Below the pieces are notes generated by a model that did no database searches, was not told the DNA's origin, and saw only the letters and a list, made by a program, of their open reading frames with translations. Source: Sycon ciliatum (lineage: Eukaryota > Porifera > Calcarea > Leucosolenida > Sycettidae). Taken from it: a stretch of 64,000 bases of DNA. Within the stretch, counting starts at the first letter, position 1; every line of letters begins with the position of its first letter. Below, piece by piece: positions 1-64,000 of this stretch. The stretch is taken from NCBI RefSeq assembly GCF_964019385.1, contig NC_088645.1, positions 19,652,680-19,716,679 on the forward strand, written 5' to 3'. The translations under genes were made by a program, and so were the position numbers.

Positions 1-1152
1 CCAACCTAGGAATGGATGTGGGCTTGGTTGGCGCAATGCAACTCTTGCTAAATATCAGGTCGACTGAAACATTATCGCCACAAGTAGTGAGTAGGTACGC
101 AGCAGCACCATACGCATGTGCGGATGCGTCAGTAAAAACGTGTAGTTCATACTTCGGAGTTGAACCGTCATCACTTCGAGTACCCACAAACCTTGGCAAT
201 TTTATTCCATTAAGTGACAACAGTGAATCACACAATTTCTGGCATTCTTTGCGTACATCGTCTGGTGAGATATCATCCCACCCAAATTTTCTCTTCCAAA
301 GCTCCTGCATGATGATTTTCGCCTTAACCGTGACAGGACTGACTACACCCATTGGGTGGAATACTGACGAAATACATTGCAGTAGCTGACGTTTTGTTTC
401 GATCTCATGAAATGCCCTTGGCGGTGGTACCCAAATTACGTCATCCTCGGTATCCCAGCCCATGCCTGGAACTTTCGTGCGGTTACCTTTGACTTGATCA
501 TTCTCCGTTTCCATTTCTTTCTCACTGATGACTGATGACTGACTCATTTTCAAGATTCCAAAACCGTTCCAAGTCAAATTCTTTCGGTGCACATGCTTCT
601 GCCGCAAATAACGAGAGCGCCTCGTGGCACATTAGTGTGTGATCATCATTTCCGTTCGACTTCACCTTGCCTGCCACCAAAAACCCAAGAGTGGAATCGA
701 TCAAAATGAGACCATCTGGGTATTCCAATCTTTCGCTGCCAACAAATTGAAAGTATTGGTCAGCTCCAATTAAGATATCAATAGGCATTGCTTCAAACGT
801 ATTGCATAGAGGCTCCGCTAAGATAAGTTTCTGTAAGCTAGAGTGCTTTGCTGTGCTCAAAGGTACTTTCTGTAGTGGACACGAAATGTTGTTGATAACA
901 TTTGCCTGTATGGAAGCTTATTCACCATTCTTCTGCTTGATGTGCAAATTGACTACAGGGTATTCCTTTACCGATCTGTGTGTTGCACCAAAGGTTGAAA
1001 GTGAAATTCTGTCACTTCCCTCTTGTTTGAGCGCCAATGCTTTGTTGACATTCTTACTGACGTATGTTCTCGATGAACCCGTGTCAAACAAGATCCTTAC
1101 AGTCTGTGACCTGTTGCCTTCCTCATTTTGTTGTAGTAGTCAAAGCAGTTAG
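1..1152 (-). pseudogene. BEL/Pao pol fragment: protease joined to RT-connection/RNase H
   Basis: The minus strand at about 1145-1080 encodes an aspartic protease active site, FDTGSSRTYVS, in the context seen in Pao peptidases. The same frame continues through a TAA stop near 920 into a DUF1758-like stretch with IDILIGADQYFQFVG (about 790-720). From about 430 to 1 another stretch reads like the Pao connection domain (HPMGVVSPVTVKAKIIMQEL) and then a ribonuclease H-like segment with VFTDASAHAYGAAAYL. The 1-kb or so of RT fingers and palm, with its YVDD box, is not present between them. I infer an internal deletion near 430-530. It cannot make a functional polyprotein. Confidence 0.78.
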
Positions 1153-1229
1153 CATTAGAACCCTGTGCCCTTGTGTGTGAGAAACCATTGCCTGATCTTG
1201 CGTTGGTTCAAATTACTCTGCCATTGCGT

Positions 1230-2656
1230 TTAATGTGTGTGCCTGTTTTGTCCATCACCACGATGCTTTCCATCATTATTTCGCTCTTCATTTGACTTGA
1301 ACTTCTGTGGACACAGACTTCTGTGGTGGGACTTGCGTTTGCAATGGTAGCATGTTCTAGCATTCATGCCAGCTCTTGCTCCGTGTCCCGCTTTCAGACA
1401 GATGTAGCATTTCATACCCAGCCGTGTTTTCCGTTCATCTAGCGATTTGTACTTTTGACATTCATCAGAGTAATGCTTTCCATCACAATACATACATTTG
1501 ATATTACGAGCTACACCATCACCCGAAAGTAGAGACTGCCCTGTTGATAGTATCTTCATTGAGTGATTGGTGTGTTGCCATGATTGTTGACCTTTGCATG
1601 CGGCTGGTCCTTCTACTTTCTCTTTTGCCTTTAGTAAGTGCGATAGTGCCAACCGCGACTCACTAATAGTCCATTTATCGTTCTGTTTGGTGAGCTCAAG
1701 TTGTAATTTCACATCACTCGGGAGCTTGCTTAAGATTATTGTAATGAACACCTTTTGCGACACATCCTCATCATGTGCTTCAAGGCTCCTGCGGAGCACT
1801 TCAATTTTGTCAACACAAGACCTCAAACTTTCGATTTTTTTGGTGCAGGCCGACATATCCATTAAAGCAGTGTAGTGGGCCGCCACCTTAGCTTGCTTAC
1901 TCCCGAATCTCTTCTCAAGCAGATCCCTGGCAACTTCATAATTTGCATTACAAATTCTTAAACCTTTCAGCACGTCTTGTGCTTTCCCTCCCACACATCC
2001 ACGGAGATAGTTCAACTTTTCAACTGGTGACAAGGAGGAGTTGCCATGAATAGTAGCATCGAAAATGTTCCAAAACTCTTGGAACTCCATTATGTTCCCA
2101 TCAAAATGCTTTATCTCCAATTTGGGTAACTGGCAGTTGCCTGGGTCTTCGATTCGGTTCTAGTATCCCGCTCTACCAAGGGTATAGTATCCCGCTCTAC
2201 CAATCTTTTTAGAAGATTTTGGGTTGACTCTTGGGTGTTAGCTTGCGTCCCAATCAATTTCGTAATCTCAACCAAGGTAGAGTCTGTCTGCATTGTAGGC
2301 TGGACGCCTGATGCCACTTCCATTTTTCTCAATTTTCTCTGGAGTTTGAAACCCTTCTCTAGTGTCTCTGTCCATAACCCAGCCTCATCCTCCAAACCAT
2401 TCTTAATCTCTTTGTTGTCTTTACCCTCTGACTCATATTCCTCCATATTCTGAACAAAATCATTCAAGTTAGCTTCCGTTCTTTCCAACAATTCCTTTAA
2501 ACCACAAAGAAACGGACTTATCTGGTTGACGGGCTTGGTTCCTGCTAGCAGATCTTCGCCGACTGTCGCCTCCTTCTGCAGCTCTTCGTACAGGAGCTTG
2601 AGAACACGCTTGCTAGTCTGGATAGCCGTCGGCAATCTTGTGTCGCCCATTTTCAC
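1230..2656 (-). pseudogene. BEL/Pao gag (DUF1759-like, CCHC knuckles), frameshifted
   Basis: Two overlapping minus-strand frames form one gag. The first (2656-2111) starts MKMGDTRLPT and is an acidic, lysine-rich, helical N-terminal region of about 180 residues. The second (2120-1230) starts in LEIKHFDGN and carries the DUF1759 pattern (FQEFWNIFDATIHGN, KLNYLRGCVGGKAQDVLKGL) followed by Cys/His clusters: CMYCDGKHYSDEC, CYICLKAGHG and CYHCKRKSHHRSLC. The change of frame at 2111-2150 is a 1-nt shift. It could be programmed but, with stops in pol, decay is likelier. At 2160-2200 a 24-bp direct duplication encodes LVERDTIP/LVERDTRT. Gag would package element RNA. Confidence 0.8.
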
Positions 2657-2729
2657 AACTCAAGCCCCAAAGGGCGAGTCAACCAGGAGCAAGGCTCGGT
2701 TGGGAGCAGTGCCGAGGAACTAGGAAGCA

Positions 2730-2742
2730 GGTTTCGGCACCA
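2730..2742 (-). other. Putative tRNA primer binding site
   Basis: On the minus strand this reads TGGTGCCGAAACC, a TGG-starting 13-mer between the putative LTR edge and the gag start, as expected for a primer binding site. The sequence directly above it on the + strand, TGTCATTAACCGG, gives the TG/CA boundary expected of an LTR end. The primer tRNA was not identified. Confidence 0.5.
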
Positions 2743-3110
2743 TGTCATTAACCGGCACAAACCCGCAAGTGCAAAGTTAGGAGATGAGTTGATAACTGAT
2801 TTATTTGCTCCGACTGAAAGAGAATTTATACGATATTAAAGTGAACGTGGCAGTGCAACATCGTACGGAGCACGCGCACTTCATTATTTTGGGAGAGCAG
2901 TATGCAGCAGTTGGGGAAAAAGCGAGCTCTGGCATGGCTGTGTAAACCTAGAGGGTCTGAGGCTACAAACTGTGCATGTGTCAGAACTTGCCGTACAGAG
3001 TTCACAGTACAATATTTACAGTATAGACTAAGAGAAAGCTACAGATTGCTGCAGTGCCGAAACATAAACTAAAACATGTAAAATGGCAAAATTAAACTAT
3101 CTCGCTTCCC
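2743..3110 (-). repeat. Putative LTR of the BEL/Pao element
   Basis: The inner edge is set by the primer binding site and begins with TG at 2743. The outer edge is not defined because no second LTR is in the window. An AT-rich TATA-like stretch lies near 2820-2840. The length is an estimate. Confidence 0.35.
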
Positions 3111-4222
3111 GGCATGGATCAATGAAGTCGTGAATAGATGTCGCCCCTGAGCGACTTCAACTGAGAGAAAGTTTCAGTTTCAAGAAGCTGGACATTGTTT
3201 TTTCTGTGGAGTCTTCCACAAGAAACACAGAGCAACGCACACGAAGGTGCTTGATGTTTTCAGTACATTCTTGGCGATGAACATATTTACATTGCCATAT
3301 TTATTCCATTTTCGTCTCAGCACCGTCAACGATGTCCATTTCTGAATCCACAAAGCAAGTGCTGCGTGTATGCTGGATCATTTGAAATCAGTCTCCGCTC
3401 TAAGATGGGCATGCAAAAATTACTTGAATGACAATATTCTGAAATAGCTTTTCTAAACGACGACATTAATTTTGTTCTTCAAAGATGTTGAATAGCACAA
3501 TCTACTAGCCAGAACGTGCTCTCAAAAGAAATTCAATCTGATGCCTGTAAGATATTTGACCACCCTTTGTTTTGGAGAGGAGCCCACACACACACCTGAC
3601 TCGAGCTACAAGTCGACTACGCGGAGATCGAGATTTCTTGCTCACTTCTGAAATATGTGAATGAAAAAAGTTTGTTGGGCGCGTAAATGCCTCCAGTTGA
3701 GTCATAATAATTTTGATTCTGACGTGGATTCTGTGACCGTTCACAGAGAAAGTCGCGGCTGTTTGTGACTGGTTATGGGGATTCAAACTGGTGTGGCACT
3801 TTATGACTGCTCTTCGGTGATTTGTGACTGTTTCATTGGTGACGGGGATCGTGATCCGTCATCCAGACGTGACTGCTCACTGAGTCCTACATTTATAAAC
3901 CAAAAAAAAAACAGATTTATCTCATTACTAGTGTCTGATGATCGTCTAGTGTGTAAAACTCAGAGTAACACCTAGTTATTAATCCTCTATGTCTTGAAAC
4001 ATCAAATCGCGAGACAACAGTGCGCCGGGTGTGCCTCACGTGGTTATGACTTCCAAAACATGCGCAAATCAGCGCTGCCTCCGCAAATTACTCTGGGAAG
4101 ACTCCTGCTAGACCCCCGCATGAGATACTCCTAGCGGCTAGTACACTCGTGCATTTCTGCCAACAATCACAGGGAAGCGTGTCGCACTGCGATTGGTGAG
4201 TCGAAAGACGCTAGCCGTGCGG
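3111..4222. other. Intergenic stretch, no gene recognised
   Basis: Short ORFs occur but none shows a recognisable domain or splice pattern. This is the upstream flank of gene 1. No TATA box or initiator can be supported. Confidence 0.5.
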
Positions 4223-4372
4223 ATTGTAAACAGATGGTGCTTTCTGCTACGTGGGTCACTTCAAGCCACGGGTGTTGCTTCAGTTCTTGGACTAGTGATT
4301 GTAAACAGATGGTGCTTTCTGCTACGTGGGTCACTTCAAGCCACGGGTGTTGCTTCAGTTCTTGGACTAGTG
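4223..4372 (+). repeat. Exact tandem duplication, 75-bp unit x2, upstream of gene 1
   Basis: The 75-bp unit beginning ATTGTAAACAGATGG occurs twice, at 4223-4297 and 4298-4372, with no difference that I can see. The length is a multiple of three and the frame stays open, but the translated peptide (two copies of 25 residues) has no recognisable features. It lies 207-356 bp before the gene 1 start codon, so it could duplicate a promoter or 5' leader segment. Perfect identity suggests a recent event or an assembly collapse artefact. Confidence 0.9.
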
Positions 4373-4578
4373 ATTAGTGTTTTAGACACATTTGTAGAGA
4401 TATACTGTTCCCCTGCCGTTCTAGAATTGCTCTGCATGACGCAGTCTTGATATTGTCATTTTACTTTGTTGGACGGTAGCAATAATATTACAATAAATAG
4501 TTGAGGGTGAGTAACGTAGGCTTTACCCCATCTGTGGATTGGATTGAGAACGATACCAAAGAGACCATCGAGAGTAAC

Positions 4579-7401
4579 ATGATTGCCAGGGTTCTTCACG
4601 GCACCAGCGCCCTGCTAATCGCTATCAGTAAGTCATGTATGTAGTTCTGGATGACAGTCTAGACTTCTTTAGCTGCTAGGAAAGATAATAATTGTGAACG
4701 TTTGGATGCAGATTAGTCGAACAGTGCATAGTGTGCCTCATTAACGCAAGAGAAAGCAAACTTGCCCCAGAAAGATTTCTCTGACTTCTTGGAGTCGCGC
4801 AAGATGATCCTCAGTGGAATTGAAAGAGCCAAATGACAAACAAAGGCAAGAAAGAAATTTCGAATGGCCCGTATCAACTAATATTCTGTTTGTCTGTAGC
4901 CTAAGACAGTGCTAGGTTCATGTTTAAAGATCGTGCTGCTCACTCGCTACTTTTTCATTATTATTATTATTATGGCTACAGGTCTGTGTTTGTCTCCATC
5001 GCTTGGTGCCATATTGCGAAACTGTCAACCAGAAGATGGAAAAATACAAACATATGGCGATACTGTATACGTCCAGCCAGCAAATGATCCTTCAACTCTA
5101 AGTGTAAGGGCTGGGGAAAACCTCTACAAGAAGCCGTTCATCTTCACATCACCATGCGATGTATCATTCAAGGCTATTTCTCTTCTGTACTACGGAACAT
5201 GCTCTGTATCAGTGAGTTATGGAAGCGATGACAGAGTTCTTGATATGCTTCAATTTCCAGATCTGCGGACCCCTAACTGGCATCGTAGAAACGTGAGCTT
5301 GACCAATGCGGCTTCCGAATCGCTTCAAGTGATCATGAAAAGCAATAATACGAGCAGGTTCCTGATCACGATTTCCCCTGGTATATCTAATTGTGAATTA
5401 CATAAAGTCGACCACACAGCAGCAAGAGGATTGATCATCATTGGACAGGGTAAGCAACTGAATTATGGTATTTCCCAACATTTATTTTCCTCAGAACTGC
5501 TCAAGGATATCTTTTAAAAATGTGATGTCTGTTTCCGCGATGGACACGAAGTAGATTGAAGGTCAGAGCACAGCCTATCATTCAATAGAGTTGCCTTGGC
5601 CCGACATACATGTTAGTTCATTTTGATCTGATATTCTCCTTTCGTTTATTTTCAACTGTATCCTTTCTCTCTCTCTCATCTTGTTTCTCTCTATTTCTCC
5701 CACCATCTCTCTACATCTCTCTCTCTCTCTCTCTCTCTCTTCTGTCTTCTCTTGCTCTCTTCAATTATTTGTGCAGCACATATTAATGTGACTTACCAAA
5801 TATAGCTTATGGTCCTTCGGACTTCTATGACGTGCCTGCATTTTATCTGCAGTCCCCTCGTAAAATAACCTTCAGTCTCCTCTCAATGCTGGGTGTTCTC
5901 TGCAGTTATTCCAACGTCTATTTCTGCAAGCACTGTCCCCAGCACTGCTAAACCGACCAAATTAGCTTCTAGCCGTTCCACACAGCAGTCGACTGCCTCT
6001 AAAGTACCAACTCCAGTCACGACAGTTACGACCACACGCTTAGTGGCTTCAACTAGCACCAAGGGCACAACAGTTCAGACCACTCCGCTGTTGCAGTCAA
6101 CTAGCGCAACGGGCAGCTCTATTCCTCAGATCAAGATATCTGCTTCACCAACAGGCAAAATGGAACAGAATGACGGTGACTCGGTTGGATTTAGTTTAGT
6201 TACTAGCATTGTTATTCCCCTGGTTTTACTGGCTGTTCTGCTAGGCGTTTTTATTCTGATGTTATTGGCTAGGTCAGGAATCTTTTTCTCTAAGAGCAGT
6301 CATCCGTGGATTATTGCTGTTGGTAGATCAACCGGCCCCAAAAATATGCCAGACCCGAGAAATCAGTTTTACCGGAATCGCGATGGTAGTGACTGCGTTG
6401 ACCAGAGTCCTGCGGCCGAACTGAGGAATCCCGGGTTGTATTCGTCTGTTGGACCTGGGTACGGCAATCCAACCAACCATCCCCAGACACCTCCTGATAT
6501 AGCCGCTGCTCATTATGACCGTGTTACAGAGAACGAGTCGTACACGTACGCTACCTGTGATGGTGCTGCTCCGATGGGTTATGGAAATACGGAAACGAAG
6601 CAGAAAGATGCTGGTGAGCCATACGCTAGTGTGCAGTCAATGTTTGATCAACCAGCACAGGAAGTCAAGTCAAATCCGGCGAACAACGAAACACAGGCAG
6701 CTGGATGTGAAAGCTCAGCTCCAACTGTAAGCTACGCAGTTCCTAATAAGCGGAATACAACAGATCTTTGCAGACACTACGAAAAGGCAGAGGAGTGCAC
6801 GGCTACTAAGCGTGATGAAGCACCCAGCACTACAAATTCAATCGAACACATATGTCGTGCTACGGATGTAACATCACTTAGCGTCTTATCGAAGTCCGCA
6901 CAATCAGCAGTAAATAACCAGGATAAGTCTATCAATCCAGATGATGTGGAGCGCAAACAACGCCGTGGTCTGAGTGACGCAACAACAGTAGTATGCCGCG
7001 ATACCACCACCACCACCACCAGCACCAACCCGCAGTCATCTCGCTTATCCCTTCCAGCCACATACACGTCGACACCGGCCGAGTCAGACAGCCAAAGGTG
7101 TGTGTCTCCATCTCCAGTCCCAAAGCCTCTGCCATATCGGGTATTCAAAGTATTGAAGGACAGCCAGTGCGATTACATGAACCCACAGGACACAGTCTCC
7201 AGTCAAGGGGCTGACCAGCCTAATACAGACACAGATCCTAACATATATGCAGAACCAGCCACCTCCCTGAGCGATGATATATTGTGCAACGCATCCACCC
7301 TTGGCAAAAGAGATGAGGTGGGTGGTATCTGCACTGTGCCGCTTGATCTTCCTGATCCTTCTGCCATTTATGCTGTGCCACAGAAAAACTGTGAAACATG
7401 A
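4579..7401 (+). CDS. Gene 1: type I membrane receptor with four-Cys ectodomain and tyrosine-rich tail (3 exons)
   Basis: Exons are 4579-4627, 4982-5449 and 5906-7401. Donors are A|GTAAGT and G|GTAAGC, acceptors are CTACAG and CTGCAG, both introns are phase 1, and the join is 2013 nt (670 aa). Residues 1-26 are a signal peptide. The ectodomain has cysteines at 31, 75, 90 and 154 with N-glycosylation sites (NVS, NTS). Residues 173-250 form a Thr/Ser/Pro-rich, mucin-like stalk. The membrane span is about 268-294, beginning FSLVTSIVIPLVLLAV and ending before R295. The tail of about 375 residues has 14 tyrosines: YSSV 351, YDRV 376, YASV 412, YAVP 449, YMNP 596, YAEP 620, YAVP 661 and others. Such motifs are known SH2 ligands (Nck YDxV, Crk YxxP, Grb2 YxN), so a phosphotyrosine docking receptor is inferred. 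The extracellular fold and ligand are unknown; the ectodomain matches gene 2. Confidence 0.85.
5660..5762 (+). repeat. CT-rich microsatellite in gene 1 intron 2
   Basis: A (CT)n-rich tract with a near-perfect core at about 5711-5741. It lies about 145 bp before the exon 3 acceptor and is probably too far to be its polypyrimidine tract. Confidence 0.8.
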
Positions 7402-7467
7402 AGTATGTTCATCTTTTCAGATCGCAATCGCTTGCTTCTCACCATTTATCATCATTTCCTGTCCAGG

Positions 7468-7473
7468 ATTAAA
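7468..7473 (+). other. Possible gene 1 poly(A) signal (ATTAAA)
   Basis: ATTAAA lies 67 bp after the gene 1 stop codon. It is the commonest variant of AATAAA, but it is short and unsupported by transcript data. Confidence 0.3.
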
Positions 7474-7614
7474 ATTATTGTTGTCCGTGCAGACGACTTC
7501 CAAAATCAATCATTTGTTTCCACGCTTTGTTTCTAAGTCGAATTTCGGAATTACATCAAGTGAAATTATTCACAGAATCTGCACGAACATATCCCCAACC
7601 CTGTAACGTTCTAT

Positions 7615-7790
7615 TGGACTATCCGTATCCGCACCGTACCACCCGATTCTACCTATTTTTTCTCTTTTACGTTTACTTTATACCAGGCGTGGGCCATCCC
7701 CTGTACATAGGTGCCATCATTTTTCTTTGTTTCTTTACGGTTGCACTTTTTGTAGCTCCATTTTATCTGAAAAAAATGTCATGCACCTAA
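7615..7790 (-). repeat. Copy of an R2/NeSL-like 3'-UTR repeat
   Basis: On the minus strand this contains GGGGATGGCCCACGCCTGGT, also found on the + strand at 54350-54375 and 56611-56635, the latter just after an RLE-type retroelement ORF. Another part, GGTTGCACTTTTTGTAGCTCC on the + strand, recurs at about 59870. It is best read as a truncated 3' end of that element family. Confidence 0.6.
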
Positions 7791-7979
7791 ACAAAAAAGA
7801 TTCTATCTATTTTGCATGTAACGCAGGTGATATTTTTTAATCGATTATTTACTATCACAACCGCCCGCTCTGTCTACTCTGACAATACTGCTAGCCTGTC
7901 AGTTGTTTTAATTCGTTATAATAATATCTGAATGAAGTTGAGGACTTTGTGTTGCCTTCAATGTTACAATTCATACTTG

Positions 7980-10900
7980 TATACTTTCAGTTTCTCTCCC
8001 CTCTCCTCTCACCCAAGCCATTCTGCATAAGCGAAGCTGTTGACGCAGCATACTGCTGCTACACTTCAACGCGGGAATGCGTATAACGAGAGAGCTTGAA
8101 AGCTCAGGGCCCTGCGCTATGTTGTGTTGCCTAGCTCCTCGTGCATGTTGATAGAACTGATGGAAATGCTTTTTCCTTTGATTAGCTACATCATTGTATG
8201 GCAAAAACGTTTGAATGAGATACTGAAGTAACGTCTTCTGCATAGCTATGGGACCGGCGCTGACTCTGCCGATCACGGGCGTTCTGGAGTCGACGGGATG
8301 TCTGTCCTGACGTTTCCTGGGACCGGCGCTGACTCTGCCGATCACGGGAGTTTATCTTCTTCTTATTATTATACTGACGGCAACTAACATCCATTCTGAT
8401 TGCATTTACTCGTCTCCCTACTTCGAAGTTCTTTCCAGAAAATCTCCCCATACAGCAGGGAGTCGTTTACATAATATGACTACCTGCTATACATTTACAT
8501 GACTGTATAAACGTTATAATTATTATGCTATCCGCCTACATGCGATTCCCGGGCTGGTCGACAGGCGGCCCAGCCAGCCTGCTAGTGGGATCTCGGCCTC
8601 GCACACAAATCCAGACAAAATGTTACTGCACTGAATGCATTCCCCCCATACACTTCGCATATATACTCATTCTCTTGTTGGTACCGTACTCTTGATGGTA
8701 CGGGACAGGTACGGGATAGCGCTAGGCATGTCGATGGCACAAACAAACAAAAATATTGTGGCCAGCTGTCTTTGCTGGTACGGCACAGTATGGGACAGAT
8801 ACGGGATAGCGCCAGGCGTGACACAAACAAACAAACAAACAAACACACAAACACACAAATACCAAACGAGAGAGCTTGGAAGCTCAGGGCCCTACGCTAT
8901 GCTTTTATGCTTTTTTGCCTTGCTCATCGTACATGTTATAAGAACTGAGGCAAAAGTATTTGCAGAATTTATTGCGGATTGTTATTTCTCTAATAATCAT
9001 CTACTTTTGGTTTGCTTCTTCTTTTCTTTTTATCTCCTTATACTGTAAATCAACAAATTTTGGCCGATGAGATATAGAAACCTTTCTATTAAAGAGGTTA
9101 AGATGCACGTTATTTCTGACGTGACGCGCAATTTCACGTCAAATTTGAAATCGTTCGGGATTTTTGCTCTCAAATGAATCAATTGCTCAATCATGCATCA
9201 TTTGCCTATGACAAATTTTGGCCTGCGATTTACTTTGGCCGCTTGGTACCAAGCGGCGAAATCAGCGAAATTAAATCGCAAGCGAAAATTAGTTGATTTT
9301 AATACAGTAATCGGATTTTCTGGCCTTTTTGAAGTAATACATGTACATTGACCTGTTGAGCCAATGACGACGCCTAATGCATGGTTGCCTGTGGAGCACA
9401 TTACATAACTTAGCAGTCTCCTAAAATACGTATCCTGTCCGACGGCAAAAGAGTCTGCAGATTTAGTTTTTCTGCGCGTCGACCGGATGTCTGCGACGCG
9501 AAAGTTCAGCTCGCGTTATTTGGCTCGCACGTCGAAAAATCAACGCAAGTGACCTGCTGCTCACGTGGAAATTTGGACATTACATAACTTTACAGCCTCC
9601 TATAATACGTATCTGGCAAAAGACGCTGCAGTTTTAGTTTTTCTGCGCGTCGACGGAATATCTGTCCTGACGTTCACTGGGACCGGCTTAGACTCTGCCG
9701 ATCACGGGCGTTCTGGACTCGACGGGATGTCTGTCCTGACGTTTCCTGGGACCGGCGCTGAATCGCTCGTTCACGCTTATTTTGGAGACGACGGGATCTC
9801 TCTTCCAAAGTACATGTATGTTAATGCGGACGCATCCTATCACCTATTCGGCGTCTATTCTAATTTAATTTCCTCCTCGTCTCCCTATTTCTTTCCAAAT
9901 CTCTCTCTACATCAGGGAGTCGTATACATAATACGACGAATATTGGTACGTTACAGGACAGATACAGGAGCCCGCAAATATTGTGGACAGCTGTTATGTA
10001 CAATCCTGTAGAGCCTTTGTAGTCACAGATACGGGACAGATACGGGACAGCTACGGGATAGCTCCAGCCGTGATACAAACAAACAAACAAACAAACAAAC
10101 AAACACCAAATTAAAGCTGTGTGGACCCTGGCTAGCGCCAGACGTTACTGAAGTAACGTCTTCTGCATAGCTACGGGAATTAAAGCTGTGTGGACCCTGG
10201 CTAGCGCCAGACGTTACTGAAGTAACGTCTTCTGCATAGCTACGGGAACGAGAGAGCTTGGAAGCTCAGGGCCCTACGCTTTGCTTTTATTGTAAAAAGG
10301 CCAGAAAATCCGATTATATGGAGATAAAAAGGAAAAGAAGGAGCAAACCTCATATTCAAACTGATTGAAACGTTTTTGCAATACAATGATGTAGCCAATT
10401 AACAGATTTGGCTTTGTTTTTCTTTCCTTTCTTTCTTGTTTTGAATTGTATGTTGAACTCATTGGATTTCTTTGTATTCTGTATCTTGTTATCGTTATAT
10501 TTCCCTCTAGCCCTCTTGCTTAGGATGAGCTTTCTTTTTTTATGGCAGCTTAAGCGAAGGCTATATACCTGCTTTATGCAGGTTGATGCCAATGCGAACA
10601 AGCAAAATAATAATAATAATAAAAAAGCCAATTAAAGGAAAAAAACATTTCCATCAGCTCTAGTAACATGTACGATGAGCTAGGCAAAAAATGTCCTGAT
10701 GTCTGTCCTGACGTTTTCTGTGATCGGCGCTGACTCTGCCGATCACGGGCGTTCTGGCCTCGACGGGATCTCTCTTCCGACGTTTCCTGTGACCGGCGCT
10801 AAATCGCCCGTTCACGCTTATTTTGGAGTCGACGAGATGTCTGTCCTGACGTTTCCTGTGACCGGCGCTGACTCTGCCGATCACGGGCGTTCTGGACTCG

Positions 10901-11630
10901 ACGGTATCTCTCTTCCGACGTTTCCTGTGACCGGCGCTGAATCGCCCGTTCACGCTTATTTTGGAGTCGATTCTGCGTCTGTCCTGACGTTTCCTGGGAC
11001 CGGCGCTGACTCTGCCGATCACGGGCGTTCTGGAGTCGACAGGATCTCTCTTCCGACGTTTCCTGTGACCGGCGCTAAATCGCCCGTTCACGCTTACTTT
11101 GGAGACGACGGGATCTCTCTTCCAAAGTATCTGTCTTCTAAAGTCTGTTTTTGCTGATTCATCCTATCACCTATTCCGCAACTAGCGTCCATTCTAATTT
11201 TATTTCCTCCTCGTCTCCCTATTAATTTTCTTTCCAAATCTCCCTCTATATCAGGGAGTCGTATACATAATACGACGAATATTGTGGCCAGCTGTTATGT
11301 ATAATCCTGTACAACCTTTGTAGTCACAGATACGGGACAGATACGGTAGCTCCAGGCGTGACACAAGCACACAAACAAACAAACACCAAATCACAGATAT
11401 TTTTATTGGACAGATACGGTAGCTCCAGGCGTGACACAAACCGACACACACAAACAAACAAACACCAAATTACAGATACGGGACAGATACGGGACAGATA
11501 CGGTAGCTCCAGGCGTGACACAAACACAAAAACACACAAACACACAAACACCAAATTAAAGCTGTGTGGACCCTGGCTGGCGCCAGACGTTACTGAAGTA
11601 ACGTCTTCTGCATAGCTACGGGAATAATAA
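7980..11630 (+). repeat. Modular repeat block (recurs inverted at 57.1-61.4 kb)
   Basis: Several conserved modules appear in varying combinations: (i) 69-bp minisatellite units; (ii) a flank containing GGGAGTCGTATACATAATAC; (iii) GGTACGGGACAGATACGGG-type runs followed by GTGACACAAACAAACAAAC; (iv) AAAGCTGTGTGGACCCTGGC joined to a palindrome ACGTTACTGAAGTAACGT; (v) GAGAGAGCTTGGAAGCTCAG. All recur at 57.1-61.4 kb and 63.9-64.0 kb mainly in reverse orientation. No transposase or coding domain is visible. The class is unknown; an old non-autonomous element or a composite of several is possible. Confidence 0.7.
10690..11125 (+). repeat. Alternating A/B 69-bp minisatellite, about six units
   Basis: Two related 69-bp monomers alternate. 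Type A contains TCTGTCCTGACG and GCCGATCACGGGCG; type B contains TCTCTTCCGACG and CGCCCGTTCACGCTTATTTT. They share GACGTTTCCTGTGACCGGCG. Shorter arrays lie at 8240-8345 and 9650-9800, and an inverted one at 60735-60870. Because 69 is 23 codons, the array is open on both strands (10699-11157 + and 11091-10660 -), which follows from periodicity and does not by itself imply a protein. Confidence 0.85.
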
Positions 11631-11870
11631 TACTTTCAGTGCTGTTGTTGCACCTTCTTAAGGGTGTACAGGTGTTATTAACCCTGACTTTGGTTTTCTT
11701 TCACCTGTATTGCAATGTCCTTTAGACTTTTGTTCAGCAAATATTCCTGAAGAGTGTTGCACGACAACTTGTTAGAATCATGAATATTGTCTTCACTACA
11801 TTTCTTCCATTGTTATATTTCTTTTCGGTTCCATCGTTCGACATTGCACGTATGACGGCCAAGAAAAAGA
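11631..11870. other. Unassigned spacer
   Basis: AT-rich sequence between the modular repeat and the GA tract. Nothing recognisable is seen. Confidence 0.4.
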
Positions 11871-12034
11871 TATAGAGATAGATAGATAGATAGATAAATA
11901 GATAGAGAGAGAAAGAAAGAAACCGACGCCGAGCGAGAGAGAGGGAGAAAGAGAGAGAGTGACAGGGAAGGACAGAGAGACAGAGATAGACAGAAAGAGA
12001 CAAAGAGATACAGCGAGAGAGAGAGAGAGAGAAA

Positions 12035-12103
<69 letters not shown>

Positions 12104-12236
12104 AACCGAGGCCGAGCGAGAGAGAGAGAGGGAGAAAGAGAGAGAGAGTGACAGGGAGGGACAGAGAGACAGGGAGAGACACAAAGAGATAAAAAGATGC
12201 AAAGAGAGAGAGAGAGAAAGAGAGAGAAAGAGAGAG
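11871..12236 (+). repeat. (GATA)n then (GA)n microsatellite abutting an R2-like 3' end
   Basis: A GATA/GAAA-rich start at 11871-11925 passes into (GA)n with a duplicated segment around GAAAGAAACCGAGGCCGAGCG (compare 11911-11960 with 12100-12150). It stops exactly where the 3' end of the minus-strand R2/HERO-like element begins at about 12237. Confidence 0.9.
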
Positions 12237-12764
12237 TGTAAGTTACATTTATAACGACAGGTAAGTCTAACAAATGAGGACTGAGACCCTAACAACAGGG
12301 TTTTTACGCCTGAAAGCAGGTGCATGATTTAACAAGCAGGTTGTCAGTCTAGATTTTATGCGCAGATGGAGAAAAAGCGCAGAATTTTTGTAATGAGATG
12401 AAAAGCAGAAATAATAAGAAATAATAAGAAAAGAGGAAATGAAAGCCTGCTCACAACCCCGCCCAGCCTTGCGAACTGTGTATGGTGGATTAAGAACCCG
12501 GTTCAACGCTCGAGCAAGCGCTCTCCACTCAAGGTGTTCACAGCAACTGATAGGAACTCATATGGGGAAATTATAGAAAAGAAATAATAAGATGTAAAAG
12601 AGAAAAGGACATATGGATACGAGTTTAGAGTAACTCTCCATCACTGTAACATGATACTATATACAGTCAGAAAGTGCAATAACTAGGCACAAAACTGACA
12701 AATAATAAGATAAAGAGAATAAATTTCAACGCACCTCAATAAACGAAGCCCCACATACAGTACC

Positions 12765-13754
12765 TCAGAAAAGTGGATCTTCCGACCAGTGTTTTTGTTG
12801 ACGCCGCAACCAGATGATGTAGCTGCTTCGCAGAGACGTCTTACTGCACAAATTACAAATAAATGTTATTCTTCGATTAGAAAATCCAAGCGCTTTCAGA
12901 ACCCTCCGAAGAGAGTCCAGGATGAAACCACGCACACCTACCTCAACCGAAAAAGAAACGACCTGCCACCCGTTTGCTCGGCATTGATCGGCCAGATCCG
13001 CATACCGCCTGTCCTTCCGCGAGTTACTGACACTGAATCTGTCCTCAACACAAACTGTCAACTCCATCCAGAATACAATCCTACGACTCGTAGAGTACAG
13101 AACTATATCTGGTCTTTGGGTGGTAAGTGCAACACAGCTAGGGAAAGAAATCTTTGCACTAACTGAGTCGACAAGAAGTTTCCAGTCTGAGGCCGCTGAC
13201 AGGAGATCAGTCGTAACCAACTTTCGTCTGGGCTGAACGCGAACTGGCTTCTCTCCCGCCTTGCAAAACGAGATGAAGTCAAGCTCATTTGAATTTTCGG
13301 TTTGTACGGTGTTTGCAGCAGTGCGGATTCGAATCTCCTCACGCATGTTCCTGACGATGACCCCGAGTACGCTGTCGTGCCTCCAGGTGTAACGTCCCTG
13401 ATCCAGCGCTACGCGACAAGCGCCAAGCACGTGGCGCATAGTACAGGCCCAGGTACGGCACAAACTACAGTACGGATCCCATACGGTGTTTCCCCAACTG
13501 CGTAGGTTCGTCGGAGAAGGTAGCACGTCGAGGGTTGATGCGAGAAGAAATTTCAAATCCTTACCAGTACCACCGTACAAAAGGGATTTCCACGAGAGGT
13601 CCTGCCACATCACCGATGTCCACTCCAACCACTTGCCTTGCACCTGAAGAGTCTTCAGCCTCAAAATCTGCTCCTGCGCGTTGATCTCCTCAAATGTTTG
13701 AAGGAGATCCTTCCTCGGGGGTTTGGAATGCTGCTTCGGAGCACGAGCACCCAA
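12765..13754 (-). pseudogene. Restriction-like endonuclease C-terminus of the R2/HERO-like element
   Basis: The 329-codon frame contains a Cys/His knuckle CSLCRTWACTMRHVLGAC and then RPDIVLYSTSRRIVFWMELT. This matches the RPD...E arrangement of the restriction-like endonuclease in R2-type retrotransposons, followed by RRYADLADQCRANGW and EVGVRGF. This nuclease nicks the target DNA that primes reverse transcription. The frame is open but is separated from the RT by frameshifts, so it is counted as a pseudogene. The last 40 codons or so are conserved in the truncated copy at 17.0-17.2 kb. Confidence 0.8.
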
Positions 13755-13867
13755 CCCTGCACGATGACTTGAAGATGACGGTGAACGGAGAGTCCCTGAA
13801 CCTACCCGATGCCTCTGTACACTCCAGCTCTATTGTCGCCGCATATCGCTTTGTCAGCTTCGCATCC

Positions 13868-15633
13868 TTACTCCGACGCAGAGTGTACAGCGCCCTCATG
13901 CGCGCGTCCCCAACTCGATCGAAGAATGTGCCATTTGATGGACTGGCACTTTTTCCACACCGTAGGAAGGTAGTGGAGGCGTAAGCCAAAGCGTTTGCGA
14001 CTGCCAATAGAAAGAATGGCAGAGTTTGCGCATCGAGGTAGGCCTGACCATTTCTTCAGAAATGGTAAACACATAAAGTGCAGTTCACGTACAAAACCTT
14101 GTGTGAGTTCAAGAACCTGGAAAGACCAAGAAAGCTTGGGCACTACAAGATGGTGGTAAAGCCATAGCTTGTGGTGGTCTTGAAGTCAAGAGCCATCTAC
14201 TTTTTGCATGAGAGATACAGTGAGTTGACGGATGTCTTCCCGCTGGGTCTGCTCAGAGCAATCAGCATGCAGCCTTCGCCCCAGGAACTTGAACTCTGCA
14301 GTGTCAATGAAAGCGATCTTCCTCCCTGACATTGTCAGGCAGGGATCGTAAGGTTTGTACCGGCCATCTACAAGCTTTGCTGCACTGCTTTTGCATTTGT
14401 GCGGCGCCGCCTGCATACATTGGGTCCACGAGAGAAAGTCCTCCGTGACCGCATGAGTTTTTAACAACCTGCACTAGATTTGCTATAGAGGCCTAAGTCA
14501 TCAGCAAAAGCTGTTTGGGACACTTGCAAAGGGGCAGATTTAAAATCATAGGAGAGGCAACTTAATTCAGGGGCTGCAAGTGAGTCCATCAGAAGCTGGA
14601 AACAAATATTGAAAAGGACCGGGGACAAGGGGCACCCCTGGAAAACACCAATGTTGTAATTAAAGGTGGGGGTGTGTGGTTGTACGACAAAAGCGCAAAG
14701 ACTGTCGTAGTAGGAAAAAATTAATTTCCTGAATTGCAAAGGAAGGCTGTAGTGGGTTAGAGCATACTGTATCAGATTGTGGCGCACTGAATCAAATGCA
14801 TTCTTCAAATCTATCCACGCAATGCAAATTTGGCGTTTTGCCCTCTTTGCATCACGCATCGCCTCATAACAAAGTGATGTATGCTCTAAGCACCCAGCCT
14901 TTGCAGGCATAAATCCTTTCTGGTTGTCACCATCGAAGAACTTATTGCCTAGCATATGTTTCAAGAGGCGCTTTGCAAGTAAGGTGAAAAAGATCTTCCC
15001 GGACGTGTTCGCTAGAGCAATCGGTCGGAATTTCGAAGGATCATCAGACACCTCCCCCTTGGCCAGGAGTGTGATACACGCTACCTGCCACTGCCTTGGA
15101 ATGATCTTGCTCTCCCAAACCCGCGCAAAGATGGTGAAAAGAATGGATTGAAGGGAGGGACAAGGCTTCCAAACTATGTAAGGTATCTTGTCAGGACCCG
15201 GTGCAGAGGTGTTGCGACACTTCTTCAAAACATTCTGAAATTCAGTCCATGTAGGGGTCCCCTCATCGACTGGGTGGGTGCAAACCCGGGGCTTCCCTGC
15301 ACTGGGGCAGGATTCGTACGAAGTGGCACGATCCTGGTCTGCATATGTGTGTTGGAAGTACTCAAAGCAGGTAGTGTCAGAGAAAGTGGGTTTGACATGG
15401 TTGGTTGGTTGAAACAATTTCTTTCCGAACGCATATGGGTCCTTGAGAAAGGCATCCTGGTCCCTCTTGTTCCGGGATCGATCGTCGTACATCTTTTGTT
15501 GTTTTAAAAGACGCTTGATTTGTTTTCCAATTGAAAAATACTCATTTCTGAGCGCTGCAGGTACTTCGTCCGGGTTTTTGATCTTACGAAATTGGCGCTT
15601 TAAATCACGCCTGTGAGCCCGGAGTTTTTCCAC
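13868..15633 (-). pseudogene. Reverse transcriptase of the R2/HERO-like element, frameshifted
   Basis: The main frame (15633-14461) holds the RT core: APGPDKIPYIVWK, FRPIALANTSGKIF, ICIAWIDLKNAFDSV (catalytic Asp), GVFQGCPLSPVLFNICF and TAFADDLGLY (the catalytic FADD box, a variant of YxDD). The next frame (14467-14186) continues with FLSWTQCMQA and FKFLGRRLHA. A third (14143-13868) has LKKWSGLPRCANSAIL and GLRLHYLP, typical of the thumb region. At least two frameshifts are needed, so the copy is dead. Confidence 0.82.
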
Positions 15634-15753
15634 TGCACGGTTTTTATTTGCACTCTTGTGTTTTGGTGGAGGTGGTGGTGGTTTCTGGTCGAAAAATCAG
15701 TGAATGAAGTTCTCTAGTTTGTCCAGAGTCTCTTCGATGTTAGTGTTTTTGAG

Positions 15754-16437
15754 TCATGAGGTTGGGAAATGTTGAGTGAGATGGATCTTCAACTGAGCGT
15801 TTATTGTGTGCCATGCCTTGGTGTTTTTGGCTGACGGTAGCAGTAGGGACTGCCGGACTTCTACCTTGTCCATGTCCCGTTGATTCAGGACATGAAGTAA
15901 AGACTCATTATGACAGGGAGTGGATACGTGCGGGATTGTTCGCAATTCATCTCCAGGAGTCATTGTCTGACCTACAGATGGGCTGAAGCGCATTGAATCA
16001 ATCATGGAAGTCGTCCGACCATCCCCGCCACTGCCGTCTGCTTTGGCTGAGGTGGTTGAAAGTGATTTGTAGACCGGGCAGGTCTGTAGATGTCGTGGCA
16101 GGTTTTGTTTCCATTTGAGTTTTCTCAAACAGTGTGGACATGTTGTTTCCCGGTCTGATGGTGTAATGGTTGGTGTACTTGCCTCTAAAGTCATTGAAGT
16201 CTCGTGTGGTGGTGATGCAGAGACTGCTGACACAGCTCCAGCCTGCGATGCAGCCAATGTTTTGCATTTGTTAGTCCACATATGTCGTGCAAGGTTATGT
16301 TCTTGTTTGATGGTGGTGTGACATTTCGGACATGTATGATGTTCACCTGTGTCATGCCGTGTACTGGAGTGCTTCCGCTGGCTTGAGGTCAAACCCAACG
16401 GATCGTCATATGGCGCAGCAGAATCGTCCAGGGACAC
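15754..16437 (-). pseudogene. C2H2 zinc-finger N-terminal region of the R2/HERO-like element
   Basis: A 227-codon frame carries two C2H2 fingers: CPKCHTTIKQEHNLARHMWTNKC and CPHCLRKLKWKQNLPRHLQTC (quoted across their cores; the second ends C rather than H, a CCHC form). A Ser/Thr-rich linker joins them. In R2 and NeSL elements N-terminal fingers bind target DNA. It lies 120 bp upstream of the RT frame and is separated from it by stops or a frameshift near 15640-15750. Confidence 0.75.
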
Positions 16438-16606
16438 AGAGTGTTTGTGTGGTGCGTGCGTAGTGTCTAGGGCTTCATCCTCCTCCCCCTTTCGGAGCCC
16501 ATGGTTGGCATTTTTCCTATTTGAACTTGAAGCAATTTAAAAGACTCAGGAGAGAGCTAATCTCAAAAGCCTGTGAAAACGCCGAGGCGTAATTTTTTGG
16601 AACTGG

Positions 16607-17165
16607 AGTAAGTGACATTTATAAAGACAGGTAAGTCAAACAAATGAGGACTGAGACCTCTACAACAGGGCTTTTACGCCTGAAAGCAAGTGCATGATTT
16701 AACAAGCAGGTTGTCAGTCTAGATTTTATGCGCAGATGGAGAAAAAGCGCAGAATTTTTGTAATGAGATGAAAAGCAGAAATAATAAGAAATAATAAGAA
16801 AAGATGAAATGAAAGCCTGCTCACAACCCCGCCCAGCCTTGCGAACTGGGTATGGTGGATTAAGAACCCGGTTCAACGCTCGAGCAAGCGCTCTCCACTC
16901 AAGGTGTTCACAGCAACTGATAAGAACTCATATGGGGAAATTATAGAAAAGAAATAATAAGATAAAGAGAATAAATTTCAACGCACCTCAATAAACGGAG
17001 CCCCACATACAGTACCTCAGAAAAGTGGATCTTCCGACCAGTGTTTTTGTTGACGCCGCAACCAGATGATGTAGCTGCTTCGCAGAGACGTCTTACTGCA
17101 CAAATTACAAATAAATGTTATCTTTCGATTAGAAAATCCAAGCGCTTTCAGAGCCCTCCGAAGAG
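16607..17165 (-). mobile_element. 5'-truncated second copy of the R2/HERO-like element (3' end only)
   Basis: This stretch is nearly identical to 12237-12905: the same UTR, the same last RLE codons (SSYIIWLRRQQKHWSEDPLF) and the same 3' end. It lacks about 118 bp present in the first copy, between two AATAATAAGAT repeats. It lies head-to-tail with the longer element: its 3' end meets that element's 5' side near 16560-16607, and its truncated 5' end meets a GA tract at 17166. Confidence 0.88.
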
Positions 17166-17870
17166 AGAGAGAGAGAGAGAAAGAGAGAGAGCAAGAGTGA
17201 AAGAGGGAGAAAGAAAGAAAAATATTAAGAAATAGAGAATGAGAGAGTAAGAGAGTTAGAGAAAGACAGAGCGACAGGCCAAGAGAGAGAGGGACAGACA
17301 GAGGGACAGACAGAGACAGTAATTGAGGCAGGGACAGACAGAGGGACAGACAGAGGGACAGACAGACACAGTAATTGAGGCAGGGACAGACGGAGACAGG
17401 TACAGAAACAGAAACAGAGAGAGCGAGAACTAGAAGGAGAGAGAGTGAAAAAGAGAGAGCCATATAAAGCGAGAGAGGGAGACAGAGAGAGATACAGAAA
17501 GAGAGATACAGAGGGAGAGAGAGAGAGAGAGCAAGAGAGAGAGAGAAAGAGAGAAAGAGAGAAAGAGAGACAGAGACAGAGAGACAGAGGATGAGAGGTT
17601 ATAGAGGGAGAAAAGAGAGAATGAGAGAGTTAGAGAGAGGCAGACCGACAGACTGAGACAGACAGAGACAAGCCGAGACAGAGGGAGAGACAGAGACAGT
17701 GACTGAGGCAGCGACAAATGCATACAGATACAGAAGCAGAAACATAAACAGAGAGAGAATAAGAGGGAGAAAGAGAGAAAGAGAGAGATATATAGAAAGA
17801 AGAGGGAAAGAGAAAGAAAGATAAAAAGAGAGAAAGAGAGAGAGATAAGGGGACAGGGGGTGGTAAGACC
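17166..17870 (+). repeat. GA-rich imperfect microsatellite/minisatellite
   Basis: About 700 bp of GAGA with interspersed CAGA; longer units of GGGACAGACAGAGGGACAGA recur. ORFs here, in both frames and strands, are simple Ser/Leu or Arg/Glu repeats and are not genes. Confidence 0.9.
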
Positions 17871-18068
17871 ATGATTTCTAAATAGAGCAAAATAGGAGCT
17901 GTGATTCTAGAGGGAGTTACCCAGGCCCATAGGCTTTCTCATTGAAGGTTTGGGCAGCTATGTACTATGCACGTGCCGAGAGAAGCCATTGTTGCAACTT
18001 GTTCCATTCCTCGATCGTTGTATAGGGGAAGTAGGGGCGAGGGATGTTGGCTGAGCTAGCTATAAGCA
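17871..18068. other. Unassigned spacer
   Basis: Nothing recognisable is seen between the GA tract and the inverted repeat that follows. Confidence 0.4.
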
Positions 18069-18274
18069 GATAACATTGCACGACACTGACCGACCGTACT
18101 GGCGTTCTACGACTAACTGGCTAACGGCTCTAGCACATCTTTGATGCGCACTACAACAGCCTTCCAACTTGGAAGGTTTTAAGTTATAGAAATAACATAA
18201 GGAGGGGGAACGTGAGCGCAACCAAGATAGTTGTAGAACGTGAGTATCGTCGGTCAGTGTCGTGCAATGTTATC
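18069..18274. mobile_element. Fold-back element, 45-bp inverted repeats
   Basis: GATAACATTGCACGACACTG begins the left arm (18069-18113) and its reverse complement ends the right arm (18230-18274), with about 40 of 45 positions matching. The spacer of 116 bp is non-coding. It resembles a small MITE; no clear target duplication is seen. Confidence 0.7.
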
Positions 18275-18424
18275 GCATAAGCTTAATGTTTAGTAACTGG
18301 TTGTGTTAGTGGACAGTATGCGTAACTTGTAGTTACTTGGGTTTTTCTCGTCTGTATAAATTTTTGAAAGGATTGGGAGAATTTCAAATTCAAAGGAAAA
18401 GTCGGGGAAGTGAAAGAAAGGTAA

Positions 18425-18483
18425 AGTATCGTGTCAGTTCTCGAAGGAAACTCACGACGGCCACTAGCACCAGGTAAACCCTA
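18425..18483 (+). repeat. Structured repeat, copy 1 (truncated)
   Basis: Shares GTGTC.GTTC.CGAAGG.AACTCACGACG and ...GGTAAACCCTA with copies at 33.8 and 47.3 kb. It is cut off at its 3' side by the fold-back element beginning at 18484. Confidence 0.65.
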
Positions 18484-18620
18484 TCGGGGAAGTGAACTGC
18501 CTGAAATAGAGACAAAATCGCCAGACCCACCAGGACATGAGCATTGCTCGTGACAGCAAAGTCCTTGGTCCTGGTGGGCCTGGCGTTTTTTTCTCGTTTT
18601 CAGGCATTTCACTTCCTCGA
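18484..18620. mobile_element. Long hairpin (about 53-bp arms, 31-nt loop)
   Basis: Left arm 18484-18536 and right arm 18568-18620 are near reverse complements. They contain GGAAGTGAA.TGCCTGAAA at the base and CGCCAG.CCCACCAGGAC at the top. It sits inside a structured repeat copy, so it is probably a later fold-back insertion, or a strongly folded transcript. Confidence 0.75.
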
Positions 18621-18639
18621 CTGATCCTTAGAAATGATA

Positions 18640-19190
18640 TTATTAAATAATAATGGATTCACAGGTATTGTGAGTAACTATGGCAGGAGAAAATGTTAAA
18701 CAGTCTCTGCTGGGATGATGACTACACAATAGCTCGCCAGCGCTCGCTGGCTTCAAGCGAGTGTCCCTGGTTCGAGTCCTGATGGAGACAGTCAATTTTT
18801 CTACAGATACTTCCCGTTTGTGTCTTTCACTCAAACCTGTGAATATTTAATGGCTTGGGGCTCCCCGCGTGCTAGTTTGTACGTGAAGTGTGTGGGTACA
18901 GTGATGGCTGCGTCCCACCCGTCTGTGTGGATTCACAGGGAGTGTGAGTTGGGTAGGACTAAAGGGACAAGCTTATCTATTTTTGCGGATTTTCTTTCAT
19001 AAATAATAAACGCCACAGGCTGCTCTTCGCAGGTGTCCGCGTCCCAGCGGTCCGGGCAAGCGACCGCATCTCAGTGGGACACTTGGCAGTGGCCTTTGTA
19101 CTGGAATATGTGGGAGAGCCTTGCCGGGGTCTACACACCCGGCCGGGTAGATCTAACGGGGACGGAAAAATCCCTGGTGTTGCTCCTTTT
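18640..19190 (+). mobile_element. tRNA-derived SINE copy (a), degraded
   Basis: Around 18690-18800 it has a weak box A (TAGCTCGCCAGCGC) and a good box B (GGTTCGAGTCC), then GACAGTCAATTTTTC and the 3' domain with GGGCTCCCCGCGTGCTAGTT. The segment at 19030-19140 (CCGGGCAAGCGACCGCATCT) recurs inverted at 27420-27545. Confidence 0.7.
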
Positions 19191-20589
19191 TTGTTCCTTT
19201 CCTCTATTATTATTATTTGTTTTTGTTGAGAATGAAACGACTGCTGGGATTTTACTACGAGTACTGTTGTATTTGTTCTTGCTGAGAAAGAAACGTTGCT
19301 GCATGAAGACCTTCCTGTTCACGCCAGCGCCTTTACTCTGGTAACATTGCTGGCTGATAATGGTCATTGCTCGTGATGCCGATGGTGAAGAGAAGCTGGG
19401 TTTCTTGCCATTTGAAACATCCTGACTCTGAGAATGTAGCTTGAACTAAGAGCTCCAAGTATTTTAGTTTTTCGATGTGCCAGACCTATTGTTACAAGCT
19501 GCAGAGATGAGGAGCAAGGGAGGCGTTGGATTAATGCCAATGATGGTGTTTATGGCCCTGAAGACGCCAGCAGTTTTCACTTGTCAGGAGGACAGCCCAG
19601 TTGGAGCAGGCAGATGACAGATTATTTGGCATTTATAGCATATCGTCTCAGCACCTCATGGTTACTAGTAACTGACAAATGCCCCATATTGCTAGTCTGC
19701 ATTAGAGCAAACCAGAATTGATCATATCACAAGTAGTGTCAAGACTTGATGTCCTACGTTTATACTCAGATCATGTTGCAACTTCACGGGAATACTCGTC
19801 CTGCCACTGTATGCTCTCCCAGCATGCAGAAGTCATGTGCCTGTCACAGTGTGCAAGGGACAACACGTTTGCATTGCTTATGGATCCAAGCGGATGGAGT
19901 GTAGACCAGGTGAGAAAATGTGATCCGGATATGCAACTAGCTTGGACTGCCAAGAGGGTGGTGGCGTTCCTGCGGATGCGGAAAACTGGGCCTTTGGCCG
20001 AGTCTAACGCGAACCTTTAAATTTTTATTTTTATTTTTTTGGACTGCCATTATTAATTGGCCAGGTGCCTGGACCATCTGAACATTGCTCCGAACCAATC
20101 CACAGAAACAATACCCACACAGGAAGCCAAATGATAAACCCATTCATCAGCTTTCGAACCTTTCATCGAAACGTAATGCAGTTGCTAAAATCTCTGCTCA
20201 ATTATAGGTTTCATGTATATCCTGCTGGTTTCTCTCCTCCTTTGCCTTCTTTGCCTCTTATTTGTATTCTTTTATCTGTTTTACTGCTGTGGTTGGCTTT
20301 CACCCTTGTCTCAGTTTTATTGGCCGTCATCATGATGTGCCATGAGATAATGATATAAATACAAAATACAAATACAGTGCATGCCTACTACTGCTACTCA
20401 AACGAGATCAACGGATGCCACATGTCTTTAACAGGTACCATGTGGAGGCTCAGTATTTTTAAGAACACAGTGCAGTCTAAACAACTAGAACAACGGGTCT
20501 TGCACCTAATGTCCCCGGTTTGCTTGCCGTGTTTAGGTCTTTGCAATTCTCCGAGGGTTACGTACCACAGTATGAGATATATCAATAAT
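19191..20589. other. Stretch without a recognised gene
   Basis: A fragment GTGGTGGCGTTCCTGCGGAT (19957-) recurs at about 59161, so old repeats are present. Short ORFs show no domain. Confidence 0.45.
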
Positions 20590-20755
20590 AATCTTTATTA
20601 AAGGATCTCCCAGAGGCGATGGCCTGTCGAGGGGATCTCCTGATGCAAATCATGCAATAGAAATAAACAGTGAGGAAAACTACACGTGTTACAGTATATG
20701 CTACATAAATTAGCAATAAACACAGGGCTGGGTTGTTAAAAATAAAACAATTAAT

Positions 20756-23575
20756 TTAAATGTCCAGGGATATACCACTACAGTCAAATTTAAAACTTTT
20801 CACGTGCAAGCGATATTGCTGCTGAAATTTAGAAAGTGAATCTTGGGATGTCAGCCTTGGTGGAAGGCAGTTCCACAGCTTTCCGATCTTATGCAGAAAG
20901 AGAGAGGAAGAGATGCGGCCATGAGAATTGAAAATCAGTTTGTTTGGTCGGCGTGCGCTAGAAGAGATATTGATGTCAAAGCGGGATAGATAATTTGGGT
21001 GCCAATGGATATACTTGAACAAAACGGTGATGGAAATGTAAGTGCGTCGGAAGTGAAGGGATTCCAAATTACACAGCCTATTTAAATTATTCTTCGATTC
21101 ATAGCGATCAATATCAATCTTCGCAGACCGCAGCAGGCATCTGCAGATCTTTGCTTGTAAAATGTCAAGCGATTCTAGCTGGCTAGCAGTAAGTCTGAAG
21201 CACCAGACAGGGATAGCGTACTCTACTGTGGGTCGTACATATGACTTGTAGAGTAGGGCAATATGTGCATGCGATAGATGACGGCCCATAAAGCATAACA
21301 AATTTACACGTTGGCGAAACTTTTTGAACACAGTAGTGAAATGGTCTTGGAATTTAAGATTAGTGCTGATCTCAACGCCTAGATGGATTACGGTACTTTT
21401 AACATTGAGTGGTACGTTGTCCATTTGGACAGACGAAGAGGGTGGAGGAGCATAGTTGGAGAACATGGTGGTCTTGGCCGCAGAAAACTCCCCGTGAATG
21501 CCTCTAGCCCAGCGCTGGCAGCTTGTTAAATCCAACTGGAAATTGGCCAGATTCTCATCAACAGATAAACCGATGTTATGAGTGTTGAGCAGTGTAACAT
21601 CATCAGCAAATAGATAAGGGGCGCTGTGGGTCAATGTGTCGGGAAGGGTATTGATGTAGGCTAAAAACAGCAGGGGTGCAAGATGTGAGCCTTGAGGGAC
21701 ACCACAATTCAAAAGATATTGGGGAGAGATCGTCTCCTTAATCTTGACAGCTATCGTTCTCTGATTGAGGTAGCATTCGAACCATTTCACTGAGTTTCGA
21801 GTCATAAAAGTACTCAGCCTCTCAATCAGGGTTGGATGATGAACCTTATCGAAGGCTTTCCTGAAGTCAAGAAATGCACAATCATATCTGTTGTGTTTGT
21901 CGGAGACACGAGCCATCTGGTGAGTAAGCAGGATAAGTTGGTCCGTTGATGATCGCTGTGGAACATATGCAAATTGGGACGGTGATATTAATTTGTTGCG
22001 ATGCAGGAAGCTGCTGAGACTCAGTGCTATCCGGTATTCGAAAAGGCGACTGACGGGATGCAGCAGTGAAATAGGACGATAATTTGTTGGTGAAGAGGCA
22101 CTTCCTTTGCCTTTATATAATGGGGTAACAGAGGCCGATTTCCAGGAATTGGGGAAGCACGAAGTAGATAAGCTTAAGTTAAACAGGAATGAAAGGGATT
22201 CACACAGTAAATCTGCCATTGAGCGTAGTATCGGTATCATGTGATTTGCTGAGGTGGATTTTCGGGGGGATAGGTGTGTTAGGTCGTAATGGACTTGACC
22301 AGGACTAAATTTAGAAATGCTGTACAAAGTGGTGCAAGCACTTAATGATGGCGCTTGAGAGGGTTGTCCATTCACTGCCGGTGGCACTGAACACTGGGCT
22401 GCAAAATGTTGAGCAAGAAGATCGCATTTTTCATGCTCCGTGGTGGCGCTGGCGTCACCATCTGTAAGATCAGGGACTGACGACTTGCTGCCAGCAATGT
22501 TACAAAACTGCTTGGCCCTTTTCCACCATACATATCCACCCTTACTGCAATTCTTTGATATACTAGCAGCCTCACGGTCAAGGAAAGCGTGTCTGGCCGC
22601 TCGAAGCTTCTTTCTGTAAAAGTTCCGCGATAAGCAATAGACTGCTTTCGCCTCAATACACTGAGGGTTGCGCAGGTAGGCACGGTACAGTACATTCTGT
22701 CTCCGCTTCAGTTTGTGTAGATTTGGCGTGTACCAGCTCTGCTTTCGACGCTTCTGTTGACTGGTCAAGATAGAGGATCTGTCTACTAGATTCTGAAAAT
22801 GAGATTCCCACGCTTTCCAAGCTGAATCCACAAGTTCAGTCCCCATTACGCGCTCAAGAAACGGTTCCTGTTCTATTAGTATGCGCAGTCTGGCGAAATC
22901 CGTTGTTCTGCGTAGTCCACATTCTCGACGCTGGGTTGGTGTGCACAGAGATAGCGAGGCAATGACAGGACAATGATCAGATAAGGACTCAAGTGTGTGT
23001 GTAGAGTATATCATGTCTGGTATGTTGGTTGCTATGATGTCGAGCAACGGGTTTTGACCGCTTCTAAGATTAGGTCGTGTACCAGTCCCTTCATTCATCA
23101 CATTGAAACCGAACTTCACGAAAGCCGACTGCAGAGCCCTACCATTGCAGTCTGTGGTGTCAGTGTCTTTTCAGGCTCGGTTCTTGGCATTGAAGTCGCC
23201 TACAATTACGCTATTGTGTTGGTCAAACAGATCAGAGGGCTGATCGAGCGTAGATATTAAAGAACTTATAGGTTGTCTTGGGGGCCGGTACCAAACAGAT
23301 AAGAAAACAGGTCGGCTTGGATGCTTGATCTCAACAGTCATCATTTCGCAGCTACCATACGTAAATTCTGGGTGAAAATCGCAGCTCAAGTGGTTTTTAA
23401 CATAGATTGCTTCGCCACCCCCACCAAGCTGTGACCATGGTAGGGATGTACTGCTTCTGTCCTTTCGGTATAGTTTATAACCTGGTATGGTTACAACATT
23501 ATCAGGAATGGCGGGATTTAGCCACGTTTCTGTTAGACAAAGAATATCCAGAGATTCTTGTGTCAATAGGTTCAA
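20756..23575 (-). pseudogene. LINE pol: endonuclease plus reverse transcriptase
   Basis: The first frame (23575-23171) holds the endonuclease: LCLTETWLNPAIPD, GYKLYRKDRSS, VWYRPPRQP and VGDFNAKN. The second (23119-20756, 787 codons) continues with LLDIIATN and SDHCPVIASLSL, the end of the APE-type nuclease. The RT follows: NYRPISLLHPVSRLFEY, QFAYVPQRSSTDQL, CAFLDFRKAFDKVHH (catalytic Asp), CGVPQGSHLAPLLFLAYIN and YLFADDVTLLN (FADD box). The thumb has LGVEISTNLKF and VRPTVEYAIPVW. A single frameshift between 23119 and 23171 separates the two. It would nick target DNA and copy element RNA. Confidence 0.88.
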
Positions 23576-23659
23576 TACTTCCGCTTGTTTACTCAGGAGA
23601 CTACAACAGTTGGAAATACATATTCGGCATGCTTTTTGCTTCGGAGATCCCCGGGGTTC

Positions 23660-24070
23660 CTATGCCGAGTTGGTCTGCAGTAACCTCTGAATTTCTGCAT
23701 CTGAAGCTGTTTTACCTTCGACAAGTATGCTGTCAAGTGGAAGGGAGCATTTGACACCATTGGCGCGGAGTTTCTTGAATGTTGGTAGGGTACGGCGTCG
23801 AGTTTCCTGTTGCTTTCTTGTCAGGTCATGATTAACGTATACGTTATGTGCACCATGCTTCAGGCCAAAACGATTTTTCATGAGGTACGCCTTCGTATCT
23901 GCATTGGTTTTTACGTGAATTAACCTTGGTTTGTCCCCAGATGGCTTGCCAATTCACTTTACCTCGATTGTGGCAGGGTTGATTTCAGGTACCAAAGTAC
24001 GAATGAGTTGTGGGAGATTTTCGTTGTCCACCTCTGGGAGACCCGAGATGATGGCGTTGAGGGATCCCGG
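23660..24070 (-). pseudogene. LINE ORF1 C-terminal fragment
   Basis: The frame reads LNAIISGLPEVDNENLPQ, then an in-frame TGA near 23955, then KPRLIHVKTNADTKAYLMKN and further basic and helical sequence to a stop at 23660. It resembles the C-terminal domain of CR1/L2 ORF1 nucleic-acid-binding proteins. The N-terminus is absent because the copy is 5'-truncated near 24075. Confidence 0.65.
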
Positions 24071-24075
24071 CAGCA

Positions 24076-24884
24076 CACATACACAGTCATGACTGAACCA
24101 GGTACATGTAGTAGAGAAGAGAACAAGACCACATGTACTACAAGTACACGCCTGGGAAATTTGAAACTACTTAGCTAGCTCAATACGGTTTCGGCAAAAA
24201 CTGCTATATTTCTCGCCGACAAGGGCTTCCCTGGCGATATAGTCTTGATCCGAGGCAATGTTTCGGTGTGTGGGGGCATTGACTGCCCTCAGTTTCGAGG
24301 AAAGCTCCAAGCGATAATTATTTTCTTCGCTTTCTTGCCAGAGTTCTCAAGACCAACACAACACAATTCGTCGTCAAAAAGTACTCAGCGTAGATTTCGT
24401 GCCCAATTCCACCACAACAAATTTACGCTGACCTCTAGCTCTCGCCACCAATTGAACCCACTGATACATACATCTACACGAGCAATAGTTCGAGTCAAAA
24501 GAAGGACAACTTCGCAATGAGCATACTTTCTTAGGGTAATATTATACATGTACATGTATAATTTTGGTGGTGACAGTCAATTTTTTCTTTAGACTTTCCC
24601 CTTTCCATTCCCCCAACTTATGAGTACATGTATACTCAGTACTCGTAATTATAACACCATCGAGATGACAAATTGACCAGCAGAAAGACATGAAATTGCT
24701 TCCTTTTCCTACAAGGGTATTCTCTTACTATTTGGGATGCTTTACTGTTTTCCGTGACACGAAAGCAGCAAAGCATCCCAACTTGTATGAGCATGCATGT
24801 GTACATAAAGGAAGCCTTTGTTGCCAGCAAACACTGGCTGCGGACATGAACATTATCACGGCGAACAGAGCATTGGTACAAACA
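24076..24884. other. Stretch without a recognised gene
   Basis: Contains a SINE tail fragment (GGTGACAGTCAATTTTTTC, from about 24568). Other ORFs are short and domain-free. Confidence 0.45.
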
Positions 24885-25610
<726 letters not shown>

Positions 25611-25944
25611 AGACACACAATGGGACCAGAGCATGAAAAGGCATCAGCTGAGGAAACCAAGAAATTGTAAGGTTCAAGCAGTGCATGGTTATGTTCTTTC
25701 AGGGTAAACAAGGCCAAAAAGAGAAGAGCAGAGCTGGGAGAAATGCAAATTGGGAAAACCAAAAGCAGAGACAGGTTCACATTATGACTGCAAGTGATGT
25801 TCAGCATCTGGCCACTGAAGTACTGGTAAGCATCACTTGATTTGTGACTCTTCCAAAGCACACCAGACGAGTTGACTAAGTAAAATGACAAAATTGCTGC
25901 AACCTTAGCAGTAGGAGTACTTTCTTGATTGAATACCTGTGCCA

Positions 25945-26910
25945 CTAGAGTCTGGCACCAACCTGGCATCTTACAACATCTGGAAGGTTAAGCCAGTCAG
26001 CCACGGCCGAAATCTCATCAGTGGTACCCTGCACTCCCGGGTGGTGCATCATTGTTGCTACAAGGTAATCTGCTGCTGGATTGGGATTATCCCGACAGTC
26101 AATCAGATAATGGAAGCTAGTTGAAGCGCTTTCGTGCTTGGGAGCATGTTTCAAAAACCTCTTCTTGGCTTCTTTGTCAGGATGATAAGATATCTGACTG
26201 GGCACTAGCGGCAGAGTGAAGCTCAACAGGTGAACGCATCAGCTGAACGTATACAATAAAGTAGGGAGACAGCTTTGTGGACAGTTGCTGTTTGCTGCTG
26301 TGATACTATTCCACACATTCTGGGGTTCTATCACCATCTGTCGAAGTGGGCAAAGAAGGGTTGGGGTGGATCGCTCCGTGAGACCATTTGACAGCGGATA
26401 ATAAGCACTGCAGCTTTTTGTTCTACCTCCATGTCCTTGCACAGCAGCTAGTTCCCGTTGCTCACAAACTCTCAGCAATGCTCTCTGGTACTGTAATGGT
26501 GTCGCGACAGCCAAACCTCGAAACAACGCACTGAATGAGTGCAATGCAGACACGGTTGATGTACACTTATCTGGGATTGTCTTGGTTTCGGTCCTCCAGC
26601 ACAGATACTTGGTGAACACCACGATGTACTGTTGGCCATCTGGTGTCAACTCCAGTATGCCAGCAAGATCCATACCCCACGCTTCGCATGTACATGTAGA
26701 AACTTTCCCCACAGCACAGCATCATACATTAATTTTCTTCCCACCAGTAACGCTCTTATTGAAAGTGGCCGCCTCCTGCTAGATTATAACCACGAGCAGC
26801 ACGCACAATACGGTCTTTGTCTCGTTCCTTTGGGACGTCTCGCATTGAGTTTGGACGCCGCTTCGTTGGTGAGTGAAACAGCTTCCCATCCTGAACTAAG
26901 ATAGTGTCAA
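25945..26910 (-). pseudogene. Ty3/gypsy-type integrase remnant
   Basis: The minus strand at 26712-26239 reads GMDLAGILELTPDGQQYIVV and then SAYYPLSNGLTERSTPTLL, matching the DDE integrase core (first Asp in GMDL; the SAYHPQTNG-like glutamate region). Frameshifts between these blocks disrupt the second Asp. Upstream at 26900-26700 there is a degraded zinc-binding-like region. Downstream (26226-25945) an open frame may be the C-terminal part but has no diagnostic motif. It is not functional. Confidence 0.65.
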
Positions 26911-27284
26911 ACTCCTTCCTGAAGTTCTACTTCAAGTTTTTTGCTTCTCCGTTCTACCTTGTCGTCCATATCGGCAATGGATCTGGGGTAGGCGCCAGTG
27001 TTTTTGCAATGGCCTATTGCCTCATACGTTTCTAGGTCCAAGGCAGAACTACAATGCAGAGAAGGAAGAAACGAGCTGAAAGTAAACGTCACTCGAACTA
27101 AAATGATCTGAAAACGAAAGCCACAAAGGACAAGGAAATCTGGAAGGAACTTTACTTTAAAAATTCAAATGCACGTGTGAATGAGTAGTAAAATACCGGT
27201 AGTTTACTACTCCCTCCTACAGATAGCTCGGCCCTGAGCCTTCTCTTTGACTGGCGAGGGGGACATCCACTACATAGCCATTTT

Positions 27285-27420
27285 CCGGGGGGGGAAGTGC
27301 GACGTAGTACTCTTCCCGGGGAGTCAACCTGCTATATAGTACTCTTCCCCAGGCGGTCAATGTACGATATAGCAGATTGCCCGGGGGGACAAATTCTGGG
27401 GGGGGGGGGACTGTACTCTG
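27285..27420 (+). repeat. Degenerate G-rich tandem repeat
   Basis: About three copies of a 40-45-bp unit with ATATAG.A...TTCCCCGGGG-like segments and G-runs up to nine, ending in a nine-G run at 27402-27410. Confidence 0.6.
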
Positions 27421-27960
27421 TTACACCCATACCAGGTGTGTAGCCCCTGGCAAGGCTCTCCCACAGATTCCAGTACAACGGCCACGGCCAAGTGTCCCAC
27501 TGAGATGCGGTCGCTTGCCCGGACCGCTGGGACTCGGACACCTACGAAGAGCAGTCTGTGACGTTAATTTTTTTATGAAAGAACATCCGCAAAAATAGAT
27601 AAGCTTGTCTCTTTAGCCTTTCGCGTGTGAGTTACGAAGTCTGAAGAAAATGTTGAACGGTCTCTGCTGGGATGAAAACTTCACCACAGCTCAGTGGTTG
27701 GAGCATCGCTGGCTACAAGTACAAGCGAGGGTCCCTGGTCCGAGGCGAGGTAGGGACAGTCATTTTTTTTTTAGACTTTTCCCGTTTGTGTCTTTCTCTC
27801 AAACCTGTGAATATTATATGACTCGGGGCTCCCCGAGTGCTAGTTTGTACGTGAAGTGTGTTGGTACAGTGAGGGCTGCGTCCCACCCGCCTGGGTGGGT
27901 TCACAGAATATGTGAGTTACGAAGTCTGAATAAAATGGCCCAGAATCTGCGAAAAACAGG
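27421..27960. mobile_element. tRNA-derived SINE copy (b), with an inverted partner segment
   Basis: 27421-27545 is an inverted copy of the segment at 19030-19140. From 27600 the + strand carries the tRNA-like body with a box A-like CAGCTCAGTGGTTGGAGC near 27689. The box B region (GTCCCTGGTCCGAGG) is mutated. The 3' domain with GGGGCTCCCCGAGTGCTAG and GGTTCACAGAATATGTGAGT follows. Confidence 0.7.
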
Positions 27961-28700
27961 CTTTGGGTGAAAATCATTTTTTGGAGAAAAATGATGTTTT
28001 GTAAAAAGGTTGTGTCGCGTGAACGATCGAGTGCAGTGAAGTGGAACCAAAGTAAATCCCGCTTGTTTGAAGAAGTAGCAGTCATGACAGGAAGTGTGTC
28101 ACCAGTCAGGGAAGTCAAAGGGCTTCCGGTAGAATATTCCCTGCTACTCCTTTAGTCACAACGAAGAGTTTTTGAGCTGATCGAACGGATTCAATCTCCT
28201 ACACTCAGGGATGACGAAATTTCTGCTCTAGCTGCTGCTTGCGGAAAATGTTGACGAACTCGTCTCCAGTTAGAGTCGTGATGGCGATAGCGAGAAGAAC
28301 CTGGAGGATGTCGATCCAGCCAATCGAAGTACGGAGGTACTAGCTGTTTCTGGGCCTCACGCAAAGGTAACACGCGCAGCAGAGCTCATACGTTTGCAGC
28401 AAGTTCACGAGGAAAAGGCATGCTACTGAATGCCAGGCGAATAAGTGAGCAGATCGAGAGGCCCCCACTCGAGACTTTCCTCGATGGACAGCTAGCTGCA
28501 AGGGATTGTACGGCGTGCTGATATTTCACTTGCTGTTCAGCACCAAGCAGATACTGCAGCCCGCCAGCACACTATGCGCTTACTATGAACAGTGGAACAG
28601 TTTGAAAGGCTGTGTTCTTGCTTGTTTCTGAACAGTTGCACTAGATTCACCTTTCAAAAGGTGCCATCTCAACTGGAGTCGGGTTTCCTTGTGGTGTGTA
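27961..28700. other. Stretch without a recognised gene
   Basis: Some reading frames are open for 60 codons but none has a recognised motif. The 3' side may be the eroded upstream part of the LINE that follows. Confidence 0.4.
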
Positions 28701-28710
28701 GCGCCAGAGC

Positions 28711-31080
<2,370 letters not shown>

Positions 31081-31459
31081 TATTCAGCCCCAGAAGGTGC
31101 TGGGTGAGGAGCAAACAAAATGCAAAACTGTGCATGGCCACTACAGCCTGGAGCACCAAGGGGCCACAACAAGCCTGCCCCTCCCCCATGCCTACCGCCT
31201 ACGTTGCCATGTCACCTAAACAAAAATCATCCATGTCTCTTCCTTTAGTCTGGTGGATCTCTCTTCGTTTCTTTCCAGTGATAACAATTTTGTGTTAAAA
31301 ACATTTTTTTAACACAATACCCTGGTGTGTTTGAGATACTTTTAATACCACTATGAGTCGACCCACACCTGTAATCTTTTGTTTCCTGACCTCCCATGCA
31401 CAGTAGAAGCTGAAAATGGGGAAAAGTCATTTTGTAAAATTTCACCCTAAGCCTAGTTT
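31081..31459. other. Unassigned spacer
   Basis: Non-coding; no recognisable feature. Confidence 0.4.
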
Positions 31460-31965
31460 TCGCAGATTCTGGGCCAAATGTTGAACGGTCTCTGTTGAGA
31501 TGAACACTACGCCATAGCTCAGTGGTTAAAGCATCGCTGGTTACAAGCGAGGGTCCCTGGTTTGAGTCCTGGTGGTGATAGTCATTTTTTTCTTCAGACT
31601 TTCCCGTTTGTGTCTTTCCCTCAAACATGTGGGTATGTTAGGACTTGGGGCTCCCCGCGTGATAGTTTGTATGTGAAGTGTTTGGGTACAGTGAGGGATG
31701 CGTCTAACCCGCCCAGGAAGTGTGACTTACGAAGTCTGAAGAAAATGCTGAACGGTCTCTGCTGGGATCACGACTACACCACAGCTCAGTGGTTAAAGCA
31801 TTGCTGGCTACAAGCGAGGGCCACTGGTTCGAGTCCTGGTGGGGACAGTCAATTTTTTCCTTCAGACTTTTCCCGTTTGTTTTTCCCTCAAACCTGCTGA
31901 AGTACCGGTATGAATATTTCATGACTTGGGGCTCCCTGCGTGCTAGTTTGTACATTAATTAAGTT
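31460..31965 (+). mobile_element. tRNA-derived SINE, two tandem units (c, d)
   Basis: Two units follow each other, their box A motifs 267 bp apart (TAGCTCAGTGGTTAAAGC at 31515 and CAGCTCAGTGGTTAAAGC at 31782). Each has a box B (GGTTTGAGTCC or GGTTCGAGTCC), then GACAGTCAATTTTTTCCTTC-like and GGGGCTCCC.GCGTG.TAGTT. Box A, box B and their spacing are those of an RNA polymerase III internal promoter. Confidence 0.85.
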
Positions 31966-32169
31966 TACCACCCACACGCACATCAAGCAAGTGGAAGTTG
32001 GGATTGCCGAGCTGATGCGGCTGGATCATATCAAGTGTTTTGTAACAGAATTTGTAATCTGCGAATTGTTTGCAACAATGCATTTATACCAGGCGGCCCC
32101 GCAAAGCGGGATTGTAGAAAATTCTGTTACAATGCTGGTAGATGGCAGGCAGTGCAAGAGATTAAGGCC

Positions 32170-32520
32170 CATGATCCTAACTAATGCTGCTGTGCCCTTG
32201 TGGGGCACGGCTGTGCGCAGCTCAGGTAGTCAAAAGACTGCTGGGACCGGACGGTCCTGCTGTATGCTGGGGCCAATTGGCCCGGCTGCTGGACACAATG
32301 TGTCTATGCTGGGACCAGCTGGTCCGGCTGGGACCATGTGGTCCTAACTAATGCTGCTGTGCCCATGTGGGGCACGGCTGTGCGCAGGTAGTCAAATGAC
32401 TACTGGGACCGGACGGTCCTGCTGTATGCTGGGGCCAATTGGCCCGGCTGCTGGACACAATGTGTCTATGCTGGGACCAGCTGGTCCTGCTGGGACCATG
32501 TGGTCCTGCTGCTGGGCAGC
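32170..32520 (+). repeat. About 165-bp tandem repeat x2 built of small palindromes
   Basis: Two copies (about 32176-32345 and 32346-32512) contain a run of short inverted repeats: GGACCGGACGGTCC, GGGGCCAATTGGCCC, GACACAATGTGTC, GGACCAGCTGGTCC and GGACCATGTGGTCC, separated by TGCTGTATGCT- or TGCTGCT-like spacers. A reading frame across it gives a pseudo-collagen GPAGPAG pattern, but this is a by-product. Confidence 0.85.
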
Positions 32521-32879
32521 GCGTGCCGCCAGTGCTTGAAAGCTAATGCAGAGAATTGTTCCAAAATGCATGCAGCTGAGGGGCTTTGCTTGCTTCCCCC
32601 CTTTCTGGAGGCGCTAGAACTTAGAAGTGGGCTGTGGTGGGCGGAAAAAAAATTCGCACAACACTGCTGATATTGCAAGCCAAGGTGCTCAAACAAATTT
32701 GTTTGCATAGAAAGGTCTCGCTGCTGTTCTTTGCCAGCAAGGCTGCGAGTCCCACGCTTGCGCATGTGCCATTTTCCCACGCTTCGGGACGATGTACGAT
32801 GACAGCCGGCTTTGCGGACTGCCTGCGAGGTGCTGGCCGCGAGTGTTTCTGTGGCATGATAACTTTGGTTGGCCCGTTG

Positions 32880-33125
32880 CAAACCTACATGTGTGTGTAC
32901 AGTGAGGGTTGCATCCCACCCGCCTGTGTGGATTCACAGGAAGTGTGAGTTACGAAGTCTGAAGAATATGTTGAACGGTCTCTGCTGGGATGACGACTAC
33001 ACCGTAGCTCAGTGGTTAGAGCATCGCTGGCTACAAGCGAGGGTCCCTTTTTAAAATCCTGGTGGTGACAGTCAATTTTGTCTTCAGACTTTTCCCGTTT
33101 GTATCTTTCCCTCAAACCTGTGATT
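32880..33125 (+). mobile_element. tRNA-derived SINE copy (e)
   Basis: Starts near GTACAGTGAGGGTTGC and has TAGCTCAGTGGTTAGAGC at 33006. The box B region is degraded (TTTTTAAAATCCTGG). The tail GACAGTCAATTTTGTCTTCAG is intact. Confidence 0.75.
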
Positions 33126-33129
33126 ATTA

Positions 33130-33322
33130 GGAAATTGGAAGCCACATGCCACGTAATGCTCTTTTCTCTCCGAAACTGAACACTTGCAAGGTAGATATGA
33201 AATAAAGAAAAGGTCATCAATCACACCACCGGGACTCGAACCATAATTATTTCAAATCTGGATTGCAAGTGTTGAGTTTCGAAGACAAAATAGCAGAACG
33301 TGGCATGTGGCCTCTAATTTCC
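33130..33322. mobile_element. 193-bp fold-back MITE flanked by TA
   Basis: Arms of about 80 bp begin GGAAATT.GA.GCCACATGC and are inverted at the other end. TA dinucleotides flank it (33128-33129 and 33323-33324). The middle carries CCGGGACTCGAACC, a tRNA T-arm-like box B on the minus strand. Confidence 0.75.
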
Positions 33323-33834
33323 TACCACTTTCAAATTCACCGTAAAGGCCAACTTTGAAATTGCAATTATTATTTACCACAAGTTATCCGTCATGTGTCA
33401 CACTTCTTTGGATTTTTAACCTTTGTTTTTCCCTTGATCTCTTTAGTTCCGTATTTCCACTGATGATCGGAGCGTGAAAATCGATTTTGGAAACACACAA
33501 AACCAAACCTTGAACAAATTGTCATGTTGCGTGGTGATGTCTGCGGCATTCATACTTTTCATACTTCTTGAAGTAGCTATTATTAAACTTTTATCTCCAC
33601 GTAGATTATTTGTCAATTATTATTTATTCATATTTTAATACTAATAGGGCATTCCCCACAGACACAAGGTCTTCTTACGGGGTACCCTGGCGATGGCGAT
33701 CCAGCAGTGTGGATTTCAGATGGAGCGCTATTCCATCTGTCTGCAGCCAAATAAGCAAGGGAAAACAGACCGTAGCGTGAATAAACTCGGGGTAGACCAA
33801 GACCATTGGAGGAGTGAAGGCGGGTAAAAAAAGT
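33323..33834. other. Stretch without a recognised gene
   Basis: AT-rich non-coding sequence. Nothing is supported. Confidence 0.4.
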
Positions 33835-33990
33835 TATTATCGTGTCCGTTCCCGAAGGGAACTCACGACGGCCGCTACCACCCGGTAAACCCTAGCGACA
33901 GATGCAGCGCCTATGAACCAGGTACCTCTCGTATCTCAATCATGGTTTTTGACCATCCCACTGTGCCTGCCTGGGGAAAGGGTGGGGGCT
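33835..33990 (+). repeat. Structured repeat, copy 2
   Basis: Has GTGTCCGTTCCCGAAGGGAA and CGACGGCCGCTA...TAGCG segments that can form nested stems, then CCAGGTACCTCTCG...CACTGTGCCTGCCTGG. The same order is found at 47.3-47.6 kb. Confidence 0.7.
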
Positions 33991-35031
33991 AACATTGCAA
34001 AGTGTTAGCTGATGTGTCAACCGTCGGCGGTGCTCCTCAATCAATCATAGACATCTGTACTTGGTATCTGTGTGCTTATTCATCGTACAGTAAAACCCGG
34101 TCTAAGCAACCTTTGGTTCTAGTACTAATACTTATATATTTCTTTCCCTGCCAGTTCTATCATTATATCCATTACAACACTCCGGGGGTCTGGATAATGC
34201 AGAGCACTCAAATCTTATAGGACAAATCAAAATATGACATGTTCTGTCCAAACCACCTTGGTCTATAAGTGACTCAACACGACTGATCAAACAGCTTGGG
34301 CCTGTGTTCCCAAAATAAGTTCAAGAAAATCGGCAACACAAATTGAATGCAGACAAGAATCCGTAGCAACAGTGGCACAGGAGGGGGGGGGGGGGGGGAG
34401 AGCGAGAAATGGCAACTAATCTCGCGATATGTGGGCTTCCGACACTGCCAGAGTGTTCGCAAACAGACGAACATAGCTCCAGCTACAGGAGCAGGAAACA
34501 CATAATTATTTGGATAGTAGTTGGCCTCAGCCAGACCTGACACTGGTGGGACTGAAGAAGACCCCACGAACTTTTTCTGCAGTACATGCAACAAGCCAGT
34601 AGGATTCTGTTATGCATCCGTTCACAATTAACTATCCCGTTTTCCGCCTACACCGTGATTCCGTTCCTAAAATTTTTGAACAGATGATCACAACTGTTCT
34701 ACCATGTCTCATCGTCTGTCTAATTCACTTGCGTTTCGATCAAAACCAGGCCAGGTGTTGGAAAGGCGATCATATAGCATACAAGTTTTCCAGAAAATGA
34801 AGCTAACGCATAATTATCGTCTTCAGTTGCAACCACCGTGAGAGCAATTGTTACCAAGTGGAGTTTGTACTGGTAGCTTGGACGAATGGTAAAGAAACGT
34901 ATAAACGGTTTCTGAGGAAAGCAGTCCTACACAGCCACGATAGTGGAGGCACAACGTGATCACTCTCTGCACGACTATTGTCCTTATAATAGCACTTTGC
35001 TTTGTACTCGACGTAACTAACGTGAGGGAAT
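33991..35031. other. Upstream flank of gene 2, no gene recognised
   Basis: Includes an imperfect G-run at 34383-34399. Short ORFs have no domain. The gene 2 promoter should lie here but no core element can be supported. Confidence 0.45.
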
Positions 35032-38000
35032 ATGGCACAGGCCAGAGTGCTACTGCATCGTCAGTCTACAAATCCCGCACACTGTCTACTGGCACTGCTG
35101 TTAATCGGAGGTGAGATGCTTCTGGTTGGTTGGTTGGCGGGTTTTTATTTCACTTCGCACATTCAAACGGGAGGACGACCCAATAAAATGATGGCGAAGG
35201 CTTAGCTTAGAAGTGGCTATGGAAGAACATAGTAAAGGCTATGGAAGCACATAGTAAGAGAGTAGGATACTAATAACTGCGAGTAAACGGGGGGGGGGGA
35301 GGGGAGAGAATACAATGTATCTGTGATACTACGTGAGGATCACTGAACTGCACGGGGAGGGAGAGCAGAGCGATTAGCAGCAACTCGAACTACTCCCTAC
35401 AGGCGTGTGGTACACATGCATGCTTAAACTCAGGGAGCCGGGTAATTGTGCGGACCTCACCAGGGAGAGCGTTCCACAGCAGAGCACCAGCAACAGAAAA
35501 TCTCCGCTGACCGCGGCGGCTACGGTTTGCCTGGCTCAGTAGGCCATTTGACTGCTGATGGCGGGTAGGGGTGCCTTGTGCCGGGGTAAGAAGCTGGGCG
35601 AGCACAGGCCAAGGCATCTTCTCGACGTCATCAGAAACTGGAATTCGACGCGATATCGGGCAGTGCGTCGGAGTCGCTACGACATGTCATAGACGTCGCG
35701 AAGGAGAAAGGGTCGTCGAGCTGGCTGACGTGCCGTCAACTTAAGAAGTATCATTTTAATTTATCAAAGGGAGAGTTTTGGGACGGACTCTGCCTCCGTT
35801 ACGGATGGACACCGGCCAGGGTACCGTCACACTGCTCTTGCAGCCAAGAGGCAACTGTCGCGCATTCCCTGTCGTGCCACTATGGAGGGTTTCCCTCCAT
35901 TAGACACAATGGTATTCGGGACGTCACGGCCCGGGTGCTGGACGAGGTGTGCACCAGTGTGTCCATCGAGCCCTTGCTGCAACCGCTGACGGGGGAGCGT
36001 CGTCGCTACCGGACCGCAAATGTGGAAGACCGTGCCAAGTTGGATGACGGTGCCAATGGTTTGTGGGGCAGTCGTTTTGAGCGTACACTTACAGTCAACT
36101 TCGCTAATAACGACTGCGGATATAACGACAATTCGCGAATAACGACCGAATTTCCATGCCCAGAGCAAAGTCCCATCTAACTGTATACATTTAACTTCGG
36201 ATATAACGACTATCTGAATAACGACAATTCGCGTATAGCGACATGCTTTTAGTGCCCCGTGGTCATATTCACTGCTTGAATAACGACTTTCTGGGCTTTT
36301 GACAGCTATTTCAAGTACCTGTCAGTCAAGTACAGTCATGTACCTGTCATGCAGAAGTACCAGAACCTATGGTGCACTGGTGATGGATATTATTGCACAC
36401 ATGCAAGAAAATGCAGCCAAGGGGGGGGGGGGGCTTTTTCTTCCTTTTTTATGTTGGCTTCAAAATTGTTGGATTTACCAGCACACCTATATGTATACAA
36501 TGTACATGTAGTTGCACATGATTGTACAGTAATCATCATACATGTACATATCTCTGGCCCTGTAGATGGCTCAAAAAGGCATATTTTTCAATTGATTTCC
36601 CTTGCATATTGAATTTTTAGTTCCTTTCAACTGCTATGAAAATAAAGTACACATTGACATAGAGCAAGAAAAGACCTTGATTTTGATATGCATATCATAC
36701 TATACAAAATATGGGTCACATACATTCAAATGGGACTTCGGTTATAAGGACACTTCGCGAATAAGGACACTTTTCTGATGCCCCGCCGAATGTCGTTATT
36801 GGCGAAGTTGACTGTATTGATATTATTATTTTACGCATTCCCGCGTTGAAGTGTAGCAGCAGTATGCTGCGTCCAGAGCTTCGCTTATGCAGAACTTATT
36901 GATATATGGGTTTTTAATCCTCACTCATGCTCAAATCGATCTGCACCACATACTATTGTGTGTCAGCGACATGAAAAAGAAAAGAGAAGGCACTATGAGG
37001 AGCGGGTGAGGCAGGTTGAGCAAGCCTCCTTTGTTCCGGCGGTCATGTCAGCCAGTGGCGGAATGGGTTCAGCATCAACAGCACTGTATAAACGAATTGC
37101 TCATCTGTTGACTGAGAAGAGGGGTGAGCCTTACTCTCATGTTATGGCATTTGTTAGATGCAGGATTTCCTTCAGCCTTCTGAAATCCTGTATCATGTGC
37201 ATTCGCGGTTGTAGGCGTTTAAATTTTAGTGTGAAATTTGCACCCTCCTGCGGAGCCCACGCTGCTTTGATGTGGCGGGGGCTCGTTTGCCGACGTAACC
37301 GTCGGAGAACATCATGAACAATGGACTGACCAATTATTCACTTGTCCTGTCTTTATAAATAACATGTTATAGCACAGGGCTGGTGCGGGCGTGGATGCAC
37401 CGCCAGATGTGATCAATATTTTTTGCCTGTAGAGCTCGCTGACACGGTACAGGGAGTGAGCAGTGAGCAGCGGCTGCATGGCTGTCCGGGGCGGGTTGCC
37501 ATCGATACAGCGGATGGCTCTGTTTTGCGCGGTGTGCATTCGTTTCAGTTGACCCTCTCGCATTGCGGCTGAAAGGCAGCAGGAGCCATAAAGCAGGTCG
37601 GGCATTATGACCGCCTTTACATCACCTGACGAGACCGTCTTGATAGGCTTCGGCGTGCCCGCCACAAGGCGCCAATTTTTTTGGCAACCTTGGTGACCAC
37701 ATAGTTTACATGGGTGTCCCAATCTAGGCGATTGTCAAGGTGAACGCCGAGGTAGCGCGCAGAAGACGCTGAAGGCAGGAGACAGTCGCCGCTTTTGACT
37801 GTTACTTCCTGTACATGCTGCTGGGGAGAGATAGTCAGAACCTGGCTCTTGGCGGCGTTCAAGATGAGGCCTCGGGACTTCAGCCAACCGGCCAGAGCAG
37901 TTGCCGCTGTGGTGAGGGTTCTGGACGCTTCCGCCGCTGAGGCCTGGGAGTCGTACAGGGCTTTGTCATCTGCAAATTAAAAAAAGATGTGAGCGAGTAT

Positions 38001-41000
38001 AGTACAGGCAAGTTTGAGTTTTTTTATCTCTGTAGGTTTTCGTCATTTTTTCGCAGCCCACCCGGCATCAGGCCGGAGTGGAGCCCTTAGGAGCTAGGAG
38101 TCGTAGTGTAGTGTAGAGTAGGTGCTAGTTTCAGTAGCTGTCACTCCCTGACCTACTCTCCGCCATGGACGAGCTGGCAGCTGAACCCCTGAGACTTCTG
38201 TGCAGTCTGCCAGGCATCGAAGCCAATGTCCTCAGCTTGATCCAGCAATTGTCGTCGTATGTAAGTGAGTCTAGAGATCGAGAGGAATGCGTGAAACGGC
38301 GTGTGGATGAGCTATGTACACACGTTTCAGAGTTACGAGGCGAACTGAGCTCCTTGAAGCAGTCCGCCATTGCCCATGTCGACCAACAGCAACAAAAAGG
38401 CGAGGAGGTCAAGGAGAGTGCATCTAGTAGTACGTCACAAGAGTACCCGTACTAGCATTGGAAAGTCTAAGCCGCGCGCAAATAGTGAAAACAAGCCAAA
38501 GCAGCAGGCAGAACACGTGGGAACGCACACTGAACTCGGTACCCGTAGCGCTGCCACACCCTGGCACACAAGCATGCCCTCAGTGGACACGGAAACTGAG
38601 TACAATGTCATGTGCGCTAACGCAGAGGGTACTGAGCTCCTGCCAGTCAAGAACTCCAAGCCTGTGTTCAGCACCATTACGGACGACTCTTGGAAGTTGG
38701 TCTCTGCAGGACCACCCAAGGCCAAGCGCTCTGTTGCCTACGTGGGCAACATCTCCCCAGATTGCACAGAGGGCCGCCTGAAACAGTTCATCATGGACAG
38801 AAGCGAACAGGCATTGTCAGGCTCTTCCATTCCCGTGCATACCTGCAGTGTACATGTAGGAGAGAGTGGACGAGTATCAGCCAGAGTCACTGAAGATGCC
38901 ACCTCCATGCCTATTGTGACTGCCCCCAACTTCTGGCCTAGGCCTTTGTACTGCCGACCGTGGCGCCTCTCCAAAAACCCTGGCGGAAACCGCAGCAGCA
39001 ACAGCGAAAACAGCAGCAACAGCGAAAACAGCAGCAGCACCGACAACAGCAGCAGCAGCAGCAGCAGCAGCGACAACAGCAGCAACAGCAGCAGCAGGAA
39101 CAACAGCAGCAGCAACAGCAGCAGCACCGCAGAATCTTCCGCACCACAGGCAAACACCACTGGCAACGCAAGCAGTGCAGATGAAAGGGACAGTGAGGAT
39201 GGGAGCTCTGCCGATGCCGGTACCTCGAGTCGGACTCCAGGGATGAAAGCTCGCGCCCACCAGCGAGATTCACCACCTGCAGACCAAGCAGCCAAGTATT
39301 CTGTTTCAGTTGGCAATGCGTTTGCACCCCTCAGCCGGTAATGACCAACAAAACGCACCCTTCGCCAGCTCAACCCATCAAAGGCAACCGGGCCGGATAG
39401 GATACCGGCACGAGTGTTGAAACCCTGCTCTGCTGAACTGGCGCAACCGCTTTCCATACTGTTTACCCAATGCTTCCAAACTGGAATACAGCCCAAGACA
39501 TGGAAGATTGCCAACATAGTTCCTATATTCAAACGGAAATCAAAGTCTCTACCCTCCAATTGCCGTCCAGTTTCGCTCTTGTGTATTCTGTCCAAGGTGA
39601 TGGAGACAATCATCAACAGAACAATCACAAATTTTCTCGAGTCGAACAGCGTCTTCTCCACCACACAGTTTGGATTTCGCCATGGTCATAGTGCAGCTGA
39701 CCTCCTTACCAGCCTCCACCACCAATGGCTGCATACAGCCGGGGGAGAAAGGTGCAGCACGCATACTCGCCATTGACATCGCTGGTGCGTTTGATCGCGT
39801 ATCACACCCCGGTGTGCTACACAAGTCCGACGTATACGGTCTGCGTGGGTAACTGCACCAGTGGCTCAGCAGCTACCTCAGTGAACGCTACCTTCAAGTG
39901 GTCATTTGTGGCCAGACATCCGCAAGGCTCCCAAGTCAGGCTGGAGTCCCCCAGGGCAGTATTCTGGGTCCGACTCTCTTCCTCGTGTACGTGAGCGACT
40001 GCGAGGACCACGTACCAGCCGGTGCTGACCTAGCCTCGTTCGCAGACGACACTACGCTGTATGCCAACATCACCCCGACCACCCAAGAAGATACCACCCG
40101 AGCCCTCCAGCTAGCAGTCAACAACATCTCCGGCTGGGGTCAAGAATGGAAAATAAAATTTGAACCCGCCAAATCCCAGGCACTGACTGTCAGCTTCCAC
40201 CGCACCCAATGGGACATGCCACCGATTGACTTCAACGGATCCAATTTGACGGAACAAGAGGAGCTCAAAATCTTAGGCATCAGTTTCGATGGTCAGCTTA
40301 CCTTCCGGCGCCACCTTCGTAACGTAGCCCTCCGGGAAACACAGTGACTTGGCGCTTTGTGTAAGGCTTTCCACCTCCTAGACGTGCCCGGTCGCATCCA
40401 AGCCTACAATGCTTTTGTGCTCCCAGTGATGGAGTACTGTCCTATTGTCTGGATGGGAGCGGCCCCATCCCATCTTGCAAGACTCGACCATGTGCAAGCC
40501 CGTGCCATCGCCCCAATGTGTTGGCTGCCGAGTCTCGCTCTTCGTCGGATGGTTGCAGCACTTTGCCTCCTGTACAAGATGCATTGTCTGGATGCACATC
40601 CCCTTCTACAGAGGAAGCTGCCACCCCAGCAGCCCCAACACCGAACAGTCCACTCCACCCGTAGTACATTCCAGAGATGTAATGCTCACGCACACCAACT
40701 GGCCAATGAACTTCCAGTCCGTTCCCGAAAAAACCTGTGTCGAGCCTACCCTCATGCAGTTGTCCCCGTCTGGAACCAGCTGCCCGCCGGAGTCTTCTCT
40801 GGTCCATTCTGCACCAAGAACTTGCAACACTTCAAAGTTGCAGCCAACCGCTATTTGAAGACCGACGACTGGTGGTGGGCACATGACCATCTCTGATTAT
40901 CAGCATCATATCTGCCTCACCCCATGACTTCCAAATTCCGCTACACATACTATTCCCAATAGCGTCTGTTCTTCTTCTCTCTCCTTCTCCTGCTAGAACT

Positions 41001-43957
41001 GTCAGTCTTATCCTTCCCCTCCTTCTATTGTACGGTCTCTCCTCCTAACATTTCCTATCATGTACCTGTCACTCCTTTTATTTTTCCTTTGTTTTTTGGT
41101 GCGTTTTATGTCCCCATGACGTCGAGACCTCCAGTCGGCTGAGAGCAAAAGCCTCACCATCACTATGCTCCCACTATGCAATTTGTTGTCTTTGCCTGTG
41201 AGCTGTGATCATTGTAAAAAATAAAAAAATAAAAAAATTGAGCAGGGCTGGTTGAAGGCGAGATGAGGATCCGCTGCTTGCGGCCGGACAAGTAGTCGAC
41301 GAACCAACTAAGGGCTTTTCCAGAAATTCCAACCGCAAGGAGGTCTTGGATTAACTTGTCGTGGTGCACTTTATCAAAATCCTTCGACATGTCTAGTAGG
41401 CACAGCCCTGTGGTCTTGCCACTGTCTTTCGCCTTCTGCTGATTATCAATCAGCACACAGAGGGCGTCTTCCGTAGAACATTTCTTGCGGAAGGCAAATT
41501 GTGTTTCGGGTAATGCCTTGGTCAAGTCCAAATGACGAACTAACTGGTGTAGCACTACCCTCTCCAGCAACTTGGACACTATTGGAAGAAGGGATACCGG
41601 TCTATAGTTGGTGGGGACTGATGGGTCACCAGCATTGTACAGTGGCACGACAGACGCCCATTTAAATGCAGATGGAATGGTTCCAGTCCTCAGCGAGGTG
41701 CAGAACAGCACAGCAAGAGAATATGCAAGCAAGTCAGCACACTGCTGTAGCAGAGAGCCCGGTATGCCGTCACTACCTGCGGCTTTCCGCGCATCCAACT
41801 TCTCAAGGAGACGTCGGACGTCTGCAGGAGTCACAGGATCAAGTTCGGTCAAGGAGACGGGTCCAGCGGGACCGTGCGGGGTGCAGAGTTGTTCAGGACG
41901 GTTGGGATCGGTGACAATGGAGTGGAACGTGTCGGCCACCTCACTGATGCTACAACTAGGATTTTGGCGGTGACGTAAACGCCCAGTGACTGCATTAATG
42001 GCCCAAGACTTCCTAGGGTTGGCCACATTTTCTTCGCACTGACGGGAGAAGTACTCGTTTCGCTTGCGCCGATACGCATTCCGAGCAGTGCTACGTGCTT
42101 GTTTGAACTGTGCATACAGTGTGCCGTTTGTCCTATCCTTCCGCCAACGGCTGTACAGCCGCCGTTTACGCTGTTCGAGCTGGTGCAGCTCTCTGTCAGA
42201 CCAGGGAGGTATCGCCCTCCGGGAAGGCTTAGAGTTGTGCAGAGGGGCATGCTTGTCCAAAACGTACAGGAACTTAGTGTGCCACTCTTTCCACATGCGA
42301 TTTACATCATTGTGATCCGAGAAATCATGTAGAGAAGCCTCAAGGATATCTTGCCAAAAAGAGGTAATGTCAACGCCACGTATATTCCTGGTCAGCCGCG
42401 ACGTCGTGGATGACGAGGGTGGAACGTCAACGGCAAGCTGAATAAAGGCTTCCACAGCGCTGTGGTCACTAATATCAGTGGGCACAACCGTTGCTAGGGA
42501 CACTAGCGCCTGGTTGGTCAATATGAGATCGATCATCGTGCCTTCAGAGCACTGTGGAGTTTCACGGGTCGGCTGCGTGACGATGTTCTGGAGACCAAAC
42601 GCACCACAGAGGTCGGTGAGGTGTTTGTGCTGGGGTGCGGGATGGCCTGGGACCATATTGACATTAAAGCTTCTTTATCGAGTTTATGTATTTATTTGTT
42701 AAACTCACTGTCATAGGATATGGAGTAGCGGTAACGGCATTATGTTGAGGAACCCCAGAGATGAGGGTCATAGAATGGTAAAAGTGACAAAAAAATTAAA
42801 ATAGACCGAATGGAACAATGAGGCAAGCTTATCAATGCATCTAGCTAGATCGATAGCATCTTAGATATTTCTGTTCATAAGTCTCATTTTCATTTCGTTT
42901 CTCACGGTTTTTACCAAGTACTGGTGTCGGGGATGGCAGACTATGATTGACTTTGGTCATTCTGCCTCGCGTTTGCCCAAGGTTATGTATAATATTATTG
43001 CACCGCACCAGGCAGAGGCCATCTAGGCCACCTTGATCATGCTCGATTTGTAGTTGTGCCTGATGGCATCAGTGACTTCCCTACCTGCGAACATAGATAA
43101 AGGTACCAGGAGGTTTTTGGCAAACCTCTACAAGCATTCATATCCATGACGAGGCATATTGAAGGGATATGCTTTATAACAATCCATGAACACACCCGGC
43201 ACAGACCACCACGCATCGTTCGTTGTCTACCGAGCCGGAGGACTCTCATTTGTAACAATCAATGAGTCGTCTTTCTCCCGTTTAGCACCTTTCTCTCAAA
43301 CCAGTGGAATATTTTATGTGTCCTCTTTGCTTTTGTTCAGGGTTGTGTGCTGTTTCAGGCAACAGCATATGCACTCCTGAATCAGGTCATTTGCAGTTGG
43401 CCCAGCGAAGCCCGTCAAAACCAATTGTATATCCACCAAACCCTAAGATCACGGATCCCAACGGCACGGATGTTGTGTGGACGTTCAACTTCAGCCACGA
43501 ATGCACGCTCCTCTTAGAGAAGATAGAGTTTTCCTTCACTGGTGCTTGCAAATTTCAGCTACATAATAGCGAGGTTGGACTGGAGGACATATCCGTACGC
43601 ATGGCAAGCGGGTGGGAATTAACTACCATCGATGTGAATGAACGCACCGCCAACATGATGGGCGAACCAAGGGACACAAATGATGGCAGTCGATACTTTA
43701 CTTTCACCGCCAAAAGGAGTGAGTCGGCTGGATGTAACGTTAGCGGGGTCGTGTTGCGCACTGAAGGTAAGCAGCAGTGGAGTAGTGTAGATTGCTAATA
43801 GCTGTGACCATGCACAACACTTGTTGTCGTTGTTGTCGTCGTCATCGTCGTTGGCGTCGTCGTCCTTGTCGTCGTCGTCGTGGTTTTTATTGTTGTTGTT
43901 TTTGTTGTTGTTGTTGTTGTGGTTGTTGTTGTTGTTGTTGTTGTTGTTGTAGTTGTT

Positions 43958-44056
<99 letters not shown>

Positions 44057-44072
44057 CTTGTTGTTCTTGTTC

Positions 44073-44120
<48 letters not shown>

Positions 44121-44147
44121 TTGCTTGTGTTGTTGTTGTTGTTGTTT

Positions 44148-44188
<41 letters not shown>

Positions 44189-47100
44189 GCTCTTGTTGTT
44201 GTTGTTGTTGTTTGAAATATTTTATTCTCACGATGGCCTGCGGCCAATAAGAGAAGTTTCAAATCTTTATTCTCACGATAGCCAGTGGCCAATAAGAGAT
44301 AATAGTGTAAGAAAGGAGAAAGAGTGAGGAAGAATTGGGTGGGCAGAGCCTAGGGGTTAATGACTACTTTTAAAGTGTACGGGCAGGGGTGCCTGGGGTG
44401 GTCGCTACACGAGCATACAGAGTTGCGTACTTAAGTGTACGGGCAGGGGTGGTCGCTACACGAGCATACAGAGTTATGTACTTAAGTATACGGGCAGGGG
44501 TGGTCGCTCCAGGAGCATACAGAGTTGTGCAACAGCAGGGGTATCTGGGATTTGAAGGGAGTACGAGAAGGTATTTCGCGAAGCTGGGTGGGCAAGCAAT
44601 TAAAGTAATGAAGGGCCTTGTGCAAGGGAGAATGGAGACAGTGGTCAGTCCGCGGAGTTGGCAAGTGCCAAGTACGAGAGCGACGTAAATAGACCAATCC
44701 CGAAAAGATTGTCTTGGTTCGTGAAAGGGGGCACGCGTGCAAGTCAGCACGTGTGAAGTGCATCGTTTTGTATTCAGTTTGTGTGTGTCAGCTCATGGCG
44801 GAGGAGAGAGAGACTTTTGCTCGCCGAGCTGAAGCTAAAGGATTTGATGGAGCTAGTCAAAGGACCTTCGGTACCTTAGGTAGACCCTGACGGAGTTTGG
44901 AGGCCAGATAGCTCTCGGTGAGGAGAGAAACATTCGCGTGGTGATCGACTCTCCGTAAAAAATGCAAGCTACATAGCGCCGACATACTGCAACAGCCACG
45001 ATTTCAGCTAACTTCTTGAGCTGCTGCTTCACAAAGTTCAACTATTCACAAGTCCTGACTGTCGTAGTCTGAAGCTGGAGTCTCATCGCCCACCTACAGG
45101 TAGCTTTTGGAGCTGATGGATTTCCCGACTTGTGGAGCTATTTAGGGGCTTTGAGAGCCCCTTGTCGATACCTCTAATGACTTTGATCTTCGGTTTTTAT
45201 AGGTTTCCGCAAGCTGTTGACAAAGGAAATTCGTACAGATGAAAGAATCCGGGAGGCAAAACCGTACACACTTCTGAAATGCGTAGCTTTTAGTAGTACA
45301 CCGTACATTTTATGCAGAGTTCACTATCTGCACCGTACTATAATGCATACATGGAGTTGCACGCACCAGTTTAAAGTACAGTGTATATTCAGAGGGCTTT
45401 AAACCAATCCAAGGCCCCCGACGCGTCATCAAGAGTAGTAAAATAACGATTGAGTGGGCTTTAAACTCTGATAAGGCCCTTGGCGGGAATGTCGCTGATT
45501 GGTCTTTTCCTGGACAACGAGACAGAACTCGTTCTAAGTTAACTTACAGGTACGCGCGAAATAGCAAATATACGAAAGGAAAGAGTACTGCATAATGTTC
45601 TGTATAAAAGGGTAATATTCGAACTTAGCAGGACGCGTTAATGACGTGATAAGCGGAGGTAACAGCAAGAGTAGAAATGTACCCAAGACGTGCTAGAGTT
45701 GATGGCCAGTTCGTTGTAGAGAGTCAGTACTGTTCCTTCGTCCTTTTCTTTACTATCAGTGGAAACGTGTCAATGTTTTACCGTCTCTCCAATGTCATCT
45801 AATTCATACAAGTACAGTAAATGCTGCACCCTCAACCCAGCGGAATCCTGTGTTACACGGACAAATTGTCCATGCACCAAAGTGTTGTGGATCGAATGTG
45901 AATGCCTGAATCAAGCAGAACCCTGTGATATCAGGACAGTTTCCGCTGCACCAAGGGGTGATCGTTAGTGACAGGTTATACTTTACCTGCATTATTGTGA
46001 AAACAGTGGGGACATGGTAAGGCATCGAAAAAAGTGTTTTACTCCGTTATCAAAAATATATCTCCCATAAATAATCAATCTCCGTACTGCTAGCTGTTCC
46101 GTCTATAATAGGTCTTATCCCCGAGCTTAGTGACTGGCCAAACCTTTAAAAAAACATCTACTTCTCCGCGTCAACGAAATTGTCGCAGTTTGACTAGTGA
46201 CTTGTCACTTGGTACTGACAACTCCATAAGCGAAGCCATTCAAAACTTATTACACAGTATGATAGTCTGAAGACTAGAGTAACGTTCCAGGACAGTTGGA
46301 CTGAGAGGTTTCATGCAGAGATGAAGTCCTCGTAGTCGCTGATGTCAATGGACGCAAAAATATCGTTCCGAAATATTTCAAGGAAGGTTGAAAGTTGGTC
46401 GCGCCTCATCTCAAACGCTTTGACTTTCTCCACAGGACAAGAGCTGCTATGCTTGTCGTCTGCTAGCTCTGGATGATTTCTACTTCACCACCAACGAAGC
46501 CTAGTAAGAATACACGATCGTTGCGAGGTCGGTTGATTACCGTCGGCGAAATCACCTCGATCTTGAAAAGAACATTTTTTAGCCGAGGCATGCCCATTTA
46601 TTTTACCGTAGCTGTGTGGTCACAGCTCATGCAGGTAAGTGTACTATCACGTCCAGCGCGCCCTCTTTTTCAGCATCACTGGTGTACCATAGTACGGCAC
46701 CTGCGCGTGCATCACTAGCAATACGTGTAGAGTCTACACGGCTCTTGCAAGTACAATCATGTACTGAGTGTCTCAGCCAGAGCGACAAATTTTATCGCTG
46801 TTGCAGGCAATTAGTTTGCTGACCCCTCGATGTTTCTCCAAGCCCTGCCACTTGTTCCACGAAGTCATTCTCACCCCAGCTAAGGTAAAACAGTGATGAG
46901 GCTTGAGTGAATGGCCATAAGCACGAGAAATGTGCAGGCTTCAACGCCTGACTGATCTCAGCGAGTCGAAATTACCATCGCAGCGACACCAGCGAAGAAA
47001 TTGCGTCTAGTTCAAAAATTCCCGCTTTCAATAACAGAAAATAGAACTTTGCCGTCACCCTATACTGATGACTATCGCCTATGTCCGATTCCTTGCCTCT

Positions 47101-48116
47101 GGTACGAGTGCTGGTGAGTAAATACCCCGTTTTATATCAAAATTCAAACTGCGACAATTTCGATGACGCGGAGGAAGTATAAAGCAACGTACTTTTAACG
47201 CTCAGCATGTCTACTGTATTGCTGATAGTTATTCGAAGATCTCAGGTGTACTTTGTTTGGTTGAAAAAAAAATTTTTTTATCATCGTGTCCGTTTCCGAA
47301 GGGAACTCATGACGTCCGCTAACACCCGGTAAACCCTAGCGGCAGATGCATCGCCTAACGGTGGGGGTGAGTGGATAGATCTCACAACCACAAGCACAAG
47401 TGCCGAGAAACCCCATTAGCTGCGTTCATGTACCCCTTGTGCCTGGCCGCAAGTTCCCAGTTGACTGTAGGTTGCAGCACAGCTGGAAAACCACTCCCAG
47501 GCAGGACTTAATTAAAGCAGGTACCTTTCGTGCCTTTAATCATGGTCTTTGGCCAACCCACTGTGCCTGCCTGGTCGAGGTCTGTTTGGTAATTATGATC
47601 TACAAATCACAATTTACCAAACAAAGTCCGAGTTGGTTGACTTACAACTTACGTTGCTGCATGACATCTCGATGTTTCTCTGCGTCATCTCATCCTCATT
47701 TTATAGATGTTGACGAATGCAAATCCATGGGACAAAGTGATACACTTTGTCCATCGAACAAGGAATGTGTCAACATGATTGGGACGTACGGTTGCTGCAG
47801 TAGAGGCAGAGATCGGGAAGACGCTGATAACTTGCCTCTTGTCACGGATAACCACCATTACCGTCCGTGTGCTTCGCAGACCACTGCATCCATCACAGAA
47901 ACAAGACCTACATTCAGAGTTCGGACAATCGGTGCGAATGACACACATGTCACTAGCGCCATTGCGATGCAAACGATGGACACTATTGCGTTCTGGCACC
48001 AGCATACCATAGCTGCCGTTGCCATATCTTGCTCTTCCGTTGCACTGTTCGTAATTGTGCTTTTAGCTATATGGCAAAGGGGTTATCTTAGCAACTCTGC
48101 CACGGGATTTGTCTGA
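35032..48116 (+). CDS. Gene 2: short-tailed membrane protein with four-Cys domain and cbEGF-like module (3 exons)
   Basis: Exons are 35032-35110, 43341-43766 and 47707-48116. Donors are G|GTGAGA and G|GTAAGC, acceptors are TTCAG and TATAG, both introns are phase 1, and the join is 915 nt (304 aa). Exon 1 encodes the signal peptide (hydrophobic CLLALLLIGGLCAV across the join). Exon 2 holds cysteines at 37, 81, 96 and 158: C1-C2 is 44 and C2-C3 is 15 residues apart, exactly as in gene 1, and C3-C4 differs by two. Exon 3 begins DVDEC, the start of a calcium-binding EGF module, with CVNMIGTYGCC, but the cysteine pattern is irregular (adjacent CC, distant last Cys). The membrane span is about 269-291, with a 13-residue tail and no docking motifs. 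It may act as a decoy, adhesion or co-receptor partner of gene 1. Exon 1 is linked to exon 2 by phase and signal-peptide logic only; intron 1 is 8.2 kb and full of retroelements. Confidence 0.72.
35130..35640 (-). pseudogene. LINE 3'-end remnant (RT C-terminus)
   Basis: The minus strand reads RRFSVAGALLWNALPGEVR followed by FKHACV, the C-terminal signature common to CR1/L2-type RT proteins. A 3' UTR lies at 35135-35390 with a run of nine Gs. It lies within intron 1 of gene 2. Confidence 0.6.
36092..36814. mobile_element. Tigger/pogo-like MITE (723 bp) with TA target duplication
   Basis: Termini are CAGTCAACTTCGC.AATAACGA and its inverse at the other end, flanked by TA on both sides. CAGT ends and TA duplication fit the pogo/Tigger branch of Tc1/mariner. 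Subterminal ATAACGAC motifs repeat several times at the left (36107-36242). There is no transposase. An internal G-run lies at 36421-36433. Confidence 0.85.
36824..36896. mobile_element. 73-bp insertion with 9-bp target duplication
   Basis: TATTGATAT occurs at 36815-36823 and again at 36897-36905. The inserted segment contains GCATTCCCGCGTTGAAGTG and GCAGCAGTATGCTGCGTC, found inverted at about 8028-8085. The duplication suggests insertion of a short element or retroposed fragment. Confidence 0.75.
37312..37980 (-). pseudogene. LINE copy B, 3' half (RT thumb to end)
   Basis: Reads inward from the FADD box (FADDKALYDSQASAAE near 37980), then LKSRGLILNAAKSQVLTIS, YLGVHLDNRLDWDTHV, VIMPDLLYGSCCL and QNRAIRCIDG, ending near 37312 (NNWSVHCS). 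A frame change near 37620 is needed. Its 5' half is at 41236-42675. Confidence 0.8.
38165..39341 (+). pseudogene. LINE copy A ORF1: coiled-coil, RRM-like segment and poly-Ser/Asn tract
   Basis: The first frame (38165-38455) starts MDELAAEPLRLLCSLPG and is helical (VKRRVDELCTHVSELRGELSS). After a frameshift near 38380-38455 the second runs to 39341. SVAYVGNISPDCTEGRLKQF resembles an RRM-type RNP2 strand and helix, followed by basic sequence (FWPRPLYCRPWR). A (CAG/AAC)-rich tract at about 38990-39130 encodes Ser/Asn repeats. ORF1 proteins bind element RNA; the RRM call is by pattern. Confidence 0.65.
39350..40896 (+). pseudogene. LINE copy A reverse transcriptase, frameshifted, no endonuclease
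   Basis: RT begins directly in its fingers (LNPSKATGPDRIPARVLKPC) only a few codons after the ORF1 stop; the endonuclease and RT N-terminus, normally over 1 kb, are missing. Then ILAIDIAGAFDRVSH, GVPQGSILGPTLFLVYVSD, FADDTTLYANI, LKILGISFDGQLTF and VMEYCPIVWMG, ending at 40896. A TAA near 39850, a TGA at 40345 and frame changes near 39760 and 39890 disrupt it. Confidence 0.82.
41236..42675 (-). pseudogene. LINE copy B, 5' half (end of endonuclease, RT fingers)
   Basis: The frame 42656-41240 begins in the end of an APE endonuclease (FNVNMVPGHP, TMIDLILTNQALV, ISDHSAVEAF). It continues into RT fingers: AAGSDGIPGSLLQQC, NYRPVSLLPIVSKLLER, QFAFRKKCSTEDAL and GLCLLDMSKDFDKVHHDKL (catalytic Asp), ending at LSGRKQRILISPSTSPAQ where copy A begins. 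The VPQGS box expected next is in neither half. The 5' truncation is near 42675. Confidence 0.82.
42676..43340. other. End of gene 2 intron 1, no other feature
   Basis: Nothing beyond the acceptor at 43340 is supported. Confidence 0.4.
43812..44214 (+). repeat. (GTT)n microsatellite, about 400 bp, in gene 2 intron 2
   Basis: A nearly pure GTT tract with GTC/CTT variants. On the minus strand it is (CAA)n directly following the 3' end of a LINE remnant (44216-), so it is probably that element's expanded tail. Confidence 0.95.
44216..44790 (-). pseudogene. LINE 3'-end remnant with (CAA)n tail
   Basis: The minus strand encodes RTWHLPTPRTDHCLHSPLHK and FNCLPTQLREIP, typical of an RT protein C-terminus. 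The 3' UTR has GGCCACTGGCTATCGTGAGAATAAAG-like tail units (44216-44300). Similar tails lie at 48326-48460. Confidence 0.7.
44378..44530 (+). repeat. 51-bp tandem repeat x3 within the LINE remnant
   Basis: Units begin ACGGGCAGGGGTGGTCGCT; the first has a small insertion (GCCTGGGGTG). On the minus strand they encode three 17-residue repeats at the end of the LINE ORF. Confidence 0.85.
44791..46158. other. Gene 2 intron 2, no feature recognised
   Basis: No exon with a matching phase and domain was found. An unrecognised small exon cannot be excluded. Confidence 0.4.
46159..47179. repeat. Inverted-repeat pair (35 bp arms) about 1 kb apart in gene 2 intron 2
   Basis: TACTTCTCCGCGTCAACGAA at 46159 and its near-inverse ending at 47179 share about 33 of 35 positions. 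The interior is non-coding. This may be a non-autonomous DNA transposon whose ends lie just outside these arms. Confidence 0.6.
47275..47600 (+). repeat. Structured repeat, copy 3 (longest)
   Basis: Carries GTGTCCGTTTCCGAAGGGAA, CCGCTAACACCCGGTAAACC and TAGCGGCAGATGCATCGCC, then a downstream half with CACTGTGCCTGCCTGG. It ends about 107 bp before the gene 2 exon 3 acceptor. Confidence 0.7.
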
Positions 48117-48959
48117 ACCGATTCGTCAGGATGGCCATACAATGGATACATGTCCTATGAGTAGAGGCATTTCGTGCATATTTCTTCTCTTTCTCAGCCT
48201 GCGGACAGCACTGTTTCGTCCTTTGTGAACTCACCAGCGCAGCAGCTCTTTTTTTCTATACAGTGTGTTGCTATTTTTGCCGTCATCATTGTCGTTGATG
48301 TATTGTTGTTGTTGCTGCTGCTGTTTCAAATCTTTATTCTCACGATAGCAAGTAGCCCATAAGAGAAACATGTAGCTGTTTTCAGGTTGTTGTGGCTGTT
48401 GTTTTTTTGAATTTGAATTCTTCATTCTCATGATGGCACCATCGCCAATAAGTGTGGTTGTTGTTGTTGTCGCTGCTGCCATTGCTATTGTTGCTTTTTT
48501 TCATCGTCATGCATAGTCATGCATATACAGTGTAATTCACCCAGCCACCGGACATTTACTGCCTTTTCATTGTCTTTTTTTAAATAGTTCTGACAGATTT
48601 TGAAACCACCATTGGTCTCGCTTGCTGGTACCATGCAATACTTATTATAATCTAACTGCAATGACCATATTTTTCTCAGCCGATGGCCTGGCACGAGGGA
48701 AGCATGGAAGCAGCGAGCAGGATTTTCGGTCTTTGACCACTTTGTGTCGCGTCTGATAAACACACCTCGAGCCTCTTTAGGAGCTGCATCTTAAGCTTGA
48801 TCTATACAGGGCGATGGCGTTTTTACAGTGCGTGGAACTCAACCTTCAGTTGAGTCGCACGCGGGCTGTGATTTTGCAGGTATTTAGCTGCAGCTATGCC
48901 CGTCTGTAGTTCATTAGCTTTTCAAATGACTTGGAAATTAGACAATACGCACCGCGAAC
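48117..48959. repeat. LINE-tail fragments and unassigned sequence downstream of gene 2
   Basis: Two copies of the TTTATTCTCACGATAGC-type LINE tail lie at 48326-48365 and 48414-48455, next to GTT-rich tracts. A fragment GATTTTCGGTCTTTGACCAC at 48720 recurs at 59071. No gene is seen. Confidence 0.6.
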
Positions 48960-49600
48960 GAGCACTGCCTATGGCCATCTATTCTTGCTATAGCCATGCA
49001 CTGCTGTAAATCAGAAGTCGTGCCAAAGTGAAATATGCTGTTTGAAAAGAGTTTGCGGCAAGTGCGCACAGTGCGCCGCCTCCAATGCAATTTGGAGAAA
49101 TTTAATGGTATATGCAGAGAGCAGTTCGCTTCTGTTAGAAATAAGTCCACCTGCGACCAGCTGATACTTCTCTCCCAGTACATAGCCAGCCTGATAGATG
49201 ACCGCCATGATTTCGATGTGATTTGAACGGACTTCCGCAAAGCCTTTGATCGCATAGATTACAAAACTCTTCTCTCCCAGTTCCACCGACTCGCCACACC
49301 GCATGCAGTAACCTGGCTTCGAAGAAACCTAGATGCAAAGAGACCTGTCAGTAAGAGTGGGCGACACCTGATTGCAGCAGTACACCGTCACCTGCAGTGT
49401 ACCGCAAGGATCCCGCCTGTCCCCGCTGCTTTTCACTATTTTCATCAATGACCTCCCTAGCCTTATGAGGTCTGCTACACATTTCGTCTCCGCCGATGAT
49501 GTAACCTTGCCATGTCCCAACACAACAGCCAGTCAGGCTACTAGGCAACTACTGATGCATGTCAAAGGTGGGCCCGCATTTGCAGTGGTGAGTTTTCAGT
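48960..49600 (+). pseudogene. CR1/Jockey-like RT fragment
   Basis: Reads CDQLILLSQYIASLIDDRHD, TDFRKAFDRIDYKTLL (catalytic Asp, after a TGA near 49222), and then in another frame VPQGSRLSPLLFTIFINDLP and VSADDVTL, a mutated FADD box. Both ends are truncated. Confidence 0.8.
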
Positions 49601-49630
49601 AGGGGTCAAACGGGTGTACCTTTTAGTTAA

Positions 49631-50244
49631 CCCTTTACCTTCTGACCATAATTCCCGGGCAGTTCCAAATGCGATATGTCTCATCTCATTCTGAGAATAT
49701 CTTTGGTTCTAATCAACCAATTTTCACAATCTTGGGCATTCTCGAAAGCTCACCACGCTCTGCGTACAATGAGCTCAAACTGGACACAACTGAGATCACA
49801 TATCCAACGCCAGGGTGCTTCAAACACTCCCCATCGCTGGGGTATCCGAGAAAATTCTCTCCTAGTCAACCATTTCTCACTCCATCATCGTACACATTTC
49901 AAATTTGTTTGCCTGAGTTTCTTCTTATGCAGCCCACACGCTCAAAGCATGCCCAGGGGACTCAGCATGCAGCATGTCGGAAGAAGGAAATCCCCAGCCC
50001 AAGGCCAGTTGCTCAGGAAAAAAATCGACCTTTGCCGTGGCTGAAATGTCGAGCCCGATATCTTTGGAATTCGGCATCGCAGCTCTTCCCCAATGATTGC
50101 AATGAAAAACGGTGCTCTTCTGCTTTTTCCTACATATTTATGTTTTGAGATTACCTCACAAATTGATCCCATAACGAATGTTTTAGCGCATGCATGTCCA
50201 TCGACCAAATTTGGTCGATTCATGTAAAAACGCAAGGTAAAGGG
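49631..50244. mobile_element. Candidate piggyBac-like MITE (614 bp)
   Basis: Left end TTAA|CCCTTTACCTT at 49627-49641; the right end is its inverse, AAGGTAAAGGG, at 50234-50244. A TTAA target with CCC termini fits piggyBac. The right flank reads TGTT rather than TTAA, so the assignment is tentative. The interior has no transposase. Confidence 0.5.
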
Positions 50245-50380
50245 TGTTTACGTCTATATACACACGGGATGCCCATAGAACCACTGGCAAGAAAGAGAAG
50301 CGGCAATAAAGGAACTTTCTCCCGTGCACAACTGGAGATCAGAACAGCTCTTCTGCTCGGCTCTGTTGTTGCTGCAGTTT

Positions 50381-50890
50381 TAGGCTGCGTTTACACGACA
50401 ACGATTGAAAACGATTTGTGTTGACACGACAACGAAATACGACCTAAACGGAACGAAATTGTTGCGTTTACTACTATCGTTAACACGACAATGCCCGAAA
50501 ACGATACCTAAACGGAACGAAATGGAAACGCACTTCAAAGTGTTTTGAAGCGTTTTCAAAACGTTTTCGTTCCCGTGTAAACGGTGAAAACAGTGAAAAC
50601 GATTGGAAACGGAGCGCGGTCATGGAAACCATTCCGCGCTGGAGTATATTTCACGGGAAATACCCAACCCTTGCGACCACCAGCAATTACCAACTCCAAC
50701 TAACGTGTTACTTCCCGCCCTTGCGCCAAGCCAGCACGTGCTAACTCCAGACTGATCGCCCGTTTTCCGTTTTCGTGTGAACGGTTCAAAACGATTTGCC
50801 GTTCTCGTGTTAACGGTTTGAAAACGGTTCGAGGCCAGCCCGTTTTCGTTTTGTTTCGTTTCATTTCGTTGCATTTCGTCTCCGTGTATT
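50381..50890. mobile_element. AACG-rich repeat, likely a non-autonomous DNA transposon
   Basis: Begins GGCTGCGTTTACACGACAACG and holds many direct and inverted copies of AACGATT, AAACGG and CGTTTTCG, as in subterminal-repeat-rich MITEs. A clean right terminus was not found. Confidence 0.45.
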
Positions 50891-51810
50891 ACACGGAGAA
50901 ATCAGAAATCAGTTGTTGTATAGAAATGAGTAAAGCGCAACAGCTTTTATAGGGTTCATTCACATTTCGCCCGTACGCGCCGGGAGTCACCGGGAGTGGG
51001 CCTCTTGCAACGTCTCCCGGCGCATTACGATTATGTGAACCAGTGCAGTCGTAACAAAATAATAAGGTAATAAGGTAAAAATGTCGCCGGACAGTGCCCA
51101 ACTCTTGCGATCTGCCCCTGCGCCGATCCCGTAGAATTTTGACTAAAAGTGGTTTGTGAACTGTTCGCGCCGGTGATCGCCGGTGCCGGTAGCCAGACTT
51201 TGTCAAAATTTCAAACCAAGACTCATCCAAAATTTCCCTAAGTTGAAGCTAAAGTTGAGGTCCGTTCGCCATTCTTGTAGTCGTTTCAAGGTGGCAAATT
51301 AAGTCAGCATACCAACCCGTCCTTCTCCGATGATCTGCTTGACTATTGTGCAACGTATGAGACAAATACAATTGAAATAAATGAAAAATACGAATGATAC
51401 ATAGACAAGTTCGTGTGACTTCATCAACGTTTGCACGCATAATTTCGACACTACCGCTTACTAGACCGCAATAAAAGGTATAGAAGTAGTTTCATGATCT
51501 CCAGTGAGAGGTAGCATGAAGTGACCATCAACGAAAGACTCTCAACTACTGAGGAAAGAAGAATTGAAGCGTACGCGTAGCATTTCGGCACATTCTGTAC
51601 TACTTTGTAGTAGATTTGGTACTCGAACCGTATGCGCAAGGGATCAGGAGCTGGCTCACCGCCGATGTCTTGTGGCACCGCTTTTGCTTGTGTGAACCAA
51701 CTCATAGGGTGGCAGACTCCGTACGCTATCGTACAGGGATACGCTAAATATACGCCATACGCTATACGCTTTACGCTACGGTAGTAGTCAGCTACAGTTC
51801 AGTGCCCTCC
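50891..51810. other. Stretch without a recognised gene
   Basis: Imperfect inverted GC-rich segments lie at 50960-51010 and 51150-51190 (CGCCGGG / CGCCGGTG), and short TACGCTA repeats at 51715-51780. No coding feature. Confidence 0.4.
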
Positions 51811-51818
51811 GTGGTCAC

Positions 51819-52314
51819 TAGCCCTTTCCCAAAGGTGCTCCCCCCTTTTTTCCCCCTTTTTCGCCCTTTTTGGAAAAGCCCGTTTCTTTTGCCCCTTATT
51901 GCGTTTTTTGGTGAATATCACCCTTTTTGAGCTTTTTTAGCTGAAAAAGTGCTAAAATCTGTTTGCTCATGCATGCGATCACAGTTTCCGAGTGCTCGAT
52001 GGGCCTTGGCACGCCGCTTTTTTGGCGGGGGGGGGGGGCCACAAGTTGGTGAAGCTTGTACACAATGCTGTAAAAAGTGGTTTATTTTTAGCTTGACTTC
52101 CTGTTTTGCCTTTCGAAGAGTGCGTATTCATTTCTCAGCTTGGCCTTGGGTTCATATCTGAACATGTATCATGGGCCTTTCATGGCTATGCTTCACTGAA
52201 AAAAGGGCACTTTTTGCCTGTTTCCACTGAAAAAAGAGCCTTTTTTTCAGCATATTTTGAGGGACGCGAAAAGCACTAAGTGCGAATTAAAAGAGCACCT
52301 TTTGGAAAGGGCTA
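51819..52314. mobile_element. hAT-like MITE (496 bp) with perfect 8-bp target duplication
   Basis: GTGGTCAC flanks both ends (51811-51818 and 52315-52322). The termini start TAGCCCTTTCC and match inverted for about 21 bp with one difference. An 8-bp duplication and TA-starting ends fit hAT. The interior is rich in CCCTTTTT and AAAAGGGC runs with a G-run at 52026; no transposase is present. Confidence 0.88.
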
Positions 52315-52781
52315 GTGGTCACCGCAGGCCATGGTCTCAAGATGCCCGCCGGCCAGAGAGTCTGATGCTTCTGTGGTCCTTGCTGCTGCAGAGTGCTTTC
52401 GGTAACTTTCCGTGGTGTGTTTGGCTACTGTTCTGCTTCATTCCCCCCTTTCCTTTCATGATTTTTGATGTTATTATTTTCTCGGATTCCGGTTTTCCAC
52501 TCAGTTATGTTCAAATCCATAGTCTGTCTGTACGAGGTGATTCGCGATTTTTGGACATATCGCAGTCTTTGGACAAATCAGTTAAATATGGAAGTAGAGT
52601 CCTCCTGAGTCGTTGTCCTTTTCTTGGTGGACAAAACTTTTCGACAAGAGTGTCTTCGTGTGGTCCTCAAGTTTCTTCGCAGCTATTTTTCCGGCGACAT
52701 GTGTTTCTTTCTGGGCGTTTTCTTTACTGTTCTTAGGAAATGTAATGAGTAATTTTGAAAATTTTGATTAAATATAAAATG
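52315..52781. other. Stretch without a recognised gene
   Basis: The + frame is open from 52257 to 52736, but its peptide is hydrophobic and has no known domain. Nothing is supported. Confidence 0.35.
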
Positions 52782-53048
52782 ATGGACGATTCCATCGACT
52801 CTACGTCGCATCACGGAGAGAATGTCGACATGGGGGATGTTGTATCTCTTCCATCTAGCCCAGGGACTACGTCTTCCACCTCGATTCCGCCTGGAAGAGT
52901 CTCCTCGCCTTTTCAGCCGGTGCGTTTGTCGAGGGGTTCTGGTCAAGAGAAATCGATTTTAGCAGTGCGAGCGTTCCACTCACCTCACACAAGTGAACAC
53001 TTTCTGACCAAGAAGGACGCAGCCGGTTGGATGAGTAATCAGGGATGA
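52782..53048 (+). CDS. Hypothetical 88-residue Ser/Pro-rich ORF
   Basis: Starts MMDDSIDSTSHHGENVDMGD and ends GWMSNQG. It is acidic at the N-terminus, then Ser/Thr/Pro-rich, then basic. No domain, signal peptide or membrane span is visible. It could be an exon of a larger gene or the eroded start of the Penelope-like remnant downstream; real coding status is doubtful. Confidence 0.2.
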   Translation: MDDSIDSTSHHGENVDMGDVVSLPSSPGTTSSTSIPPGRVSSPFQPVRLSRGSGQEKSILAVRAFHSPHTSEHFLTKKDAAGWMSNQG

Positions 53049-53680
53049 TACTACTCCGCACACCATGTACATGTCAATGTAACTATTTTTACCTTTTTAG
53101 GACTGCACTATTTACGTGTTGATGGTTACCTCGGTGTTAACGTGTTTTCCCCGGTTTGTTTCTATCATCATGCGTGTTCTTGGGCTGAACGAGCACATGC
53201 ACAAGTGTGCAACTACAACGCTGTGTATCTTTGGTTACACTTTGTTCTGCAACGCATTCACCTTGTAACATTATGTGCTTGCACTGATTTGTCTGGCCTG
53301 CGTATTTCATGAAAATACAGTGCATTAGACCCTCGTTGGTTTGGTTGCCGGATGATATCTTGTTGCGTCGCTCTGTGTTTTGTATTCATCAATTTTTGAC
53401 CTTGAGAAATGAGCTGTTGTGTGGTTCCAAATATGAAAACATCATGCTGATGCTCTGATTATCGATTATCGACTGTCCGAGCAGTCATGCATTTATTAGC
53501 AGAGCGGTCAATACTGCAGTGTGTTCACGTGTTTGTCTTTTGTGTTTTCGCCGGGGGAATTAGCGGTGACGTTGCACACACCACGGCAGTGTGGCATCAC
53601 TGGACGACCCGTCCCCTGCTTCTGACTTAATTTCCCCAGGATCTGGTGCAGTTGCACCAGACAGTCACTTCCTGTAAACA

Positions 53681-53765
53681 GCCGTCCATCCCATCGTCCT
53701 CGTATTCGTCATCGTCAGACTGATGGACTGGTGATGACGAATACGAGGACGATGGGATAGACGGC
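53681..53765. repeat. 33-bp near-perfect inverted repeat with 19-nt loop
   Basis: The arms 53681-53713 and 53733-53765 match at 32 of 33 positions. The sequence GATGACGAATACGAGGACGA encodes acidic DDEYEDDG on both strands. It lies at the 5' edge of a Penelope-like C-terminal fragment. Confidence 0.9.
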
Positions 53766-54110
53766 GGCATTGGAGTGGAGATGGAGGATGAGAGTAGTGA
53801 TGAGGAGGAGTTTGATGTTGACAAGAGGAAGTCTGCAGTGTACAAGCATTTGGTGTCCAGTCCAGAATGTCGTAAAGTGTTTGACGATTCCTGGCTTAGT
53901 GATATTCGTTGCGCACGTTTCTTCAAGCAATTGCAGGTGTTGGAAGCTGTGTACATTCGTACTCGTGACCCTGTGCTAAGTAAAAAGAAAGAAAACGTTG
54001 TATCACTCACACTCTTCAAGTTATACACACGCACCATTACATTCATCCACACAGTATCACATTCATCTGCCACTACCTCTCTCACATACACTATATTTAG
54101 ACATTGCAAA
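53733..54110 (+). pseudogene. Penelope-like GIY-YIG C-terminal fragment
   Basis: After an acidic stretch (EDESSDEEEFDVDKRK) the frame reads SAVYKHLVSSPECRK, FKQLQVLEAVYIRTRDPVLS and KENVVSLTLFKLY. This resembles the region following the GIY-YIG core in Penelope-like elements (LEA.YI....P.L...). The catalytic GIY-YIG motif itself is not present. The frame runs on to 54170. The recognition is from memory of family patterns. Confidence 0.5.
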
Positions 54111-54219
54111 GGTGCAAACTTCGCTTTTTGTACTTGCTGGCTGCTGTATTTCTACCTGAAACCATATTAGCTACATGTATGTAGCTATGTGTTTTAGTTA
54201 TTACATTTTCTGTGACGGC

Positions 54220-54257
54220 GTTCCACTGATGAAAGTCACAAGAAAACGTTATGGAAC
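54220..54257 (+). ncRNA. Weak hammerhead-like motif after the Penelope-like remnant
   Basis: GTTCCA-CTGATGA-nine nt-GAAA-ACGTTA-TGGAAC: the outer six bases pair (54220-54225 with 54252-54257) and the CTGATGA and GAAA core boxes are present. Stem II would be only two pairs, so catalytic activity is doubtful. Confidence 0.3.
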
Positions 54258-54449
54258 TTAACTTTCTTCATTTTGCTGTTATTTTTTTATATTATTTTTT
54301 GGTATACCATGCTCCATTTATTGAAACGAATAAAAATGGTGGCACCTATGTATAGGGGATGGCCCACGCCTGGTATAAAATAAACGTAAAAGAGAAAAAA
54401 AGTAGTACAGTGAAATCATGTTATGAGTGTAACATTTATCTTATAATTT
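54258..54449 (+). repeat. R2/NeSL-like 3'-end repeat copy
   Basis: GGTGGCACCTATGTATAGGG followed by GATGGCCCACGCCTGGTAT (54332-54378), like the end of the element at 56650 and the inverted copy at 7.7 kb. Confidence 0.6.
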
Positions 54450-54533
54450 TTAGGACTATTGTCTCCTCGTCGATTGTTAAGAAAAATAATAAGAATAAGA
54501 ATAAGTCGTAGCATGCAGAACTGAAGAACAACA

Positions 54534-54956
54534 ATGCACATATGCGACCAGGGAAGATACAGGGTCACTACTGGCAACATATATATAAGAAGAGGCATAT
54601 TTCAAGGTGACACATTATCCCCGTTACTGTTTTGCCTGGCGCTAAGCCCAATCAGTTTTGAGCTCAACCGATTGCATTTGGGATACAGAGTCAACTGTAG
54701 AGACGCCGAGTTGACTATGAATCACTATTGGTACATGGACGACATTAAACTCTACGGGAAAACTACAAAGGACGTGACTACCCTCGTGTCTACGGTGTGT
54801 GGCGTTGGTGATGACATCGGCATGAATCTCTACCCGGCCAAGTGTGCCGTGCTGCACGTCAGGAGAGGAAAACCAGATGAAGGATGCTCTATTAAGGTTG
54901 GCGATGAGACGATTGCAGAGTCGCTACGACTCAATGAAACATACAAATACCTTTGA
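54534..54956 (+). pseudogene. RT palm fragment of the R2/NeSL-like element
   Basis: IYIRRGIFQGDTLSPLLFCL, then MNHYWYMDDIKLYGKTTKDV with the catalytic YMDD box, and VGDDIGMNLYPAKCAVLHV. It ends in a TGA after NETYKYL. Confidence 0.82.
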
Positions 54957-55249
54957 GTAGTGCAAGCAGCCATGATACCTCACCCGCTGCTCAAGACGCA
55001 ACTCACTGCAGAATACAAAAGAGATTACATTTGCTTCTTAACAGTGTATTGAATGCGAGAAACATGATCAAGGCCATCAATACGTATGCTCAGCCGGTCA
55101 TGACATTATAGTTATGGAATCGTAAATTGGATCGAGGCTGAAATAGAGACCACAGATCGAGCGACAAGATCAGCGTTGACTGCGTCTGGATTTCACCACC
55201 CCAAAGCCTCAGTCAACAGGATCTACATGTAGAGGGGAGATGGAGGCCG

Positions 55250-56270
55250 GGGCTTGGTCTCTTGTGAGAATATGCACGGCCGGAGCATGTGTGGCCTGGC
55301 CCGCTACATGAGTACCAGCCCAATAGAGAGAATAAGCCTGCTTTATCAGTATCATGAACAAAAACCTACAACAAAAAGCCATTCAATAACTACAAAGGAC
55401 GCTAAGTTCCTGTCGAGTTTTGATCTGCCAGCAGCTGGACCAGCTTTACCCAATAAGCATACCATTAAACAAGCGTGCGCAGAGTGAAAATCCAAAACAC
55501 TTTCCACTATGCCGCTGCATGGAAGATATTGAAGCCGATTGGAGGAGAATCACCTGGATAAGCAGCTTACCTTCATGTGGTTGAAATCAAGGACACTGAC
55601 CCCTTCAACTGAAGGCATGATTATGGCAGCACAAGACCAATCCCTCAAAACGAAAAATTACCAATACGCCATAATGAAGTCAATTGCTTGAACTGATGCC
55701 AATTACAGGCTTTGCAAGGGCAGCTTAGAAACAATTGACCACATTGTCAGTGCCTGCCCAGTTCTTGCTCGGACCAGTTACATTGAACGTCATAACCGGA
55801 TAGTGAAGTATGTGCACTTAGAAATGTGTAGAGCACGAGATCTACCTACTGGTGCTTCACGATTTGACCACCAGCTCAAGGCATTGGTCAAAAGTGATCG
55901 GTATTGGCTCTATTGGGAGTATTCGGTCCCAACTGACCTGAAACTATCAGCAAACAGGCCCGATCTGCTCCTTGTTGATGACAAGGAGCGCATCGCAAAC
56001 ATTATAGACATCAGCGTTACTGGTGAGAACAACATCAATAAGAAAATGGCTGAAAATCGCTCGAAATATTATGACTTGAAGCGAGAGATTTCCAGAATTT
56101 GGTCCCTCGCCCAGGTTGACGTGGTCCCTGTGGTTGTTGGTGCCCTGGGAGGCTCGGTGGGAAAGACTCCTCAATGCATTCGGACTGTGCAAGGAGGAGA
56201 CCTGGCTATTGTGCAACAGGAGGCTATCCAAGGTTCGGTTAAAATACTAAGAACTGTCCTTAACATGTAG
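55250..56270 (+). pseudogene. Zinc knuckle and restriction-like endonuclease of the R2/NeSL-like element
   Basis: Around 55250-55350 it reads MHGRSMCGLARYMST. From about 55690 a frame with an early TGA gives DANYRLCKGSLETIDHIVSAC, a knuckle with its first Cys replaced by Tyr (shown without its flanks). Then RTSYIERHNRIVKYVHLEMC. The endonuclease follows: SANRPDLLLVDDKERIANII (RPD and D motifs), KYYDLKREISRIW and VVPVVVGALGG, ending at 56270. Confidence 0.8.
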
Positions 56271-56650
56271 ATGCACCTCTGCTGCGTTTGCATGTTCAAT
56301 AACCAAGAGGCTTGAATAACGACTGATAAAGATATTTCCTTTGTTAATCCCTTCATTGGTTGATGTACTTTGCCTGTCGCTGCAAATTCTTTATTATTGT
56401 TTGGATGTTGGAGTTCGGATTGAGTTTCTCTCCTTTCTTCCTCTTCCTTCCCCTATTTCTTGTCCCTTTGGTTTTAAGCTTTTTATTTTTCACTTTCTTT
56501 TTGCTGTCCCACCCATGGAAATATTTCACGGTGGGCCTGGCTTATCGCCTTCTAAAGAAGTGAGTATTAAAAGGAGACATAATAATAAGGCACCCATTTT
56601 GATAGTCCAGGGGATGGCCCACGCCTGGTATTTTTTAAAATGAAATAAAG

Positions 56651-57078
56651 AGAGAATTATTGACCACTTAGCCCGAGGACTTAGAACTTTTTCCTCGACT
56701 TAGAAAAAAATCAGAACTGAAAGAAGTAAAATCTGAAGCCGAATGTTGGGATTTGAACCCAGACTGTCAGATTCTCAGTCAAAGAACTTAGGGAGCATAC
56801 TACAAGTGACAACTGAAAACGTCTGTTTATAGAGAAGTTATGTCTAATGTAAACGGCATGCTAATGTATATACTATTTACTACAAGTATTACAATAGTAT
56901 TCCTTTCTTCCTAAAAACACAGCTAAAACAGGTTAGGTATGCTTTGTCGTGATAATCTATTATTGCCCTCATAAGCGGTCATTATATGAACTATGGTTCT
57001 CGTAAAAGGCTCCGGAGGACCTCGGTCTTTTACTCGTTCTATATTTCATATTCGTGCAATAATAGATACATGCTAGTA
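56651..57078. other. Stretch with a tRNA-like T-arm (minus strand), no gene
   Basis: GGGATTTGAACCCAGACTG at 56752 is box B-like on the minus strand and may come from a SINE. No cloverleaf can be built. Confidence 0.35.
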
Positions 57079-57162
57079 AAAAAATGATAAATAATAACTT
57101 TATTAGGAAAAAATGATAAATAATAACTTTATTAGGAAAAAATGATAAATAATAACTTTATT
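57079..57162 (+). repeat. 29-bp AT-rich tandem repeat x3
   Basis: Unit AAAAAATGATAAATAATAAC followed by TTTATTAGG, three times, the last without AGG. Confidence 0.9.
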
Positions 57163-57333
57163 CCCGTAGCTATGCAGAAGACGTGACTTCAGTAACGTCT
57201 GGAGCTAGCCAGGGTCCACACAGCTTTAATTCCCGTAGCTAAGCAGAAGACGTTACTTCAGTAACGTCTGGCGCTAGCCAGGGTCCACACAGCTTTAATT
57301 CCCGTAGCTATGCAGAACACGTTACTTCAGTAA
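57163..57333 (-). repeat. 67-bp palindrome-bearing module, tandem copies
   Basis: Copies of ATTCCCGTAGCTATGCAGAA plus ACGTTACTTCAGTAACGT and GGCGCTAGCCAGGGTCCACA in tandem. It continues at 58173-58325 after a MITE insertion. The same module is inverted at 10100-10250 and 11545-11630. Confidence 0.85.
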
Positions 57334-58172
57334 GGCCTCGGTCACACTATGGCAAGTTTGAAGATGGACGCAGCGTCAAATCGCAGCACTTGACGCAGAC
57401 GCGGGGTCACACAGTGTTTTGTTTTTCTTGCAGCTCATGACTGCCGCGGCCTGGCGCATTTGTCTACGTCACAAAATCAACAGGGAAACTCAATGACGAC
57501 AGGGATTACCACGGAAACCGGCCTTTTGCTTACTATACATAAAAATTGTCGGACAAAGTTTTCAAAATTTTCATTGATTTTTGATTACAAGAAGACGAAA
57601 GGTCCACGCGTGCACGATCGTTGTTGTTTCTTTCCGAATTTGAAGCCATTTTCAGTTGTAGTGGCATGGATCAGGCAAGAAAAGTCCGCATCGCAGCTGT
57701 GTTTCTCTTGACTTCGTCATACTGGTTGTCCTTTTTGGTGCTCTTGACGACAACACAGCACTCACCAGTCAACAGGCTCCAGTTGGCCGATGACCCACTC
57801 AAACAACTGGTCCTTTCTCGACATTATTTTCTTCTCAGAAAACGCCTCGCTCTTCCGCCAGGTTCAGAGCAGAGCAGCCTCGGCCTCGTAGGTCCACGGA
57901 CTCATCTCAAAAAAAAAGAGGAAACAAAACAAGCCTTGAAGAGACGAATGTCGAATGACTGCTCAACTCGAGCCTTGAAACTAATTAATTTTACTTGAAA
58001 GACACTGGTTTTCCGCCAAGCGTCACTCCCATCAGCGGCAACGCAGCCGATTTCACCACGTCAGACGCAGCAGCGTCTGACGCTCAAACTTGCCGCGTTT
58101 GCGTCAGTTGCCATGGGAAAGCTCATGATTCTGACGCTGACGCAGCATTTTTGCCGTAGTGTGACCGAGGCC
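57334..58172. mobile_element. GGCC-ended MITE (839 bp), PIF/Harbinger-like
   Basis: Termini are GGCCTCGGTCACACTATGGC and, inverted, GTAGTGTGACCGAGGCC. It splits one copy of the 67-bp module between GTAA and CGTCTGG. Flanks are TAA on the left and AAA on the right, compatible with a 3-bp TAA duplication carrying one change. Subterminal GACGCAGCGTC-like repeats lie at both ends. An internal ORF of about 110 codons (from 57666, MDQARKVRIAAVFL) has no recognised transposase domain. Confidence 0.72.
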
Positions 58173-61100
58173 AAACGTCTGGCGCTAGCCAGGGTCCACA
58201 CAGCTTTAATTCCCGTAGCTATGCAGAAGACGTTACTTCAGTAACGGCTGGCGCTAGCCAGGGTCCACACAGCTTTAATTCCCGTAGCTATGCTAGCCAG
58301 GGTCCACACAGCTTTAATTTGGTGTTTGTGTGTTTGTGCGTTTGTGTCACGCCTGGCGCTATCCCGCATCTGTCCCGTACCGTACCGTACCATCAAACAC
58401 AGCTGGCCACATACAGCAGGCCGCACTATTCAAACAGGGCTTTCAAACGCAAGATCATAACATGAAGCAACTTGGAAGAATGAGTATGAATGCGAAGTGT
58501 ATGGGGGAATGCATGTAGGGCGATAGTTTTTTAATTATTATATATTATATTTGAGGATTTCCCAAAGACGTAGTCTAAATTGAAGGGAGTTCCATTACAA
58601 TGGGAGGCTGTAGGGTTGAGATAGCAGACAGTGGAGGGCTAATAATTCGTAATGAACAGCCTAGCAAGAGAAATACAATTATGCTGAATGTTCCAGAATG
58701 GTCCTTTAATCAATGATACCTATAGCCTCGGGGTATGCCTTGAAATACGAAATGTACCGAAACAGAAACACAAAAATTTATAAGAATAAGCGCAACGCAC
58801 AAAGAAGGAGGACAGAGGCATGTCAGTGCGGAGTGGCATTGTGTTTGGTGTCAGAGAAGTGCGTGCAAATGTGACTGTGAAACAGGGACTGCGAGGCTGT
58901 GGCTCTCAGGTCTGCGGGCAAGGCATTCCAGACAGTAGCGGTGCGGAAGAGAAATGACCTCCCGGCGTAGTGGGGGTTCGAATCCCATGTAATGCCTGAA
59001 AAAAAAGGAAAATTGCAAAATTTATAACATCCTTATTCTTTTTTACGAGGAAAACATGGATGCAGTGAATGGGATTTTCGGTCTTTGACCACTTGCTGGT
59101 GAGCTGATCTACTCACCTCCCACCGCTTTAGGAGCTGCATCTGCGCCTTGATCCTTGAAGGGTGGTGGCGTTCCTACGGATGCGGAAAACCCGGCTTCCA
59201 GCCGAGTCTCAAGCGAACCGTGAAAAAAAATTTTGTTTTGCCGTCATCAAGGCGGTAGATGGTATCGTATTACCATCGACCGTACCTGTCCCGTACCTGT
59301 CCCGTACCTGTCCCGGACCGTACCGTACAATCAAAGACGGCTGGCCACAATGCATATTCAAATACGGCTTTCAAATACAGGATCATAACGTGAAGCAACT
59401 TGGAAGAATTGGTAACATCCCTATGCTTTTTTTGTCTAGGTCATCAAGGCGAAAAAGCATAGCGTAGGGCCCTGAGCTTCCAAGCTCTCTCCTTCCCGAA
59501 GCTATCCAGAAGACGTTACTTCAGTAACCTCTGGCGCTAGCCAGGGTCCACACAGCTTTAATTCCCGTAGCTATGCAGAAGACGTTACTTCAGTAACGTC
59601 TGGCGCTAGCCAGGGTCCACACAGCTTTAATTTGGTGTTTGTTTGTTTGTTTGTTTGTTTGTTTGTTTGTTTGTTTGTTTGTGTCACGCCTGGCGCTATC
59701 CCGTATCTGTCCCGTACCGTATCGCACAGCTGGCCATTTGCTGGCTCCCGTATCTGTCCCGTACCGTACCGTACCATCAAACACAGCTGGCTACAAACAG
59801 CTGGCCACAATATTATGTACATGTACATGTATACGACTCCCTGTGTGTTGCAACTGTGCTTGAAGGGGACGGTTGCACTTTTTGTAGCTCCGTTTTATCT
59901 GAGTTTTCAGTCGTTCCTCTTACTAGTCTTGCCAAGGGGGTGGCTCTGGGTCCACCAGAGTTGCCCCTGGCGTATTTCTGAATTTGCTGGGGCGAGGGTT
60001 CCGCGACGCGGTCGCCAAGGCAATGTCTTTTCAGTCACGACCGTTGTCGTCCTCGTCTCTCCATTCGCGGTGGTGTAGCTGACCCCCGAATGGTTTCAAA
60101 CTACGAAGCTCGGAGGAGTACAGTGGTGGCAGAGGCATGAGCTGTGAGTGGAGACGGTTGCTGGAGATGGATGGTGATGCAGGGAGAAGAGTTACGCTGC
60201 CTGACGCCGCGTGGGAAATTGTTTGAACCTGCAATTTCAGTTCGAGCGCGGTGGACTTCTAGACGATGTGTCCTCATGGCTGTTTTTTAACGCTTGGCCT
60301 ATCGCTGATATCCCTGCGTGGGATGTTCTTCCAGTGGAGTCCAGGTGGGACTTCGGGTGCCCACACTCCATCACCTGGTTGATTGTTTCGGAACTGCAAA
60401 AATAATTATTGTTTCTTATTTTGTGCGCATCTCTTGTCATCTCTCTTTTCTATACGTCGCACACCAGATGTACTACTATCGCCGTCTTTCTCTTGCTTTC
60501 TCTCCCTGCGTGCTGTTTTTTTCTGTTTCTGTTGCCACTGTCCCTCATCATACCCATGCTTGGGTGGTGGGCGGCGTGACCCGTTAGGGTAGCTGCCAAT
60601 ACAGTACGACTCCCTGATGTATAGAGAGACTTTCTGGAAAGAAATAAGGAGACGAGGAGGAAATGAAATTAGAATGGATGTTAGTTGCCGAATAGGTGAT
60701 AGGATGCGTCAGCAAAAACATACTTTGGAAGAGAGATCCCGTCGTGTCCAAAATAGGCGTGAACGGGCGAGTCAGCGCCGGTCACAGGAAACGTCGGCAG
60801 AGTGATCCCATCGACTCCAGAACGCTCGTGCTCGGCAGAGTCAGCGCCTTCCCAGGAAACATTTCCATCAGTTCCCACAACATGCACGATGAGCTAAGTA
60901 ACAAAGCATAGCGTAGGGCCCTGAGCTTCCAAGCTCTCTCGTTTGGTGTTTGTTTGTGTGTTTGTTTGTGTCACGCCTGGCGCTATCCGTACCTGACGGC
61001 AAAAAAGCATAGGATGTTATCAATTTTTCAATTCTCCTATTTTTTTTTCAGGCATATCCTGGGATTCGAACCCGCACAATCGCCCTACATGCATTCCCCC

Positions 61101-61445
61101 ATACACTTCGCATTCATCCCCATTCTTCCAAGTTGCTTTACGTTATTATCTTGCGTTTGAAAGCCCTATTTGAATATTGCGGGCAGCTGTATGTGGCCAG
61201 CTGTGTTTGATGGTACGGTACGGTACGGGAGACGGTGTTGTATTACCCTCGATCGTACCTGTCCCGTACCTATCCCTACCGTACCATGCCATCAAAGACG
61301 GCTGGCCACAACGATTATTCAAATAGGGCTTTCAAATGCAAGATCACAATGTGAAACAACTTGGAAGAATTAGTATGTATGCGAAGTGTATCGGGGGATG
61401 CATGCAGGGCGCGCGATAGTGCGGGTTCGAATCCCAGGTTATGTC
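58173..61445 (-). repeat. Modular repeat block, mainly inverted relative to 8-11.6 kb
   Basis: Contains 67-bp modules (58173-58325, 59505-59635), GTTT/TTTG runs plus GTGTCACGCCTGGCGCTATC and CCCGTACC runs (58326-58400, 59636-59790, 60950-60990, 61215-61290), the AAGCTCTCTCGTTTGG module (60925-60945), and 69-bp units (60735-60870). Box B-like GGGTTCGAATCCCA occurs at 58976, 61425 and inverted at 61051, so a second SINE family is intermingled. 59880-60600 has no assigned feature. Confidence 0.65.
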
Positions 61446-61547
61446 TTAAAAAAAAGGAATTTTTTAAAGAATTTATAACATGCACTTGAAAACACCCCCC
61501 CCCCCCTTCCGGCAACAGGCTCTCAGCTGCACCAAATAAATAACTTT

Positions 61548-61580
61548 GCCAATATTTCGCCCATTGGGCATCATCAGGGC
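61548..61580 (-). ncRNA. Candidate minimal hammerhead ribozyme, left copy
   Basis: Minus strand GCC-CTGATGA-T-GCCC-AAT-GGGC-GAAA-TATT-GGC: both conserved core boxes (CUGAUGA and GAAA), a four-pair stem II and a three-pair outer stem. Penelope-like elements are known to carry minimal hammerheads. A bulged U between core and stem II and the tiny stem III weaken the call. Confidence 0.6.
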
Positions 61581-62018
61581 ATTGAGGAAGGGGAGGCCAA
61601 ATTACGAAATATAAAGACGAATAATGCAGGCAGATGAATGTTCTAGAACTAACACATCATGGTGACACAATTGGCAAGGCCAGCAAACTAAACAATCATC
61701 ACTTGTAAGGTGACCTAAACAAAACGAAAGATGAGAAAACTCACACATACACACAGACACAATTTGGCAAGAAAACTAACACTAACACTAAAGTTTACAA
61801 ACATCACCTGTAAGGTGACCTAAACAGAAGAAAGAAGACTAGTAAGACTATCACAGCACGTACAAGAACACTTTCAAGTGTGGGAATGCTAAAGGCGATC
61901 TATGTATATGACAGCGGTGTATGTGCAAAGTAGGTGTATGTGCTGTGTCAGGTGGTAAAGTCCAGTGGTAGTTTGAGGAGATGGGTGTCGATTCCAGTGA
62001 CGATCCGGTGACATCCAA

Positions 62019-63212
62019 TCAGTCAATTAGGCGCCAGCCGTCATCGCAATTGACTGCTGGTTTGCGCTTCCTTATCTCGATAGCTTCAAGCAGTTTCCTT
62101 GATGGTAGAGAAGCCTCCCTGCCGAGAATCTTTGCCTGGTGGAAGGGCAGAAAGTTGGAAGACTTTAAAGATTCTCGATGCTGGGTACGATAGTGGAAGC
62201 CCCAGGGAGCCTTCGCCACCATCGCCCTTGCCTCTCGGTAGTGCTCAGCGAATCGCTCCCTCACCGGCCGCTCGGTCTCACCAACGTACAATTCCGCACA
62301 CAACGTGCAAGACATACAATAGACAACACCTTTGACTAAACACTGACTATCCACCATACTCGCATCACATGCACGACACTCCATTGGTCGACCTCTCCCT
62401 CTCTTCACCTCCGATCGCTGCTTCTCACGGGGACACACACGTACAGCACTCGACGATCGAACCAACATATCCTTCAAAGAAGGACCAGACACAAAGACAA
62501 CACGAACATGCGGACTGAACTTTCGAACACGTCGTGAGACACGAGCGGCAAGTGAGTCGTTGATGAAGGGCAGTTTGATGACTGACTTGAATTGGTTGTG
62601 TCTGCGCTTGCTGTCACGCTGCTGTTGTGGAGACGGGTGTGTATCTTGTCTCTTCCCCTTGGCTGCTCGTCGTGCTGCGTTTATCTCGGTGCGTGGATAG
62701 TCATTTCTCTCGAGCAACTCTTCAATTATGGACATGCTCCTGTCTTCCGCTTCCGGTGTTGACGAGTTACGGATAGCTCGAGAGAATTGGTTCGTTGCAA
62801 CAGCTCTTTTACACGACCAGGGGAGACATGATTCATAAGACAGGTGGACACCACTGTGGGAGGGCTTAACATAGAGCTCCCACTCTATGCTGTTTCCACG
62901 CACAGACAGCGCTAGATCCAGGAAGTTCACTGACTGGGTTTCGTTGACCGAGTGTTCCATTGTGAATTTGATAGTAGTGTGCTGTCCGTTGAAGTGATCT
63001 AGAAGTGCTGTTAAACCTTTCCAGCCATGTCTCCACAGTAGTATGCAGTCGTCGATATATCGCTTGTAGAGATCTGGCTTCACTGTAGCTGTCGAGAGGG
63101 CCTTCTGTTCAAGCGCATCCATGAAGAGGATGGCCAGCGGAGGTGCCAGATGGTTCCCCATCGCAATTCCACGCAATTCCACGCTTCTGACGGTACTGTT
63201 ACTGTTGTCCAC
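62019..63212 (-). pseudogene. Penelope-like RT (5'-truncated) plus GIY-YIG endonuclease
   Basis: The 397-codon frame begins in the RT palm: GIAMGNHLAPPLAILFMDAL, then LYKRYIDDCILLW (YIDD catalytic box) and HTTIKFTMEHSVNETQSVNF. A basic linker follows (KGKRQDTHPSPQQQRDSKRR). The nuclease has CRACDASMVDSQC, GVVYCMSCTLCAELYVGETE (zinc-linked Cys pair leading to the GIY-YIG equivalent), then RPVRERFAEHYREA with the catalytic Arg and His. It ends RKPAVNCDDGWRLID. The frame is intact but lacks the RT fingers, so it cannot be complete. Single-ORF RT plus GIY-YIG is diagnostic of the family. Confidence 0.88.
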
Positions 63213-63770
63213 CAGGCAAAGATTCTCGGCAGGGAGGCTTCGCTACCATCAAGGAAACTGCTTGAAGCTATCGAGATAAGGAAGCGCAAACCAGCAGTCA
63301 ATTGCGATGACGGCTGGCGCCTAATTGACTGATTGGATGTCACCGGATCGTCACTGGAATCGACACCCATCTCCTCAAACTACCACTGGACTTTACCACC
63401 TGACACAGCACATACACCTACTTTGCACATACCCCGCTGTCATATACATAGATCGCCTTTAGCATTCCCACACTTGAAAGTGTTCTTGTACGTGCTGTGA
63501 TAGTCTTACTAGTCTTCTTTCTTCTGTTTAGGTCACCTTACAGGTGATGTTTGTAAATTTTAGTGTTAGTGTTAGTTTTCTTGCCAAATTGTGTCTGTGT
63601 GTATGTGTGAGTTTTCTCATCTTTCGTTTTGTTTAGGTCACCTTACAAGTGATGATTGTTTAGTTTGCTGGCCTTGCCAATTGTGTCACCATGATGTGTT
63701 AGTTCTAGAACATTCATCTGCCTGCATTATTCGTCTTTATATTTCGTAATTTGGCCTCCCCTTCCTCAAT

Positions 63771-63803
63771 GCCCTGATGATGCCCAATGGGCGAAATATT
63801 GGC
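63771..63803 (+). ncRNA. Candidate minimal hammerhead ribozyme, right copy
   Basis: Same motif as at 61548-61580, here on the + strand in the inverted 3' end. CTGATGA is at 63774-63780 and GAAA at 63793-63796. Confidence 0.6.
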
Positions 63804-63944
63804 AAAGTTATTTATTTGGTGCAGCTGAGAGCCTGTTGCCGGAATGGCGGTGTTTTCAAGTGCAAGGAATACGCTGCAATGGAGTTTGGGAATTCTGAAG
63901 AAATTTATAACATCCCTATGTTTTTTTTTTGTCTAGGTCATGAA

Positions 63945-64000
63945 GGCAAAAAAGCATAGCGTAGGGCCCTGAGCATCCAAGCTCTCTCGTTTGGTATTTG
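63945..64000 (-). repeat. Modular repeat, AAGCTCTCTCGTTTGG module
   Basis: AAAAAAGCATAGCGTAGGGC followed by CCTGAGCATCCAAGCTCTCTCGTTTGG-type sequence, as at 59452-59495 and 60903-60945. It runs off the window end. Confidence 0.8.

Follow-up and report, generated by a model that had tools for sequence, protein, structure and literature searches.

A one-strand array of four-cysteine membrane proteins in the calcareous sponge Sycon ciliatum as a candidate recognition-receptor family

Described recognition systems and the Sycon locus

To our knowledge, no self/non-self receptor has been identified in calcareous sponges. The Alr proteins of Hydractinia, an early-branching animal, are clustered type I membrane proteins with immunoglobulin-superfamily heads and a genetically demonstrated role in allorecognition, and sponge aggregation factors are secreted proteoglycan-like proteins. 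The Sycon ciliatum family described here consists of single-pass membrane proteins, unlike the secreted aggregation factors, and its heads are predicted jelly-rolls with a proposed role, in contrast to the immunoglobulin-superfamily heads of Alr. Tails with tyrosine motifs are common to the Alr and Sycon proteins, the remark on ITAM and ITIM motifs in Alr being that of excerpts from a study of another system (PMC12065747). Aggregation factors, as treated in part of one article, resemble the Sycon array in being candidates for self-recognition in sponges, where the specificity of self/non-self discrimination is attributed to polymorphic genes (PMC5450542).

The fester (FF) / fester co-receptor (FcoR) pairs of Botryllus schlosseri appear closest in logic to the Sycon array, which is known from one assembly. 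Excerpts of the Botryllus account describe adjacent genes for related type I membrane proteins, of which one lacks known signalling domains and the other has a long tail of tyrosine motifs, as in Sycon, and alternative splicing of FcoR that can swap tail motifs at some loci (PMC12065747). The components differ, as the Botryllus proteins combine Ig and sushi domains with ITIM, hemITAM or core tyrosine motifs in those excerpts, whereas the Sycon proteins combine a predicted jelly-roll with Y-x-x-P and Y-x-N motifs (PMC12065747). The vertebrate paired receptors CD300A and CD300C, according to part of a further source, also carry similar ectodomains on opposite tails, with immunoglobulin-superfamily heads and inhibitory versus activating roles, and no sequence shared with the Sycon proteins was found (PMC12447643).

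The window analysed here is a stretch of 64,000 nucleotides (C3:19652680-19716679, + strand) containing gene 1 and gene 2, which the first-pass annotation had read as a receptor pair; protein searches returned matches at 100% identity to S. ciliatum proteins. Genome searches, whose counts are lower bounds, replace the pair with an array of head and tail exons on one strand, with at least 30 head-exon matches (26 gene-1-type and 4 gene-2-type, some partial) over ~0.74 Mb. Genes 1 and 2 are neighbouring members of this family, whose type I membrane proteins are assembled from modules that meet at phase-1 introns: a signal exon, then a four-cysteine head with a predicted beta jelly-roll, then a membrane anchor belonging to either of two classes. 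The class Y anchor comprises a mucin-like stalk, a membrane span, and a tail of about 370 residues with conserved tyrosines, and the class E anchor comprises EGF modules, a span, and a short tail.

The gene 1 head has at least 31 genomic matches at E ≤ 10, and the 26 with E ≤ 3e-6 all lie on the + strand of C3 between 19,012,039 and 19,658,127, gene 1 being the last of its type along the array. Several of the 26 are partial or broken (L022, L023, L025, and a few others), while L027, two sites on C1, and two further fragments of the broken copy at 19104 kb account for the five weak matches. Gene-2-type heads are located at 19348709 (inside the gene-1-type array), 19696019 (gene 2), 19731477, and 19749011. 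At E ≤ 0.001 the Y-tail exon is matched at least 27 times, always on C3 and its + strand, and 21 of these matches cover at least 340 of 404 residues; stops occur in six of the 21 (a single TAG in five and four stops in one). The seven matched pieces of the gene 2 tail exon make up four copies, each behind a gene-2-type head, and the copy near 19352 kb contains stops. A further Y-tail exon, at C3:19736902, is flanked by two gene-2-type units; the listed matches place no gene-1-type head close to it, and it is either an orphan or the tail of a gene-2-type head.

Part of the array (L006–L009 and L010–L013, C3:19426321-19558216) is a two-gene block in four tandem copies about 35–51 kb apart. Ungapped identity among the blocks is at least 99.8% over 3.46 kb, except against L007 (about 93%), for which the position-by-position comparison gives a value such as an indel would produce. 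The four-fold copies represent a recent duplication or possibly an assembly effect, and since two genes are present in four mostly near-identical copies, copy number looks fluid.

Protein searches, which reach relatives sharing exact 5-residue words and in one run scored the best 7,996 candidates, returned at least 23 different related proteins. All 15 with a named organism belong to S. ciliatum, and none from outside Sycon was found among the matches listed. The remainder comprises five EukProt entries labelled scpid, which we take to be translations of Sycon transcripts, and P0013, P0014, and P0018, encoded on an ENA contig of 46,658 bases. Family members bear the automatic names mucin-like and fibrillin-like, and no description of this family was found in the open-licence PMC literature.

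Gene models and the four-cysteine head

The exons of the two genes are listed in Table 1. Every junction has AG/GT sites and lies in phase 1, and translation of both models (670 residues for gene 1 and 304 for gene 2) bears out that each second exon starts and ends in phase 1. The cysteines of the head fall, as reported earlier, at 31/75/90/154 in gene 1 and 37/81/96/158 in gene 2, with spacings of 44 and 15 residues in both and of 64 versus 62 between the last two.

Table 1. Exons of genes 1 and 2, in positions of the window
Feature	Position (strand)	Length	Content	Supporting observation
Gene 1 exon 1	4579..4627 (+)	49 nt	Start codon, signal peptide; phase-1 end with donor GTAAGT	Same residues in the paralogues P0002 and P0003
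Gene 1 exon 2	4982..5449 (+)	468 nt	Four-cysteine head; phase 1 at both ends	C3:19657663; model pLDDT 84.4
Gene 1 exon 3	5906..7401 (+)		Ser/Thr-rich stalk, membrane span, tyrosine-rich tail with 15 Tyr, stop	Paralogous exons in genome
Gene 2 exon 1	35032..35110 (+)	79 nt	Signal peptide; ends in phase 1	Identical in P0015 and P0022
Gene 2 exon 2	43341..43766 (+)	426 nt	Same head, second type; both ends in phase 1	C3:19696019
Gene 2 exon 3	47707..48116 (+)		One cbEGF-like module, spacer, membrane span, tail of about 14 residues	Three further genomic copies

The annotated gene 2 protein (LOC135812548, P0015, 304 aa) agrees with the three-exon model at every residue (100% identity). The annotated gene 1 model (P0001) starts inside exon 2, and its exon 1 is matched at 100% over 17 residues by the paralogues P0002 and P0003. 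The EukProt entry P0022 joins the residues of gene 2 exon 1 to a gene-2-type exon 2, and the EukProt entry P0006 combines, in a single chain, a head of the gene 1 type with a stalk, a span, and a portion of the tail; judged from their sequences, both appear to support the proposed splicing pattern. Among the annotated proteins and EukProt entries compared, transcripts contradicting the splicing of exon 2 did not appear, and P0015, P0006, and P0022 agree with it. Both P0001 and P0012 begin at a methionine within the head exon and have signal-exon matches upstream, and are either truncated models or internal starts.

The domain composition given in the first-pass annotation also holds, apart from one detail. 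Gene 1 has a stalk (residues 172–266, 41% S+T), a span at about 274–292, and a long tyrosine tail, and gene 2 has a cbEGF-like module and a span followed by a tail of about 14 rather than 13 residues. The EGF module of gene 2 scores 23.2 bits (E 8e-5) against PF07645, below the curated cut-off of 27, and PF07645 is listed for the paralogues P0016, P0005, and P0011.

Repeats and retroelement frames lie around and within the genes. The 8.2 kb first intron of gene 2 contains retroelement frames at 38358-40896 (+), judged by eye, and 41163-42674 (-), which has a reverse transcriptase match. Other frames are 1230-2159 (DUF1759 at 1233-2159, presumably gag-like), 14461-15696 (reverse transcriptase at 14464-15696), 20756-23659 (reverse transcriptase at 20759-23170 and endonuclease at 23174-23659), 28702-29448 (reverse transcriptase at 28702-29445), and 54525-54956 (reverse transcriptase at 54525-54953). 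A long GTT-repeat array (43800-44215) lies shortly 3' of the gene 2 head exon, and a tandem repeat with a 69-bp period (10702-11141) lies downstream of gene 1. Near the window end, an open frame at 62019-63242 (-) with a weak GIY-YIG match (E 0.0035, below cut-off) is flanked and overlapped by 643-nt inverted arms (61501-62143 and 63208-63850) that are 99% complementary, and we presume it to be a Penelope-like element.

The heads of genes 1 and 2 are very probably homologous, as the shared ectodomain of the first-pass annotation implied, with a signal that leans heavily on the cysteines. The agreement in cysteine spacing was reached in 68 of 200,000 residue-shuffle trials. Among 2000 shuffles, a single one attained the global alignment score (53 once the cysteines were masked), and 51 attained the local score. 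The local similarity noted earlier stands after correction as F.F...C, 12 residues, and G.C, whereas the tryptophan before the last cysteine is only partly shared; it is near-invariant in the gene 1 family, and within the gene 2 alignment gene 2 alone carries a tryptophan at this position, with LW nearby in P0022 and P0023.

Comparison of the two families with hhalign gave a probability of 75% and a score of 36.2 over 63 columns; 150 column-shuffled controls averaged 12.7 and reached at most 26.1, and a reversed control scored 12.2. Four additional sequences brought the score to 37.3, and masking the cysteines lowered it to 15.9 (shuffles 12.8 ± 2.7); because the masked score drops into the shuffle range, this first profile signal is essentially the cysteine framework. 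Unrelated heads with convergent cysteine spacing would account for that noise-level masked comparison (probability 0.6%), for a masked local pairwise score that 1600 of 2000 shuffles reach, and for a direct BLASTP match at only 21% identity and E 0.018 (a single comparison). Convergence is nevertheless very improbable, since adding L024, L026, and L027, divergent members of the same cluster with the same four-cysteine framework, raised the probability to 94.3% and the score to 49.7 over 126 columns (60 shuffles, mean 12.1, maximum 19.3). The extended comparison with cysteines masked scored 26.7 (probability 18.8%), the shuffle controls being unmasked. Also against convergence, the gene 2 head has eight genomic matches at E ≤ 10, four strong and four weak (E 0.14–5.3), and three of the four weak ones fall on gene-1-type head exons (the other on C8). 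Moreover, the order of strands and helix is similar in models predicted from separate alignments.

P0001 was left out of alignments A1 and A4 and of the head comparisons, and P0012, although in A1, was left out of the head comparisons, as both models lack most of the head. P0004, P0021, P0022, and P0023 look like mosaics of paralogue halves with a changeover near the C2-C3/SYGSD block, and are either assembly chimeras or traces of conversion at a conserved core; P0004 and P0021 were left out of the head tree and the extended profile, and P0022 and P0023 were kept.

With homology as the preferred reading, the predicted structures of gene 1 (pLDDT 84.4, pTM 0.81) and gene 2 (pLDDT 65.1, pTM 0.62) have a similar strand order with a helix before the last strands, a likeness of topology rather than of superposition. 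Different folds did not appear in the structure comparison, and both models appear to have a jelly-roll topology. No Pfam match to MAM, CUB, Eph ligand-binding, Ig, or FN3 was found in genes 1 and 2 up to E 10, and the same families were absent for the 12 members of alignment A1 up to E 5, a result that is compatible with a distant relation. Neither Ig nor sushi families are listed for genes 1 and 2 or the 12 A1 members; the predicted fold is a jelly-roll, and an absent fold match is no evidence against other folds. A search of PDB sequences gave no match for gene 2 and, for gene 1, two rows at chance level (best E 0.62). The domain had been called unplaceable, which holds for Pfam and PDB sequence families, whereas both models probably fall in the general jelly-roll neighbourhood. 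Structural neighbours of the models include CBM29, CBM61, CBM36, the porphyran CBM 8xmz, and the Eph ligand-binding domain. These jelly-roll modules are neighbours at the level of predicted fold, with no detectable sequence relation to the Sycon heads, which differ from them in a four-cysteine framework of their own.

Tail classes and their exchange

The sequences show that tails have been exchanged between heads in the history of the family. The head of P0005, which has an EGF tail, is 97% identical to that of P0002, which has a mucin/Y tail, and in a tree of 17 rows, whose bootstrap had not fully settled, the two form a group with 100/97 support among the heads of Y-tailed proteins. The short tail and span of P0005 have their relatives in P0011 (scores 93 and 89), with which P0005 shares only about 50% identity in the head. 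The P0005 EGF tail is known from annotation rather than from a transcript, and the P0011 unit has the EGF arrangement within one short stretch. For neither of the P0005-type heads (19370140 and 19582459) was a tail exon found within about 8 kb, so that the annotated model of P0005 must join distant exons, and may be wrong or may reflect long splicing. Exon shuffling around the head, as first proposed, is supported by phase-1 joins to different tails (P0005 versus P0002). Genes 1 and 2 themselves represent an old split, and the recent tail swap lies between other members. An origin of the short EGF-type tails as truncated Y-tails was rejected, as their similarity is within the range of shuffles; comparison of the gene 1 span with that of P0005 gave an uncontrolled score of 42.

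The unit at C3:19487332 contains a head exon and a Y-tail exon followed on the same strand by EGF exons (19490258-19490389 and 19494203-19494334) and an exon for a span and short tail (19494958-19495218), so that alternative 3' ends are possible, judging from this exon order. In the P0007 unit an EGF exon lies 1.7 kb after the Y-tail exon, and the next 9.9 kb have no further match. Over the 9.98 kb read, the P0011 unit contains exons for EGF and for the short tail but none for a Y-tail. Within the window, no second EGF tail was found for gene 1.

Divergence was estimated by Nei-Gojobori counts within two groups (30 head pairs, 20 of them with tails too). Tails are more similar than heads (identity 78% versus 56%), with the tail higher in 28 of 28 pairs. 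Identity alone would suggest conserved tails and diversifying heads, a reading weakened by the higher dS of heads. In 18 of the 20 pairs, head dS exceeds tail dS (e.g., 0.649 versus 0.160 for P0008-P0019), the exceptions being P0007-P0009 and P0007-P0010, and the tails therefore look younger, or homogenised among genes with older heads. This pattern favours modular exchange and argues against tail conservation as a matter of constraint alone.

Tail motifs and possible functions

The tail of gene 1 contains 15 tyrosines with five Y-x-x-P and four Y-x-N motifs, counts reached by 0.8% and 1.0% of shuffles, respectively. Among the rows with letters, paralogous tails conserve EPYASV (12/12), VxY(A/S)VP (12/12), IYA(E/K)P (10/10), and AIYAVP (10/10). 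The gene 2 tail of about 14 residues has one tyrosine. A motif scan found no ITIM and no ITAM in the gene 1 tail, and one ITIM-like match occurs in the short tail of P0005. In the absence of ITAM and ITIM motifs, the term signalling therefore rests on the conserved Y-x-x-P and Y-x-N motifs. 

Linked genes with homologous heads and opposite tails, by which paired receptor families are recognised, are present in the array. A family of recognition receptors with paired-receptor logic is, in our assessment, the most likely reading, at about even odds, and self/non-self or microbe recognition is its most likely setting. The heads may bind ligands, which would be located on other cells or microbes; the fold class includes many glycan-binding domains. 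Motifs of the types Y-x-x-P and Y-x-N recruit Crk- and Grb2-type SH2 domains. Ligand binding would cluster class Y receptors, Src-type kinases would phosphorylate the Y-x-x-P and Y-x-N sites, and Crk- and Grb2-type SH2 adaptors would then be recruited. Class E proteins, which present the same kind of head without the Y tail, could act as decoys, ligands, or co-receptors.

Head dN/dS ranges from 0.30 to 1.40, with 26 of 30 pairs within 0.43–0.70, and tail dN/dS ranges from 0.36 to 0.81. Diversification of the ectodomain under selection was considered and set aside, as there is no general dN/dS signal and the evidence for selection is weak. Head ratios mostly below 1 are also what would be expected if the family consisted of mucins and EGF proteins that serve structure or adhesion at the cell surface (in the epithelial coat, in the mesohyl, or for attaching spicule cells), in an array shaped by neutral birth and death. 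The automatic names mucin-like and fibrillin-like agree with such a role, and stalks and EGF modules are generally common in adhesion proteins. We nevertheless regard it as rather doubtful, given the many tail tyrosines conserved across 10–12 paralogues and the tail exchange between near-identical heads; moreover, a term search of the main text of one Sycon biomineralization paper found none of mucin, scpid, and LOC1358.

Recognition between gametes, or between sperm and choanocytes, would fit the restriction of named-organism relatives to Sycon and the dN/dS of 0.69–1.40 among the young heads P0007, P0009, and P0010. Large copy number together with long tyrosine tails is, in general, less usual for gamete proteins, and we consider this role improbable.

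Under the favoured reading of a recognition-receptor family, the array provides a concrete candidate set for self/non-self recognition in calcareous sponges. A more specific version, in which the array is the self/non-self locus of a calcareous sponge with splice-switchable units and a polymorphic jelly-roll head, seems to us quite unlikely. If it were true, one head exon would be joined in phase 1 either to the Y-tail or, past the Y-tail, to the EGF/short tail, and a single gene would yield receptor and decoy forms of the same specificity. More broadly, paired-receptor logic has apparently been reached in this family without recognisable immunoglobulin heads or ITIM/ITAM tails, and no Pfam profile recognised its head family.
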